Below are positions 1 to 64,000 of a stretch of 64,000 nucleotides of DNA, piece by piece. Below the pieces are notes generated by a model. The model saw only the letters and a list, made by a program, of their open reading frames with translations. It had not been told where the DNA came from and made no database searches. The stretch is from contig CANXME010000812.1 of NCBI GenBank assembly GCA_948144175.1, positions 1,116,001 through 1,180,000 on the forward strand, read 5' to 3'. The DNA is from Closterium sp. NIES-65. Its lineage: Eukaryota; Streptophyta; Zygnematophyceae; Desmidiales; Closteriaceae. Positions within the stretch are counted from its first letter, which is position 1. Each line of letters begins with the position of its first letter. A program made the translations under genes and the position numbers.

Positions 1-2245
1 GGTGTTTCCCGCCCGACCCGGGCATTGGTACTGCTGCGTCAGGTGCCAGTGAGGCTGCTGCTCTAGGTGCCAGTGCGTCTGTGCTCTCAGGTACTGGTGA
101 GTCTGCACTCTCAGGTACTGTGTCGGCTTCGGCCTCTCACACCTTCACCCTTGACTCTGGGGCGTCTCGCTCCTTCTTTCGGGACCGCACCACTCTCACG
201 CCGCTTAGTCGGCCGGTTGCGGTGTCCCTGGTTGACCCCTCTGGGGGTCCTGTCCTGTCTCGTTTCTCCACAGTCCTCCCGTGTCCGGCGGCTCCCTCTG
301 GCACCCTGTCTGGTCTCTACCTCCCCTCGTTCTCTACGAACCTGGTGAGTGGTGCTGACCTACAGGATGCGGGTGTCCACCAGTTCACTCCTGCTCATCA
401 GCGGGTGACACACTGCACAGAGGCTAGCACAGGTCGCCACCTAGCTAAGTTTACACGTCAGCCAGGGTCGAGCCTGTACACACTGACAACTGCTTCTCCT
501 CCAGGTGCTGAGTCTGGTCAGGTAGCTGCGTCGGGTCAGGTGTTTGCTGCAGTGTCCAGGTCTGGTCCTGAGTCTGCCCCCTGTTCGTGTCGCCGTCTGT
601 CTCACGAGACCCTCCTCTGGCACCACCGCCTTGGCCACCCCTCTCTACTTCGGCTCAGAGGCATGGCCTCCCGTCTTCTTGTGTCTGGTCTCCCCCGGTC
701 CCTCCCTCCCCTTCCTCAGGGCCCTGGCCCTGCCTGTATCCCCTGTGTCGAGGGGCGCCAGCGGGCTGCCCCTCACTCCTCCCAGTTTCCTCCGACAGAG
801 GCTCCGTTGCAGGCACTTCACATGGACGTGTGGGGCCCTGCCCGCGTCCGTGGACTCGGTCACGAGCGCTACTTCCTGTTGGTGGTTGACGACTACTCGC
901 ATTACACCACAGTCTCCAGGTGATGTCACTGAGGTGCTGATCGACTGGATCCGCGCAGCTCGTCTCCAGCTCAGGCAGAGCTTTGGCTCGGACTTTCCTG
1001 TGTTACTTCTGCACTCGGACAGAGGCGGAGAGTTCTCCTCTGGCCTTCTGCGTGCCTACTGTAGTGCGCGAGGCATCCGCCAGACCTTCACGCTTCCGGA
1101 CTCACCGCAGCAAAATGGGATTGCAGAGCGCCGCATTGGCATGGTCATGGACGTCGCTCGTACGTCTATGATGCATGCGGCTGCCCCCCATTTTCTGTGG
1201 CCGTTTGCTGTCAGGTACGCGGCGCATCAGATCAACCTCCACCCCAGGGTCTCCAGGCCGGACACCTCCCCAGCCCTACTGTGGACGGGGAAGGTTGGCG
1301 ATGCGTCGGCGTTCCGGGTCTGGGGATCTCGGGCGTTTGTCCGCGACTTGTCTGCGGACAAGCTGTCCCCTCGCGCTGCTCCCTGCGTCTTCCTGGGGTT
1401 CCCCCCCGACGCCCCTGGGTGGCAGTTCTACCACCCCACCTCTCGCCGTGTTCTGTCCTCCCAGGACGTCACGTTCGACGAGTCGGTACCCTACTACCGC
1501 CTCTTCCCCTACCGCACTCCCTCCCTCCCCCCACCCCCGCTCTTCTTGGTACCAGGTCCCCCCCCGGTAGACCCCCTCCCCCCTCAGGGTCCTGCCCCTT
1601 CAGGTGTGTCCCAGGTAGACGCGGTCGAGCCTGTCGAGGTCACAGGTGACTCTGGTGCTGCTGTGGGTGCTGAGCCTGGGGGTGCTGTGCCTGGGGGTGC
1701 TGAGCCTGGGGGTGCAGGGTCTGGGGGTGCTGAGTCTGGGGGTGCTGAGCCTAGGGGTGCTGAGCCTGGGGGTGCTGAGCCTCGGGGTGCTGAGTCTGGG
1801 GGTGCTGAGCCTGGGAGTGCTGAGCTTGCTGAGCCTGGAGGTGCTACGCCTGGAGGTGCTTTGCCTGGGGGTGCTGAGCCAGGAGGTTCTTCGCCTGGAG
1901 GTTCTCCGGGTGCTTCGTCTCGCCGAGAGCCACTCTCCTCACAGGAGCTGCGTGAGTGGTTTGCTCGGCGCAGGAGGCGTGCTGCTGGTGCTGGAGGTTT
2001 TGGCCCGTGCACCTACGTCCTTCGCTCCGACGACCGCGCGGGTGAGCAGTGTGGGGGTGCTCACCCCACCCAGCGCTGCTTTGGCCGCCTGACGGACGCT
2101 TGGCGTCAGCAGTTCCCCGAGGCTAGTGAGATCCCCCGCTGGGGAGAGCTGTCTAGGGCAGGCGTAGCTATCTTTGATCTTGACTTTGATGCTATCCTTG
2201 CTGCCATGTATGCTGTGACTATTAGTGATGAGGGTGACTGTTACC
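1..2245 (+). repeat. First unit of a 2.25-kb tandem duplication inside copia pol
   Basis: Bases 1-35 recur from 2246. The match continues through protease, GAG-pre-integrase, integrase and linker, with offset 2245 before the 14-bp deletion and 2259 after it. Unit 2 (2246 onward) leads into RT and RNase H; unit 1 has no RT. Divergence is moderate, with many silent changes, so the duplication is not an assembly echo of one read. Confidence 0.85.
1640..1905 (+). repeat. 15-bp minisatellite coding GAEPG (linker 1)
   Basis: Imperfect tandem copies of GGTGCTGAGCCTGGG encode Gly-Ala-Glu-Pro-Gly repeats between integrase and the next domain. Because the period is a multiple of three, the repeat can grow without breaking the frame. 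Confidence 0.85.
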
Positions 2246-3904
2246 GGTGTTTCCCGCCCGACCCGGGCATTGGTACTGCTGCTCTAGGTACTGGTGAGGC
2301 TGCTGCTCTAGGTGCCAGTGCGTCCGCGCCCTCAGGTGCTGGTGAGTCTGCGCTCTCAGGTACCACGTCGGCTTCGGCCTCCCTCACCTTCACACTTGAA
2401 TCAGGGGCTTCTCGCTCCTTCTTTCGAGACCGCACCACACTCACGCCGCTTAGTCGGCCAGTTGCAGTCTCCCTGGCAGACCCCTCTGGGGATCCTGTCC
2501 TCTCTCACTTCTCCACTGTCCTCCCGTGTCCGGCTGCCCCCTCTGGCACCTTGTCTGGTCTTTACCTCCCCTCGTTCGCTACGAACTTGGTGAGTGGTGC
2601 TGACCTGCAGGATACGGGGGTTCACCAGTTCACTCCTGCGAGTCAGCGGGTGACCCACTGCACGGACGCTCGGACAGGCCGACACCTGGCCACATTCACA
2701 CGTCGGCCGGGGTCAAGCCTGTACACACTGACCATTGCGTCTCCTCCAGTCACTGCGTCTGGTCAGGTAGCTGCGTCGGGTCAGGTGTTTGCTGCAGCGT
2801 CCAGGTCTGGTCCTGAGTCTGCCCCCTGCTCGTGTCGCCTCCTGTCTCACGAGACTCTCCTCTGGCACCACCGTCTTGGTCACCCCTCCCTGCCTCGTCT
2901 CCGAGGCATGGCTTCCCGTGTCCTTGTCTCTGGTCTTCCCCGGTCCCTCCCTCCCCTTCCTCCGGGGCCTGGTCCTTCCTGTGTCCCCTGTGTTGAGGGG
3001 CGGCTCCGAGCTGCCCCTCACTCCTCTCAGTTTCCCCCGACAGAGGCCCCGCTGCAGACGCTTCACATGGACGTGTGGGGCCCAACCCGCGTCCGTGGAC
3101 AGGGTCACGAGCGTTACTTCCTGCTGGTGGTTGACGACTACTCGCGTTACACCTCAGTCTTCCCATTGCGCAGCAAGGGTGATGTCACTGAGGTGTTGAT
3201 CGACTGGATCCGCGCAGCTCGTCTTCAGCTCAGGAGGAGCTTCGGCTCGGACTTTCCTGTTCTGCGTCTGCACTCTGACCGAGGCGGAGAGTTCTCCTCT
3301 GGCTTTCAGCGAGCCTACTGTCGTGCGCGAGGCATCCGCCAGACCTTCACACTACAGGACTCTCCACAGCAAAATGGGATTGCTGAGCGCCGCATTGGCA
3401 TGGTCATGGACGTCGCTCGTACGTCCATGATGCATGCGGCTGCTCCCCATTTTCTGTGGCCGTTTGCGGATCGGTACGCGGCGCATCAGATCAACCTTCA
3501 CCCCAGGGTCTCCAGGCCGGAGACCTCCCCAGCCTTGCTGTGGACGGGGAAGGTCGGCGATGCATCTGCGTTCCGTGTCTGGGGATCTCGGGCGTTTGTC
3601 CGCGACTTGTCTGCGGACAAGCTGTCCTCTCGTGCTGCTCCCTGTGTCTTCCTTGGCTTCCCCCCTGACGCGCCAGGGTGGCAGTTCTACCACCCCACCT
3701 CTCGTCGTGTTCTGTCCTCCCAGGACGTCACGTTCGACGAGTCAGTCCCCTACTACCGCCTCTTCCCCTACCGCACTCCTTCCCTCCCCCCACCACCGCA
3801 CTTCCTTGTGCCAGGTCCCCCCCCGGTAGACCCCCTCCCCCCTCAGGATCCTGCCCCTTCAGGTTTGTCCCAGGTAGACGCAATCGAGCCGGTCGAGGTT
3901 GCTG

Positions 3905-4265
3905 GTGACTCTGGTACTGCTGCGGGTGCTGAGCCTGGGGGTGCTGACTCTAGGGGTGCTGCGCGCGTGGGTGTTGAGCCTGGGGGTGCTGAGTCTGGGG
4001 GTGCTGCGATTGGGGGTGCTGAGCCTGGGGGTGTTACGACTGGGGGTGCTGAGCCTGGGGGTGCTACGACTGGGGGTGCTGAGCCTGGGGGTGCTACGAC
4101 TGGGGGTGCTGAGCCCGGGGGTACTGAGACTGGGGGTGCTGAGCCCGGGGGTGCTACGACTGGGGGTGCTGAGCCTGGGGGTGCTGCGTCTGGAGCTACT
4201 GAGCCTGGTGGTGCGGAGCCAGCGGCCGCTGGACCTACCCGTGTGGCGTCTGGCGGTGCTGGGCC
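3905..4265 (+). repeat. 15/30-bp minisatellite coding GAEPG/GATTG (linker 2)
   Basis: This is the second linker copy. It has a higher-order 30-bp period in which GAEPG alternates with GATTG, so it has expanded independently of linker 1. Confidence 0.85.
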
Positions 4266-7087
4266 TGGGGGTTCTCCGAGTGCTTCGTCTCGGCGGGAGC
4301 CGCTCTCTCCACAGGAGCTGCACGAATGGTTTGCCCGGCGCTGGAGGCGTACTGCTGGAGCTGGTGCTTTTTCGGCTGCTGAGGGTTCTAGTGCCGCCGG
4401 TCTTGGAGGTGTTCGCCCTGGGAGTGCTGGAGCTGCTGGGCCTGCGAGTGCGACTGGAGTCGGAGCTGCTGAGGGTGTTGGCGCTGGGGCTACTGCTGTC
4501 AGTCCTAGCGGCGGTCCTTCTACGGGTGCTGCTGGTGCTGCTGGAGGTACTGGAGCTGGAGGTGCTGTTGGCGCTGGTGCTGCCACTGGGGGTGCTGGTG
4601 CTGTCCCTTCTGTGTCTGGAGTCGCCGCGCGGCCTCGGCCGTACTTTGTTCCGCTCCTTCAGAAGGTTCTTGGTCTTCCTCCTCCCTTAGAGTGTCCACC
4701 GCCTGTCCAGTCACAGTCACAGTTACCGCCGGCCTCCCCACAGCCTGCTCCTTCTCCCTACACTGGTCCCACTGGAGGTCTTGCTGAGCGTCGTGAGCCT
4801 GCGTCTCGTCCCGCGTCGCCTGTTCGTGCTGCTTGCGCTGGTGGTCGCGGTTCGCGTCAGCGTCCTCCTCCTGTCCCTGGCACGCACCGGATGTCTCTGC
4901 GTCCATCCACTACTCCTCTGCGTGTCCCTTTGCCTTCTCCTCCTGAGTCCTCTCTTCCTGCTCTTGCCGACCCAGAGTCGGACTCTCTTCGTGCTGCCAG
5001 TCCTACCGTCACGCGTCTCCTTGCTACTGTCGTCACTGACCCCTCTTTTGAGTCCACTGCTGCGTCTGCTCTTGTTGCTGAGCTCGTGGACTTTGCTGCT
5101 CGCTGTCGTCTAGACTACGCTGCTAGTCTTGTTGCTGAGTCTGCGTCTGTCTGTCCTCCGTCCGTCGGGGGTGAGTGTGCTCTTGGCACGGACGTCCTTG
5201 AGGACAGGCAGGAGGAGTTCCAGTGTCTGGCTGCTGCTTCACCTCATCTCGTGTCCGTACTGCTTACCCCTGAGGGAGACCCGGATGCACTAGACATCCC
5301 GACTCCGCGCTCTTACGCGGAGGCGATAGAGGGTCCCTACTCCTCTCAGTGGCAGGCAGCTATGGATGCAAAGATGGCTTCCTGGAAGTCCACAGGCACC
5401 TACGTTGACGCGGTTCCTCCTCCTGGGGCGAACATCGTCAGTGGCATGTGGATCTTCAGGGTGAAGCGGCCGCCGGGCTCTCCACCTGTCTTCAAGGCGC
5501 GCTACGTGGCTCGTGGCTTCAGTCAACGGCAGGGAGTTGACTACTTTCAGACCTTCTCTCCCACCCCGAAGATGACCACTCTTCGGGTGCTGCTACACAT
5601 AGCCGCTCAGCGTGACTACGAGCTTCACTCCCTTGACTTCAGCACTGCTTTCCTGCAGGGTAGCCTGCACGAGGAGATCTGGCTGCGCCGTCCACCTGGC
5701 TTCACTGGGACTTTCCCTCCTTGCACCCAGTGGAGCCTCCGACGGCCAGTCTACGGTCTCCGCCAGGCACCGCGTGAGTGGCACGACACACTGAGGACTA
5801 CGCTTGCGGCTCTTGGGTTTGCTCCCTCTACTGCTGACCCGTCGTTGTTTCTGCGCACCGACACCTCTCTGCAGCCGTTCTACATCCTCGTGTACGTCGA
5901 CGACTTGGTCTTTGCCACAGCTGACACTGCTGGACTCGCCCACGTGAAGTCTGAGCTGCAGAAGAGACACACGTGCACAGACCTGGGTGAACTGCGCAGC
6001 TACCTTGGCTTGCAGATCACCCGGGACAGAGCACGCCGCACCATTACCCTGACTCAGTCACACATGGTGCAGCAGGTCCTTCAGCGCTTCGGCTTCACAT
6101 ACTCCTCGCCTCAGGCCACTCCTCTGTCTACTCGCCACTCGCTCTCAGCTCTGCCTTCGGATGAGTCCGTAGAGTCGAGTGGCCCGTATCCAGAGCTTGT
6201 TGGTTGCCTCATGTACCTGATGACCTGCACACGACCTGACCTTGCATACCCTCTTAGCATTCTTGCACGCTATGTTGCTCCTGGGAGACACACACCAGAG
6301 CACATGGCTGCAGCGAAGAGGGTGTTGCGCTACTTGTGCAGTACGTCGGGCATGGGGCTAGTGCTTGGAGGGCGGAGTCCAGTGGTCCTCACTGGGCACG
6401 CGGACGCTTCTTGGGCTGACGACCAGGCTACGGAGCGGTCGTCACAGGGTTACACCTTCAGTCTTGGTTCCGGCTCTGTTTCGTGGCGGGCTACTCGCTC
6501 GTCTTCTGTTCTCGGCTCCAGTTGTGAGGCTGAGATCTACGCCGGGGCCATGGCTGCACAGGAGCTTCGCTGGCTCACCTACCTGGTGACTGACCTAGGA
6601 GAGCCGCCTCGTTCTCCTCCAGTGCTGTATGTAGACAACAAGGCCATGCTGGCCTTGTGTCGGGAGCAGCGCCTGGAGCACAGAACGAAGCACATTGCTC
6701 TCTGCTACTTTCTTGCTTGTGAGTTGCAGTAGCATGGTCAGTTGCGACTTGCGTACGTGGCCTCTGAGGCCAACACTGCTGATGTTTTCACCAAGGCACT
6801 TCCGCCTTGTGATCATCAGCGCTTCTGCACTCAGCTGGGTCTTGTAACTGTCTTGCCTCACTTGCTCACCACTTGACCTTGCTTGTACCCTTCCATATAT
6901 ATATATTTACCTGCTCTTGCTTGTTTAGCCTTATGTATATATGTGTACTCCTTCATGTGAACTGGCCTTGTGGCCTTGACCTTGTGCTCGGACTGTGTGG
7001 TGACGTTGTGATCCACCCTGAGCTTTGTCTGGTTTGCTTGACTGGTCTTGTGACCCCTTGTTCTCCCCCACTTTGCCTATGGGGGTG

Positions 7088-7209
7088 TGTCAAATTATAA
7101 TATTGTGTAGGCTATAGTGGGGTAGCCTATATGGGGTACACATTTTTAGGGTTGCATATTTGTATCACTTCCATTCCTTAGTCAATCCATTCTCGTTCTA
7201 CTTTCCTCA
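7088..7209 (+). repeat. 3' LTR of plus-strand copia
   Basis: The LTR starts TGTCAAATTATAATATTGTG and ends TTTCCTCA, with TG...CA ends. It follows the tract CACTTTGCCTATGGGGGTG. It shares the GTAGGCTATAGTGGGGTA core with the other copia LTRs in the window. Confidence 0.8.
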
Positions 7210-7794
7210 CCACTGTCCCAAGAGGAAGGGCCCACGGGTCCAGCTGTCACCTGGAGTTCATTTTGCGAGACCGCCCAATACAACACGTGGGATGCGTGGT
7301 GCGCACGGCTTCGGGCGCGCTTCGAGCCAATCGCGGCTTCTATTTCGGCGCGTCAGAGAGTGCGTACTTGGCGGCAGCTCGGGTCGGTTCAAGACTATAC
7401 GAGTGGTTTTCTCGCATTATGCGAGCAAGTCGGCTACATGCACGAAGCGGAGCGGGTGGACCGTTACGTCGGAGGGCTGAAGCCGGACATCTCGCACGAG
7501 ATCATGCTACGCGGGCTCTCGAATTTCAACGAGATTCTCGCGCTCGCCGAGAAAATCGACATTTTACGCCGTCCGAGACCGGGGTCCTACTACGGACATC
7601 GTCCTCGGGGACCGATCGAGCACGCCACCGTACATGCCGTTGCGACGAATGCAGCTGCCGCGCCGTTTAAGGGGCGCTGCTTTGCTTGCAATAGGCCGGG
7701 CCATCGCAAGAGTGAATGCCCAAAGGAGCTGAGGCGCCGCGGAGCAGAGCAGGGGAGAGAGTCTCCAAGGCAAGGAAGCGCCAGCAGTCAGTAG
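7210..7794 (+). pseudogene. Chromovirus Gag, 5'-truncated
   Basis: The frame is open from the insertion point through WDAWCARLRARFEP and the gag motif SVQDYTSGFLAL. It then reaches a nucleocapsid knuckle CFACNRPGHRKSEC (CX2CX4HX4C) at about 7677-7718 and stops at TAG 7792-7794. Retrotransposon Gag proteins assemble the cytoplasmic particle and bind genomic RNA through this knuckle. The N-terminus is lost to the copia insertion. Pol lies in the -1 frame and overlaps the end of gag, which could reflect programmed frameshifting or an indel. Confidence 0.8.
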
Positions 7795-8762
7795 GAATCG
7801 GGCCAACTACTGACGAGACTGCCTGCTCGCCCAACCCCACCGACCCTCACCGAGTCACAGTACCGATTCATGCTATCGATCGGACTCGGACGAATAAGGA
7901 GGGTACAGCAACGGATTGCCCTGTACTGATCCACGGGAAAATACAGGGAGCAGCGGTGAAGATTTTTATCGACGGAGGAGCAAGTCACAGTTTAGTTAAT
8001 ACCGCAAACGCATGAAAACAGCAACTGACACTTAGCCGTTGTTTACCTGAGATAGACACACGCTTAGTCGATGGCACACCACTAGCAATACGGGAAAAGG
8101 TGGAGAGAGTCAAAGTCCGCTGCGGGGGGAATTTCGGATTTACACAGGAAATGCTCGCAACGACACTAGATGGGCACGACATTTTACTGGGACGTGTTTG
8201 GCTGCGACGGTATCTCCCGCGAATTAACTGGACGACGGGTAGCTGCACTGTACGAAGTAGCGGTAACTGGGTCGAGCTACCTCGCTGGCAGTCGCCTGAG
8301 TCTTCAACGGTACACGTCAATGCCGTCACCATGAAACGGGCTGTCGCTGCTGGAGTTGACGTGTACGTAGTAGACATTGCAGTGGTAGAGGGAGCAGAAC
8401 AGCCGAGTGATTTCAAGAAACTGCTGGCAGCGGTACCGCCCGAACTACGGGAAGTGTTGAAACGATACCCCGGGATATTTCCCGACGACCTACTGGAAGG
8501 ACTGCCACCTCAGCGAGCACATGACCACCGAATAGAATTAGAACCGGGGGCACAACCAACTGTACAGCGCCAGTTCAGACTGACACAGCCCGAGCTCGAC
8601 GAACTAAGGAAGCAGTTAGATTACCTGTTAGAGAAGAAATTTATCTGACTGAGCTCGTCACCGTTCGCCGCACCGATACTATTCACGCCAAAAAAAGATG
8701 GAGGGTTTCGCATGTGCATCGAATATAGAGCGCTCAACAGGGTAACAGTCAAGTCGCGGTAC

Positions 8763-8969
8763 TGTCAGATTATAATGCATGTCTAGTCTGTAGTGGGGTA
8801 CTCAAAAGTGAGTATAACCCTTTTAGGGCTTACTACTTGTATCCCCCTCCTTTCTAGTTTCCACATTCTCCTTCCACAATTCTCTCGACATTTCACTTAC
8901 ACCCTCAAACTCGAACTCACTCCTAAACTACCATGGCTCCTAAGCCTAAGTCACGCTAGTAACTCAACA
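8763..8969 (+). repeat. 5' LTR, family A copy 1
   Basis: 207 bp, starting TGTCAGATTATAATGCATG and ending GTAACTCAACA, followed at once by the initiator-Met-tRNA type primer-binding site TGGTATCAGAGC. Confidence 0.9.
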
Positions 8970-9423
8970 TGGTATCAGAGCTTAAAGCTCCTGACCTATG
9001 GGCCTACTTGCTTCCGCTGCCCTACTGTGTGTCGCGCGCCCCGTGACGCGCGACATTCTATTTTTCTTCCCGCCACGCGCTCGGAACGCGTGGCGGTTTT
9101 CTGCCCGCCGTGCGCCCCGAGGCGCCCAGCGGGTTCCTACCTCGTCGCGGCGTCTTGGGGCCCGCGCACTGGCCCCGACCGTCGCCTCGTCGCGGCGTTT
9201 TGGGGGCCCGCACACAGGCCCCTCCCGTCGCCTCGTCGCGGCACTTTCGGGGCCCGCGAGCCGGCCCCTCCCGTTGCCTCGTCGCGGCGCCTTAGGGGCC
9301 TGCGCGCGGTCCCCTCCCGTCGCCCGTCGAGGCACTTTCGGGGGCCTGCGCGGCTCCCTAGCACGTCGCCCGTCAGGGCACTCTGGGGGCCGCGCCCTTC
9401 CCCTCCCCTCCCTCATAATTTCC

Positions 9424-10060
9424 GCTGCAGCAGCAGCCCCTGGAGCAGCCGCCCCAGCAGCAGCAGCACCTGGAGCAGCCACCCCAGCAGCAGCAGCCCC
9501 TGGAGCAGCCGCCCCAGCAGCAGCAGCCCCTGGAGCAGCCGCCCCAGCAGCAGCAGCCCCTGGAGCAGCCGCCCCAGCAGCAGCAGCCCCTGGAGCAGCC
9601 GCCCCAGCAGCAGCAGCCCCTGGAGCAGCCGCCCCAGCTGCAGCCCCTGAAGCAGCCACCCCAGCAGCAGCAGCCCCTGGAGCAGCCGCCCCAGCAGCTG
9701 CAGCCCTTGGAGCAGCCGCCCCAGCAGCAGCAGCCCTTGGAGCAGCCGCCTCAGCAGCAGCAGCCCCTGGAGCAGCCGCCCCAGCAGCAGCAGCCCCTGG
9801 AGCAGCCGCCCCAGCAGCAGCAGTCCCAGCAGCAGCAGCCCCTGGAGCAGCCGCCCCAGCAGGAGTAGCCCCTGGAGCAGCCGCCCCAGCAGCAGCAGCC
9901 CCTAGAGCAGCCGCCCCAGCAGCAGCAGCCCCTAGAGCAGCCGCCCCAGCAGCAGCACCCCTAGCAGCAGCAGCCCCTGGAGCAGCCGCCCCAGCAGCAG
10001 CAGCCCCTGGAGCAGCCGCCCCAGCAGCAGCCGCCCCTGGCCCCTGCAGCAGCCGCTCCT
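9424..10060 (+). repeat. 27-bp minisatellite in family A
   Basis: About two dozen units built from CAGCAGCAGCCCC + TGGAGCAGCCGCC, with small variants. The 27-bp period is a multiple of three, so several frames stay open and give Ala/Pro, Gln/Pro or Ser/Trp-rich translations. This argues against any one of them being a real protein. Confidence 0.9.
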
Positions 10061-10634
10061 GGACCCGGTGCAGCCGTGGGGGGGTGGGTCTGGGGGTGAT
10101 GGTTGTGGGGGTGTCGGTTGTGCGTGTCGTCCCCTCCTCCTCCTCCTCCTTCGTCTCCCACTGCTGCAGCTATCGCTGAGGGGGGTGGATGTGCGGGAGT
10201 CTGGGGTTTAGGGTTTAAAGGGGTGCTGTGGGTGTAGGGCTAGGGTTTGAGCAGGGGGTGTGTGAGAGGGGCGTTGGGCAGCTGGGGGAGGTTAAGTGGA
10301 GGCAGCAGTCTTGTCGTCAGCAGCACCAGCAGTCCGGAGGCTACAATCTCCGGTAGTCGCCAGTCGCCTGTGGGTCAGTTGCTCGTCTGCCGCTACTTTT
10401 AGCCGCGGAGCCAGTTACTCCTGTAGTCCGGGCCTTTGCTTCGGTAGCCACTGAGCCAGCAGCTCGTCTGTGTGTCTGCAGCGTCAGTAGTCGCCTCCCA
10501 TCTTCTCTCCCCCATAGTCTCTCCTCCTCCTCACTTGCCCTCTGTGATTAGCTCTAGCCTTACTTACCTATTGTGAACTCTAGCTCTATGCCTGCATGCT
10601 GTACTGATTATACCCCACTTTGACTATGGGGGTG

Positions 10635-10841
10635 TGTCAGATTATAATGCATGTCTAGTCTGTCGTGGGGTACTCAAAGGTGAGTATAACCCTTTTAGGG
10701 CTTACTACTTATATCCCCCTCCTTTCTAGTTTTCACATTCTCCTTCCACAATTCTCTCGACATTTCACTTACGCCCTAAAACTCGAACTCACTCCTAAAC
10801 TACCATGGCTCCTAAGCCTAAGTCACGCTAGTAACTCAACA
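10635..10841 (+). repeat. 3' LTR, family A copy 1
   Basis: 207 bp, about 97% identical to the 5' LTR by eye (six mismatches). Ends CTCAACA immediately before GGTAC. Confidence 0.9.
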
Positions 10842-10846
10842 GGTAC
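10842..10846 (+). other. Shared target-site duplication GGTAC
   Basis: The same five bases occur at 8758-8762, 10,842-10,846 and 12,659-12,663, bounding both adjacent elements. Joining 8762 to 12,664 restores the chromovirus RT frame (SRYPIPR), which confirms that GGTAC was the original single target. Confidence 0.9.
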
Positions 10847-10974
10847 TGTCATAACATTATAGCTTATACTTTGTGTAGGCTGTAGTGGGGTAGCCCATAA
10901 GGGGTACAACCCAATTAGGGTTAGTACTTGTACCCAACAGTTTCATAGTTCATTCATTCTCGTTCAATTTCACA
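10847..10974 (+). repeat. 5' LTR of element B
   Basis: 128 bp, starts TGTCATAACATTATAGC and ends CAATTTCACA; clearly of the copia LTR family in this window. Confidence 0.88.
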
Positions 10975-11029
10975 TGGTATAGAGCAGGTTCCCCTATGGG
11001 AACTGTTCCTAGGGCCCACCGTTTTTTTT

Positions 11030-12000
11030 TTTCCTGCCCGGCGCGCGCTCAGCCTCTGCCCGAGTCGCGCTCCCCTCTCACGACCCCGACGCGCCGCCCT
11101 TACGACCCCGTCGCGCCGCCTTAGCGGCCCCGTCGCATCGCGCCTCCCTAGCGGCCCCGTCGAGTCGCCCTTGCGACCCCGTCGCGCCGCCCTCGCGGCC
11201 CCATCACGTCGCGCCGCCCTCGCGGCCGCGTCGCGCCGCCCTTGCGGCCCTTTCGCGTCGCCCTCGCGGCCTCTTCGAGCTGCCCTAGCGACCCCTTCAA
11301 GTCGCCCTCGCGGCCCCGTCGCCTACCCTTGCGGCCCCGGCGCCTACCCTCGCGGCCCCGTCGCCTACCCTGCGGCCTCATCGCCTACCCTGCTGGCCCC
11401 GGCGCCTACCCTGCGGCCCCGGCACCTACCCTGCGGCCCCGTCGCCGACCTTGCCGGCCCCGTCGCCTACCCCTGCGGCCCCGACGCCGCGCTTCCCGGC
11501 CCCGGCGCCGCCCTTCCCGGCCCCGGCGCCGCCTCTGCTGGCCCCGTCGCCTACACCTGCGGCCCCGGCACCGCCCTTCCCGGACCCGGCGCCGCCCTTC
11601 TCGGCCCCGGCGCCGCCTCTGCTGGCCCCGTCGCCTACCCTGCGGCCCCGGCGCTACCCTTCCTGGCCCCGGCGCTGCCTCTACTGGCCCCGCCGCCGTC
11701 CCCACGCGGCCCCGCCGTCACCACCGAGCCGCCGGCGCCGCCGACCTACGCCGAGCCGCCTGAGCCACCTGAGCCGCCCGAGCCGCCGCGCCACCTGAGC
11801 CGCTCGAGCCGCCGGGTCGGTGAGCTGCCGAGCCGCCGTACCGCCGAGCCGCCAGCGCCGCCGAGTCGCCGAGCCGCACTTGCTACCGAGCCGCCGAGCC
11901 GCCGAGCCGCCCGAGCCGCCGAGCCGCCCGAGCCGCCCTATCCGGTAATAGCAGCGCCTCTGTCACTACACTGCCCTTACCCTACTGTTCGCGCTGCTAG
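11030..12000 (+). repeat. GC-rich untranslated leader of element B
   Basis: Degenerate tandem units of the type GGCCCCGTCGCCTACCCT, passing into GAGCCGCC repeats after 11,715. Several frames are open but code only Pro/Arg/Ala low-complexity sequence. The minus-strand copia has a comparable leader at the same relative place. Confidence 0.75.
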
Positions 12001-12012
12001 TCTACTGCTGTC

Positions 12013-12312
12013 ATGGCTACCCCTAGTGTCCTCGCTTTTGACACTGAGGGTCGGGCCATTGACTTTGACGTCTGGGTAGATGACCTACAGCTTTTCCTAC
12101 AGTGCGATAGGGCAGACGGTCTCTCCCTCTTTGACCTCACCTCTGGTGCCTCTCCTGCCCCTGCTGCTGATGCTGACGCCACTATTCGCTCACAGTGGGC
12201 CACACGCGATGCTGCTGCACGTCTTGCTGTGCGTCGCCACCTACCTACCACCCACAGCTTCTGTACTCAGCTGGGTCTTGTGCCTGCCTTGCCTCACTTG
12301 CTCACCTCTTGA
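12013..12312 (+). CDS. Gag N-terminus fused in frame to Pol C-terminus (99 aa)
   Basis: ATG in good context (CTGTCATGGCT) opens a copia Gag N-terminal segment with a central WVDDLQLFLQ motif. After about residue 81 the sequence jumps to the last 18 residues of Pol (FCTQLGLVPALPHLLTS), ending at the normal TGA. The deletion lies near 12,252 between similar short sequences around CAGCTTCTG. The frame is kept, so the element still has an intact mini-ORF. It is the only place in the window where the Gag N-terminus of this copia family can be seen. Whether it is translated is unknown. Confidence 0.7.
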   Translation: MATPSVLAFDTEGRAIDFDVWVDDLQLFLQCDRADGLSLFDLTSGASPAPAADADATIRSQWATRDAAARLAVRRHLPTTHSFCTQLGLVPALPHLLTS

Positions 12313-12529
12313 CCTTGCTTGTACTGTTACATATATATATATATACATCTGCTCTTGCTTGTCTAGCCTTTTTATATATATGTACTCCTGCTTGTGAACT
12401 GGCCTTGTGGCCTTGAACTTGTGCTCGGAATGTGTGGTGACTTTGTGATCCACCCTGAGCTTGCTTTGCTTTGCTTTGCTTGACTAGTCTTGTGACCCCT
12501 TGTTCTCCCCCACTTTGCGTATGGGGGTG

Positions 12530-12658
12530 TGTCAGAACATTATAGCTTATACTTTTGTGTAGGCTGTAGTGGGGTAGCCCATAAGGGGTACAACTCAATT
12601 AGGGTTAGTACTTGTACCCAACTATTTCATAGTTCATTCATTCTCGTTCAATTTCACA
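12530..12658 (+). repeat. 3' LTR of element B
   Basis: 129 bp, starts TGTCAGAACATTATAGC right after the tract TATGGGGGTG and ends CAATTTCACA just before GGTAC. Confidence 0.88.
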
Positions 12659-15219
12659 GGTACCCCATCCCCCGCGCCGACGAACTGATCGACCAACTGC
12701 GAACAGCACGGGTTTTTTCGAAAATAGATTTACGGGGGGGGGGGGGTTACCATCAGATTAGGGTCGAACCATCGGATTGCGCCAAAACAGCTTTCCGGAC
12801 TAGATACGGGTCATTCGAGTACACCGTGATGCCTTTCGGGCTGACCAACGCATCAGCGACATTTCAGATGACCATGAACGAGGCGTTTAGGCCACTCTAG
12901 ATAAATGCGTGATAGTTTACCTCGACGACATCCTCGTCTACAGTCGCGACAAGCAGGAGCACTTAGCAGATCTGGAAGCAATATTCAAGATTTTAGACGA
13001 GCACCGGCTACTAACGAAGGGTTCCAAGTGCGAGTCATTTCATGCCTGGTTAGAGTTTTTGGGACACGTTATTTCGGAGGCTGGGGTCGAAATTGACCCA
13101 AAGAAGTTAGACACGGTAAAAGTCTGGCACCCCCTGACGAATATCACAGAACTACAGAGTTTTTTGGGGTTCGTAAATTACGTCCGTCGGTTCGTCTCCG
13201 ACATGGCACGATTAACAGTGCCGCTGTCGGACTTGTTACGGAAGGGGGTCGCTTTTACGTGGGGGGAGAAAGAGCATGCTGCCTTCTCTGCCCTGAAAAC
13301 TGTTCTCTGTTCACCGCCCGTCCTGCGCATCGCTGACCCACACTGCCCATTCGAAGTAGTTACTGACGCCAGCGACATTGCCATCGGAGCCGTACTGCTA
13401 CAGGACTTCGGCAACGGCCTTCAGCCCATCGCATACGAGTCACTAAAACTACATCCGCCCGAGAAAAATTACCCAATACACCACCGCGAAACGCTTGCAA
13501 TCGTGCACGCGTTCAAAGTGTGGCGCTGTTACTTGACCGGCGCAGACGTGACAGTACGGACAGACCATAAATCACTACAGTACCTGCGTGCACAGCCACA
13601 CCTTAACCCACGACAGATTCGTTGGCTCGACTTTCTCGAGTCAAACTTTCACTACACGGTCACCTACAAAAAGGGAGCCTCGAACATCGCCGACGCGCTG
13701 ACCCACCCCACTGCCCAGATCCACGCAATACTACTCGCCCAGACCAGCCCCCTACTGACAGGCCTATTAACCCACGGGTACCAAACGGATCCATTCTTCA
13801 CAGGAGGAAATTCGCAGCAGTTCGCAGCAGCAAGAGGGGTCTATTACGTAAAAGCCGGGACCGACCGCATCTGGGTACCTGGGTATACACTACTACGAGA
13901 ATTACTGCTACAGGAGGCACACGACAGAGTTACCCCGGGGCATTTCGGGGTAGAGAAAACACGGCAGCAGCTGCAGCGGTATTATTACTGGCCCGAAATG
14001 TTGACCGACGTACAACGACACGTGGCATCGTGTCCCACTTGCCAGCTCATGAAATCATCACGGCAGCGGCCGGCAGGACAGTTGCAGTCGATACCACCCC
14101 CAGAGCATGCTTGGCAGCAGGTGACGATGGACTTCGTCACGAGGTTACCGGCCGGGGCGAGTGGGAACGACGCGATCCTGGTCGTCGTCGATCGACTGAC
14201 GAAAATGGCACACTTCGCAGCCTGCAAAAAATCAATCACAGCCGAAGAAACAGCACGCCTCTTCATCTCCACCGTCGTTCGACTGCACGGGATACCAGCA
14301 GCGATAATCAGCGACCGCGACACGAAATCCACCAGCAAATTCTGGCGGAACCTGTGGCAGCAGTTCGGCATGCAACCACAGTTCAGTTCTTCGTACCACC
14401 CCGAAACTGACGGACAGACAGAACGGACAAACCAGACTATGGAGCAACTCATCCGAGCCACGTGCGACAACCCAACCACCTGGGAACAACAGCTGCCACT
14501 CATTGAATTCGCATACAACAACTCACCGTCCGCCACGACCCAACAGTCACCGTTTTACCTGAACTACAGACAAGACCCGACAATACCCATGACCCCGAAT
14601 CCCGACAACCCTGTGCCAAAAGCACAACAGTTCGCCGAAATATTACAAGCGGCACGGACCCGGGCAGCAGACGCAATAAAAAAATCGAACGTCATCGCTA
14701 AACCCAACGCCGACCGCCACCGCAGACCTGTCACTTACCAGCCCAATGACCTAGTTTTACTTGACACCCGGAACCTCCGCCTGCCCATCACCCCAAAACT
14801 CCGCCCCCGATACTGTGGACCATTTCGCATCAGCCACATGATCACACCCGTCACCGCCCACCTCCTTCTCCCCGCTGACTGGTACGTCAGCCCCTCATTC
14901 CACGTCAGCCTGCTTCGCCCCTACGTCCAGTCCACAAGCCAACTCCCACGTAATCGCCCTGCCAGCATGACACGACCGCCAACTGAACCGATCATCACCC
15001 CCGAGAAGATTCTGAGTCACAGAGTTCGCGACCCTCGAGGAGCCCGAAGGATCGAGTTCCTGATCCGCTGGAAAGACCGTACACCCACCGAAGACAACTG
15101 GGTTCCCCTAGACAGAATCAAAAACCACCCCGTCCTCACCGAGTATCTGCGCAGCCCAAACTTCAGGGATGTACACGCACTTGCGTAAGGAGGACCTCCT
15201 TAGGGGGGGGGGGGGGTAG

Positions 15220-15561
15220 TGTAAGGAAAATTCCTTTTCCTTACTTCGCGTCCCTGCTCAGCGCGTACACCACTGTAGCACCACAGTCAGCACCGTTACC
15301 ACTCGCAACTCTTGCATCGACGATCCTCCCACCACCTTCGCACGTCGCACCCCGACCTCACGGCTCGGCGAGTAACACGCGCTCCGGGCCTCCGCTTCGA
15401 CACTTTTCCCAACCTCAGTCCCAGGCCCGTCGCGCGACAACCACAGCCCATTACCGTTACCACTGTAGTTTTGCTATATATTATTCGCTCATGCCTTCGC
15501 TCATTGTATTCTTGCCTCAACAGTGCAATTCTCGTTCGTTCACTCAATTGCACTCGTAACA
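15220..15561 (+). repeat. 3' LTR of the chromovirus
   Basis: Starts TGTAAGGAAAATTCC just after a G-run and ends CTCGTAACA, giving 342 bp with TG...CA ends. The 5' partner is outside the window, so the right boundary rests on the terminal dinucleotides only. Confidence 0.65.
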
Positions 15562-16482
15562 GAACCGCTCCCGTGAGAAAGTATAGGCGCCTAGTGCGCT
15601 CACTTTGACCGTCGGCATCTAGAGTCGGCGCCTAATAGGGCGCTGGCGCCTTGTAGGACGCTGTCGCTTAGGCTGTTGGCGCCTAGCGTGCCGTGGCGCT
15701 GGCGCTGCTGTCGAGGGCGCCTAAGGCGCTGGCGCCGTGGGCTAGCGCCGTTGGTGCTAGCGCCGTTTGGCGCGGACGCGTAAGGCGGTGGCGCTGCTTT
15801 TGCTGGCGCCTAAGGCGCTCACGCCGTTGGCGTTGGCGCGGGCGCCTTAGGTGCTGGCGAAGTCGGGCGCTGGCGCTGTTTGGAGCTGGCGCCATTGGCG
15901 CCGGTGCCTAAGGCGCTGGCGTGGCCGCTTGCGCGGGCGCCGCGTTGGCGCGGTTGGGTGCTGGCTCCGTTGTCGCTGGAGCGAGCACCTTAGACATTGG
16001 CGCAGTTGGGCGCTGGCGCCGTTTGGTGCTGGCGCGTAATGCGCTGGCGTCTATTGCCGCTGCCGCTTGCCGTTGGCGCAGGCAGCGAAGGTATGGCGCA
16101 GTTGGGCGCTAGCGCGTGCGTTTAAGGCGATACGCAATTGCAATCGCCTGATGGCGCCTAAGGCGCGCAGTGGGCGTTGGCGCCTAAGGCGCGCAGTGGG
16201 TGTTGGCGCCTAAGCGCTAAACGTAAGGCTTTGACCTAAGGTGACAGCCCCTACGCTCGCGCTTTATGCCCCTGGACCCTAAGCCAATGATGCCTAGGGC
16301 GTTAGCGCCATGAGCATGCGCATGGGCCCTGTTATCTAGCGCCACGAGGCACGCGCACGCCGCACGCACTAGTGTGAAACGCAAAGTCTGTATGTGCACA
16401 GGCGCATCGTTTGCTAATGCTAGTCGCTCTAATTCAACACCTCCCTTCCTCCGCTTGTTCTCTCCACTCAGACTCTCCAGGA
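15562..16482. repeat. GC-rich degenerate repeat block and short flank
   Basis: From about 15,590 to 16,215 the sequence is built from GGCGCCTAAGGCGCTGGCGC-like units rich in the palindrome GGCGCC, on either strand. Open frames there are low complexity. From 16,216 to 16,482 I see no gene. The following copia inserted after CAGGA at 16,478-16,482. Confidence 0.7.
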
Positions 16483-16618
16483 TGTGAAAGAAACTAGAAC
16501 GAAAAATGAATGAACTAGGAATGAAGTGAGTACATATAGGAAACCCTGATTGGGTTGTACCCCCTATGGGATACCCCACTATAGCCTACACAAATATATA
16601 AGCTATAATGTTCTCACA
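16483..16618 (-). repeat. 3' LTR of minus-strand copia
   Basis: 136 bp; on the minus strand it begins TGTGAGAACATTATAGC and ends TTTCTTTCACA. Confidence 0.92.
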
Positions 16619-16831
16619 CACCCCCATAGGCAAAGTGGGGGAGAACAAGGGGTCACAAGACCAGTCAAGCAAAGCAAAGCAAAGCTCAGGGTGGATCACA
16701 ATGTCACCACACATTCCGAGCACAAGTTCAAAGGCCACAAGGCCAGTTCACATGCAAGATCACATATATATATATACAAGAGGCTAAGCAAGCAAGAGCA
16801 AGAGTATATATATGTGACAGTACAAGCAAGG

Positions 16832-19800
16832 TCAAGAAGTGAGCAAGTGAGGCAAGACAGGCACAAGACCCAGCTGAGTGCAGAAGCGCTGATGATCACA
16901 AGGCGCAAGTGCCTTGGTGAAGACATCAGCAGTGTTGGCCTCAGAGGCCACGTACGCAAGCCGCAGCTGTCCACGCTGCTGTAGCTCACGAGCAAGAAAG
17001 TAGCGGAGAGCAATGTGCTTTGTTCTGTGCTCCAGTCGCTGCTCTCGACACAAGGCCAGCATGGCCTTGTTGTCTACGTACAGGACTGGAGGAGAACGAG
17101 GCGGCTCTCCAAGGTCGGTCAGCAGGTAGGTGAGCCAGGGAAGCTCCTGGGCAGCCATAGCCCCGGCGTAGATCTCAGCCTCACAACTGGAGCCGAGAAC
17201 AGAAGACGAGCGGGTAGCCCGCCACGAAACAGAGCCGGAACGAAGACTGAAAGTGTAACCCTGTGACGACCGCTGCGTAGCCTGGTCGTCAGCCCAAGAG
17301 GCGTCCGCGTGCCCAGTAAGGACCACTGGACTCCGCCCTCCAAGCACTAGCCCCATGCCCGACGTACTGCACAAGTAGCGCAACGACCTCTTCGCTGCAG
17401 CCATGTGCTCTGGTCGGTGTCTCCCAGGAGCAACATAGCGTGCGAGAATGCTAAGAGGGTATGCAAGGTCAGGTCGTGTGCAGGTCATCAGGTACATGAG
17501 GCAGCCAACAAGCTCTGGATACGGGCCACTCGACTCTACGGACTCATCCGAAGGCAGAGCTGAGAGCGAGTGGCGAGTAGGCAGAGGAGTGGCCTGAGGC
17601 GAGGAGTACGTGAAGCCGAAGCGTTGAAGGACCTGCTGCACCATGTGTGACTGAGTCAGGGTAATGGTGCGGCGTGCTCTGTCCCGGGTGATCTGCAAGC
17701 CAAGGTAGCTGCGCAGTTCACCCAGGTCAGTGCACGTGTGTCTCTTCTGCAGCTCGGACTTCACGTAGGCGAGTCCAGCAGTGTCAGCTGTGGCAAAGAC
17801 CAAGTCGTCGACGTACACGAGGATGTAGAACGGCGGCAGAGAGGTGTCGGTGCGCAGAAACAGCGACGGGTCGGCAGTAGAAGGAGCAAACCCAAGTGCC
17901 GCCAGTGTAGTCCTCAGTGTGTCGTGCCACTCACGTGGCGCCTGGCGGAGACCGTAGACTGGACGCCGGAGACTCCACTGGGTACCAGGAGGGAACGACC
18001 CAGTGAAGCCAGGTGGGCGGCGCAGCCAGATCTCCTCGTGCAGGCTGCCCTGCAAGAAAGCAGTGCTGAAGTCGAGAGAGTGCAGCTCGTAGTCACGGTG
18101 AGCAGCAACGTGCAGCAGTACCCGAAGAGTGGTCATCTTCGGGGTAGGGGAGAAGGTCTGAAAGTAGTTAACTCCCTGCCGCTGACTGAAGCCACGAGCC
18201 ACGTAACGCGCCTTGAAGACAGGCGGAGAACCCGGCGGCCGCTTCACCCTGAAGATCCACATGCCACTGACGATGTTCGCCCCAGGAGGGGGGACAACGT
18301 CAACGTAGGTGCCTGTGGACTTCCAGGAAGCCATCTCTGCATCCATAGCTGCCTGCCACTGAGAGGAGTAGGGACCCTCTATCGCCTCCGCGTAAGAGCG
18401 CGGAGTCGGGATGTCAAGTGCATCCGGGTCTCCCTCAGGGGTAAGCAGTACGGACACGAGATGAGGTGAAGCAGCGGCCAGACACTGGAACTCCTCCTGC
18501 CTGTCCTCAAGGACGTCCGTGCCAAGGGCACACTCACCCCCGACGGACGGAGGACAGACAGACTCAGACTCAGCGACAAGACTCGCAGCGTAATCTAGGC
18601 GACAGCGAGCAGCAAAGTCGACGAGCTCAGTAACAATGGCAGACGCAGCAGTAGACTCGAAAGAAGGGTCAGTGACGGCAGTAGCAAGGAGATGTGTGAC
18701 AGTAGGACTGGCAGCACGAAGAGAGTCCGACTCCGGGTCGGCAAGAGCAGGAAGAGAGGACGCAGGAGGAGAAGGCAAAGGGGCACGCAGAGGAGCAGTG
18801 GACGGACGCAGAGACATCCGGTGCATGCCAGGGACAGGAGGAGGACGCTGACGCGAACCGCGACCACTAGCGCGCGTAGCACGAACAGGCGACGCAGGAC
18901 GAGACGCAGGCTCACGACGCTCAGTAAGACCTCCAGTAGGACCAGCGTAGGGAGAAGGAGCAGGCAAAGGGGAGGCAGGCTGTAGCTGTGACTGTGACTG
19001 GACAGGCTGTAGACCCTCTAAGGGAGGAGGAGAAGGACCAGTAGAAGGTGTAAGACCAAGAACCTGCTGCAGGAGTGGAACGAAGTACGGTCGAGGCCGC
19101 GTGGCGACGCCAGAAACAGCAGGGACAGCACCAGGACCCCCAGCAGGAGTACCCACTCCAGTAGCACCTCCAGTAGCTCCAACACCTCCAGCAGCACCTC
19201 CACCAGCTCCAGAACCCCTAGCAGCACCTCCAGCACCTCCAGAACTTCCAGCAGCACCAGGAGCTCCCCCAGCAGGACCGCCAGTGGTAGTCTCAGCGCC
19301 AACACCCTCAGCAGCACCAGCTCCAGTCGAACCTGCAGGCCCAGCAGCTCCAGTACTCCCAGGACGAGCACCTCCGGGACCCGCGACAGCAGCACCCTCA
19401 GTAGCCGACGAACCTCCAGCACCAGCAGCACGGCTCCAGCGCCGGGCAAACCACTCGCGCAGCTCCTATGGAGAGAGTGGCTCCCGGCGAGACGAAGCAC
19501 CCGGAGAACCTCCAGGCGGAGCACCTCCAGGCACAGCACCCCCAGGTCCAGCACCCCCAGGCAAAGCACCCCCAGGCTCAGCACCCCCAAGCTCAGCACC
19601 CCCAGGGCCAGCATCCCTAAGCCCAGCACCCCCAGGCGTAGCACCCCCAGGCTCAGCACCCCTAGGCTCAGCACCCCTAGGCTCAGCACCCCCAGTAGCC
19701 GAAGAACCTCCAGCACCAGCAGCACGGCTCCAGCTCCGGGCAAACCACTCGCGCAGTTCCTGTGGAGAGAGTGGCTCCCTGCGAGACGAAGCACCCGGAG

Positions 19801-21985
19801 AACCTCCAGGCGGAGCACCTCCAAGCTCAGCACCCCCAGGCCCGGCACCCCCAGGCAAAGCACCCCCAGGCGTAGCACCCCCAGGCTCAGCACCCCCAGG
19901 CTCAGTACCCCCAGGCTCAGCACCCTCAGCAGCACCAGAGTCACCAGTGACCTCGACAGGCTCGACTGCGTCTACCTGGGACACACCTGAAGGGGCAGGA
20001 CCCTGAGGGGGGAGGGGGTCTACCTGGGGGGGACCTGGTACAAGGAAGAGCGGGGGCGGGGGGAGGGACGGAGTGCGGTAGGGGAAGAGGCGGTAGTAGG
20101 GGACCGACTCGTCAAACGTGACGTCCTGGGAGGACAGAACACGGCGAGAGGTGGGGTGGTAGAACTGCCACCCAGGCGCGTCAGTGGGGAACCCCAGGAA
20201 GACACAAGGAGCAGCACGAGGGGACAGTTTGTCCGCAGACAAGTCGCGGACAAACGCCCGAGATCCCCAGACCCGGAACGCCGACGCATTGCCAACCTTC
20301 CCCGTCCACAGCAAGGCTGGGGAGGTCTCCGGCCTGGAGACCCTGGGGTGAAGGTTGATCTGATGCGCCGCGTACCTCACCGCAAACGGCCACAGAAAAT
20401 GGGGGGCAGCCGCATGCATCATAGACGTACGAGCGACGTCCATGACCATGCCAATGCGGCGCTCAGCAATCCCATTTTGCTGCGGAGAGTCCGGAAGCGT
20501 GAAGGTCTGACGGATGCCCCGTGCGCGACAATAGGCTCTCAGAAGGCCAGAGGAAAACTCTCCGCCTCTGTCTGAGTGTAGACGCAGAACAGGAAAGTCC
20601 GAGCCAAATCTCTGCCTGAGCTGGAGACGAGCTGCGCGGATCCAGTCGATCAGCACCTCAGTGACATCATCCTTGCTGCGCAAGGGGAAGACTGCGGTGT
20701 AACGCGAGTAGTCGTCAACAACTAGCAGGAAGTAGCGCTCGTGACCCTGTCCACGAACGCGGGCTGGGCCCCACACGTCCATGTGAATCGTCTGCAACGG
20801 GGCCTCTGTCGGAGGAAACTGGGAGCAGTGAGGGGCAGCACGCTGGCGCCCCTCGACACAGGGGACACAGGTAGGGCCAGGGCCCTGAGGAAGGGGAGGG
20901 AGGGACCGGGGGAGACCAGAAACAAGAAGACGAGAGGCCATGCCTCTAAGCCGAAGCAGAGAGGGGTGACCAAGGCGGTGGTGCCAGAGGAGAGTCTCGT
21001 GAGACAGGACACGACACGAACAGGGGGCAGACTCAGGACCAGACCTGGACGCTGCAGCAAACACCTGACCCGACGCAGCTACCCTACCAGACTCAGTAAC
21101 TGGAGGAGACGCAGTGGTCAGTGTGTACAGGCTCGACCCCGGCCGACGAGTAAACGTGGCCAGGTGTCGGCCTGTCCGAGCGTCTGTGCAGTGGGTCACC
21201 CGCTGACTCGCAGGAGTGAACTGGTGAACCCCCGCATCCTGCAGGTCAGCACCACTCACCAAGTTCGTAGAGAACGAGGGGAGGTAAAGACCAGACAGGG
21301 TGCCAGAGGGGGCCGCCGGACACGGGAGGACAGTGGAGAAGTGAGCAAGGACAGGGCCCCCAGAGGGGTCTGCCAGAGAGACTGCAACTGGCCGACCAAG
21401 CGGCGTGAGTGTGGTGCGGTCTCGAAAGAAGGAGCGGGAAGCCCCCGAGTCAAGGGTGAAGGTGTGAGAGGCCGGAGCCGACGCGGTACCTGAGAGAGCA
21501 GACTCACCCGCACCTGAGGAAGCAGACTCACTAGCACCTAGAGCAGCAGCCGCACCTGTACCTGGAGCAAGAGACACACTAGCACCCAGAGCAGCAGCCG
21601 CACCAGCAGCTAGAGCAGCAGGCTCTATACCCGGGTCAGGCGGTACGCACAGGTGACCGGCACGGTCAGCACTAGTAGGCAATGCATACATGGCAGTGAG
21701 AATAGCATCATAGTCAAGAGCAAATATATCTACCCTCTGCCTAAGCAACTCCACCCAGTCGGGGAGCTCAGCCTCGTCGCCAAACACGGTACGCCAGGCG
21801 TCGTTCAGACGGGCGAAGCAGCGGGACGGTGTATGACTAGGCGTCCCACAAGGCTGACCAGTCCGAGCACCAGTGCGAATCACGTAAGAGCAGCGAACAG
21901 AACTGAGAGACCCTCTACTCTGAGCGTACCACTCACGAAGCTGCTGGGGCGTGAGAGACGCGCGTGGGCGTCGCTGGAGCTGCAT
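16832..21985 (-). pseudogene. Copia Gag C-terminus-Pol polyprotein with one nonsense codon
   Basis: From 21,985 downward: a box LTPQQLREWYAQ, then an unusual Cys/His motif (C32, C46, H51, C56), protease (LDSGASRSFF), GAG-pre-integrase, integrase (MDVWGP, HSDRGGE, NGIAERR), a GAEPG-rich linker with an internal duplication, RT (LDFSTAFLQG, YVDDLVF) and RNase H (HADASWADD, EAEIYAGA, NTADVFTKA), ending at TGA 16,832-16,834. The only break is TAG at 19,466-19,468, where a duplicated copy nearby reads CAG; both sides are in one frame (943 codons between the first ATG and the next). The rest looks well preserved, consistent with about 98% LTR identity. The start is uncertain because the frame is open further upstream. 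Confidence 0.9.
19430..19940 (-). repeat. Duplicated integrase-RT linker in copia
   Basis: A segment of about 270-300 bp containing SSRREPLSPQELREWFAR, a short Ala/Gly stretch and GAEPG repeats occurs twice in tandem. The premature TAG sits in the second copy (SRREPLSP-stop), in place of the Gln codon of the first copy. Confidence 0.8.
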
Positions 21986-22059
21986 CTGGCCGCCGCCAGT
22001 AGAAGCAGGAGCAGGAGTAGCAGCAGTAAGGAAGGCAGGGGCTCACCAGTGGTGGGAAG

Positions 22060-22900
22060 AGCAGGCTCGACGACTCGGCGACTCGCAACTCGGCGGCACG
22101 GCGGCACTGCAGTAACTGCGGCTCGGCGGCTCGGGCGACCCGGGCGGCTCGGCTGCTCGGGCGACTCGGGCGGCTCGGCGGCTCGGCGGCTCGGGTGGCT
22201 CGGGCGGCTCGGCCGGCTTGGGCAGCTCGAGCGGCTCGGCTGCTCTGCGGCTCGGCTGCTGGGCTGCTCAGCGGCTCGGCTACGGCTCGGCTGCTGGGCT
22301 GCTCGGCGGCTCGGTGGGGGGGGCGGCTCGGCAATGCAGCAGGCGACGGGCCGGGGCAGCTGCGCGGGGCCGGAACGGGCGGTGCATGGGCGGTGTTGGG
22401 CCGGGACGTGCGGTGCACGTGCGGCGTGGGGCCGGGACGGCGGCGCGCTGCCGGAACGGGTGGCGCACGGGCGGCGTGGGGCCAGGACGGGCGGCGCACG
22501 GGCGAAGTGGGGGCCGGGACGACGGCGCGGGGCCGGGACGGGCGGCGCACGGGCGGCGTGGGGCCGGGACGGGCGGCTCACGGGGGTCGACGGGCTGGAG
22601 CAGCGGCGCGCGGTCGGGACGGGCGGCGCGCGGGCGGCTAAGGGCCGGGACGGGCGGCGCGCGGGCGGCTAGGGGCCAGGACGGGCGGCGCGCGGGCGGC
22701 TAGGGGCTAGGACGGGCGGCGCGCGGGCGTCTAAGGGCCGGGACGGGCGGCGCGCGGGCGTCTAAGGGCCGGGACAGGCGGCGCGCGGGCTTCTAAGGGC
22801 CGGGACGGGCGGCGCACGTACGGTTAGGGGCCGGGACGGGCGGCGCGCGGGCGGCTAGGGGCCGGGGCGGGCGGCGCGCCAGAAAAGAAAGAGGCCGCGC
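22060..22900 (-). repeat. GC-rich leader of minus-strand copia
   Basis: Tandem GGCCGGGACGGGCGGCGC-type units (about 22,340-22,870 on the plus strand) follow CGGCTCGG-type repeats (22,080-22,320). It occupies the place where Gag should start. No frame encodes a recognisable Gag. Confidence 0.75.
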
Positions 22901-23030
22901 GCCCCGAGGCGCGCGCCAAAGTGCAAATCGCCGCGCGCCTACGCGTCGCACGCCACGGGGCGTGCGACAGAGCATGTAGCAGCGGAAGCAGTAGTACCCA
23001 CAGGCCGAGAGCGTAACCGCTCTGAAACCA

Positions 23031-23166
23031 TGTGAAAGAAACTAGAACGAGAAATGAATGAACTAGGAATGAAGTGAGTACATATAGGAAACCCTGATTG
23101 GGTTGTACCCCCTATGGGATACCCCACTAAAGCCTACACAAATATATAAGCTATAATGTTCTGACA
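23031..23166 (-). repeat. 5' LTR of minus-strand copia
   Basis: 136 bp, three mismatches to the partner LTR; followed by CAGGA. Confidence 0.92.
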
Positions 23167-23281
23167 CAGGAGTCCCAGCTGAGTGTGCTCCAACAACAAT
23201 GACAACCTTGGGTGTGAGCATCGTTTTATGAGCAACAACATCGTAGAGTGAGAGAAATAAGGGGAGAAGGAGAGGAGGGAC

Positions 23282-23490
23282 TGTTGAGAACTAAGTCGAG
23301 TTTGGCTTAGAAGCCATAGTTTAGGAGTAAGTTTAGTGATCGAGTTGTATGGTGTAAGGAAAATGTCGAGAGATTTTAGAAGGAGAATGTTCAAACTAGA
23401 AAGGAGGGGGATACAAGTAGTAAGCCCTAAAAGGGTTATACTCACTTTTGAGTACCCCACTACAGACTAGACATGCATTATGATCTGACA
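23282..23490 (-). repeat. 3' LTR, family A copy 2
   Basis: 209 bp with TG...CA ends; clearly homologous to the LTR at 8763-8969. Confidence 0.9.
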
Positions 23491-24084
23491 CACCCCCATA
23501 ATCAAAGTGGGGTATAATCAGTACAGCATGCAGGCATAGAGCAAGAGTTCATTACAGGTAAGTATGGCTAGAGCTAATCACAGAGGGCAAGTGAGGAGGA
23601 GGAGAGACTGTGGGGGAGAGAAGATGGGAGGCGACTACTGACGCTGCAGACACACAGACGAGCTGCTGGCTCAGTGGCTACCGAAGCAAAGGCCCGGACT
23701 ACAGGAGTAACTGGCTCCGCGGCTATAGACGAGCGGCAGGAGCAACTGACCCACAAGCGACTGGCGACTACCGGAGATTGTAGCCTCCGGACTGCTGGTG
23801 CTGCTGACGACAAGACTGCTGCCTCCACTCAACCTCCCCCAGCTGCCCAACGCCCCTCTCACACACCCCCTGCTCAAACCCTAGCCCTACACCCACAGCA
23901 CCCCCTTAAACCCTAAACCCCAGACTCCCACACATCCACCCCCCTCAGCGATAGCTGCAGCAGTGGGAGACGAAGGAGGAGGAGGAGGAGGGGACGACAC
24001 GCACAACCGACACCCCCACAACCATCACCCCCAGACCCACCCCCCCACGCTGCACCGGGTCCAGGAGCGGCTGCTGTAGGGGCC

Positions 24085-24570
24085 AGGGGCGGCTGCTGCA
24101 GCGGCGGCTGCTCCAGGGGCTGCTGCTGCTGGGGCGGCTGCTCCAGGGGCTGCTGCTGCTGGGGCGGCTGCTCCAGGGGGTGCTGCTGGGGCGGCTGCTC
24201 CAGGGGCTGCTGCTGCTGGGGCGGCTGCTCCAGGGGCTGCTGCTGCTGGGGCGGCTGCTCCAGGGGCGGCTGCTACAGGGGCTGCTGCTGCTGGGGCGGC
24301 TGCTCCAGGGGCTGCTGCTGCTGGGGCGGCTGCTCCAGGGGCGGCTGCTGCTAGGGCGGCTGCTCCAGGGGCCGCTGCTGCTGGGGCGGCTGCTCCAGGG
24401 GCTGCTGCTGCTGGGGCGGCTGCTCCACGGGCTGCTGTTGCTGGGGCGGCTGCTCCAGGGGCTGCTGCTGCTGGGGCGGCTGCTCCAGGGGCTGCTGCTG
24501 CTGGGGCGGCTGCTCCAGGGGCTGCTATTGCTGGGGCGGCTGCTCCAGGGGCTGCTGCTGCAGCGGAAAG
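24085..24570 (-). repeat. 27-bp minisatellite, family A copy 2
   Basis: Reverse-complement of the repeat at 9424-10,060 with a different copy number, so the array length varies between copies of the family. Confidence 0.88.
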
Positions 24571-25006
24571 TAGGAGGGAGGGGAGGGGAAGGGCGCGGCC
24601 CCCAGGGTGCCCTGACGGGCGACGTACTAGGGAGCCGCGCAGGCCCCCGAAAGTGCCTCGACGGGCGACGGGAGGGGACCGCGCGCAGGCCCCTAAGGCG
24701 CCGCGACGAGGCAACGGGAGGGGCCGGCTCGCGGGCCCCGAAAGTGCCGCGACGAGGCGACGGGAGGGGCCTGCGTGCGGGCCCACCAAAACGCCGCGAC
24801 GAGGCGACGGTCGGGGCCAGTGCGCGGGCCCCCAAGACGCCGTGACGAGGTAGGAACCCGCCGCGCGCCTCGGGGCGCACGGCGGGCAGAAAACCGCCAC
24901 GCGTTCCGAGCACGTGGCGGGAAGAAAAATAGGATGTCGCGCGACACACAGTAGGGCAGCGGAAGCAAGTGGGCCCACAGGCCAGGAGCGTTAAGCTCTG
25001 ATAGCA

Positions 25007-25215
25007 TGTTGAGAACTAAGTCGAGTTTGGCTTAGAAGCCATAGTTTAGGAGTAAGTTTAGTGATCGAGTTGTAGGGTGTAAGGAAAATGTCGAGAGATT
25101 TTAGAAGGAGAATGTTGAAACTAGAAAGGAGGGGGATACAAGTAGTAAGCCCTAAAAGGGTTATACTCACTTTTGAGTACCCCACTACAGACTAGACATG
25201 CATTATAATCTGACA
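25007..25215 (-). repeat. 5' LTR, family A copy 2
   Basis: 209 bp; differs from its partner at three positions. Confidence 0.9.
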
Positions 25216-25735
25216 CGGACAATGCTTTCTATGATGCATGTTTAGTTTCTAATGCAGTTTGTGTGAGCAGCATTTGTTTGTTTTCGGTATATTTTTCGCC
25301 GCATGCAGGTTAAGTGCCTTGTTTTGCTTTCTTTCACACGGTGTGTGAGTTTCATTCTCTGTGTATACTTTCCTTTGCAGGGTGTGAGGTGCTTTTTCTG
25401 TTCTTGCAATCTTGTGCAGTGTGCGTGAATTGTATTTTCTGTTTTTGCAGGGCGCGTGAGAAGCATTCTTGCTTGAAGACGAAGGGAGGGGGTGCTAGCG
25501 AAAAGGGAAGGGAGAACATGTGGAAGGGCGAGGAGGGGAGGGAGGGGGAAAGGAAGATGATAGAGGAGGGAGCGAGGGAGGGGGAGGGACAGGTTAGCTA
25601 TGCATGGTACATACTATAGCTGAACTTGATTGCGACTAGCTATGCTTGCATGCTCATTTGCTGTTTTCCCTTGTGTGTGTGAACCGTTAGTGTGCCTCCG
25701 TGTATATGTTTGATTGCGTGTGTATATATATCTTG
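25216..25735. other. Unassigned flank before the TG array
   Basis: No gene is supported. Several TTTTGCAGGG-like sites resemble splice acceptors but no exon pairs with them. A purine-rich stretch (25,480-25,590) precedes the microsatellite. Confidence 0.4.
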
Positions 25736-29514
<3,779 letters not shown>

Positions 29515-29562
29515 GCATGTGCTATGTGTATCGGGTACGCTTCTTTATGTCGGTTAAGTCTG

Positions 29563-29860
29563 CCTCGGGGTGTGGTGTTAAATGGTTCGTGTTTGTAGTT
29601 AAGGTTGTGATCGTCAGTGGGGCAGCTTTGCTCACCCCTTCCGTACCGGATCAATCTTTGCTGCAACATTGATTCATCCAGCATTAACTTCGAGGCATTC
29701 ATAGCTATTACGTGCTGTCGTTTTTGTTTGTATGCGTGCTTGTATCGGGGTGTTAAAGTGCTTTGTGTATGTAACGGAGGTTGTGATTGTCGGTGGGGCA
29801 GCTTTGCTCGCCCTAGCCCACCGGATCAATCGCTGTTGTTGCATCATACGGTAGATGCAT
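29563..29860 (+). repeat. Diverged direct repeat downstream of the TG array
   Basis: A block at about 29,563-29,665 recurs at about 29,742-29,845. Shared words include GTGGGGCAGCTTTGCTC, CCGGATCAATC and TCGGGGTGT. A near-perfect small hairpin ATACGGTAGA-TGCAT-TCTACCGTAT lies at 29,846-29,870. Confidence 0.6.
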
Positions 29861-30023
29861 TCTACCGTATCATTCACCTTGAAGCATGCGTGATTGTTAT
29901 GTTGGTTTTGTACGAGTTCGCGCGTGTGGTCATTTGTGTACGTACCGGTATGTTTCATGTTGTTTAGTAGAGTGTGGTCCTTTTTGTTCGTGGGTGTTAG
30001 TGTTTGGTCATATTGTCCTATTA

Positions 30024-30210
30024 GGGTACATTCCGCTGTGGACACGTGTCCCAATCGATGTGTCTTCATTGAGTGTACCGCTCCGAACCGAACTAAACCA
30101 GAGACGCGAAAATTTTGAAACTAGGGTGCAATTTGGTGTAATACGATGCAATGCGGTAGAAACGATTGGGACACATCAATTGGGACATGTGTCCACTGCG
30201 GAATGTACCC
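30024..30210. mobile_element. Tourist/Harbinger-like MITE (187 bp)
   Basis: Terminal inverted repeats of about 39 bp with three mismatches start GGGTACATTCCGC on each strand. The element is flanked by TTA on both sides (30,021-30,023 and 30,211-30,213), the usual PIF/Harbinger target duplication. It has no coding capacity. Confidence 0.72.
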
Positions 30211-30254
30211 TTATTCCATTCGCCGTACTAATCGACGATTATGGATGATAGGAC

Positions 30255-30368
30255 ACATTTGGTTTCACAGTTTGGGGAACTTAAAATAGTTGAACAGCGT
30301 TTTTTTTCTCCAAAATTGGAGAAAAAGCACTGTTCACGGTCAGTTCTCCAAAAAGTGAAACCAAATGT
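30255..30368. mobile_element. Foldback element (114 bp)
   Basis: Starts ACATTTGGTTTCAC and ends with its exact complement. The complementarity continues, with mismatches, to a central palindrome TTCTCCAAAATTGGAGAA, so nearly the whole element folds into one hairpin. No convincing target duplication was found. Confidence 0.55.
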
Positions 30369-30861
30369 ATAAGGATGCTACGCAACCCAAAAATTATGAA
30401 TATCTCGTGATGATTTTCATAAAACTTCATATACGTGTTATAATGTTGCTGTTACCCTTTACCGAGTCGTATCCTAGACGAGTACGTTTGTGGTTGCATC
30501 ACACGAATAGTCAACAGATTATTCACTAGCTAACTTGCGACAATAACGAGCGTCGCATCAAAGGAGATGTAAACGAAGATGGGGTTGACCTGCTCGGGAA
30601 AGTTCAACGCTGCAAATGCAAAATCAACAGAAACTCGGCGGTATAGTTTGTCGCTGTACCCGGCCGTCTTCTCTCGCTTCCCACGCCACCATCACCGCAC
30701 CGCTACTGAGTACGCACATTGTCAACTCTTGGATTCGTGTACACATGAAAGTCGTCGCTTGACCCTGGCTCTTAAGTAGGAGAGTGTTGATGGTTGGTGA
30801 AGTCAGCGGGAGGACACTTAAGCGTTAGTGCGGAAGGGAGAAACACTGGGCTCGTTCCTTA
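30369..30861. other. Intergenic, no feature seen
   Basis: A 66-codon open frame at 30,579-30,779 has no recognisable motif and no supporting context. I do not call it a gene. Confidence 0.4.
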
Positions 30862-31415
30862 GGGCGCGTAACCATTTTGCATTTTACGATTTTGACGGAC
30901 GGTCCGCTTAAAACGAAGTGGACGGTCCACTTATCGAGAACGGGACCGTCCGACTGAATTTTTTTGCAACTTCGGACTGTCCGAAGACAGTTGTGACACT
31001 TTTTTTTCCTGATGTACAGTTTCGCGATTACTGTACAAGCGTTACGCAATTCTCTTCAGCTCGCGAACGTCGTTATCGAATCATTTTTGTTTATGTGTTG
31101 TCTCTGGTTGGTCAATGTCGATTCGTGAAGTAGCCTTGTACGTTTTTGTTGGTGGACGAGGTGACTCGACAATTTTTTGCGTCGCCCTCCAACCGTGTGC
31201 AAGGACTGTCGGACAGTCCGTTTTGGATTCGGACTGTCCACGGTTCAGATTTCGGACCGTTGAAAGTGGGAAAAAATGTCACTACAGTCCGTTTTGTTGG
31301 CGAGGTCGCCAACACCTTAGCGAGCATACTTACGACATTTTGCGAAATTTGTTATCATTTCGCCACCCAGTCGGCACACGGTTCGAACCGTCGGGTGCAA
31401 AATGGTTGCGTGCCC
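30862..31415. mobile_element. MITE-like element with repeated CGGAC palindromes (554 bp)
   Basis: The ends are inverted repeats GGGCGCGTAACCATTTTGCA and its near-complement (two mismatches in 20), bordered by TA on each side. Inside, both subterminal regions carry seven palindromic words of the type CGGACNGTCCG, three or four near each end. Such subterminal arrays are typical transposase-binding sites (known for DNA transposons). No transposase is encoded. Confidence 0.62.
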
Positions 31416-33328
31416 TAACGGCAAGCAAGGTTTGTGAGCACAATTCCTCCTCCTCCAACACCTACATTTCCGTTCCACTAAGTTTTGCATGGTGGTTACC
31501 TTAGGCATCGGGGATACCAGCTCAAAACTAGGCAGGCATCTCCTCCTGTGTGTGGATGCCTTGATGGTTGTGGGGGTGCTATGCCCATGCCATGCCACGC
31601 ACCGCCGTACCATCGAATCAAACCAAGTACAGGAAAGTGACCCAAATTTGACTACATAACCATTCATCGCACAAATATAACCGCCAGTTGTTTTGGTCAG
31701 CGCGAAATGTCCAGTTAGCCACTGCCACACTCACGCAGACGACTCGACTCGGCCTGCCGGGGACTACGGAACCATTCAATCCGTCCCCCTGTGCGACTTT
31801 TTATCGGAACGGAAGCATATCTCCACCAGGGCATATTTCCGTAAGAAGTTGAGCTGTCTCGAAAACAACCCTGAGCTATCCGGGAAGCGGTCGTAAAATC
31901 AGGGCATTCATATTTCCGGCTCTGAGAATGCATGCGTAATAAAGCTAAGTTATCGAGCTATACATAGACTAAAGAGCAGCATACGTTAGTGGAACGTGGG
32001 GGGCTTGTGTTGTTGGGAGGAGTGGGAGAGGAACAAGTTCGCGGTCTAAGGTGAGGAAGAGAGGGGGGGAGGGGAAGGGGGGTGGCAGGTACGGAAATCC
32101 GGGGAGCCCCAAAATCTGTCCGTTAGAAATCCGGGCTGGGGAAAAAAACCAGTCCTGAAAATCTCCGAGCTGAGCTAAAACTAACCCTGAATTCTCAGGG
32201 GAAACGGACAAATGTCCGTGAATCGACAGGCATGATCTCCACCCAGCACAACTGCACTGCGGGGATGGTGATGAGATGAGGTCACCACGGCGGCCCTTTT
32301 CCTCGTATCGTATGTGAATGAGCGCGTGCGTTGCGAGCGATGCGATGCGATGCGATCATGCAACCCAGTTCTGGCCACACGGTGCGTGTGATGCCTGTCT
32401 CCACCTCCATTATTTATCCGATGAGTCAGATGAGTCTTTTCTGGCTGCTAGCAACAGTAGTCAGAAACGTACTAGATACAGAGTTGACGTTCTTTTTCCT
32501 AGAATAACTGGTGACGACTTTTGGCAAGCACGAATATAATGGAACGATGACGCGACGCGATTCTAAAATGTATGGAACACGGAATATAAACCGCGCAAGC
32601 AAGCAAGCAAGAAGAAAGAAAGCTAGCACCCCCTTCGCCACCCCGCGTGTTTTAGTCAGGCACCCCCAAGCCCCCCGTCACCTCCAAGGGACTTGAACGA
32701 ACACCATGGCGTCGCAGCCTCCGCTCGCCCTTACAAGTCTAGTTTCATCACGCCGCTAGCTTCAAATCCAGTTCTTACGATTCGTAGTAGCAACCTCTTG
32801 TTAGATCCCGCACATCCGCGCTCAGTTGTGATGGTAGCGGGTAACTACCGATGCTAGCAGCAGCAGCAGCAGCAGCACCCCACAAACATCCATTCCTGCC
32901 GGCCGTCTGCCCCGCTGGCGCTTGCCACTTGCCTGATCTGCAGATTTAGCGAGCTCGCTCGGCCAGAATGGGGTTTCCTAACCTTCCCATCGCAATCGCT
33001 GTTTTTACATTCGTTAGAGAAAGTCGCTCAAGAGTGCTAAATTGTTTGTCGCGTGCCTAAAGGTCGTCCTTTATCCTGAGCACTTCCCATTCCGCTGATC
33101 GCAGAAGGATTGTTTAATACTACTACTACGATTCGCGAGCGCGTTTTGATTTCCAAGCTTGAACTCTTTTCGAGCTTACTAGGGTTAGAAATCTCTTTAC
33201 GAATAGGCGCCTGTTCAAATCCGGAGGGCTTGTGGCTCACGCTGGCGGTTCCGAATCCTCCTCGTTCGCCGGTTTCCCAAAATCGTTCGACTGACACATA
33301 CTGCTAGTAAGGACCCACTGCTAGTACC
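31416..33328. other. Intergenic region upstream of the 33,329 gene
   Basis: No coding sequence is supported. Small tracts include (CAG)n at 32,859-32,876 and GCGATGCGATGCGATGCGAT near 32,336. The last few hundred bases presumably hold the promoter and 5' UTR of the gene at 33,329; no TATA box could be placed with confidence. Confidence 0.45.
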
Positions 33329-34928
33329 ATGGCAGATCAATCTTCGCGCCTACAGCGTTGCGCCAATCAGTTGAGTGAAGTCTTGCCGCGGCCGCGGCCT
33401 CAAGCATCGTCGCACCTTCCGCAAAATCTGCTCCCCTCCGACTCCGACAAGACCGTATCACGCAGCGCCGCGGCGGCGTTTCGCCGAGCGCAGCTTGTGC
33501 GCGGCGAGCGGGCGGCATCCGCGGAAGAACAGGGGCCGGTGCGTGCGGAAGCGGGGGCTGTACGCGCTAAGGAGCTTGCGTTTCAACTAGAGCGTCTTGT
33601 TGCTGATTCAAACCCGTTTGGACACTCGCGCGGAAGCAGCAGCGACGGCAGCGGCGAATGCGCCGCGAGTTCAACTCGAAGTTTGAGCCCAATTACGACC
33701 GCACAAAGCGCACGATGCGCGGGATCCGACGACGATGGCGCCACCAGCGAAAGCCGCGGTATTCGAAGGCGCAAGGCCGTGTCTGCGGCCGTGGCGGGCG
33801 CTGGTGACGACGGCGTCCGGGGAGCGGACGGCGGAAGCGGCAGCCGCGAAAGGCGGAGGAGGAAAGGCGGGCGCGGAAAGAAGGGGAAGAACAATGCGGG
33901 ATTGTGCCCCTGCGGCTGCGCGCGCATGATTCCGGCGGATGCTCTGGCGAAACAGCGGCGGGAGGAAAAGCTCCGAAAGACGCTATCTCAACCTTTGAAT
34001 CCTCCAGCAAACGCCCGGCTATTTGGGCAACGCAGCGCGACTGCCACGTGCCCCTTCGAATCTCCGTTTCTTGACAGCCTCGTTCGGTCTCTCGCGTTCG
34101 AAGCGTCAAACGACGACGTTGAAGCTGATCCTCCAGTTACAGAAGCTGGAAAATCTCCTCACGTCGCGTGCTTATCAAGCGATTGTTTTCGTGACAATAG
34201 CGGACGATGCGCAACTAAGGGTGATCACTCATGTGACACTAACGAGAGGGTGCGTGAGGGTGACTGGACTAAATCTGGTTGCAAGGGAGTTGCTGTAACG
34301 GAGTTGTCGTCGGCAGTAGAAGTGTCTGAACGGAAATTGGATTTGCGACCGTCAGAAAATGCGCAGCAAACAGCGGAGGAGCATCAAACTGGGAGCGACT
34401 GTAACGGCAAGCGCCGCGACAAGATTCAACATGAGGACGAGGTGATGTCGCAGCCGGGTTCGTTGCGATTGGAGACGCCAATAAGGCCCAGACATTTCGA
34501 CCGTTCGATGGCTGTCGCACGCTGGATTCTGTCGCCAGTCAACCCTTACTCGTCCGCGAAACGCAGCTCTTCGCACGACCGCACGCTTGAGGACACTCAG
34601 TCATCTTCCAGCGCTCGATCCGAACCAGCAACCAGACCTTCGTCAAGGAGGACGAAATCCGTCAGCGCACGTCGGGATCTTTCTGGAAGTTTTGGTGGGG
34701 CCAGTTCCCAGCCTGCAGATGTACGCGTTGTTGTTTCCGAGCCTGTCTCCCTGGGTAACTCGGCAAGGACTGATGCATCAACCTCCAAGTCATCCCATAA
34801 TCAGACGTCTACAGGCGTCAATAAAGATACTACACGTAACGCATCTTCTGATGTGAAGAACACCCATCGCGTCGCCTCACGAGGACATTCTAAGCCTCCC
34901 ATGTGGAGATGGCTCCATCTTCTCTCAA
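33329..34928 (+). CDS. Unrecognised Ser/Arg-rich basic protein, first exon
   Basis: ATG lies in a strong context (TACCATGGCAGAT) and opens 533 codons. The frame crosses a good donor, CTCAA|GTGAGT at 34,928/34,929. Past it the frame runs into a MITE and stops at 35,012, so the exon most likely ends at 34,928. I could not place the next exon. The product starts MADQSSRLQRCANQL and is rich in Ala, Arg and Ser. It has basic clusters RERRRRKGGRGKKGKNN (near residues 170-190) followed by CPCGCARM, and a motif RPRHFDRSMAVARWILSPVN near residue 390. Low-complexity Ser-rich stretches suggest a disordered, possibly nuclear or cytoskeleton-associated protein. No family was recognised. Confidence 0.6.
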
Positions 34929-34966
34929 GTGAGTTGCATATCACAATCTTTCAACGATCATGCCTA

Positions 34967-35198
34967 CCGTCATCGCCCGGATATAAGACATGTATGTCTT
35001 ATCTCATACATTAAAAAAATCAGTCTTATAAATGGACAAAAATCCGTTTAGAAGATACTTCCTCGTTATGCATTTGCCATTTGCCCCTACACACAAATAG
35101 GTGTCTTATAATGAGGCTACCCCGTTTATAAGAGACACCCGTATAATAGACAACCCCTGTCTACTATTCAACACTGTCTTATATCCGGGTGATGACGG
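34967..35198. mobile_element. MITE with TA target duplication (232 bp)
   Basis: Inverted ends of about 26 bp begin CCGTCATCGCCCGGATATAA on the left and its near-complement on the right (CCGTCATCACCCGGATATAA read from the right end). The dinucleotide TA flanks both ends (34,965-34,966 and 35,199-35,200), as for Tc1/mariner and Stowaway elements. It lies just inside the probable first intron of the preceding gene. Confidence 0.68.
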
Positions 35199-35999
35199 TA
35201 TTACTCCGCCCATAGCCACACATGCCATCCAAGGCTTAGTTATACACTTCATTGCCTTCACCTATCCATCTACGCGCTATCTCCAGTGTCAGTTCCCGAT
35301 CATCCCCACTCTTTCCCGTTCTCTCCTCCTTCTCTTCATCTTTCTCCAACTGCCAGGTAACATGGGGTCCCAGCATCCTCATGCAAGTCAACAAGGGTTG
35401 GTCTCATAAAGCCCACTGTTTGAGGGTGTTGAGGTAATAGCCTCACAGAGGGCACCCGAGACAAGGGCCAATTTGTCAGACCACTGCACAGAAGGCCGCG
35501 CAAAAGAGACTGTCCGAGAATGTTTTTCTCGGGTGGTCAAAGCTGGTTGGTCAACCCAGGTTGGTCTCATACGCCCACGCTTTTAGGGCACCCAGGATAA
35601 TCGCCATTTTGCCAAGCCAACAAGGACATGGCCGTCTGCACAGAAGAGTGTGCGAAGGAGTCGGACCGTGCATCTATGCCTCGGGTGGTCAAAGCTATTC
35701 GGCTGTTGGTTGGTTGAACTGCACTGCACCTCAAGAGTTTGTCAAGGAGACAATTTAGGAGCCTCAAACCTCGGGTGGTCAAAGCTGTTGGGCTGTTTGT
35801 TGGTTGAACTGCACCCTCATGTGTTTGTTGATGAGCAGCGTTCAGAATCGAAGATGCTGCAATTTGGGTTCATGGCTGAGAATGGCCTTCCAGTTATGGC
35901 TCTTTGCATCGCGCTGCAGCAGGGAATCACGGTGACCAGAAGCCCAGATGCCCTGTTGCTGGGCATCGCAGTACCAGTGCAATGTGGTGTACCGGTATG
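35199..35999. repeat. Intergenic region with a threefold repeat
   Basis: CTCGGGTGGTCAAAGCT occurs at about 35,529, 35,678 and 35,772. The flanking words GTTGGTTGAACTGCA and GGTTGGTCTCATA are also repeated. The blocks are 95-150 bp apart and diverged. No gene is seen. Confidence 0.5.
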
Positions 36000-36554
36000 T
36001 GTTCCATGTACGATTTGGTAGCTCCTGTAAAATGGCTTTTACGGTAGAGTGGTAGTGCGAGTCAAAGTAGAAAGTATCAATAGGAGTTGTCCATGTTGTA
36101 CCGGCAGCTCGTTTATAGCGTACAGTAGGATGTGTATCCCGGTTGTAGTTGTACTTCGCCATGATAGTTTGTGTTTCTATTGGAAAGTGTCCCAATCTTA
36201 GGGTGCTGGGCTCAAGATACAACGAGATGAGAGGTGAGGTGATTACAGTAGTAGTGCCGGTACCGTATGTTGTTGACAGGGGAATGCTCTGAAGGGGATG
36301 GATGCACTCCACTGCTTGTATTGCCAAGGGATTTGTGCTTGTATGGGTGGGAGGGCTTGCATTCCCATGGACCCATAGCTGATCCAGGCACCAACACCCA
36401 GAAGGCTGAAGTGTTTCGAATTCATAAGCAGGACCTCTGTGTGAACCTTATCTTTCACCCAGCTGCATGCAGGAACGTAAATGAAAAGGTTGGGCTGGGA
36501 TGCGGGTGCACATTCCATACCACATAATGCAAACGCAACCACACAGAACATCAT
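36000..36554 (-). CDS. Possible small secreted protein, frame change inside
   Basis: Two ATGs in tandem at 36,554 and 36,551 open a hydrophobic N-terminus MMFCVVAFALCG that could be a signal peptide, followed by a Cys-poor Ser/Thr/Tyr-rich region. Near 36,330 a different frame takes over without an obvious intron. That frame runs to about 36,000, where CCG|GTACAC could be a donor. The second frame has varied, protein-like composition (YNYNRDTHPTVRYKRAAGT). It is either a gene with a one-base frameshift or short intron, or chance. I recognise no family. Confidence 0.3.
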
Positions 36555-37096
36555 TGCTAGCCAATGCCGATTAAGCAGAGGTATACAGTGAGGAATGACT
36601 GTTTGCACAGCCAGACCAAGTACGTTACTACCACGTTACTACCGGTAGCTAGTGCAAGCTATACTTGCACAATGACCCATCTGTACGGAGCTAATAAATT
36701 CCCAAATCGCTGTCAGGCTATCAGCCCCGGCCTTCGGATATGGTGTCCAACATGGTTCTATATTGCGCCAGATCCTGGGAGTGACAGACGTTTTGTGGGA
36801 GTAAGGGAAGATAAGTGGGATTTACGGGGAAGAACCCACAACAGGGGACACAGCAAGAACGAAACATTCACTGCATGTGCGGTGAGTCGGATGGGAAGGG
36901 TTGGGGGGAGTGGAATGGAGTAGGTAGCAACAAAGAGGAAGGGACAAAGACATGAGTAGGCACAGAGGGCACGTTATAACTGCGTGTGCAACGGCACTGA
37001 CAAACCCTTCGCGAATTCTACTACCCTCTGCGAACAAAATCCCAGCACCTCTCCCTGCAATTTTCTCAGAAACATCTGCGCGGCAAAGGGTCTCAC

Positions 37097-40000
37097 CTCT
37101 GTGAGTGCAAAGACGCCGATATCGTTTGAGCGGAGGGGAGAGCCCCTGCGGAGGAACTTGCTTCCTTGGAAGATGTAGAGCATGGGGACGCCCGTAGAGA
37201 GCTCCAGCTCAATCACCTGCATCATCATCAGCGAGTCACATCAAAAGGCAATGGCAGTGAGAATCAGGGGAATCAAAGTGGTGAATCCGGTCTCCATTTG
37301 AAGATGGTTCCTTGGAAGATGTAGAGCATGGGGACGCCCGTGGAGAGCTCCAGCTCTACCACCTGCAGCGTTTCGTGTAAAATTTGGACAACACAATTGG
37401 GGTGAAATTCAAGGGGATCAAGGAGGTGAATCTGGACTCGACTATAAACTGCTCCGTTGGCGTTGAAAGATGTAGAGCACGGGGACACCTGTGGAGAACA
37501 CCAGCTATATCACATGCAGCGTTTCACATCAAAACGCAATGGCATAAGAAACAGGGGAATAAACTTCTGAAAGACATAAGCGAAACTACCATGCAAAACA
37601 ATGAATATAGTAATTGTCCCTCCCACACCGTTCCTGGACGACTAGAGGTCGTTAGAACAATTCGCATCAATTACTTTACTTCCTCCTCACAACCTTCCCG
37701 GTCTCTCCTTACTATTTCCCCTCCCAAAGCTTATCACTCCGTAAATATGCATTCACATGGCCCACTCACACTGATTTTGTTCAGAAAGTGCGCGGAACGA
37801 AATGTAACATGGCACTTCAGACGGACATGACCTACCTCCTGTGAAATGACGCTGTCAAGGTACGCGATGATGGCGCGAATCGAGTTGCCATGTGTTTCGA
37901 GATGTCTCAAAACACGGAAGATGACATACCTCCTGCGACATAAAGCTGTCGAGGTTCATGATGATGGCGCGAAGCGAGTTGCCATGCGCACGCCGCAATC
38001 ATCACATTCTCGCCAGCCGTGAGTCTTGGTTCCACGTGGTATTTGAAATACGCCACGGATTCCCTAAATTTGTCTCTCCGTGCAGACGCACTCACCAAAA
38101 AAGGGCACGCTCTGAGTCTCGGCTCCACTTCACGTGATCCTTGATATATGTCACAGCGCGCTCAGCGCACATGGCGAGCTGATCATTCTAGTGCTCCCTT
38201 CTCTCAGAGTTGCACAGAGCGGAACATAGCAGTTCACACGGCACGTGACATACCTCCTGCGACGTAAGGCTGTCAAGGTACATGATGATGGCACGAAGCG
38301 AGTTGCCATGCGCTGCAATCATCACATTCTCGCCAGCCGTGAGTCTCGGCTCCACATTTTCCTTGAAGTATGCCACAGCGCGCTCAGCGCACATGGCGAG
38401 GGACTCGCCGTTGGGAGGCGGGACGTCGTACGATCGACGCCAGAGAACGACTTGCTCCATGCCGTACTTGTCTGCCGTCTCCTTCTTGTTCAATCCTTGG
38501 AGTTCTCCGTACCTGAAGGTCAGGGTTGGGAAAGGTTGGATTGGGGGTGCACGCGTATGACTGACTTGTTTGACTGCTGACTCCCGGTTCAAACCCAGGA
38601 GTCACACGCTAGATTCTCACGGCTGGTTGTAGCACGAGAGGGTGAGGGTAAAAAATATATATATTTTTCTGGAAATCGTTTCCAGTATCCGATGATACTG
38701 TGATAAGTCTTTGGATGACTGGCGGCCAACTGAGAGCATGGGCATTTACGAAACAGCACGAGTCAATATGCTTCAGCCAAACGTGTTATGGGGATTCATA
38801 CCAGACGGAATACACACCAGCGAAGTAAGTTTCTGCACCTGAAAACGTCAAGATGGAACAGAAAACAAAAAGAGAACCATGCGACTCACATGCGTTCGTT
38901 CAACTCCCACGCAGTGATCACGGGAATGATCCCCTCGTCAGTGTTCTGGCTGAAGATTCGACACTTCACATCATTGTGATTCGACACTTCACACCAAGGA
39001 CAAGTAATATGATGTGGCTTACATGCGTTCGTTCGGTTTTCACGCAGTGACCACGGGAATGGTTTCCTCGTCGGTGTTCTGGCTGTATTATTTTCGGGTC
39101 GACTCAAAACTCCGTGGAACCAAAAACGAGAACGAATGACGCGACTCACATGCGTTCGTTCAGCTCCCACGCAGTGATCACGGGAATGATCTCCTCGTCA
39201 GTGTTCTGGCTGAAGATTCGGCACTTGACATCATTGTGACTGAACCAAGTAGTATGATGTGGCTTACATGCGTTCGTTCAGCTCCCACGCAGTAATGACG
39301 GGAATGATCTCCTCGTCGGTGTTCTCACTGAAGATTCGGCTCCAGTCCTTGGCTCTCTGGCTCTCCTCGTGCAGGATGACAGGAACCTGGACGAGCGCGC
39401 AATATAAAAGGGACAGGAAAAGCGAGACGGGTGAAGAACGGATAATAGTAGCGAGAGTTTGTCTGGGCTGGAGTATGGTCCGACCTTTGACATTGCAGTG
39501 CAGAGGGTGTGTAACCTGTTCCGACGTTAACCTTTTGGGTGTTCTATCAGGAATGAAAAACCATGGTTCACGAGCAAAAACCGACATAGGAAGAAACATT
39601 CACTCCTCATTGTGATGATTATAAGGCCGTTCTCACCTTGTTACGGCGATGCTGCGTCATGGCCAGCATGGCGGTCATTTGAGCGCGGATCAACGCGGAG
39701 GTGAAAATGACATCAACGGGAATCTCGGAGATTCTCTTTCCTGCCTCAATGGCCTCATTGACACCCTTCTCCGACAGAGGAACGTCCACGCAGCCTGTGA
39801 ATAGGTTCTTAGAGTTCCAGAGAGACTCGCCATGGCGGATAAGGATCAGCGCAGCGGCCTCTGCGCAACACAGGTTTGGGGAATAATTAGGAAATGGAGA
39901 GTTTAAAAAGGCTGTCACGGAGACGCTGACAATGGCGGGAACGTTCCGCGAAACGCACGGATGAGCGAGCGACTCCCAGAAAAAAATGCTTTGACTCTTC

Positions 40001-40414
40001 AAGGCTAATATAAGAAATTAACGCAGAAGAATCCGGTATGCGATCACATACTTTCTGTCGCTGCTCCGTTTTGTTGAGCGTCCGAAGCGGCCTCAGCACG
40101 AATGGCTCTCCGAACCGAAGTTGATCCTCTGCATATTATCAAACGGTCCGTTTATCAGTCTTTCCGTGAAGTCCTAAGCCCAATACTCAACATAAAGAAG
40201 TTTTAAGCATTGACTAACCTTAACTGGTGGTTGGCAAAGCGAGCGATACGTACCTTGCGACCTTCGCGTGAGACTTCAGGTTGGAATGGAGGGATGTAGC
40301 TGATGCTGATCGGAAGAAGGCAGCATTCACGACAGACTTCTTTGAAACTGGATCAGAAATGCTCTTCAATGACTGACGGCAGTGAACTGCATTTCCAGCT
40401 TGAAGGGCCGCCAT
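37097..40414 (-). CDS. gpmA: Phosphoglycerate mutase (cofactor-dependent type), probably plastid
   Basis: Six exons on the minus strand join in phase: 40254-40414, 40052-40128, 39637-39860, 39268-39386, 38254-38512 and 37097-37216 (960 nt, 320 codons). The product interconverts 3- and 2-phosphoglycerate in glycolysis. Visible motifs are LILIRHGESLWN (phosphohistidine His about 89), FTGCVDVPLSEKG, SALIRAQMTAMLA, NERMYGELQGLNKKET, WRRSYDVPPP and MIAAHGNSLR (second catalytic His about 262). The Met after NER matches plant homologues; bacterial ones have His. The first 75 or so residues are Ser/Ala/Arg-rich, like a chloroplast transit peptide (inference). Start: ATG at 40,414, with splice phases closing exactly. 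A short last exon after 37,097 is expected but not located. Introns 4 and 5 contain several copies of exon edges. Confidence 0.88.
37297..37520 (-). repeat. Copies of the 5' edge of PGM exon 6
   Basis: A sequence coding VVELELSTGVPMLYIFQG, preceded by an acceptor-like CTGCAG, lies at about 37,297-37,366. A more decayed third copy is at about 37,466-37,515. Both are upstream of true exon 6 (37,097-37,216) inside intron 5. Confidence 0.8.
37831..38176 (-). repeat. Copies of the 3' edge of PGM exon 5
   Basis: Blocks at 37,831-37,901, 37,924-38,063 and 38,110-38,176 repeat parts of exon 5 (AVAYFKENVEPRLTAGENVM and HGNSLRAIIMYLDS). The first two end in donor-like sites (CAGGAG|GTAGGT, CAGGAG|GTATGT). 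The middle copy has an insertion that breaks the frame at the catalytic His. Confidence 0.8.
38881..39222 (-). repeat. Three copies of the 3' edge of PGM exon 4
   Basis: Blocks at 38,881-38,962, 39,017-39,086 and 39,141-39,222 repeat the end of exon 4 (NTDEEIIPVITAWELNERM with small changes). Each is followed by a donor, GT|GAGTCGC or GT|AAGCCAC type. True exon 4 ends at 39,268. Confidence 0.85.
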
Positions 40415-42009
40415 GTTGTGAGGATAGTGAAATATCCGGAGGTCAGCGAGAAGTTACCAGCACCAAGCTGATCGAGACACGAATGTCTGTTTGGATCAAA
40501 TAGCGAACAGCAGCCACTTAAACCTTCTTCTATATCGAATAACAGCTGTTTAGACTTAGCTGAGAACAACGGATATTATTCTGGCTTTTTAGCTTGCTTG
40601 GACTCCTGATTGGCTTTATCAGAAGCCAAAGAGTAATAGAAACCACTGAGCCAGCTAAAGCCTTCGCCACTCCTCCACCACAGGACACGCTAGGGAGTGA
40701 GAAGAATCAATCACAACCTCCAATGCAGAACAGCCAGTCCACAAGCTAACCTCCACTGCACTCACTGAACCACGATCTCAAATCCTTCTGCTCATGCATG
40801 ATGGTTGTTGTTCGGTTTACTGCGTTCCAGAGCGGTGGTCAAATGAACCGTGTTATAGCGGAAAGGACCTATTTGAACCGGCTGCCAGTAAGCCTGACAA
40901 CAATGCTGGCCATTCCCATGTGACACCACCACGTCATTCGCACAAGCAAAGGCAGTCAGGATCCAAGGCTGAACTAGCAGCCGTTGAACCAACCAGAAAG
41001 GAACATGCCAAACCAGCATGAGCCAATCATCAACTAGAATCTGAAAACCATTTGCCAGCGAAGCCTAAATTCTCCTGCTCCGTGCCTGTAATCGACGTTC
41101 GGAGGGCTTGAGAAGGCCCGCGCATGTCAGCATCGCCGAGCCGAGGATGCAGCTGGTCAGACCCTCGGAACAGATTCTTCTCGTGAATGTTCGTGGGACG
41201 TCGCTAGGCCATAGGCGACACTCGTGACAGCTCTTGGAAATCGCGAATTCGGGCGAGGGAAGATTACCGCCGTTCGTCTCGAGGTTCTTGCAGCTGGGAG
41301 GGCTCGATCAGCCGCTCGCGCGCCATTGGATGATAAATACGAGGTGCGCGGAAGTTCGAGGTTATGGGACCCTCAGTGTCCCGTGCCAGGACGAACCCTC
41401 CCGAACACGTGGCAAAGTTCTGTAGGCTATAAGTTAGCCAATCGAGTTTCGCTTCTTAGCCTCCAATCTAGGATTGCCATGCAAAAAAGTAGCTCATCCA
41501 ATAACGATAATGGAGCGGTAAATGTCACATTCGCGTCATTCCAGATCAGCTGGCCCGGTCGCCACCACAATTCCCTCAAGCCGCTGAACCTCACCGCTGG
41601 ACATTGTCCTCCTGACAGTTCCATGCCTCTCGAAGTGACCCATCTGACGAAAACACTATCCGATATCCAACATAATTGGAGAGCACTCTCCTGCTAATTG
41701 TAGTAGTGTAGCGAAGAACTTCTAAACTCAACAAGAACTTCCATGAAATATAAAGCAGGTTATCAATAGGACAATTGACACCAATTTAGGTGGAACATGT
41801 TGAGACCTTCCAGCACTTGGCCAAACGTGATTCATATTGGAGAGACACACCGAGATTTTTTAGAGTGTAGCGGTGGTGGTGGTGCCGCTGCCTCTGCTGC
41901 TGGAGGAGTCTCCTCCAAGCACATCTTCTAGATTCTTTAATATACGCCCCGATTCAGGCTGCGGCAACAGGTCCTCAAACATTCCATGGTCGACTGAAAA
42001 GAAGTAACC
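40415..42009. other. Intergenic between PGM and the kinase
   Basis: This holds the PGM upstream region and the kinase 3' flank. Minus-strand 41,990-41,875 resembles the C-terminal end of the kinase last exon (FEDLLPQPESGRILKNLEDV against [20 protein letters not shown]), so it is a decayed extra copy of that edge. Otherwise no gene is supported. Confidence 0.5.
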
Positions 42010-42345
42010 TCAGTGCTCATTCTCTAGGCCGAGAATCTCCTCCAGACTCCTTATAACATGCCCCAATTTAGGACGCTGTAATGGGTCCTCATTCACGCAC
42101 TGCTTCCCAAGCATAAGCAGCTTCGTTGCCCCTTCTCTACTGTACACTCCGCGCAGCCTCTTATCCATAACAGTACACAAGTAAAAGGGGACAGATGCAT
42201 GCACATTCTCCTGCTCCTGCTGCTCCCACTGATGCTGCTGCTGCTGTTGTCGATCTCGTTGCTGCTCCAGCTGCTGATGTTGCTGCTTCTTGTGACGTCC
42301 CCCCCCCTCCCACTGAAGCTGCTGCGGCTGCTGTTGCTGTTGTTG

Positions 42346-42390
<45 letters not shown>

Positions 42391-45300
42391 CTGCTCCTCC
42401 TCCTGCTGCTGCTGCTGCTGTACAGACTGTTCACAGCGATCCAATTGTGTGAGAGCCCAGGGCAGGAGGCAGCGGGTCTTCTCAGCAGCACCCGGCGACC
42501 TGCCTGTTGCCAGCTCCAAAAGCACCACCCCCAGCGAGTAGATGTCACTGCGCGCGGTGAGGTGGCCTGGAGGGGGAAATGGTTGGGTTGGGAGCATTGG
42601 ATGGCACACACAAATGTGGTTCAGTCCTCTTCAGTGTGGTGGGTGTTGCGAGCAGCAGCACCCGGCGACCTGCCTGTTGCCAGCTCCAGCAGCACCACCC
42701 CCAGCGAGTAGACGTCACTGCGCGCTGTAAGGTGACCTGCAGACATGAGGGTGGAGATGGGGGGAGGAGTGCCTACAGCCATGAGGCGACCTGCCTGTTG
42801 CCAGCTCCAGTAGCACCACCCCCAGCGAGTACACGTCACTGCGCGCTGTGAGGTGGCCTTGAGTAAGCGAAGGAAGAAGGGGGTAGGGGGTATTGGGAGG
42901 GGGTTGGGGGTGGGTGGAGGGAAGGAGTGTTGGGTGTTCTCAGAACAGCAGCACCCGGCGACCTGCCTGTTGCCAGCTCCAGCAGGACCTCTCCCAGCGA
43001 GTAGACGTCACTGCGGGCCGTCAGGTGGCCCAGCGGGAAGAGGGGGGAGGGAGGGGTGTGGGGGGATGGGGGAAGGGATACCTATGGGCATGAGGCGACC
43101 TGCCTGTTGCAAGCTCTAGCAGCACCCCCCCCAGCGAGTACATGTCACTGCGTGCGGTCAAGTGGCCTGACGGGGACAGAAATGGGGGGCGGGGGTTGAG
43201 GAGGCATCAGCTCAACAGCACCGCTCCCAGCGAGTAGATGTCACTGCGTTCCGTCAGGTGGCCTGGAGGGAGGAGGGAATAAGGAAAAGGGAAGGGGTGA
43301 GGGGTTATCCGCTCAACAGCAGCACCGCTCCCAGCGAGTAGATGTCACTGCGTTCCGTCAGGTGGCCTGGAGGGAGGAGGGAAAAAGGAAAAGGGAAGGG
43401 GTGAGGGGTTATCCGCTCAACAGCAGCACCGCTCCCAGCGAGTAGATGTCACTGCCTTCCGTCAGGTGGCCAGGAGGGAGGAGGGAATAAGGAAAAGGGA
43501 AGGGGTGAGGGGTTATCCGCTCAACAGCAGCACCGCTCCCAGCGAGTAGATGTCACTGCGTTCTGTCAGGTGGCCTGGAGGGAGGAGGGAATAAGGAAAA
43601 GGTGAGGGGTGAGGGGTTATCCGCTCAACAGCAGCACCGCTCCCAGCGAGTAGATGTCACTGCGTTCCGTCAGGTGGCCTGGAGGGAGGAGGGAATAAGG
43701 AAAAGGGAAGGGGTGAGGGGTTATCCGCTCAACAGCAGCACCGCTCCCAGCGAGTAGATGTCACTGCGTTCCGTCAGGTGGCCTGGAGGGAGGAGGGAAT
43801 AAGGAATAGGGAAGGGGTGAGGGGTTATCCGCTCAACAGCAGCACCGCTCCCAGCGAGTAGATGTCACTGCGTTCCGTCAGGTGGCCTGGAGGGAGGAGG
43901 GAATAAGGAAAAGGGAAGGGGTGAGGGGTTATCCGCTCAACAACAGCACCGCTCCCAGCGAGTAGATGTCACTGCGTTCCGTCAGGTGGCCTGGAGGGAG
44001 GAGGGAATAAGGAAAAGGGAAGGGGTGAGGGGTTATCCGCTCAACAGCAGCACCGCTCCCAGCGAGTAGATGTCACTGCGTTCCGTCAGGTGGCCTGGAG
44101 GGAGGAGGGAATAAGGAATAGGGAAGGGGTGAGGGGTTATCCGCTCAACAGCAGCACCGCTCCCAGCGAGTAGATGTCACTGCGTTCCGTCAGGTGGCCT
44201 GGAGGGAGGAGGGAATAAGGAAAAGGGAAGGGGTGAGGGGTTATCCGCTCAACAGCAGCACCGCTCCCAGCGAGTAGATGTCACTGCGTTCCGTCAGGTG
44301 GCCTGGAGGGAGGAGGGAATAAGGAAAAGGGAAGGGGTGAGGGGTTATCCGCTCAACAGCAGCACCGCTCCCAGCGAGTAGATGTCACTGCGTTCCGTCA
44401 GGTGGCCTGGAGGGAGGAGGGAATAAGGAAAAAGGAAGGGGTGAGGGGTTATCCGCTCAACAGCAGCACCGCTCCCAGCGAGTAGATGTCACTGCGTTCC
44501 GTCAGGTGGCCTGGAGGGAGGAGGGAATAAGGAAAAGGGAAGGGGTGAGGGGTTATCCGCTCAACAGCAGCACCGCTCCCAGCGAGTAGATGTCACTGCG
44601 TTCTGTCAGGTGGCCTGGAGGGAGGAGGGAATAAGGAAAAAGGAAGGGGTGAGGGGTTATCCGCTCAACAGCAGCACCGCTCCCAGCGAGTAGATGTCAC
44701 TGCGTTCCGACAGGTGGCCTGGAGGGAGGAGGGAATAAGGAAAAGGGAAGGGGTGAGGGGTTATCCGCTCAACAGCAGCGCCGCTCCCAGCGAGTAGATG
44801 TCACTGCGTTCCGTCAGGTGGCCTGGAGGGAGGAGGGAATAAGGAAAAGGGAAGGGGTGAGGGGTTATCCGCTCAACAGCAGCGCCGCTCCCAGCGAGTA
44901 GATGTCACTGCGTTCCGTCAGGTGGCCTGGAGGGAGGAGGGAATAAGGAAAAGGGAAGGGGTGAGGGGTTATCCGCTCAACAGCAGCGCCGCTCCCAGCG
45001 AGTAGATGTCACTGCGTTCCGTCAGGTGGCCTGGAGGGAGGAGGGAATAAGGAAAAAGGAAGGGGTGAGGGGTTATCCGCTCAACAGCAGCACCGCTCCC
45101 AGCGAGTAGATGTCACTGCATTCCGTCAGGTGGCCTGGAGGGAGGAGGGAATAAGGAAAAGGGAAGGGGTGAGGGGTTATCCGCTCAACAGCAGCGCCGC
45201 TCCCAGCGAGTAGATGTCACTGCGTTCCGTCAGGTGGCCTGGAGAGAGGAGGGAATAAGGAAAAGGGAAGGGGTGAGGGGTTATCCGCTCAACAGCAGCG

Positions 45301-48300
45301 CCGCTCCCAGCGAGTAGATGTCACTGCGTTCCGTCAGGTGGCCTGGAGGGAGGAGGGAATAAGGAAAAAGGAAGGGGTGAGGGGTTATCCGCTCAACAGC
45401 AGCACCGCTCCCAGCGAGTAGATGTCACTGCATTCCGTCAGGTGGCCTGGAGGGAGGAGGGAATAAGGAAAAGGGAAGGGGTGAGGGGTTATCCGCTCAA
45501 CAGCAGCGCCGCTCCCAGCGAGTAGATGTCACTGCGTTCCGTCAGGTGGCCTGGAGGGAGGAGGGAATAAGGAAAAGGGAAGGGGTGAGGGGTTATCCGC
45601 TCAACAGCAGCACCGCTCCCAGCGAGTAGATGTCACTGCGTTCCGTCAGGTGGCCTGGAGGGAGGAGGGAATAAGGAAAAGGGAAGGGGTGAGGGGTTAT
45701 CCGCTCAACAGCAGCACCGCTCCCAGCGAGTAGATGTCACTGCGTTCCGTCAGGTGGCCTGGAGGGAGGAGGGAATAAGGAAAAGGGAAGGGGTGAGGGG
45801 TTATCCGCTCAACAGCAGCACCGCTCCCAGCGAGTAGATGTCACTGCGTTCCGTCAGGTGGCCTGGAGGGAGGAGGGAATAAGGAAAAGGGAAGGGGTGA
45901 GGGGTTATCCGCTCAACAGCAGCGCCGCTCCCAGCGAGTAGATGTCACTGCGTTCCGTCAGGTGGCCTGGAGGGAGGAGGGAATAAGGAAAAAGGAAGGG
46001 GTGAGGGGTTATCCGCTCAACAGCAGCACCGCTCCCAGCGAGTAGATGTCACTGCATTCCGTCAGGTGGCCTGGAGGGAGGAGGGAATAAGGAAAAGGGA
46101 AGGGGTGAGGGGTTATCCGCTCAACAGCAGCGCTGCTCCCAGCGAGTAGATGTCACTGCGTTCCGTCAGGTGGCCTGGAGGGAGGAGGGAATAAGGAAAA
46201 GGGAAGGGGTGAGGGGTTATCCGCTCAACAGCAGCGCCGCTCCCAGCGAGTAGATGTCACTGCGTTCCGTCAGGTGGCCTGGAGGGAGGAGGGAATAAGG
46301 AAAAAGGAAGGGGTGAGGGGTTATCCGCTCAACAGCAGCACCGCTCCCAGCGAGTAGATGTCACTGCATTCCATCAGGTGGCCTGGAGGGAGGAGGGAAT
46401 AAGGAAAAGGGAAGGGGTGAGGGGTTATCCGCTCAACAGCAGCGCCGCTCCCAGCGAGTAGATGTCACTGCGTTCCGTCAGGTGGCCTGGAGGGAGGAGG
46501 GAATAAGGAAAAGGGAAGGGGTGAGGGGTTATCCGCTCAACAGCAGCACCACTCCCAGCGAGTAGATGTCACTGCGTTCCGTCAGGTGGCCTGGAGGGAG
46601 GAGGGAATAAGGAAAAGGGAAGGGGTGAGGGGTTATCCGCTCAACAGCAGCACCGCTCCCAGCGAGTAGATGTCACTGCGTTCTGTCAGGTGGCCTGGAG
46701 GGAGGAGGGAATAAGGAAAAAGGAAGGGGTGAGGGGTTATCCGCTCAACAGCAGCACCGCTCCCAGCGAGTAGATGTCACTGCGTTCCGACAGGTGGCCT
46801 GGAGGGAGGAGGGAATAAGGAAAAGGGAAGGGGTGAGGGGTTATCCGCTCAACAGCAGCACCGCTCCCAGCGAGTAGATGTCACTGCGTTCCGTCAGGTG
46901 GCCTGGAGGGAGGAGGGAATAAGGAAAAGGGAAGGGGTGAGGGGTTATCCGCTCAACAGCAGCACCGCTCCCACCGAGTAGATGTCACTGCGTTCTGTCA
47001 GGTGGCCTGGAGGGAGGAGGGAATAAGGAAAAGGGAAGGGGTGAGGGGTTATCCGCTTAACAGCAGCACCGCTCCCAGCGAGTACATGTCACTGCAGGCC
47101 GTGAGGTGTCATGAGGGAAAAGGGGGGTATGCAGGATCGGAGGACACTTCAAGTGGAATAACGCGTACTAATACCTCACTGAACCCATTTTTACCACACT
47201 GCACCCACCCATCTCCACCACAATGAACCGCGGTGAACCCCTCCTCACCTGTGTCGATGTACGAAGGGTCCAGGTAATCCAGGGTGCCGACGATGCGAGT
47301 CGAAACATGCGACTTGCCCACCCACCCACCATGCCACCAACCAACTCATGTTAATCCCCATTGGGCACCCATCTCCACCGCACTGAACCGCATTGAACCA
47401 CTCTGAACCCCTCCGCACCTGTAGCGATGTATGCAGGGTCCAAGTACCCCAAGGTCCCCGTGACACGTGTTGATACGTGCCAATTGCCCAGCCCACCCAC
47501 AGCCCCACAACACACTCTTGCTGTCCGCATTGGGCACCCATCTCCACCGCACTGAACCCCTCCTCACCTGTGTCGATGTATGAAGAATCCAAGTACCCCA
47601 AAGTCCCCGTGATGCATGTTGATACGTGCGACTCGCCCAACCCACCCACAGCCCCACTCATGCTATCCGCATTGGCCACCCATCTCAACCGCACTAAACC
47701 GCACTGCACTGCACCGAACTGCACATAACCGGGCCTCACCTGTGTCAATGTACGAAGGGTCCAAGTACCCCATTGTCCCCGTGATGCGAGTAGACACATG
47801 CGACTTGCCTGCCTTAGGCCCTGCTGTGGCCACTCCCTACCCCACAATCCATGTTCATCCACCTCAATCGCACTGAACAGCACTAAACCGCACTCAACCA
47901 ATGTAAACCCCTCTGTACCTGTGTCAATGTACGAAGGGTCCAGGTACCCCATTGTTCCCATGATGCGCGTCAACACATGCGACTTGCCCACCCACTGCCG
48001 CACAGCATAACTCGAGTTTGTCCAGTTTGGCACCCATCTCCACCGCACTAAACCGCACCTCACCTGTGTCTATATACGCAGGGTCCAAGTACCCCATTGT
48101 CCCCATGATGCGCGTAGACACGTGCGACTTTCCCGCCTCGGGCCCTGCAGTTGCCATCCCGAAATCCGTCAGCTTTGCACGCATGTGCTGCGGAGTGGGG
48201 AGAAAGGATGAGAGAAAGGGAAAGATATCAGAATGCGAAGGAGCGTGCGACTTGCCCGCCTCGGGCCGTGCAGTTGCCATTCCGAAATCCGTCAGCTTCG

Positions 48301-51300
48301 CATTCATGTGCTGTGGAGGGGTGGGGGGGAGGGGAGGGAAAGGGGAGAGGAAAGGGAGAGGTGTATTCGACAACTGATGTCAGGATGAGAGGGCTTTTGA
48401 GGCGCCTCAAAAAGGGGGGGAGGGAAAGGGGAGAGGAAAGGGAGAGATGTATGCAACAACTGATGTCAAAATCTGTCAGATCTGTCAGATCCGTCAGATC
48501 CGTCAGATCCGTCAGATCCGTCAGATCCGTCAGAAAGGAAACGATGGACAACTGAGACGGAAAGATGTCAGAATGAGAGGGCGGGTGAGAGAGCAGGTTG
48601 CGACGGAGGGCAAGAGGGAGGTTGAGGTTGAGCTCATAGCAGGGTGAGCTTACAGCAGGGTGAGCTGAGCTCCTGCTGTGGCCATTCAAGAAATCATTGG
48701 CTGTGTGCCGTTGTTAGTTACCTCATCCTGCTGCCCACAGTACACCAGTGCAGATACACCCTGTACGCGTTATTACCACATCCAGCAGAATGTTGCTTGT
48801 CTTGAAGTCCCGGCGAATCACGTTCTGCCCGTGCAAATACACCCTATACGCGTTATTACCTCATCCAGTAAAATGTTGCACGTCTTGAAGTCCCTGTGAA
48901 TCACGTTCTGCCCGTGCAGGTACTCCAGCCCTCTTGCCACGTCCACAGCTATGCGCACGCGCTGCTGCCACGTCAGCACAGGCGTGGCGGGATCAACGGC
49001 GCTGGCAGCAGCACCAGACACACCCCTAGCCGCTGCAGCAGCTGTAGCAGCAGCATCCCGTATAGCAGCATCATCTATAGCAGCAGCGTTATCTGTAGCA
49101 GCCTCACTCATACCCCCCCAACTCCGCTTCCTCTCCTCCTCCTCCCCCTCCTGCTGCTCCTCCTGCTGACGTGGATACAGCCACGTGTGCAGATTCCCCC
49201 TCTCTATAAGCTCATACACCAGCAATGCGGCAGCACCCCCCCGGGGCCGATTCAAGTCCACACAGTACCCTAGCAGCCGCACCAGATTAGGGTGGTGTAA
49301 ACTCCCAAGCATTATAATCTCTGACATACACTCATCTACGGCCTTGAAACTGCCGCTGTGTAGCACCTTCACTGCCACGTCACGCTGACGTGGCATCCCA
49401 CCTCCACCACCACCACCACCTGAAGCACCACCACCCGCTCTTCCTGCTCTTCCTGCTCTCCCTGCTCTTTCTTCCTCGTTCCTCTGCGCTTTCCCTCCTC
49501 CTCCTCTCTCCTCCCCTGGAACCTTCCTGTCATCTTCCTCGCCGAGCCACTCCTCCACCGAGCCTCGGTACACCGTGCCGAAGCTGCCGCGGCCCAGGAT
49601 CTGGCTCGGGCCGAACCACTGCGTGGCCTGCTGTAGCTCGCGGTAGGTGAACCGGCGGAGTGGTAGCGTGGACCAGGTCTCGTCTGTTGTTGTGAATCGG
49701 CTGCCTGTCACTGGCAGGTGGAAAGGAGGGGAAGAGGGGCAGGAGGGGAAGAGGGGCAGGAGGGGAAGAGGGGCAGGAGGGGAAGAGGGGCAGGAGGGGA
49801 AGAGGGGCAGGAGGGGAAGAGGGGCAGGAGGGGAAGAGGGGCAGGAGGGGAAGAGGGGCAGGAGGGGAAGAGGGGCAGGAGGGGAAGAGGGGCAGGAGGG
49901 GAAGAGGGGCAGGAGGGGAAGAGGGGCAGGAGGGGAAGAGGGGCAGGAGGGGAAGAGGGGCAGGAGGGGAAGAGACAGGAAGAGAGGCAGGTCTCGTCCT
50001 TTTGAGAATCGGCCACTTGCCTTTGAAAATGCTCAAGAGCCAGATCGGCGGAGTGGTAATGCGGACCAGGTCTCGTCCTTTTGAGAATTCTCAAAAAAAC
50101 ATACTCCGTTGAGAGGGGCACTGGTAGTGCCCCTCATCCGTGGTTGTGAATCGGCTAGTGCCGGACACTGGTAGGAGGGGAAGACGTGGGGAGAGGAAGG
50201 AGGGGAGGCAGGAGGGGAGGCAGGAGGGGAGGCAGGAGGGAGGCAGGAGGAGGCAGGAGGGAGGCAGGAGGGGAGGCAGGAGGGAGGCAGGAGGGGAGGC
50301 AGGAGGGGAGGCAGGAGGGGAGGCAGGAGGGGAGGCAGGAGGGGAGGCAGGAGGGGAGGCAGGAGGGAGGCAGGAGGGGAGGCAGGAGGGAGGCAGGAGG
50401 GGAGGCAGGAGGGAGGCAGGAGGGGAGGCAGGAGGGGAGGCAGGAGGGGAGGCAGGAGGGGAGGCAGGAGGGGAGGCAGGAGGGGAGGCAGGAGGGGGGC
50501 AGGAGGGGAGGCAGGAGGGGAGGCAGGAGGGAGGCAGGAGGGGAGGCAGGAGGGGAGGCAGGAGGGGAGGCAGGAGAGGAGGATAGGCAGGATGGGAGGC
50601 AGGAGGGTAGGCAGGAGGGGAGGCAGGAGGGTAGGCAGGAGGGGAGGCTGGAGGGATTGGTCCTTGAGAGAATTCTCAGAAACTACTAGCTTGGTGGAGT
50701 GCTGCTGACGTGGTCCAGGTCTCATCCGATGTTGTGAATCGACTAGTGCCTGACACTGGCAGGGAGGGAAGACATGGGAAGAGAGGCAGGAGAGATCGTG
50801 CGAGAGATTAAGAGGAGCCACCGCGTGGCCTGCTGGAGGTGGAGGTGAGGTCACTTTGAGGAGGCGAGGCTGCACGCGATGGAGTGGACGGCAGCCAAGC
50901 CATGTAAGTGGAACCACGGCCGTGAGCGGTGCACGTGGCAGCACGCGCCAGCACCCACCTGAGGAGGCGCGGCTGCAGGCGATGGAGTGGACGGCAGCCA
51001 AGAAGTACAAGGGGAAGGGGAAGGGGAAGGGGAAGGGGAAGGGGAAGGGGAAGGGGAAGGGGAAGGGGAAGGGGAAGGGGAAGGGGAAGGGGAAGGGGAA
51101 GGGGAACCGACCACGACTTTGGTCGGCGCTGGCGAGGAGATGAAGAAGAAGGTCTATACTGAGAGCAAGAGAAATGAAGAATACTGCGAACAAGAGCAAG
51201 AGAAGAAGAAGAAGAAGCGCAAGTGGCAGCACGGACCTGAGGAGGCGAAGCTGCAGGCGATGGATTGGACGGCTGCGAAACCGTGCAAGTGGAAGTGGAA

Positions 51301-51387
51301 CCACGATCGTGGTTGGCGGCGCTGGGGCATCAGCGACATGCTTCGCGGACCGCGGCCTTTATTCAGCCTGCTCTCGCAGCAGCCCAT
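42010..51387 (-). CDS. Receptor-like cytoplasmic kinase, N-acylated, 560 aa
   Basis: Four exons join in phase: 51237-51387, 48860-49710, 48064-48187 and 42010-42566 (1683 nt with TGA). The N-terminus [13 protein letters not shown] is a myristoylation/palmitoylation motif typical of plasma-membrane RLCKs. Kinase signatures: [11 protein letters not shown] (90-100), VAVK (Lys 165), HRDFKTCN (322-329), DFG (342-344), [14 protein letters not shown], then [18 protein letters not shown] and [15 protein letters not shown]. All catalytic residues are present, so it should be an active Ser/Thr kinase (inference). Low-complexity inserts sit between lobes I and II, before the catalytic loop (Ala-rich), and in the C-lobe (about 70 Gln-rich residues). 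Exon 1 uses a weak donor (G|GTCCGT). Introns are packed with exon-edge copies and minisatellites. The substrate is unknown. Confidence 0.85.
42335..42425 (-). repeat. CAG repeat coding polyglutamine in the kinase
   Basis: On the minus strand a CAG/CAA run encodes about 20 consecutive Gln. It sits within a Gln-rich insert between kinase subdomains IX and X, where such length variation is tolerated in a loop. Confidence 0.85.
42640..43175 (-). repeat. Four longer copies of the 5' edge of kinase exon 4
   Basis: Copies centred at about 42,705, 42,827, 42,997 and 43,134 read [20 protein letters not shown] or close variants. Each has a purine-rich block on the plus strand, which is a pyrimidine-rich acceptor tract on the minus strand. 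They lie between the true exon (ends 42,566) and the 104-bp array. Confidence 0.85.
43180..47105 (-). repeat. 104-bp tandem array (38 units) of a kinase exon edge
   Basis: The word GAGTAGATG recurs from 43,232 to 47,080 at exactly 104-bp steps (checked at several points), giving 38 units. On the minus strand each unit has a pyrimidine tract, TCCCTCCAG|GCCACC acceptor and about 55 nt coding [18 protein letters not shown], then a TAA stop in that frame. Variants (CACCGCT/CGCCGCT, TGCGTT/TGCATT) recur in a three-unit pattern between 44,760 and 46,470, showing higher-order expansion. The array occupies most of the 5.5-kb intron 3. Confidence 0.95.
47245..47995 (-). repeat. Five copies of the 3' edge of kinase exon 3
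   Basis: Copies at about 47,248-47,330, 47,427-47,505, 47,566-47,645, 47,738-47,815 and 47,916-47,990 encode variants of [20 protein letters not shown] (the kinase activation-segment end). Each is followed by a donor: GTGAGG in three, GTGCGG and GTACAG in the others. Two contain indels or substitutions. Confidence 0.88.
48232..48318 (-). repeat. Copy of the 5' edge of kinase exon 3
   Basis: Acceptor CCACAG followed by sequence coding [20 protein letters not shown], upstream of true exon 3 (48,064-48,187). It keeps the DFG motif but lacks the rest. Confidence 0.85.
48470..48535 (+). repeat. 9-bp minisatellite (ATCCGTCAG)
   Basis: About seven tandem units in kinase intron 2. Confidence 0.9.
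49730..49975 (+). repeat. 17-bp minisatellite in kinase intron 1
   Basis: About fourteen tandem copies of GGGGAAGAGGGGCAGGA, ending just upstream of the acceptor of exon 2. On the minus strand it forms a long pyrimidine tract. Confidence 0.92.
49976..50180 (-). repeat. Copies of the 5' edge of kinase exon 2
   Basis: At least two partial copies. One, from about 50,172 downward, reads [11 protein letters not shown] after acceptor TACCAG. Another, near 50,090-50,040, reads [16 protein letters not shown]. True exon 2 begins at 49,710 with [19 protein letters not shown]. Confidence 0.75.
50186..50650 (+). repeat. 12/11-bp minisatellite in kinase intron 1
   Basis: Tandem AGGAGGGGAGGC with one-base-shorter variants, about 38 copies. 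Confidence 0.92.
50685..50765 (-). repeat. Further copy of the 5' edge of kinase exon 2
   Basis: After an acceptor-like TGCCAG on the minus strand it reads [20 protein letters not shown], homologous to the start of exon 2. Confidence 0.75.
50850..51005 (-). repeat. Two copies of the 3' edge of kinase exon 1
   Basis: Minus-strand sequence coding [17 protein letters not shown] and [14 protein letters not shown], matching exon 1 ([17 protein letters not shown]). The copy near 50,970 ends CCTCAG|GTGGGT, a better donor than the one after true exon 1 (CCTCAG|GTCCGT). Confidence 0.78.
51007..51103 (+). repeat. 6-bp repeat GGGGAA
   Basis: About sixteen uninterrupted copies in kinase intron 1. Open frames on the plus strand here (Gly-Lys or Gly-Glu repeats) are not considered coding. 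Confidence 0.92.
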
Positions 51388-51575
51388 GATGGCTTAGCGG
51401 TGGCGGCGGACGAAGCGAAAACCTTTTTTTTTTTCTAGGGCGCCTAATAAAAACAGCAGCCCATGATGGCTTAGCGGTGGCGGCGGACGAAGCGGAAACC
51501 TCCTTTTTTTTTGTTTTTTTTTTTGTTTTTTTTTTTTAGGGCGCCTAATAAAAACAGCAGCCCATGGTGGCGTCC
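51372..51575 (-). repeat. Duplicated kinase start-codon region
   Basis: A block with CAGCAGCCCATGATGGCTTA and a GGCGGCGGACGAAGCG word at 51,372-51,415 recurs at about 51,456-51,500, with a partial copy at 51,555-51,573. The copies are separated by poly-T runs and GGGCGCCTAATAAAAA. Each copy repeats the 5' edge of exon 1, including its ATG (MGCC, then a stop in the copy). Confidence 0.75.
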
Positions 51576-53973
51576 AACATAATCAACCCATGGCGGTGTT
51601 AAAAAGACTACCGGGGTGGCGACTGCACCCAGAAGTTGCTTCTGAGTCGACTCAAATGTCGGTGCCACGTCTAACCATGGCGCCCAAGTGCCGTCTCCTC
51701 AGCCTATGGCTGGCTGCCAGCGGCGGGCCTCGAGTTGAGCGGTGCAGAGGGTCACTTTTTGACGCTAACCTACTAGTCGCTAGCACATAGGAGTTGGACA
51801 GATACCTCTAATTCGTCGCGCGCAAATCACTAATTTCCAAGGCGCGTGAAAATGTCCATTCAAGTGCCTTTGATTAGCGGTTGTTCGAAGTTCTTTTAGA
51901 AAGCTGGCGAGAAACATACCGTGTCCCTTTTACTAGAACTAGTACGCGACGCCAGTGGACGCGTCCTAAAATGGTGGGACTGATTAAAGTGGTGCAATAT
52001 GGTGCACGAGTGCGCGAGAGATAAGCTGAGCAGTTTCAGTAATTAATAGGCTGCAGCAAAAAAATCGAGTGGCTTCACAGCAGTGGGAGATATGAAAGCC
52101 GTCCTTCCCAGGCATCCAAAGCAACCATGAGTGTGTCTAGTAGAATCATTCACATGCAAAGCAGTTTTGTGGGTTGCATTACGGTTCAGAATGGAAAAAC
52201 GCCGAAAATCGTTGTTGAATGCTTGGAAACGCACTGAACCGCACTAGAGATTTGTTTTGTGGAAAACCATAGGCTACACGGAGGAGCAGCAAACCTTGCT
52301 GAGCGTCTCGGCAATCAGGACGACGACTTTCCACCGTACGATAAGTGAGTATCTGCCGTTCGATTATCAATGCTGACAAGGCATCGCGCCGCCTGAGGCT
52401 GGTTTCGTCTGCAGTAACGTTACGTTACGTTTGTCGCTGTTGCAGTTTCGCAACAGCCGCGTGCTTTACCTGCTTCAAACGAGACGCTTCCACGTGGCTG
52501 CCAAAAGGGATGTCCTGCTTTAACTCTCGATACGGAGATACTTCGATTCTGTACTTAAAATAGTATGAATTGAGTTATACAATTATCTGGACCGCGAGTG
52601 CCGTGTTTTCCTTGTGTTACCTCAAAATAGCGCTTCGGCAGCTGGTCAGCAGCAGGTCTGACACAATTGCAAGTAACCAATGAATCGTCGCATCCTGGTG
52701 GACCAGGCCAGAAACAAACCTGCAACTTCTGAACCAAAGCACACAATTTGGCGGGAAACACCCTCGAACCGAGCTGTATAAAGCCAAGCCTCACTGTTTT
52801 CGCTGAAAGCAAATCACAGAGCGACACATGACTTCCCGCCCCAGCGAAAATTTGGCCTGGCGAATCTGGAAGTCTTGGTGATGATGCTGAACATGGAGCT
52901 CCAAAATGTTTCGGCCAACTTCATACATACTCAGATTAGTCCCGAGCGGGCTCTCAGGTGTAATCAGCCTGGACTTTCTCGACGTTGATTGGTCGTCGCT
53001 TTTTAGTCATACTGTTTACGCTGGTCGAAATGTTTGGGAGGTGACAAAAAGAGGACTATCTAGTTTACCCTCCCGACTTGGATTTGTTAAACTAAAGTAC
53101 GTAAATTTATGACAGGGCAGAAAAATAAACCCCTATAGAATCTGGAAGCATTTGCGGGAGGGATCAACCCTAAACACGGTAAAGGGCATTGTTTTTAGGG
53201 TCGATGCCTCCCGAGTCGCATCCCTTCTCGATTGGGTTTTATTTTTTTGGTCAAGAGGGTGCAATATATTTTTCCTGAAGTGGGCGGCTTCCCGTAGTTG
53301 AGGTTGATCTGTCTTGAAATTCATCTAGGTTCGCTACAAGTTTTTTTTCAGGTGTTGCATTTTCTGTCGTGACTGTATCCAGAGAATAACAAGAAACACT
53401 TACTACTATATCGCGAAACTGTGTTTCTGTTGGAGATTACACCTGAGAATCCGCTCGGTAATACTTTGAGTATCTATGATATTGGCCGAAAACGTTTTGA
53501 TGATGATTTTCGAGTGCGGGTGGTGTTGCACATTTCGATTTCAAAAACCACGGTTCGGTATGGTTTGTTTTGGTCGTAAGCGTTGAAGTACAGAAATCGC
53601 TGTCTATCGTGTGGTATCATACGGTAACGCGCTTCTCCATCATCAAACAAACCTGCCACCAGGCTTTCCTGACATAGTTTGCTAGTCAAGCGATCTGCTA
53701 CCAGCAATGGCTCCAATGTGTGCTTCGGTTGAAGGGATGGAGATTTCGAAGATTGCATAACCACGCCGACCCATCACCAAACCGGAGTTAGCTTCCGTGG
53801 TTCTCGATTTTTCAACTCATTCTGCACGTAAGACTTCGAATGCTGGCAGATGTGACTCGCGAGAGAACTATAACAATCATACAGACAGTAGTGGCGACCT
53901 CAGTTATACGCTAGTTTATGTAGATGAGGAACGTTTCAGCAACAGAATGACGAAAGCTGGAGATCCGTCTGCC
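51576..53973. other. Intergenic between the kinase and the 53,974 gene
   Basis: The two genes are divergent, so this region should contain both promoters. No coding sequence is supported. A 57-bp hairpin lies at 53,156-53,212: arms begin GGGAGGGATCAACCC, about 17 of 19 bases pair, with an 18-nt loop. Confidence 0.5.
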
Positions 53974-56900
53974 ATGGCGGACCATCGAGCAGAAAGGCAT
54001 GGAATTGCCGAACCGTCAGCCACGCCGCGATCGTCATCGATTGGTGGTAGTTTCGGTTCATCAATCCCAAGTCCTGTAGTTAAACAACGGTTACTATTCC
54101 AGTCACCACAAGGAGCATCGGAAGTCCTTATAGCGAAGGAAAACGGTCCAGGTAAGGAGGGAGGCTCTGGTATTCCAGTGTCACCCAGGCCTGGCCTCAA
54201 ACCTCCAGGAACGGTCACTAGTCTCCGAACCTCGTGGACACCTTCGTCGCGCCTTCCGTCGAACCTGCCGCGTAGGTCAGGCTCGGGTCAAGGCTCGGAG
54301 GACGCAGGGGAGCTGAGCCGGACCAGCTCAGCAAGCTCGGATGCCGGAAGCAGGTTCGGGACGGAAACTCCGGGCAGGAGTAGCGCGAGTGACGCCGCGA
54401 GTGCTAGTAGAATCCATTACAATGGTGGAGGGAAGGCGACTGGAGTCCTGCGTCCGAGTAATCATGGTACGTTACACCCGTTAAGGTGTAGTTCATTACC
54501 TTGAAGAAAAAATATTATATGTTATGTAACTGCGGCGTCCGCAGTATACCTGTTTCATAACTGTAGATATTACAAGCGGCGCTTTTTAAGTCTGTCTCCT
54601 CAGTCTGTTTCCCTTTTTAAGATCCCCGTCATCCTTTTTCGTCAACTCTGTAAATTTCGTAACACCCGTTTCGCACGGATGCTTTTCCTCGCTGTCCCCG
54701 GTAACAGCTGGCGAGCAGGCGGCCTCGTTAGCTGCTGACGTCAAGCCGGAAAGGAGATCGCACCCTGGGCAGGAGCAACGGCAGCGTCAGCAGGATTCGA
54801 TGCACCAGCAGCATGAGCAGCAGCATGAGCAGCAGCATCTGCAGCAGGCGCATCAGGCTGGTGGTAGGTTCGGCTTCAAATCCCCCTCATTGCAAAACCA
54901 TCGGCAGCACGAATCGCAGCCAACGTCGCCGCTGCTGGCGGCGCAGCAGCCGCGAGGTCACATTCAGCCGGAAGAACGCGTAACTGGAAGCTTCTCCGCA
55001 GTTCCGGACGGGTCGGACCGGAGGCTCAGCTTCGGAAGGGTGGAGTCGCAGCTTCGGGTGAAAGAGATGAGAGGCTTGGAGAGGAAAGGTTCGGAAAGGA
55101 GAGCCGTTGGGGGAGGTCGGGAGGGGGTTACGCGCGCGGGGGACGGGGAGGAAGCGGCGGAGGAGGAGAGGCGGAGGGAGATTGAGAGGGAGAGAAAGAG
55201 GGAGATAGAGAGGGCGATAGAGAGGGAGATGGAGGTTGCGCGAGAGTGGGAGGAGAAGGAGAGGGCGGAGAGGGAAGAGAGGGAGGAGAGGGAGAGGTTG
55301 CTGAAGGAAGAAAGGGAGAAAGAGAGGAAGGAGAAGGAGAGAAGAGTTCAGGAAGAGAAGGCAAGGCGTGAACGAGAAGAGAAAGAGAGGGTTGAGAGGG
55401 AGAGAGCAGAGAGGGAACGGAAGGAGAGGGAGAAGGCTGAACGGGAAAAGATGGAGAAGGAACGGAAGGAGAGGGAGAGGAGGGAAAGGGAGAGGTTTGA
55501 GAGGGAGAGGGTGGAGAGGGAGGAAAGGGAACAGCGGGAGAGAATGGAGCGAGAGTTGGAGGAGCGGAGGGAGAAGGAGAGGCAAGAGGAGCTGGCGAAA
55601 GTGAGACAGAGGGAGCGAGAGCGGTTGAGAGAGATTGAGCTGCAGATGGAGCGACAGAGGCATGTGCGAATCGCAGAAGAACGGCAGAGGGAGAAGGAGA
55701 GGGCTGAGGAGCGAGAGAACGAGCGGCGGAGAATGGAAGAGGGGGAGAAGGAGCGGGAGAGGGAGAGGGAGAAGGAGAGGGAGAGGGTGAGAGTGGAGCA
55801 GAGGCAGAGAGAGGAGGAGCGGCGGGTGAGGCAGCAGAAAGAAGTCCAGAGGCGAAAGGAGAGGCGCGGAGATGAGCTATCAGGGAAGGCCATGGGGGAT
55901 CCTCTTCGTGTGATCGCCTGGGTTGCGGGAGCAGGAGTGTCGTCTGCTGCTTTCGGCGAGCCATCCAGCTCGTTTGGAGCACCTTATCAGGTATAAGTTG
56001 TGGAATTTTGTTAAGCGGCCATGGGGGGGGGGGTATCCTCTTCGTGTGATCGCCTGGGTTGCGGGAGCAGGAGTGTCGTCTGCTGCTTTCAGCGAGCCTT
56101 CTGGCTCGTTTGGTACGCCATATAAGGTAAAACTGAAAGAGGAGCTGAGATTTCCTTAAAATTGCAGCCAAAGGAGACAAGTGCACACATGCCCTTTGCG
56201 TTGCGCTCGTAGGTTGGTTCGGCGTGCCATATTGAGTGTTTTTGTTGCCGTGATTGTTCCTAATGATGCGATTGGAGGTTGATGGTGATTGGTTGATCAT
56301 CGTATTGTGCATGTATTAGGTGTGTCTATGTATGTCCAACTCGTGTTTGTTCTTTCCCTGGGCTTCGGATCATTCTCAGATTGTACGTGATTTAATCACG
56401 TGTTCGTATGTGTGTCCACTTCGTGTTTTCTCTTTTCCAGGCGTCTCCGGATCATTCTCAGGTGCTGCAGCAGTGGGTGCAGAGAGCAACCCACTTCCAC
56501 AGCAGGCTGGGATCTGACGTGGCTCCAGCTGACGTGGCACCAGCGTCAGCTGTAGCGGACTTTTGGCAGGGTGTTAGGGCAGCAGTGGAGGCGGCAGAGG
56601 ATGTGGCTATAGCGGGGGATGAGGAGCAGCAGGAGGGCGTGGCTGTGACTGTAGGCGCGTGTGACTTAGCTGCAGTGCGACAGCTGCAGGGGAATGCGAG
56701 GAAGCGAGGTAAGATGCCACTAGCAAACCATCCACCCCACCTACCAACCACCCTTCCCTTAGCCTTTTCTCCTCAACCCCACCTGGGTGCTATTTTGTCC
56801 TTTATGTTCACATTCCCCCAATCTCTCATTCCCCAATCTCTCATTCCCCCAATCTCTCATTCCCCCAATCTCTCATTCCCCCAATCTCACATTCCCCCAA

Positions 56901-59900
56901 TCTCTCATTCCCCCAATCTCTCATTCCCCCAATCTCTCATTCCCCCAATCTCTCATTCCCCCAATCTCTCATTCCCCCAATCTCTCATTCCCCCAATCTC
57001 TCATTCCCCCAATCTCTCATTCTCCCAATCTCTCATTCCCCCAATCTCTCATTCCCCCAATCTCTCATTCCCCCAATCTCTCATTCCCCCAATCTCTCAT
57101 TCCCCCAATCTCTCATTCCCCCAATCTCTCATTCCCCCAATTTCCTATTCCCCCAATCTCTCATTCCCCCAATATCTCATTCCCCCAATCTCTCATTCCC
57201 CCAATCTCTCATTCCCCCAATCTCTCATTCCCCCAATCTCTCATTCCCCCAATCTCTCATTCCCCCAATTTCTCATTCCCCCAATCTCTCATTCCCCCAA
57301 TCTCTCATTCCCCCAATCTCTCATTCCCCCAATCTCTCAGTCTCCCAATTTCTCCTTCACCCCCCTCTCCATCCCCCAGTGGCAGCAGCAGAGGCGATGG
57401 CGCAGCAGGTGGGGGCATTCGAGTCCACGTGTGGGGCAGCTGGACGGGGAAGCGAGGAGGCACTTGTGATTCCCAGAACCTCATTCTCTCCTCTCTTATC
57501 CACAACCCCCCCCCCCTCATCCTGCAGTGGCAGCAGCAGAGGCGATGGCGCAGCAGGTGGGGGCGTTTGAATCCACGTGTGGGGCAGCAGGGCGGGGAAG
57601 CGAGGAGGTGGTTAGGGTGGCCATTCAACAGCTGATGGAGTGAGTATGAGTGCTGCTGCTGCTGCTGCTTCTGCTGCTGCACTGCTGCTGCTTTCCCCCT
57701 CCCACTCCTTTCCCCCCTCCCATTCCATTGCCCCCTCCCATTCCCTTTCCCCCTCCCACTCCCTTTCCTCCTCTCACTCCCTTTCCCCCCTCCCATTCCC
57801 TTGCCCCCTCCCATTCCCTTTCCCCCTCCCACTCCCTTTCCTCCTCTCACTCCCTTTCCCCCTCCCATTCCCTTTCCCCTTCCCACTCCCTTTCGGCCTC
57901 TCACTCCCTTTCCCCCTCCCACTTCCTTTCCCCTCTCTCACTCCCTTTCCCCTTCCCATTCCCTTTCCCCCTCCCACTCCCTTTCCGCCTCTCACTCCCT
58001 TTCCCCCTCCCACTTCCTTTCCCCCCTCTCACTCCCATTCCCCCTCCCACTTCCTTTCCCCCCTCTCACTCCCATTCCCCCTCCCATTCCCTTTCCCCCT
58101 CCTAATTCCTTTCCGCCTCCCACACCCTTTCCCCCTCCCACTCCCTTTCCCCCCTCCCACTTCCTTTCCGCCCCCCACTCCCTTTTCCCCTCAAACTCCC
58201 TTTCCCCCTCCCACTCCCTTTCCCCCCTCTCACTCCCTTTTCCCCTCCCACTCCCTTTCCCCCTCTCACTCACTTGCCCCCTCCCTCCTGCAGGGTCGTC
58301 GCCAATCAAGGCCTCACACTCCATAGGCTTTCCGCTACAGCTGCTACAGCTGCTCCCGCTGCTACAGCCCCTACAGCCGCTACAGCCACTACAGCCGCTA
58401 CAGGCGGGGAGGAGGAGCAATGGGAAGATCCCTTGGTGTTGGCCGTGGGAGGGGTGGTGGGAGCAGCGGCTGCGGCACTTAAGAGCTGGCTAAGTGTCGT
58501 TGTGGAGGGGAGGAAGGGGAGGAAGGGAGGAGTGGGAGGAGGTGGAGGTGCGGGGAAGGTGGCAACTGGTGCAGGTGCATCTGGTGGGCATGTACTGTTG
58601 CAGCCGCCCAAGGCTGCTCTAGCTGTAAGTATTTGGTTTTGTGAGATTTTGCCTTTTTTCTCTCTTTGTGTGAGTCCTGGCCTCTCTGTCTGCTTGAGAC
58701 GGTGTCTGTGTGAGACGGTGTCTGTGTGAGACGGTGTCTGTGTGAGACGGTGTCTGTGTGAGACGGTGTCTGTGTGAGTACCTGCATTTGAGGTGCCTCA
58801 TAAGCTTGTTACCATGCCAAGCCATCTCACTTTCACATCACACCCATTTCTCTGTACCCCTTATAAACACATGTCGAGTCGACCTCTTCCATTCCCTCTC
58901 TTCCGATCCCACTGCTTCTCTGCAACTCCCCCTTGATGATTTCCCAGGATTTAAGGGAGGCTCGTGATGTGCTGGACGTGTGGCGGCATGAGCTGGCACG
59001 GCTGCACTCGCGCCTAGTCAGCGTCGTCTGCCGCTCCCAGCTGATGTCAGCATGCGGCCGCATGACCTGGCAGCCAGCATCGCCAGCTCAGCTCCCGGGC
59101 CAGGACCACACGATGGCCCCTGCTGACGTGGCAATGGCGTCTGCTTGCGCTTTCCTGGACCAAGCGATAGACATTCGGCAGCAGGTGAGATTTTTCAGGC
59201 GGCAGGTTAGATTCTCTGGCCGGCAGGGTAGATTCTCCAAGTGTCTGGGAGGTGATACTGAAAGAGTTGGCTTGTGCCTATCGCCATTATCAGTTTCTTT
59301 TTGTCCTCTTTTCCATCCCTGCAGCATGAGGGGTGGGAGGAGGCGATGACAGCAGCTGCTCTGGTGTGCGACCTGGAAGCTTCCTCAGGCATCAGCAACA
59401 CCGGTGGTGCTGACGTGGACAGGTGGAGGCGCTTCCTGGAGCCACTCACAGACAGCCACGTGGCAGACATTCTCGAAGGTGCGGAACATACGCAGGGGTT
59501 TACTGCTGATAGCCTGTGGAAACCTCTTCTGGTGTGGCTCCCTCCTCCCTCCCTCGTCCGATCCCTCTCAACACCTTCCAACCGCTTCCCCCACCCTCCC
59601 CTCCCCCTCTCTCCCCGCTCACACACAGGCGACCTTGCCAGCTGGCGGGCGGTGCAGGGCATCTACTGGGCGGCAGTGGCCCGGGAGGAGGAGGCACTGG
59701 CGGGGCTGCTGCAGGCGCGACTGGGGGAGGTGCCATCCGCCATGGGGCGGCTGCAGCTGCTGGCGCAGTGCTCGTCCTTTACTGCGCTGCCGCGGGTATG
59801 ATTTCAGTAGGCTTGTGTTGTGTGTGGGTCTTGAGCCGACTCAATTGACTGTTCACTCCACTAGGAACGCTCTTACTTGTCCAAAGAGGGTTGTTTTGTT

Positions 59901-62900
59901 CACTTCAACCTTCAAGGATGGTTGCTCTCAGTTGTTCATACAGTCGTCCCACTTTTTCCCTTGCTGCTCCTCTGCCTTCCCTCCCTCTCCGTCCTCCACC
60001 CTCCTCCCCACCACCACGGCAGGTGTCAGCACGCCTGCAGCACGACTTGCAGCAAATGCTGCACGAGGTGGCAGCAGGTGAGAGGGGCGTATGACGCTTT
60101 TGAATGCCACCAGTCGAGGTGTATGGTAGTTGCAAGGCAGATGTTGCACGATAGCTGCTGCTTTCTGAAAGAATGGTGGGAGAGGTGTCTGCAACCCTTA
60201 TGAGGTGTGTGCAACCCTTATGAGGTGTGTGCAACCCTTATGAGGTGTGTGCAACCCTTATGAGGTGTGTGCAACCCTTATGAGGTGTGTGCAACCCTTA
60301 TGAGGTGTGTGCAACCCTTATGAGGTGTGTGCAACCCTTATGAGGTGTGTGCAACCCTTATGAGGTGTGTGCAACCCTTATGAGGTGTGTGCAACCCTTA
60401 TGAGGTGTGTGCAACCCTTATGAGGTGTGTGCAACCCTTTTGAGAGTTCCCAAAAAGCACATTGTGTCTGCAACCTTTTGAATGTGCTGCTTCCCTGTGC
60501 CCTTACCACCCTTCCACCGCCCCCCTTCCGTTTCTTCCTTCCTCCCCCATTTATTTCCCATCCCCTTTCCCCCTCTGCTCTCCCGTCTCCATTCCCCAAC
60601 TCCTTCACCTTTCCTTCCCATTCCCCAACTCCTTCACCTTACCTTCCCATTCCCCATCTTCCGTTTCCTCTCCGCCTCCCCATTCCCCCTCCCCCACTCT
60701 CCTTCCCATCCGCCCTCCCCATTCCCCTTCCCCATCCCCTTTCCCATCTCCCCTCCCCCTCCCCATCCCCCACCCCCCTCCCCACTCCCCGTCTCCCCTT
60801 CGCCAGACGTGCGAGCACTGGAGGAGCAGCTATGGCACCCAACCGCAGCCTGCCACGTGTCCTCTCTTGCCCAGCTCAGGGGCGTGCCACGTGTTGCCGC
60901 CTCAGTGGCCCGCGCCAAAGCCATTCACGGGAAGCTGAGGGCGCTAGACGCGGCCCTGCACGCTCTGCTGGGTGACAGCTGGCGCAGCGGGATTGGTCGG
61001 GCGGGGAGGGGAGGGAGCAGGAGGGGAAGAGGCGCGGGGGGAGCGGTGGGGATGGGTGGAGATGGGGAGGGAGGGGTTGAGTGTGGTGGGGCGGGGTGGG
61101 GAGCGGTGACGGACGGTGGGCTGCGGAGGTCGATTGCTCGGCTGCTGGAGGAGGCGTTGCAGCAAACGGACCCTCAGAAAGTGCGTGTTTGTGTGTGAAG
61201 AGATAACTCCCGCTACTGGCAACACCAACCATGTGCAGAAGCATGAGTGCGGAGGAGGCAGAGGAGGCCCTCAGAGGCCCTGTGCTTGCCCCCTGCTCGT
61301 CCCGCCCGCTACTAACGAGTGTCTCCCTCTCTTTTCTCCCATCCACCCATCCACTCTCCCTTCCAGACTGTCAACCCGTGGCTGCAAGAAAAGCTCGCTC
61401 CCACCACCACCACCAGCAACAACAGCAGCATGAGTGCGGAGGAGGTAGAGGAGGCCCTACGAGGCCCTGTGCTCGCCCCCTGCTCGTCCCGCCCTAACAA
61501 ATCTTTCCCTCTCTCCCCTGAATCCATCCACTCTCCCTTCCAGACCGTCAATCAGTCGCTTCAAGAAAAGCTCGCTCCCCACACTGGCAGCACCAACAGC
61601 AGCAGTAGCATGAGCGCGGAGGAAGCAGAGGAGGCTGTGAGAGGCCCTGTGCTCGCCCCCTGCTCGTCCCTCCCGCCCCTAACAACTGTCTCCCTCTCCT
61701 CCCCATCTACCCATTCATCTTCATCCACTCTCCCTTCCAGACCGTCAATCAGTGGCTGCAAGAAAAGCTCGCTCCCTGCTCGTCCCCCTGCTCGTCTCCC
61801 TGCTCGTCCCCCTTACAAGTGACTCTCTCTCTCCCCCTTCGTCCATCCCTCCACTCTCCCTTCAGACCGTCAACCAGTGGCTGCAAGAAAAGCTCGCTCC
61901 CCACACTGGCAGCACCAGCAGCAGCAGCATGAGCGCGGAGGAAGCAGAGGAGGCTCTCAGAGGCCCTGTGCTCACCTCCTGCTCGTCCCGCCCGCCCCTG
62001 GCTGACGTCAGCAACAGCAGCGCGGCTACAGCCGGGGAGGAGGAGCAGGCGGAGCCGCTGCTACAGCTGCAGGTGAGGGGGAGAGACAATGAGGGGTGGA
62101 AGGTTAGGGGAGGAAGGTTAGGGGTGGGACACTGGCAGGTGAGGGGTGGAAGGTTAGGGGTGGGACACTGGCAGGTGAGGGATGGAAGGTTAGGGGTGGG
62201 ACACTGGCAGGACGGGGAGATGAGGCACAGACGACTTGTGTATGGGGAGGAGGAGCAGGCGGAGCCGCTGCTACAGCTGCAGGTGAGGGGTGGAAGGTTA
62301 GGGGTGGGACACTGGCAGGTGAGGGGTGGAAGATTAGGGGTGGGACACTGGCAGGACGGGGAGATGAGGCACACGCCCTCCTGCCCCTCTGCCCCTTACT
62401 GACCCCCTGCCCTCTGCCCCTTGCCCCTCTGCCCTGCCTGTGTGCTCCCTATGAAACCATAATCCATGCCCCATCTCCCCCCTCCAGGTGCAGTACAAGG
62501 CGAGGCTTCTCCATCTGAGTGACGAAGTTCGCTCTCTAAGAGCATCAGGCTTCCACACCCCGCACCACCTGCTCGCCTGCGCCTTCTCCGCCTCTGCTGC
62601 CGCCTCCTCCGCATCCACCATCTCCCCTCCTGCCCCTCTGCCCCTCCCTGAACCCCTGCCCTCTGCACCTTGCCCCTCTGCCCTGCCTGTCTGCTCCCTA
62701 TGCCACATCTCCCCCCACCAGGTGCAGTACAAGACAAGCCTGCTGCATCTGAGCGAGGAGGTCCGCACCCTTCGGGCATTAGGCTTCCACATCCCGCACC
62801 ACCTGCTCGCCTGCGCCCTCTCCGCCTCTGCTGCCGCCTCCTCCGCATCCACCATCTCACGAGCGCTCGAGAGCTTTGCTGATGTCAGCGCTGGCGTCAG

Positions 62901-64000
62901 CAAGGGCGTGCTGCCGCTGGTGGTGGCTTCGCGAGAAGCGGTGCTGGGGTTAATGCAGAGCGGTGAGTCGGCACGCGGGTAAGGAAGCAATGGTGGGGGT
63001 ACTGCACTCTAGTGAGTGGGTGATGCAGTCCGGAAGCAAAAGCGTGCTGCCGCTGGTGGCGACGACAAGGAAAGCGATGCTGGGGATAATGCAGAGCGGT
63101 GAGACTTGATTGTACAGCAGTAAGGGGGGGTTGGGGATAATGCAGAGCGGTGAGTCATTGCTGCGGAGTGGTAAGGGTGGATTGGGGATCATGCAGCAAG
63201 GGGTGGCTGGGGATAATGCAGAGTGGTAAGTGGTGGTTGGGGATAGTACAAAGCGGCGAGTCATAATTTAAAGGTGTGGGTAGGGAAGAGGGACGGTGGA
63301 AGATATATTTAGTCCCTCTGGTGAGGAAGAAAGAAGAATAGAGAATGGGTTGAGGAGGAAGAGGAGGACGAGCTTGCAGTGTGCCTGTGGGGTGCTGTCG
63401 TGCCGAGGAGGGAACTGGGTGTGTGTTTGAGTCAGCCACCCATCTCAACCACTCCGTTGTCCCCTGACTTCCCCTCATGTTCCCCCTTGCTTTCCCCGAT
63501 TTCACCTCACCATTGGCCACCGTTGCAGGTCAGGGAGTGGTGTGGGAGGAGGAGGGAGCAGGACGAGTTGGCGGTGTGCCTGTGGGTTGCCGTGGGGTGG
63601 GGGGAAGCTTGGCGTATGAGTCTCCCCTTCCACTCCAATGTCTATTGCGGGATAAGAGACGACTTTTGACGTGCCTCAAATGCCGTGGGGGGAACTTGGC
63701 GCATGAGTCTCCCCTTCCACTCCATCGTCTCCTGACTTCCCCTCATGTTACCCTTGGTTCCCCTACTGCCCGCACTGCAGGCCAGGGCGTTGTGTGGGAG
63801 GAGGAGGACGAGTTGCAGTGTGCCTGTGGGATGCAGAGGAGGGAACTTGGTGTTTGAGCCTGTTACCCATCTCAACCACTCCTTTGTCCTCTGGCTTCCC
63901 TTCATGGTCCCCCTTGCTTCTCCCAATTTCCCCCCCCCTGCAGGTGGAAGTGTGGTGTGGGAGGAGGAGGACGAGGTGGATGAGTTCGCCGTGTGCCTGT
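53974..64000 (+). CDS. Large unrecognised protein with a long Glu/Arg helix, 3' end outside window
   Basis: Thirteen exons join in phase: 53974-54466, 54708-55990, 56441-56708, 57528-57639, 58294-58624, 58948-59184, 59325-59478, 59629-59795, 60023-60077, 60807-61180, 61866-62072, 62722-62962 and 63944-beyond 64000 (over 1320 codons). ATG 53,974 is chosen for its context (GCCATGGCG); 53,947 is an in-frame alternative. The N-terminus is a Ser/Pro/Arg-rich disordered region. Residues about 315-560 are almost entirely Glu/Arg/Lys (REEREERERLL and the like), the signature of a stable single alpha-helix or coiled coil. The rest is helical and Ala/Leu-rich, with pieces such as VLQQWVQRATHFHSRL, LREARDVLDVWRHELARLHS and RWRRFLEPLTDSHVADILEG, and ends in an acidic VVWEEEDEVDEFAV. 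The composition recalls microtubule-associated or scaffold proteins, but I recognise no family. Confidence 0.72.
56000..56131 (+). repeat. Copy of the 3' edge of exon 2 (53,974 gene)
   Basis: The last about 115 nt of exon 2 (PLRVIAWVAGAGVSSAAF) recur about 131 bp downstream with a G-run insertion, ending CCATATAAG|GTAAAA. True exon 2 ends CTTATCAG|GTATAA at 55,990. Confidence 0.9.
56320..56395 (+). repeat. Decayed copy of the acceptor and 5' edge of exon 3
   Basis: TTCGGATCATTCTCAG, preceded by a pyrimidine-rich tract, matches TCCGGATCATTCTCAG at the start of exon 3, about 82 bp upstream of it. Confidence 0.75.
56816..57350 (+). repeat. 16-bp minisatellite in intron 3
   Basis: About 33 tandem copies of CCCCCAATCTCTCATT, pyrimidine-rich on the coding strand. 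Confidence 0.95.
57380..57470 (+). repeat. Copy of the acceptor and 5' edge of exon 4
   Basis: CCCCCAG then sequence coding AAAEAMAQQVGAFESTCGAA, nearly identical to true exon 4 (57,528-57,639), 148 bp upstream. It lacks the exon's 3' end and donor. Confidence 0.9.
57695..58285 (+). repeat. 18-bp pyrimidine minisatellite in intron 4
   Basis: About 32 copies of CCCTCCCACTCCCTTTCC with variants, running up to the acceptor of exon 5. Confidence 0.93.
58690..58785 (+). repeat. 16-bp minisatellite in intron 5
   Basis: About six copies of GAGACGGTGTCTGTGT. Confidence 0.92.
59185..59245 (+). repeat. Short copies of the exon 6 3' edge
   Basis: The end of exon 6 plus donor (CGGCAGCAG|GTGAGATTT) is followed by GGCGGCAG|GTTAGATTCT and GCCGGCAGGGTAGATTCT at steps of about 25 bp. 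Confidence 0.6.
60190..60445 (+). repeat. 20-bp minisatellite in intron 9
   Basis: About thirteen copies of GAGGTGTGTGCAACCCTTAT, uninterrupted until a final diverged unit. Confidence 0.95.
61200..61815 (+). repeat. Four copies of the acceptor and 5' edge of exon 11
   Basis: Blocks starting at about 61,206 (partial), 61,367, 61,541 and 61,741 code variants of TVNQWLQEKLAP, then SMSAEEAEEALRGPVL in the longer ones, each of the last three after a CTTCCAG acceptor. The true exon (61,866-62,072) is the only one continuing to LLQLQ|GTGAGG. Confidence 0.9.
62073..62370 (+). repeat. 36-bp minisatellite and a copy of the exon 11 3' edge
   Basis: Units made of GGTGAGGGGTGGAAGGTTAG + GGGTGGGACACTGGCA follow exon 11. 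At 62,238-62,283 the exon end (GEEEQAEPLLQLQ) and donor GTGAGG are repeated, followed by more 36-bp units. Confidence 0.88.
62488..62640 (+). repeat. Copy of the acceptor and 5' edge of exon 12
   Basis: CCTCCAG, then sequence coding VQYKARLLHLSDEVRSLRAS and on to SASTIS; 234 bp upstream of true exon 12 (62,722), with about 85-90% identity by eye. Confidence 0.9.
63010..63260 (+). repeat. Several copies of the exon 12 3' edge
   Basis: The exon end GGGGATAATGCAGAGCG plus donor GTGAG occurs near 63,100 and 63,150, with diverged copies near 63,195, 63,225 and 63,255. The first copy extends back to LPLVVASR-like sequence near 63,040. Confidence 0.85.
63529..63860 (+). repeat. Two copies of the acceptor and 5' edge of exon 13
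   Basis: At 63,529 and 63,781, GCAG is followed by GTGGTGTGGGAGGAGGAGG or GTTGTGTGGGAGGAGGAGG, matching exon 13 (63,944 on). Intervening sequence (CCCATCTCAACCACTCC, CCCCTCATGTT) is also repeated, with a period of about 160-250 bp. Confidence 0.85.

Follow-up and report, generated by a model that had tools for sequence, protein, structure and literature searches.

Introns of several conserved genes in Closterium sp. NIES-65 contain partial copies of the exons that adjoin them, with most copies reaching across a splice junction from exon end into intron. The copies occur at most of the junctions examined overall, and are present in the window (the whole 64-kb stretch of DNA that was analysed) as well as elsewhere in the genome. 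We lean towards the view, held with moderate confidence, that tandem duplication of roughly one nucleosome's length has recurred in and around these genes, that splicing acts as a sieve on the products, that diverged alleles have exchanged sequence, and that the copies are without function.

The original prediction described junction copies in a mutase, a kinase and a gene for a large helical protein, and self-comparison of positions 30001-64000 of the window recovered them in all three. The first gene, on the minus strand, encodes a 2,3-BPG-dependent phosphoglycerate mutase (exons 39860-39637, 39386-39268, 38512-38254 and 37216-37096; gene 37096..39860), the joined frame of which equals the annotated Closterium sp. 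NIES-65 protein P0001 at 238 of 239 residues. Three donor-side copies of exon 39386-39268 (exon nucleotides 47-119, 62-119 and 49-119) lie at 38890..39222, each continuing up to the exon edge and a GT, while donor-side copies of exon 38512-38254 (nucleotides 113-173, 137-259 and 203-259) occupy 37836..38178, and two acceptor-side copies of exon 37216-37096 (nucleotides 1-58 and 1-51) occupy 37305..37513, all on the minus strand. The second gene, also on the minus strand, matches the protein kinase profiles PF07714/PF00069, and we take it to be of the RLK/Pelle-like subfamily; its exons are 49710-48860, 48187-48064 and 42566 to about 42000 (42000..49710, with the first and last limits approximate). 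Its minus-strand copies comprise a donor-side copy of exon 49710-48860 (48745..48843), an acceptor-side copy of exon 48187-48064 (48244..48344), five donor-side copies of that exon, all with GT (47206..48020), and acceptor-side copies of exon 42566 at 42653..47124, of which four are older and are followed by an array (43118-47095) of about 38 repeats of 104 bp.

The third gene, on the plus strand, encodes a dynein-heavy-chain N1 protein (DHC_N1), with a match to PF08385 in the part scanned. Exons 1-6 (54708-55990, 56441-56708, 57528-57639, 58294-58624, 58948-59184 and 59325-59478) and exons 7-11 (59629-59795, 60023-60077, 60807-61180, 61866-62072 and 62722-62962) form one open joined frame (gene 54708..62962). 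On the same strand are found a donor-side copy of exon 54708-55990 (56030..56132), an acceptor-side copy of exon 57528-57639 (57380..57460; 81 nt, 94%), acceptor-side (61207..61865) and donor-side (62244..62319) copies of exon 61866-62072, an acceptor-side copy of exon 62722-62962 (62488..62624), and a donor-side copy of that exon (63035..63103) with more short copies, identified by eye, to about 63230. A repeated acceptor plus start of the next exon follows at 63529..64000, at the end of the window, with more than one repeat a candidate for the live one. As predicted, the solved exons of all three genes join in phase when the copies are left out, and the copies sit within introns.

The three window genes have 15 solved introns and 30 exon-intron junctions, 12 of which (six donors and six acceptors, out of 15 each) have an intron-side partial copy of the exon no shorter than 20 nt, in agreement with the original estimate of at least 12. 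Splice joins were solved only where neighboring family matches abut, giving 17 further introns from 6 of 11 chaperonin loci, and copies were present at 24 of the 34 junctions of these six genes, where several joins scored low (totals 5.4, 6.6, 8.0 and 9.1) and some edges may be wrong. The combined set of 32 introns thus carries copies at 36 of 64 junctions. A second set of 9 introns, drawn from two HSP70 loci and a distant mutase relative, carries copies of at least 20 nt at 14 of 18 junctions (14 of 16 in HSP70 and neither of the two in the mutase relative), again with some edges possibly wrong given two low-scoring joins (-9.7 and 3.9). Local duplications overlapping a matched exon were present at 10 of the 11 chaperonin loci, the one locus with none being L025. 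The PF00171 family was set aside, its 12 matches being scattered and for the most part single exons.

We measured where copies end relative to their exons, using copies of at least 30 nt and exon pieces limited to 260 nt. The mid-intron acceptor copies of kinase exon 42566 (the 104-bp array, in a 5497-base intron) were excluded from this count and from those of divergence, indels and splice dinucleotides, since one array would dominate them; the 30-nt limit applied to all of these counts. In the 32 introns, 54 of 64 copies end no more than 4 nt from the exon edge, 3 end at 5-20 nt and 7 lie deeper, whereas copies placed at random in their own exon piece reached the edge in 4 cases on average and in 12 at most (2000 trials). 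None of the 64 covers 95% of the exon piece examined, so there are no whole-exon duplicates among them. The latter result bears out the original claim that full exons are rarely copied. The donor GT is kept in 23 of 24 copies and the acceptor AG in 22 of 25. In the HSP70 set, as counted by eye, the edge was reached (within 4 nt) at only 8 of the 14 copy-bearing junctions, while a gap of 23-94 nt separates copies from edge at the remaining 6; these 6 sit awkwardly with the reading we favor, and reflect either wrongly solved edges or a different origin.

The duplicated unit has a median length of 146 bp (interquartile range 131-174). Among local duplications in genic loci, counted without the homologous L009-L012 and L015, 90 of 175 have units of 120-170 bp, versus 6 of 27 in transposon-rich and unselected stretches (Fisher P 0.006). 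The density of duplications of this size is 6.89 per 10 kb in chaperonin loci versus 0.69 in the comparison stretches, a ~10-fold difference. Since the unit is not far short of the median collapsed intron length of 241, units placed at random near introns would often cross a single junction, and only those would leave a normal mRNA. A unit spanning exactly one junction would keep the outer exon and its own splice site intact, so that normal mRNA is still made and the extra copy becomes intron. Exon-internal duplications would shift the frame and whole-exon units would insert an extra exon, such that both would be lost unless in frame. Introns would in this way grow outward from exon ends, and such duplication may be a route of intron growth in Closterium.

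Duplication might instead be aimed at exon ends, with one nucleosome's length at the boundary preferred owing to nucleosome positioning, transcription or splicing-linked breaks. The frequency with which copies touch the exon edge, a unit near 147 bp and the density in chaperonin loci all fit this idea, although the DNA of the comparison stretches is probably of more recent origin and transposon-rich; an untargeted process does not predict the ~10-fold difference unless age and detection differ. Intron-only duplications are also scarce: we found 6 in the 32 introns, a single one with a unit of at least 100 bp, versus a hand estimate of roughly 2 to 20, which again counts against our preferred reading. 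However, intron parts of units are so diverged (global identity 0.59 versus 0.49 for unrelated introns, with 16 of 32 above their own control's 95% level) that many old intron-only duplications would escape detection. Moreover, the exon share of 32 units averages 0.50 over a wide range, as random placement gives. We regard targeting as unlikely, albeit the most serious of the competing explanations. Only slightly more doubtful, in our view, is a scheme in which the exon boundary is itself the duplication unit, chromatin- or splicing-linked breaks copy a nucleosome length across exon ends, and introns archive former or foreign alleles; were it true, each intron's archive could be read against the living exon. 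The original proposal of a short tandem duplication process is supported insofar as many unrelated genes are involved, the products lie across splice junctions and splice dinucleotides are mostly intact, while its centring on junctions is unsupported.

The duplication itself is most directly seen in young cases. At chaperonin locus L019, the live exon end and two copies stand head to tail in units of ~173 bp (119 exon and 54 intron bases), with identities of 93-95% in the exon part and 98% in the intron part. Young arrays across acceptors have units of 104 bp (the window kinase) and 124 bp (L019), and these share the adjacent head-to-tail arrangement, whereas older cases retain the spacing only. 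A single young junction, read by eye, displays imperfect short homology at the breakpoint. Break repair is the most likely route. Units of about 130-150 bp, close to the length of a nucleosome core, would be duplicated repeatedly, probably from staggered breaks or nearby opposite-strand nicks that are filled in and then rejoined, and some units would expand into minisatellite arrays. Small tandem duplications from such repair are reported in rice (Vaughn and Bennetzen 2014) and in plants (Schiml et al. 2016), both as cited in PMC8355091, which describes fill-in by CST/Pol alpha-primase. Compared with these, Closterium has a dominant ~146 bp unit, involvement of most junctions of several genes, and repeated rounds.

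The exon parts of copies differ from their exons by ~10%, with a pattern like that between coding alleles: differences per site are 0.24 at 4-fold and 0.058 at 0-fold positions, and 63% (344 of 549) fall at third positions. If the live exon were duplicated and its copy then decayed neutrally, third positions would hold at most about 50% by our reasoning; neutral decay alone therefore cannot yield this share, a gap in our reading that allele exchange would repair. Cytosine deamination was rejected as the cause of the excess, since transversions alone display it as well (0.133 versus 0.026). We considered whether the copies instead serve as spare or alternative exon ends under coding selection. 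Besides these rates and the mostly preserved splice dinucleotides, the best copy carries five or more synonymous changes, with every amino acid unchanged, at 4 of 35 junctions. Nevertheless, indels are frame-blind (25 of 29 have lengths not divisible by 3), and stops have arisen through 5 substitutions. For two copies read by eye, the inner end had no convincing partner splice site, which likewise led us to reject splicing between matching AG-GT points of copy and exon. Function is consequently improbable, and the copies are better viewed as presumably functionless and decaying.

At sites where two live mutase exons differ, copies carry the state of the adjacent exon 24 times, that of the other contig's exon 22 times and neither 5 times. 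This lack of preference for the adjacent live exon rejects strong local homogenisation by gene conversion. In 25 copy-by-site comparisons at NIES-65/NIES-68 protein differences, the NIES-65 residue was present in 15, the NIES-68 residue in 8 and another in 2. Such results, together with the coding-like divergence and near-randomised intron parts, would also be expected if the copies were fragments of a diverged homologue or relative that arrived by template switching or homology-led insertion, and the available part of PMC10407611 reports a hybrid history within the complex for strain NIES-4550. We consider this origin improbable too, as the clearest young case, that at L019, is an ordinary head-to-tail duplication that includes the intron part. 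In the reading we favor, deeply diverged alleles recombine, such that copies next to an exon often stem from another allele; this presumed exchange would explain the coding-like divergence, frame-blind indels and near-random intron parts alike.

Repeats are hard to assemble, and an assembly artefact was considered. Copies recur at shared junctions on the window contig and on C2061, which was assembled separately, the copies' divergence from their exons is itself at odds with an artefact, and the available part of the published account of the assembly gives PacBio reads with an N50 of 30 kb (PMC10407611), making this explanation exceedingly improbable. The homologous contigs C811 and C2061 differ in their mutase copy sets and in a 412-bp block, and C2061 lacks 3744 bp of the kinase 104-bp array that is present on C811. 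HSP70 copies on contigs C957 and C2039 also differ among the matches listed, an observation left out of the argument.

Tandem exon duplication, including that of mutually exclusive exons, copies whole exons with both splice sites locally into introns. The Closterium copies share this local placement of exon sequence, and differ in that none of the 64 is a whole exon piece. Tandem duplication is known to create introns (Hellsten et al. 2011; Ma et al. 2016, PMC4974935), including a potato case with duplicated intron-exon structure; in those cases, as in ours, splicing acts on tandemly duplicated sequence and can leave the peptide as it was, whereas the new intron there, in the text available, arises inside an exon, and the Closterium copies lie inside existing introns and add none. 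Introners, elements that copy themselves into many genes (PMC9860276, available part), likewise remodel introns genome-wide; unlike them, the Closterium copies, compared with their own exon only, match that adjacent exon. The Closterium genome study itself reports extensive duplication, with one strain a hybrid and recombination between diverged copies (PMC10407611); it concerns whole-gene copy number in the same genome, and partial exon copies in introns are absent from the available part of its account. Our literature search, outside which most subscription journals lay, returned no description of such exon-edge copies.

Intron lengthening and the limits on in-gene duplication are usually inferred from rare events, whereas most examined junctions of conserved genes here hold such a record next to the living exon, against which it can be read. 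A preference for units near 146 bp renders a link to chromatin or replication testable, the mostly intact extra splice sites do the same for splice-site choice among near-identical competitors, and the copies represent, in a single genome, exon states of ancestral or foreign origin. Automatic gene annotation in Closterium may also select copies by mistake; at the one exon where the two can be distinguished, P0001, the annotated mutase protein, has the sequence of the live exon rather than that of the copy, a further point against functional use of the copies.

Exons solved in the window's mutase (2,3-BPG-dependent phosphoglycerate mutase), kinase and dynein-tail genes gave a single open frame in each, in keeping with the in-phase joining that had been proposed. 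Within their 15 solved introns, 12 of 30 junctions bore partial duplicates ("copies") of the exon end together with its splice site, which agrees with the original prediction of such copies in all three genes and of at least 12 affected junctions. In the mutase, comparison of exon pieces with local DNA placed copies of exon nucleotides 47-119, 49-119 and 62-119 of the 119-nt exon, 137-259 and 203-259 (plus one internal piece, 113-173) of the 259-nt exon, and 1-58 and 1-51 of the 121-nt exon. The genome containing the window (C811:1116001-1180000) measures 874 Mb, and the window mutase equals an annotated Closterium sp. NIES-65 protein at 238/239 residues. According to passages of PMC10407611, the published NIES-65 assembly spans 876 Mb and was built from PacBio reads, introns average 485 bp, the strains were in the haploid phase when sampled, and over half of gene groups are duplicated.

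Chaperonin genes were located by a genome-wide search with family PF00118, and 11 genes were taken, with one locus apiece. In 10 of these loci, one or more local duplications overlapped a matched exon; at L025 (C1882:338000-347900) none did, its lone local duplication falling outside the matched exons, unlike in the other ten. In 6 of the 11 loci, splice joins were solved for 17 introns on the basis of frame, profile length and splice score, and 24 of their 34 junctions had copies. Copies were likewise present at 14/16 junctions in two HSP70 loci and at 0/2 in a distant mutase relative, giving a pooled frequency of 50/82, some of the joins having low scores. Copy-bearing introns are a real and abundant form of intron anatomy, no description of which was found in the literature searched; the type of mutation is already known, while its extent and unit length appear new to us.

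The anatomy of copies of at least 30 nt (n = 64) was measured across the 32 window and chaperonin introns. As had been anticipated, exon edges were matched far more often than interiors, with 54 copies lying within 4 nt of an edge (4 expected by chance), 3 at 5-20 nt and 7 deeper, and none of the 64 comprised a whole exon piece, as the claimed rarity of full-exon copies would have it. The exon part averaged 90 nt, the median offset of the nearest copy was 146 bases (interquartile range 131-174), and splice dinucleotides were kept in most copies (GT in 23/24 donors, AG in 22/25 acceptors). Units of 120-170 bp made up 90/175 local duplications in genic loci versus 6/27 in comparison stretches, which comprised the window's first, transposon-rich part and five unselected stretches of 10 kb each. 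At HSP70, copies came within 4 nt of the edge at 8 of 14 copy-bearing junctions and ended 23-94 nt short at 6; either the edge rule is weaker there or those edges were wrongly solved. The extreme case was the window's 104-bp array (~38 units), of which the homologous contig C2061 lacks 3744 bp, or ~36 units. Window positions 1-25000 hold many minisatellites and, by eye in translations, Copia-like and Gypsy-like LTR retrotransposon reading frames; a ~3.8 kb TG dinucleotide array occupies 25734-29515.

A young case at the chaperonin locus L019 is an ordinary tandem duplication: its unit joins 119 exon bases to 54 intron bases and occurs three times head to tail, once as the live end and twice as copies, with 98% identity in the intron part. 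At ~1934-1975 on the gene strand, a ~23-bp duplication across the same donor seemed, by eye, to be nested in the larger one. Duplications of this type have been described in plants and humans; passages of PMC8355091 attribute them to the repair of breaks originating from single-strand breaks close to one another. A unit spanning exactly one junction would leave the exon and splice site intact in the outer copy, and the duplication could persist because splicing would still have both at its disposal. Tandem-repeat periods inside solved window exons were multiples of 3 in 22 of 25 (overlapping) rows, which fits weakly with frame deciding survival, since low-complexity coding repeats would show such periods in any genome.

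Intron-only duplications numbered 6 across the 32 introns, and a single one of these had a unit of 100 bp or more. Intron parts of junction units retained a global identity of 0.59, versus 0.49 for unrelated introns; simulated divergence of 0.35-0.45 yielded ~0.57-0.64 and a detection probability for intron-only duplications of 0.02 to 0.65. By hand estimate, this splicing sieve predicts ~2 to 20 intron-only duplications. Thus, of the proposed junction-centred short tandem duplication, the tandem duplication was upheld by the L019 case and the centring was not, as the intron-only count lies within the estimate; a process aimed at junctions is possible. In chaperonin loci, duplication density was ten-fold that of the comparison stretches, although the latter are rich in probably young transposons.

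Copies diverge from live exons in the manner of alleles. Across 63 copies, codon positions 1, 2 and 3 showed 126, 79 and 344 differences; copies of one exon are not independent, which makes the P values computed from these counts look more certain than they are. Divergence per site was 0.24 at 4-fold and 0.058 at 0-fold positions, and the contrast held for transversions. Judged from sequence, a functional reading of the copies is unlikely, and their translation at present is improbable, given that 25 of 29 indels ignore frame and 5 substitutions introduce stop codons. Mutase copies do not resemble the live exon beside them more than that of the homologous contig: at C811/C2061 differences they matched the former 24 times, the latter 22 times and neither 5 times. 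Where NIES-65 differs from NIES-68, they carried the NIES-65 residue in 15 of 25 copy-by-site comparisons, the NIES-68 residue in 8 and another in 2, with sites recurring among copies. The simplest account may be that recombination among deeply diverged alleles has parted copy from exon. Passages of PMC10407611 include a known hybrid genome in the Closterium complex. Between window positions 36500 and 64000, identity to C2061 was 78-92% in the mutase but reached 97-99.6% over the greater part of the kinase and dynein genes, an unevenness that suggests recombination or conversion between diverged copies.

The dynein heavy chain N-terminal region (PF08385) lies at 54708-62962, in a zygnematophycean alga, a group not known to have flagella; among the matches listed by a protein search there was one relative, a partial protein from Closterium NIES-53. 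Elsewhere in the genome, an aldehyde dehydrogenase match at C1051:4192871-4194283 covered almost the entire family model without a break in frame; it may lack introns, have been acquired by transfer or represent contamination.
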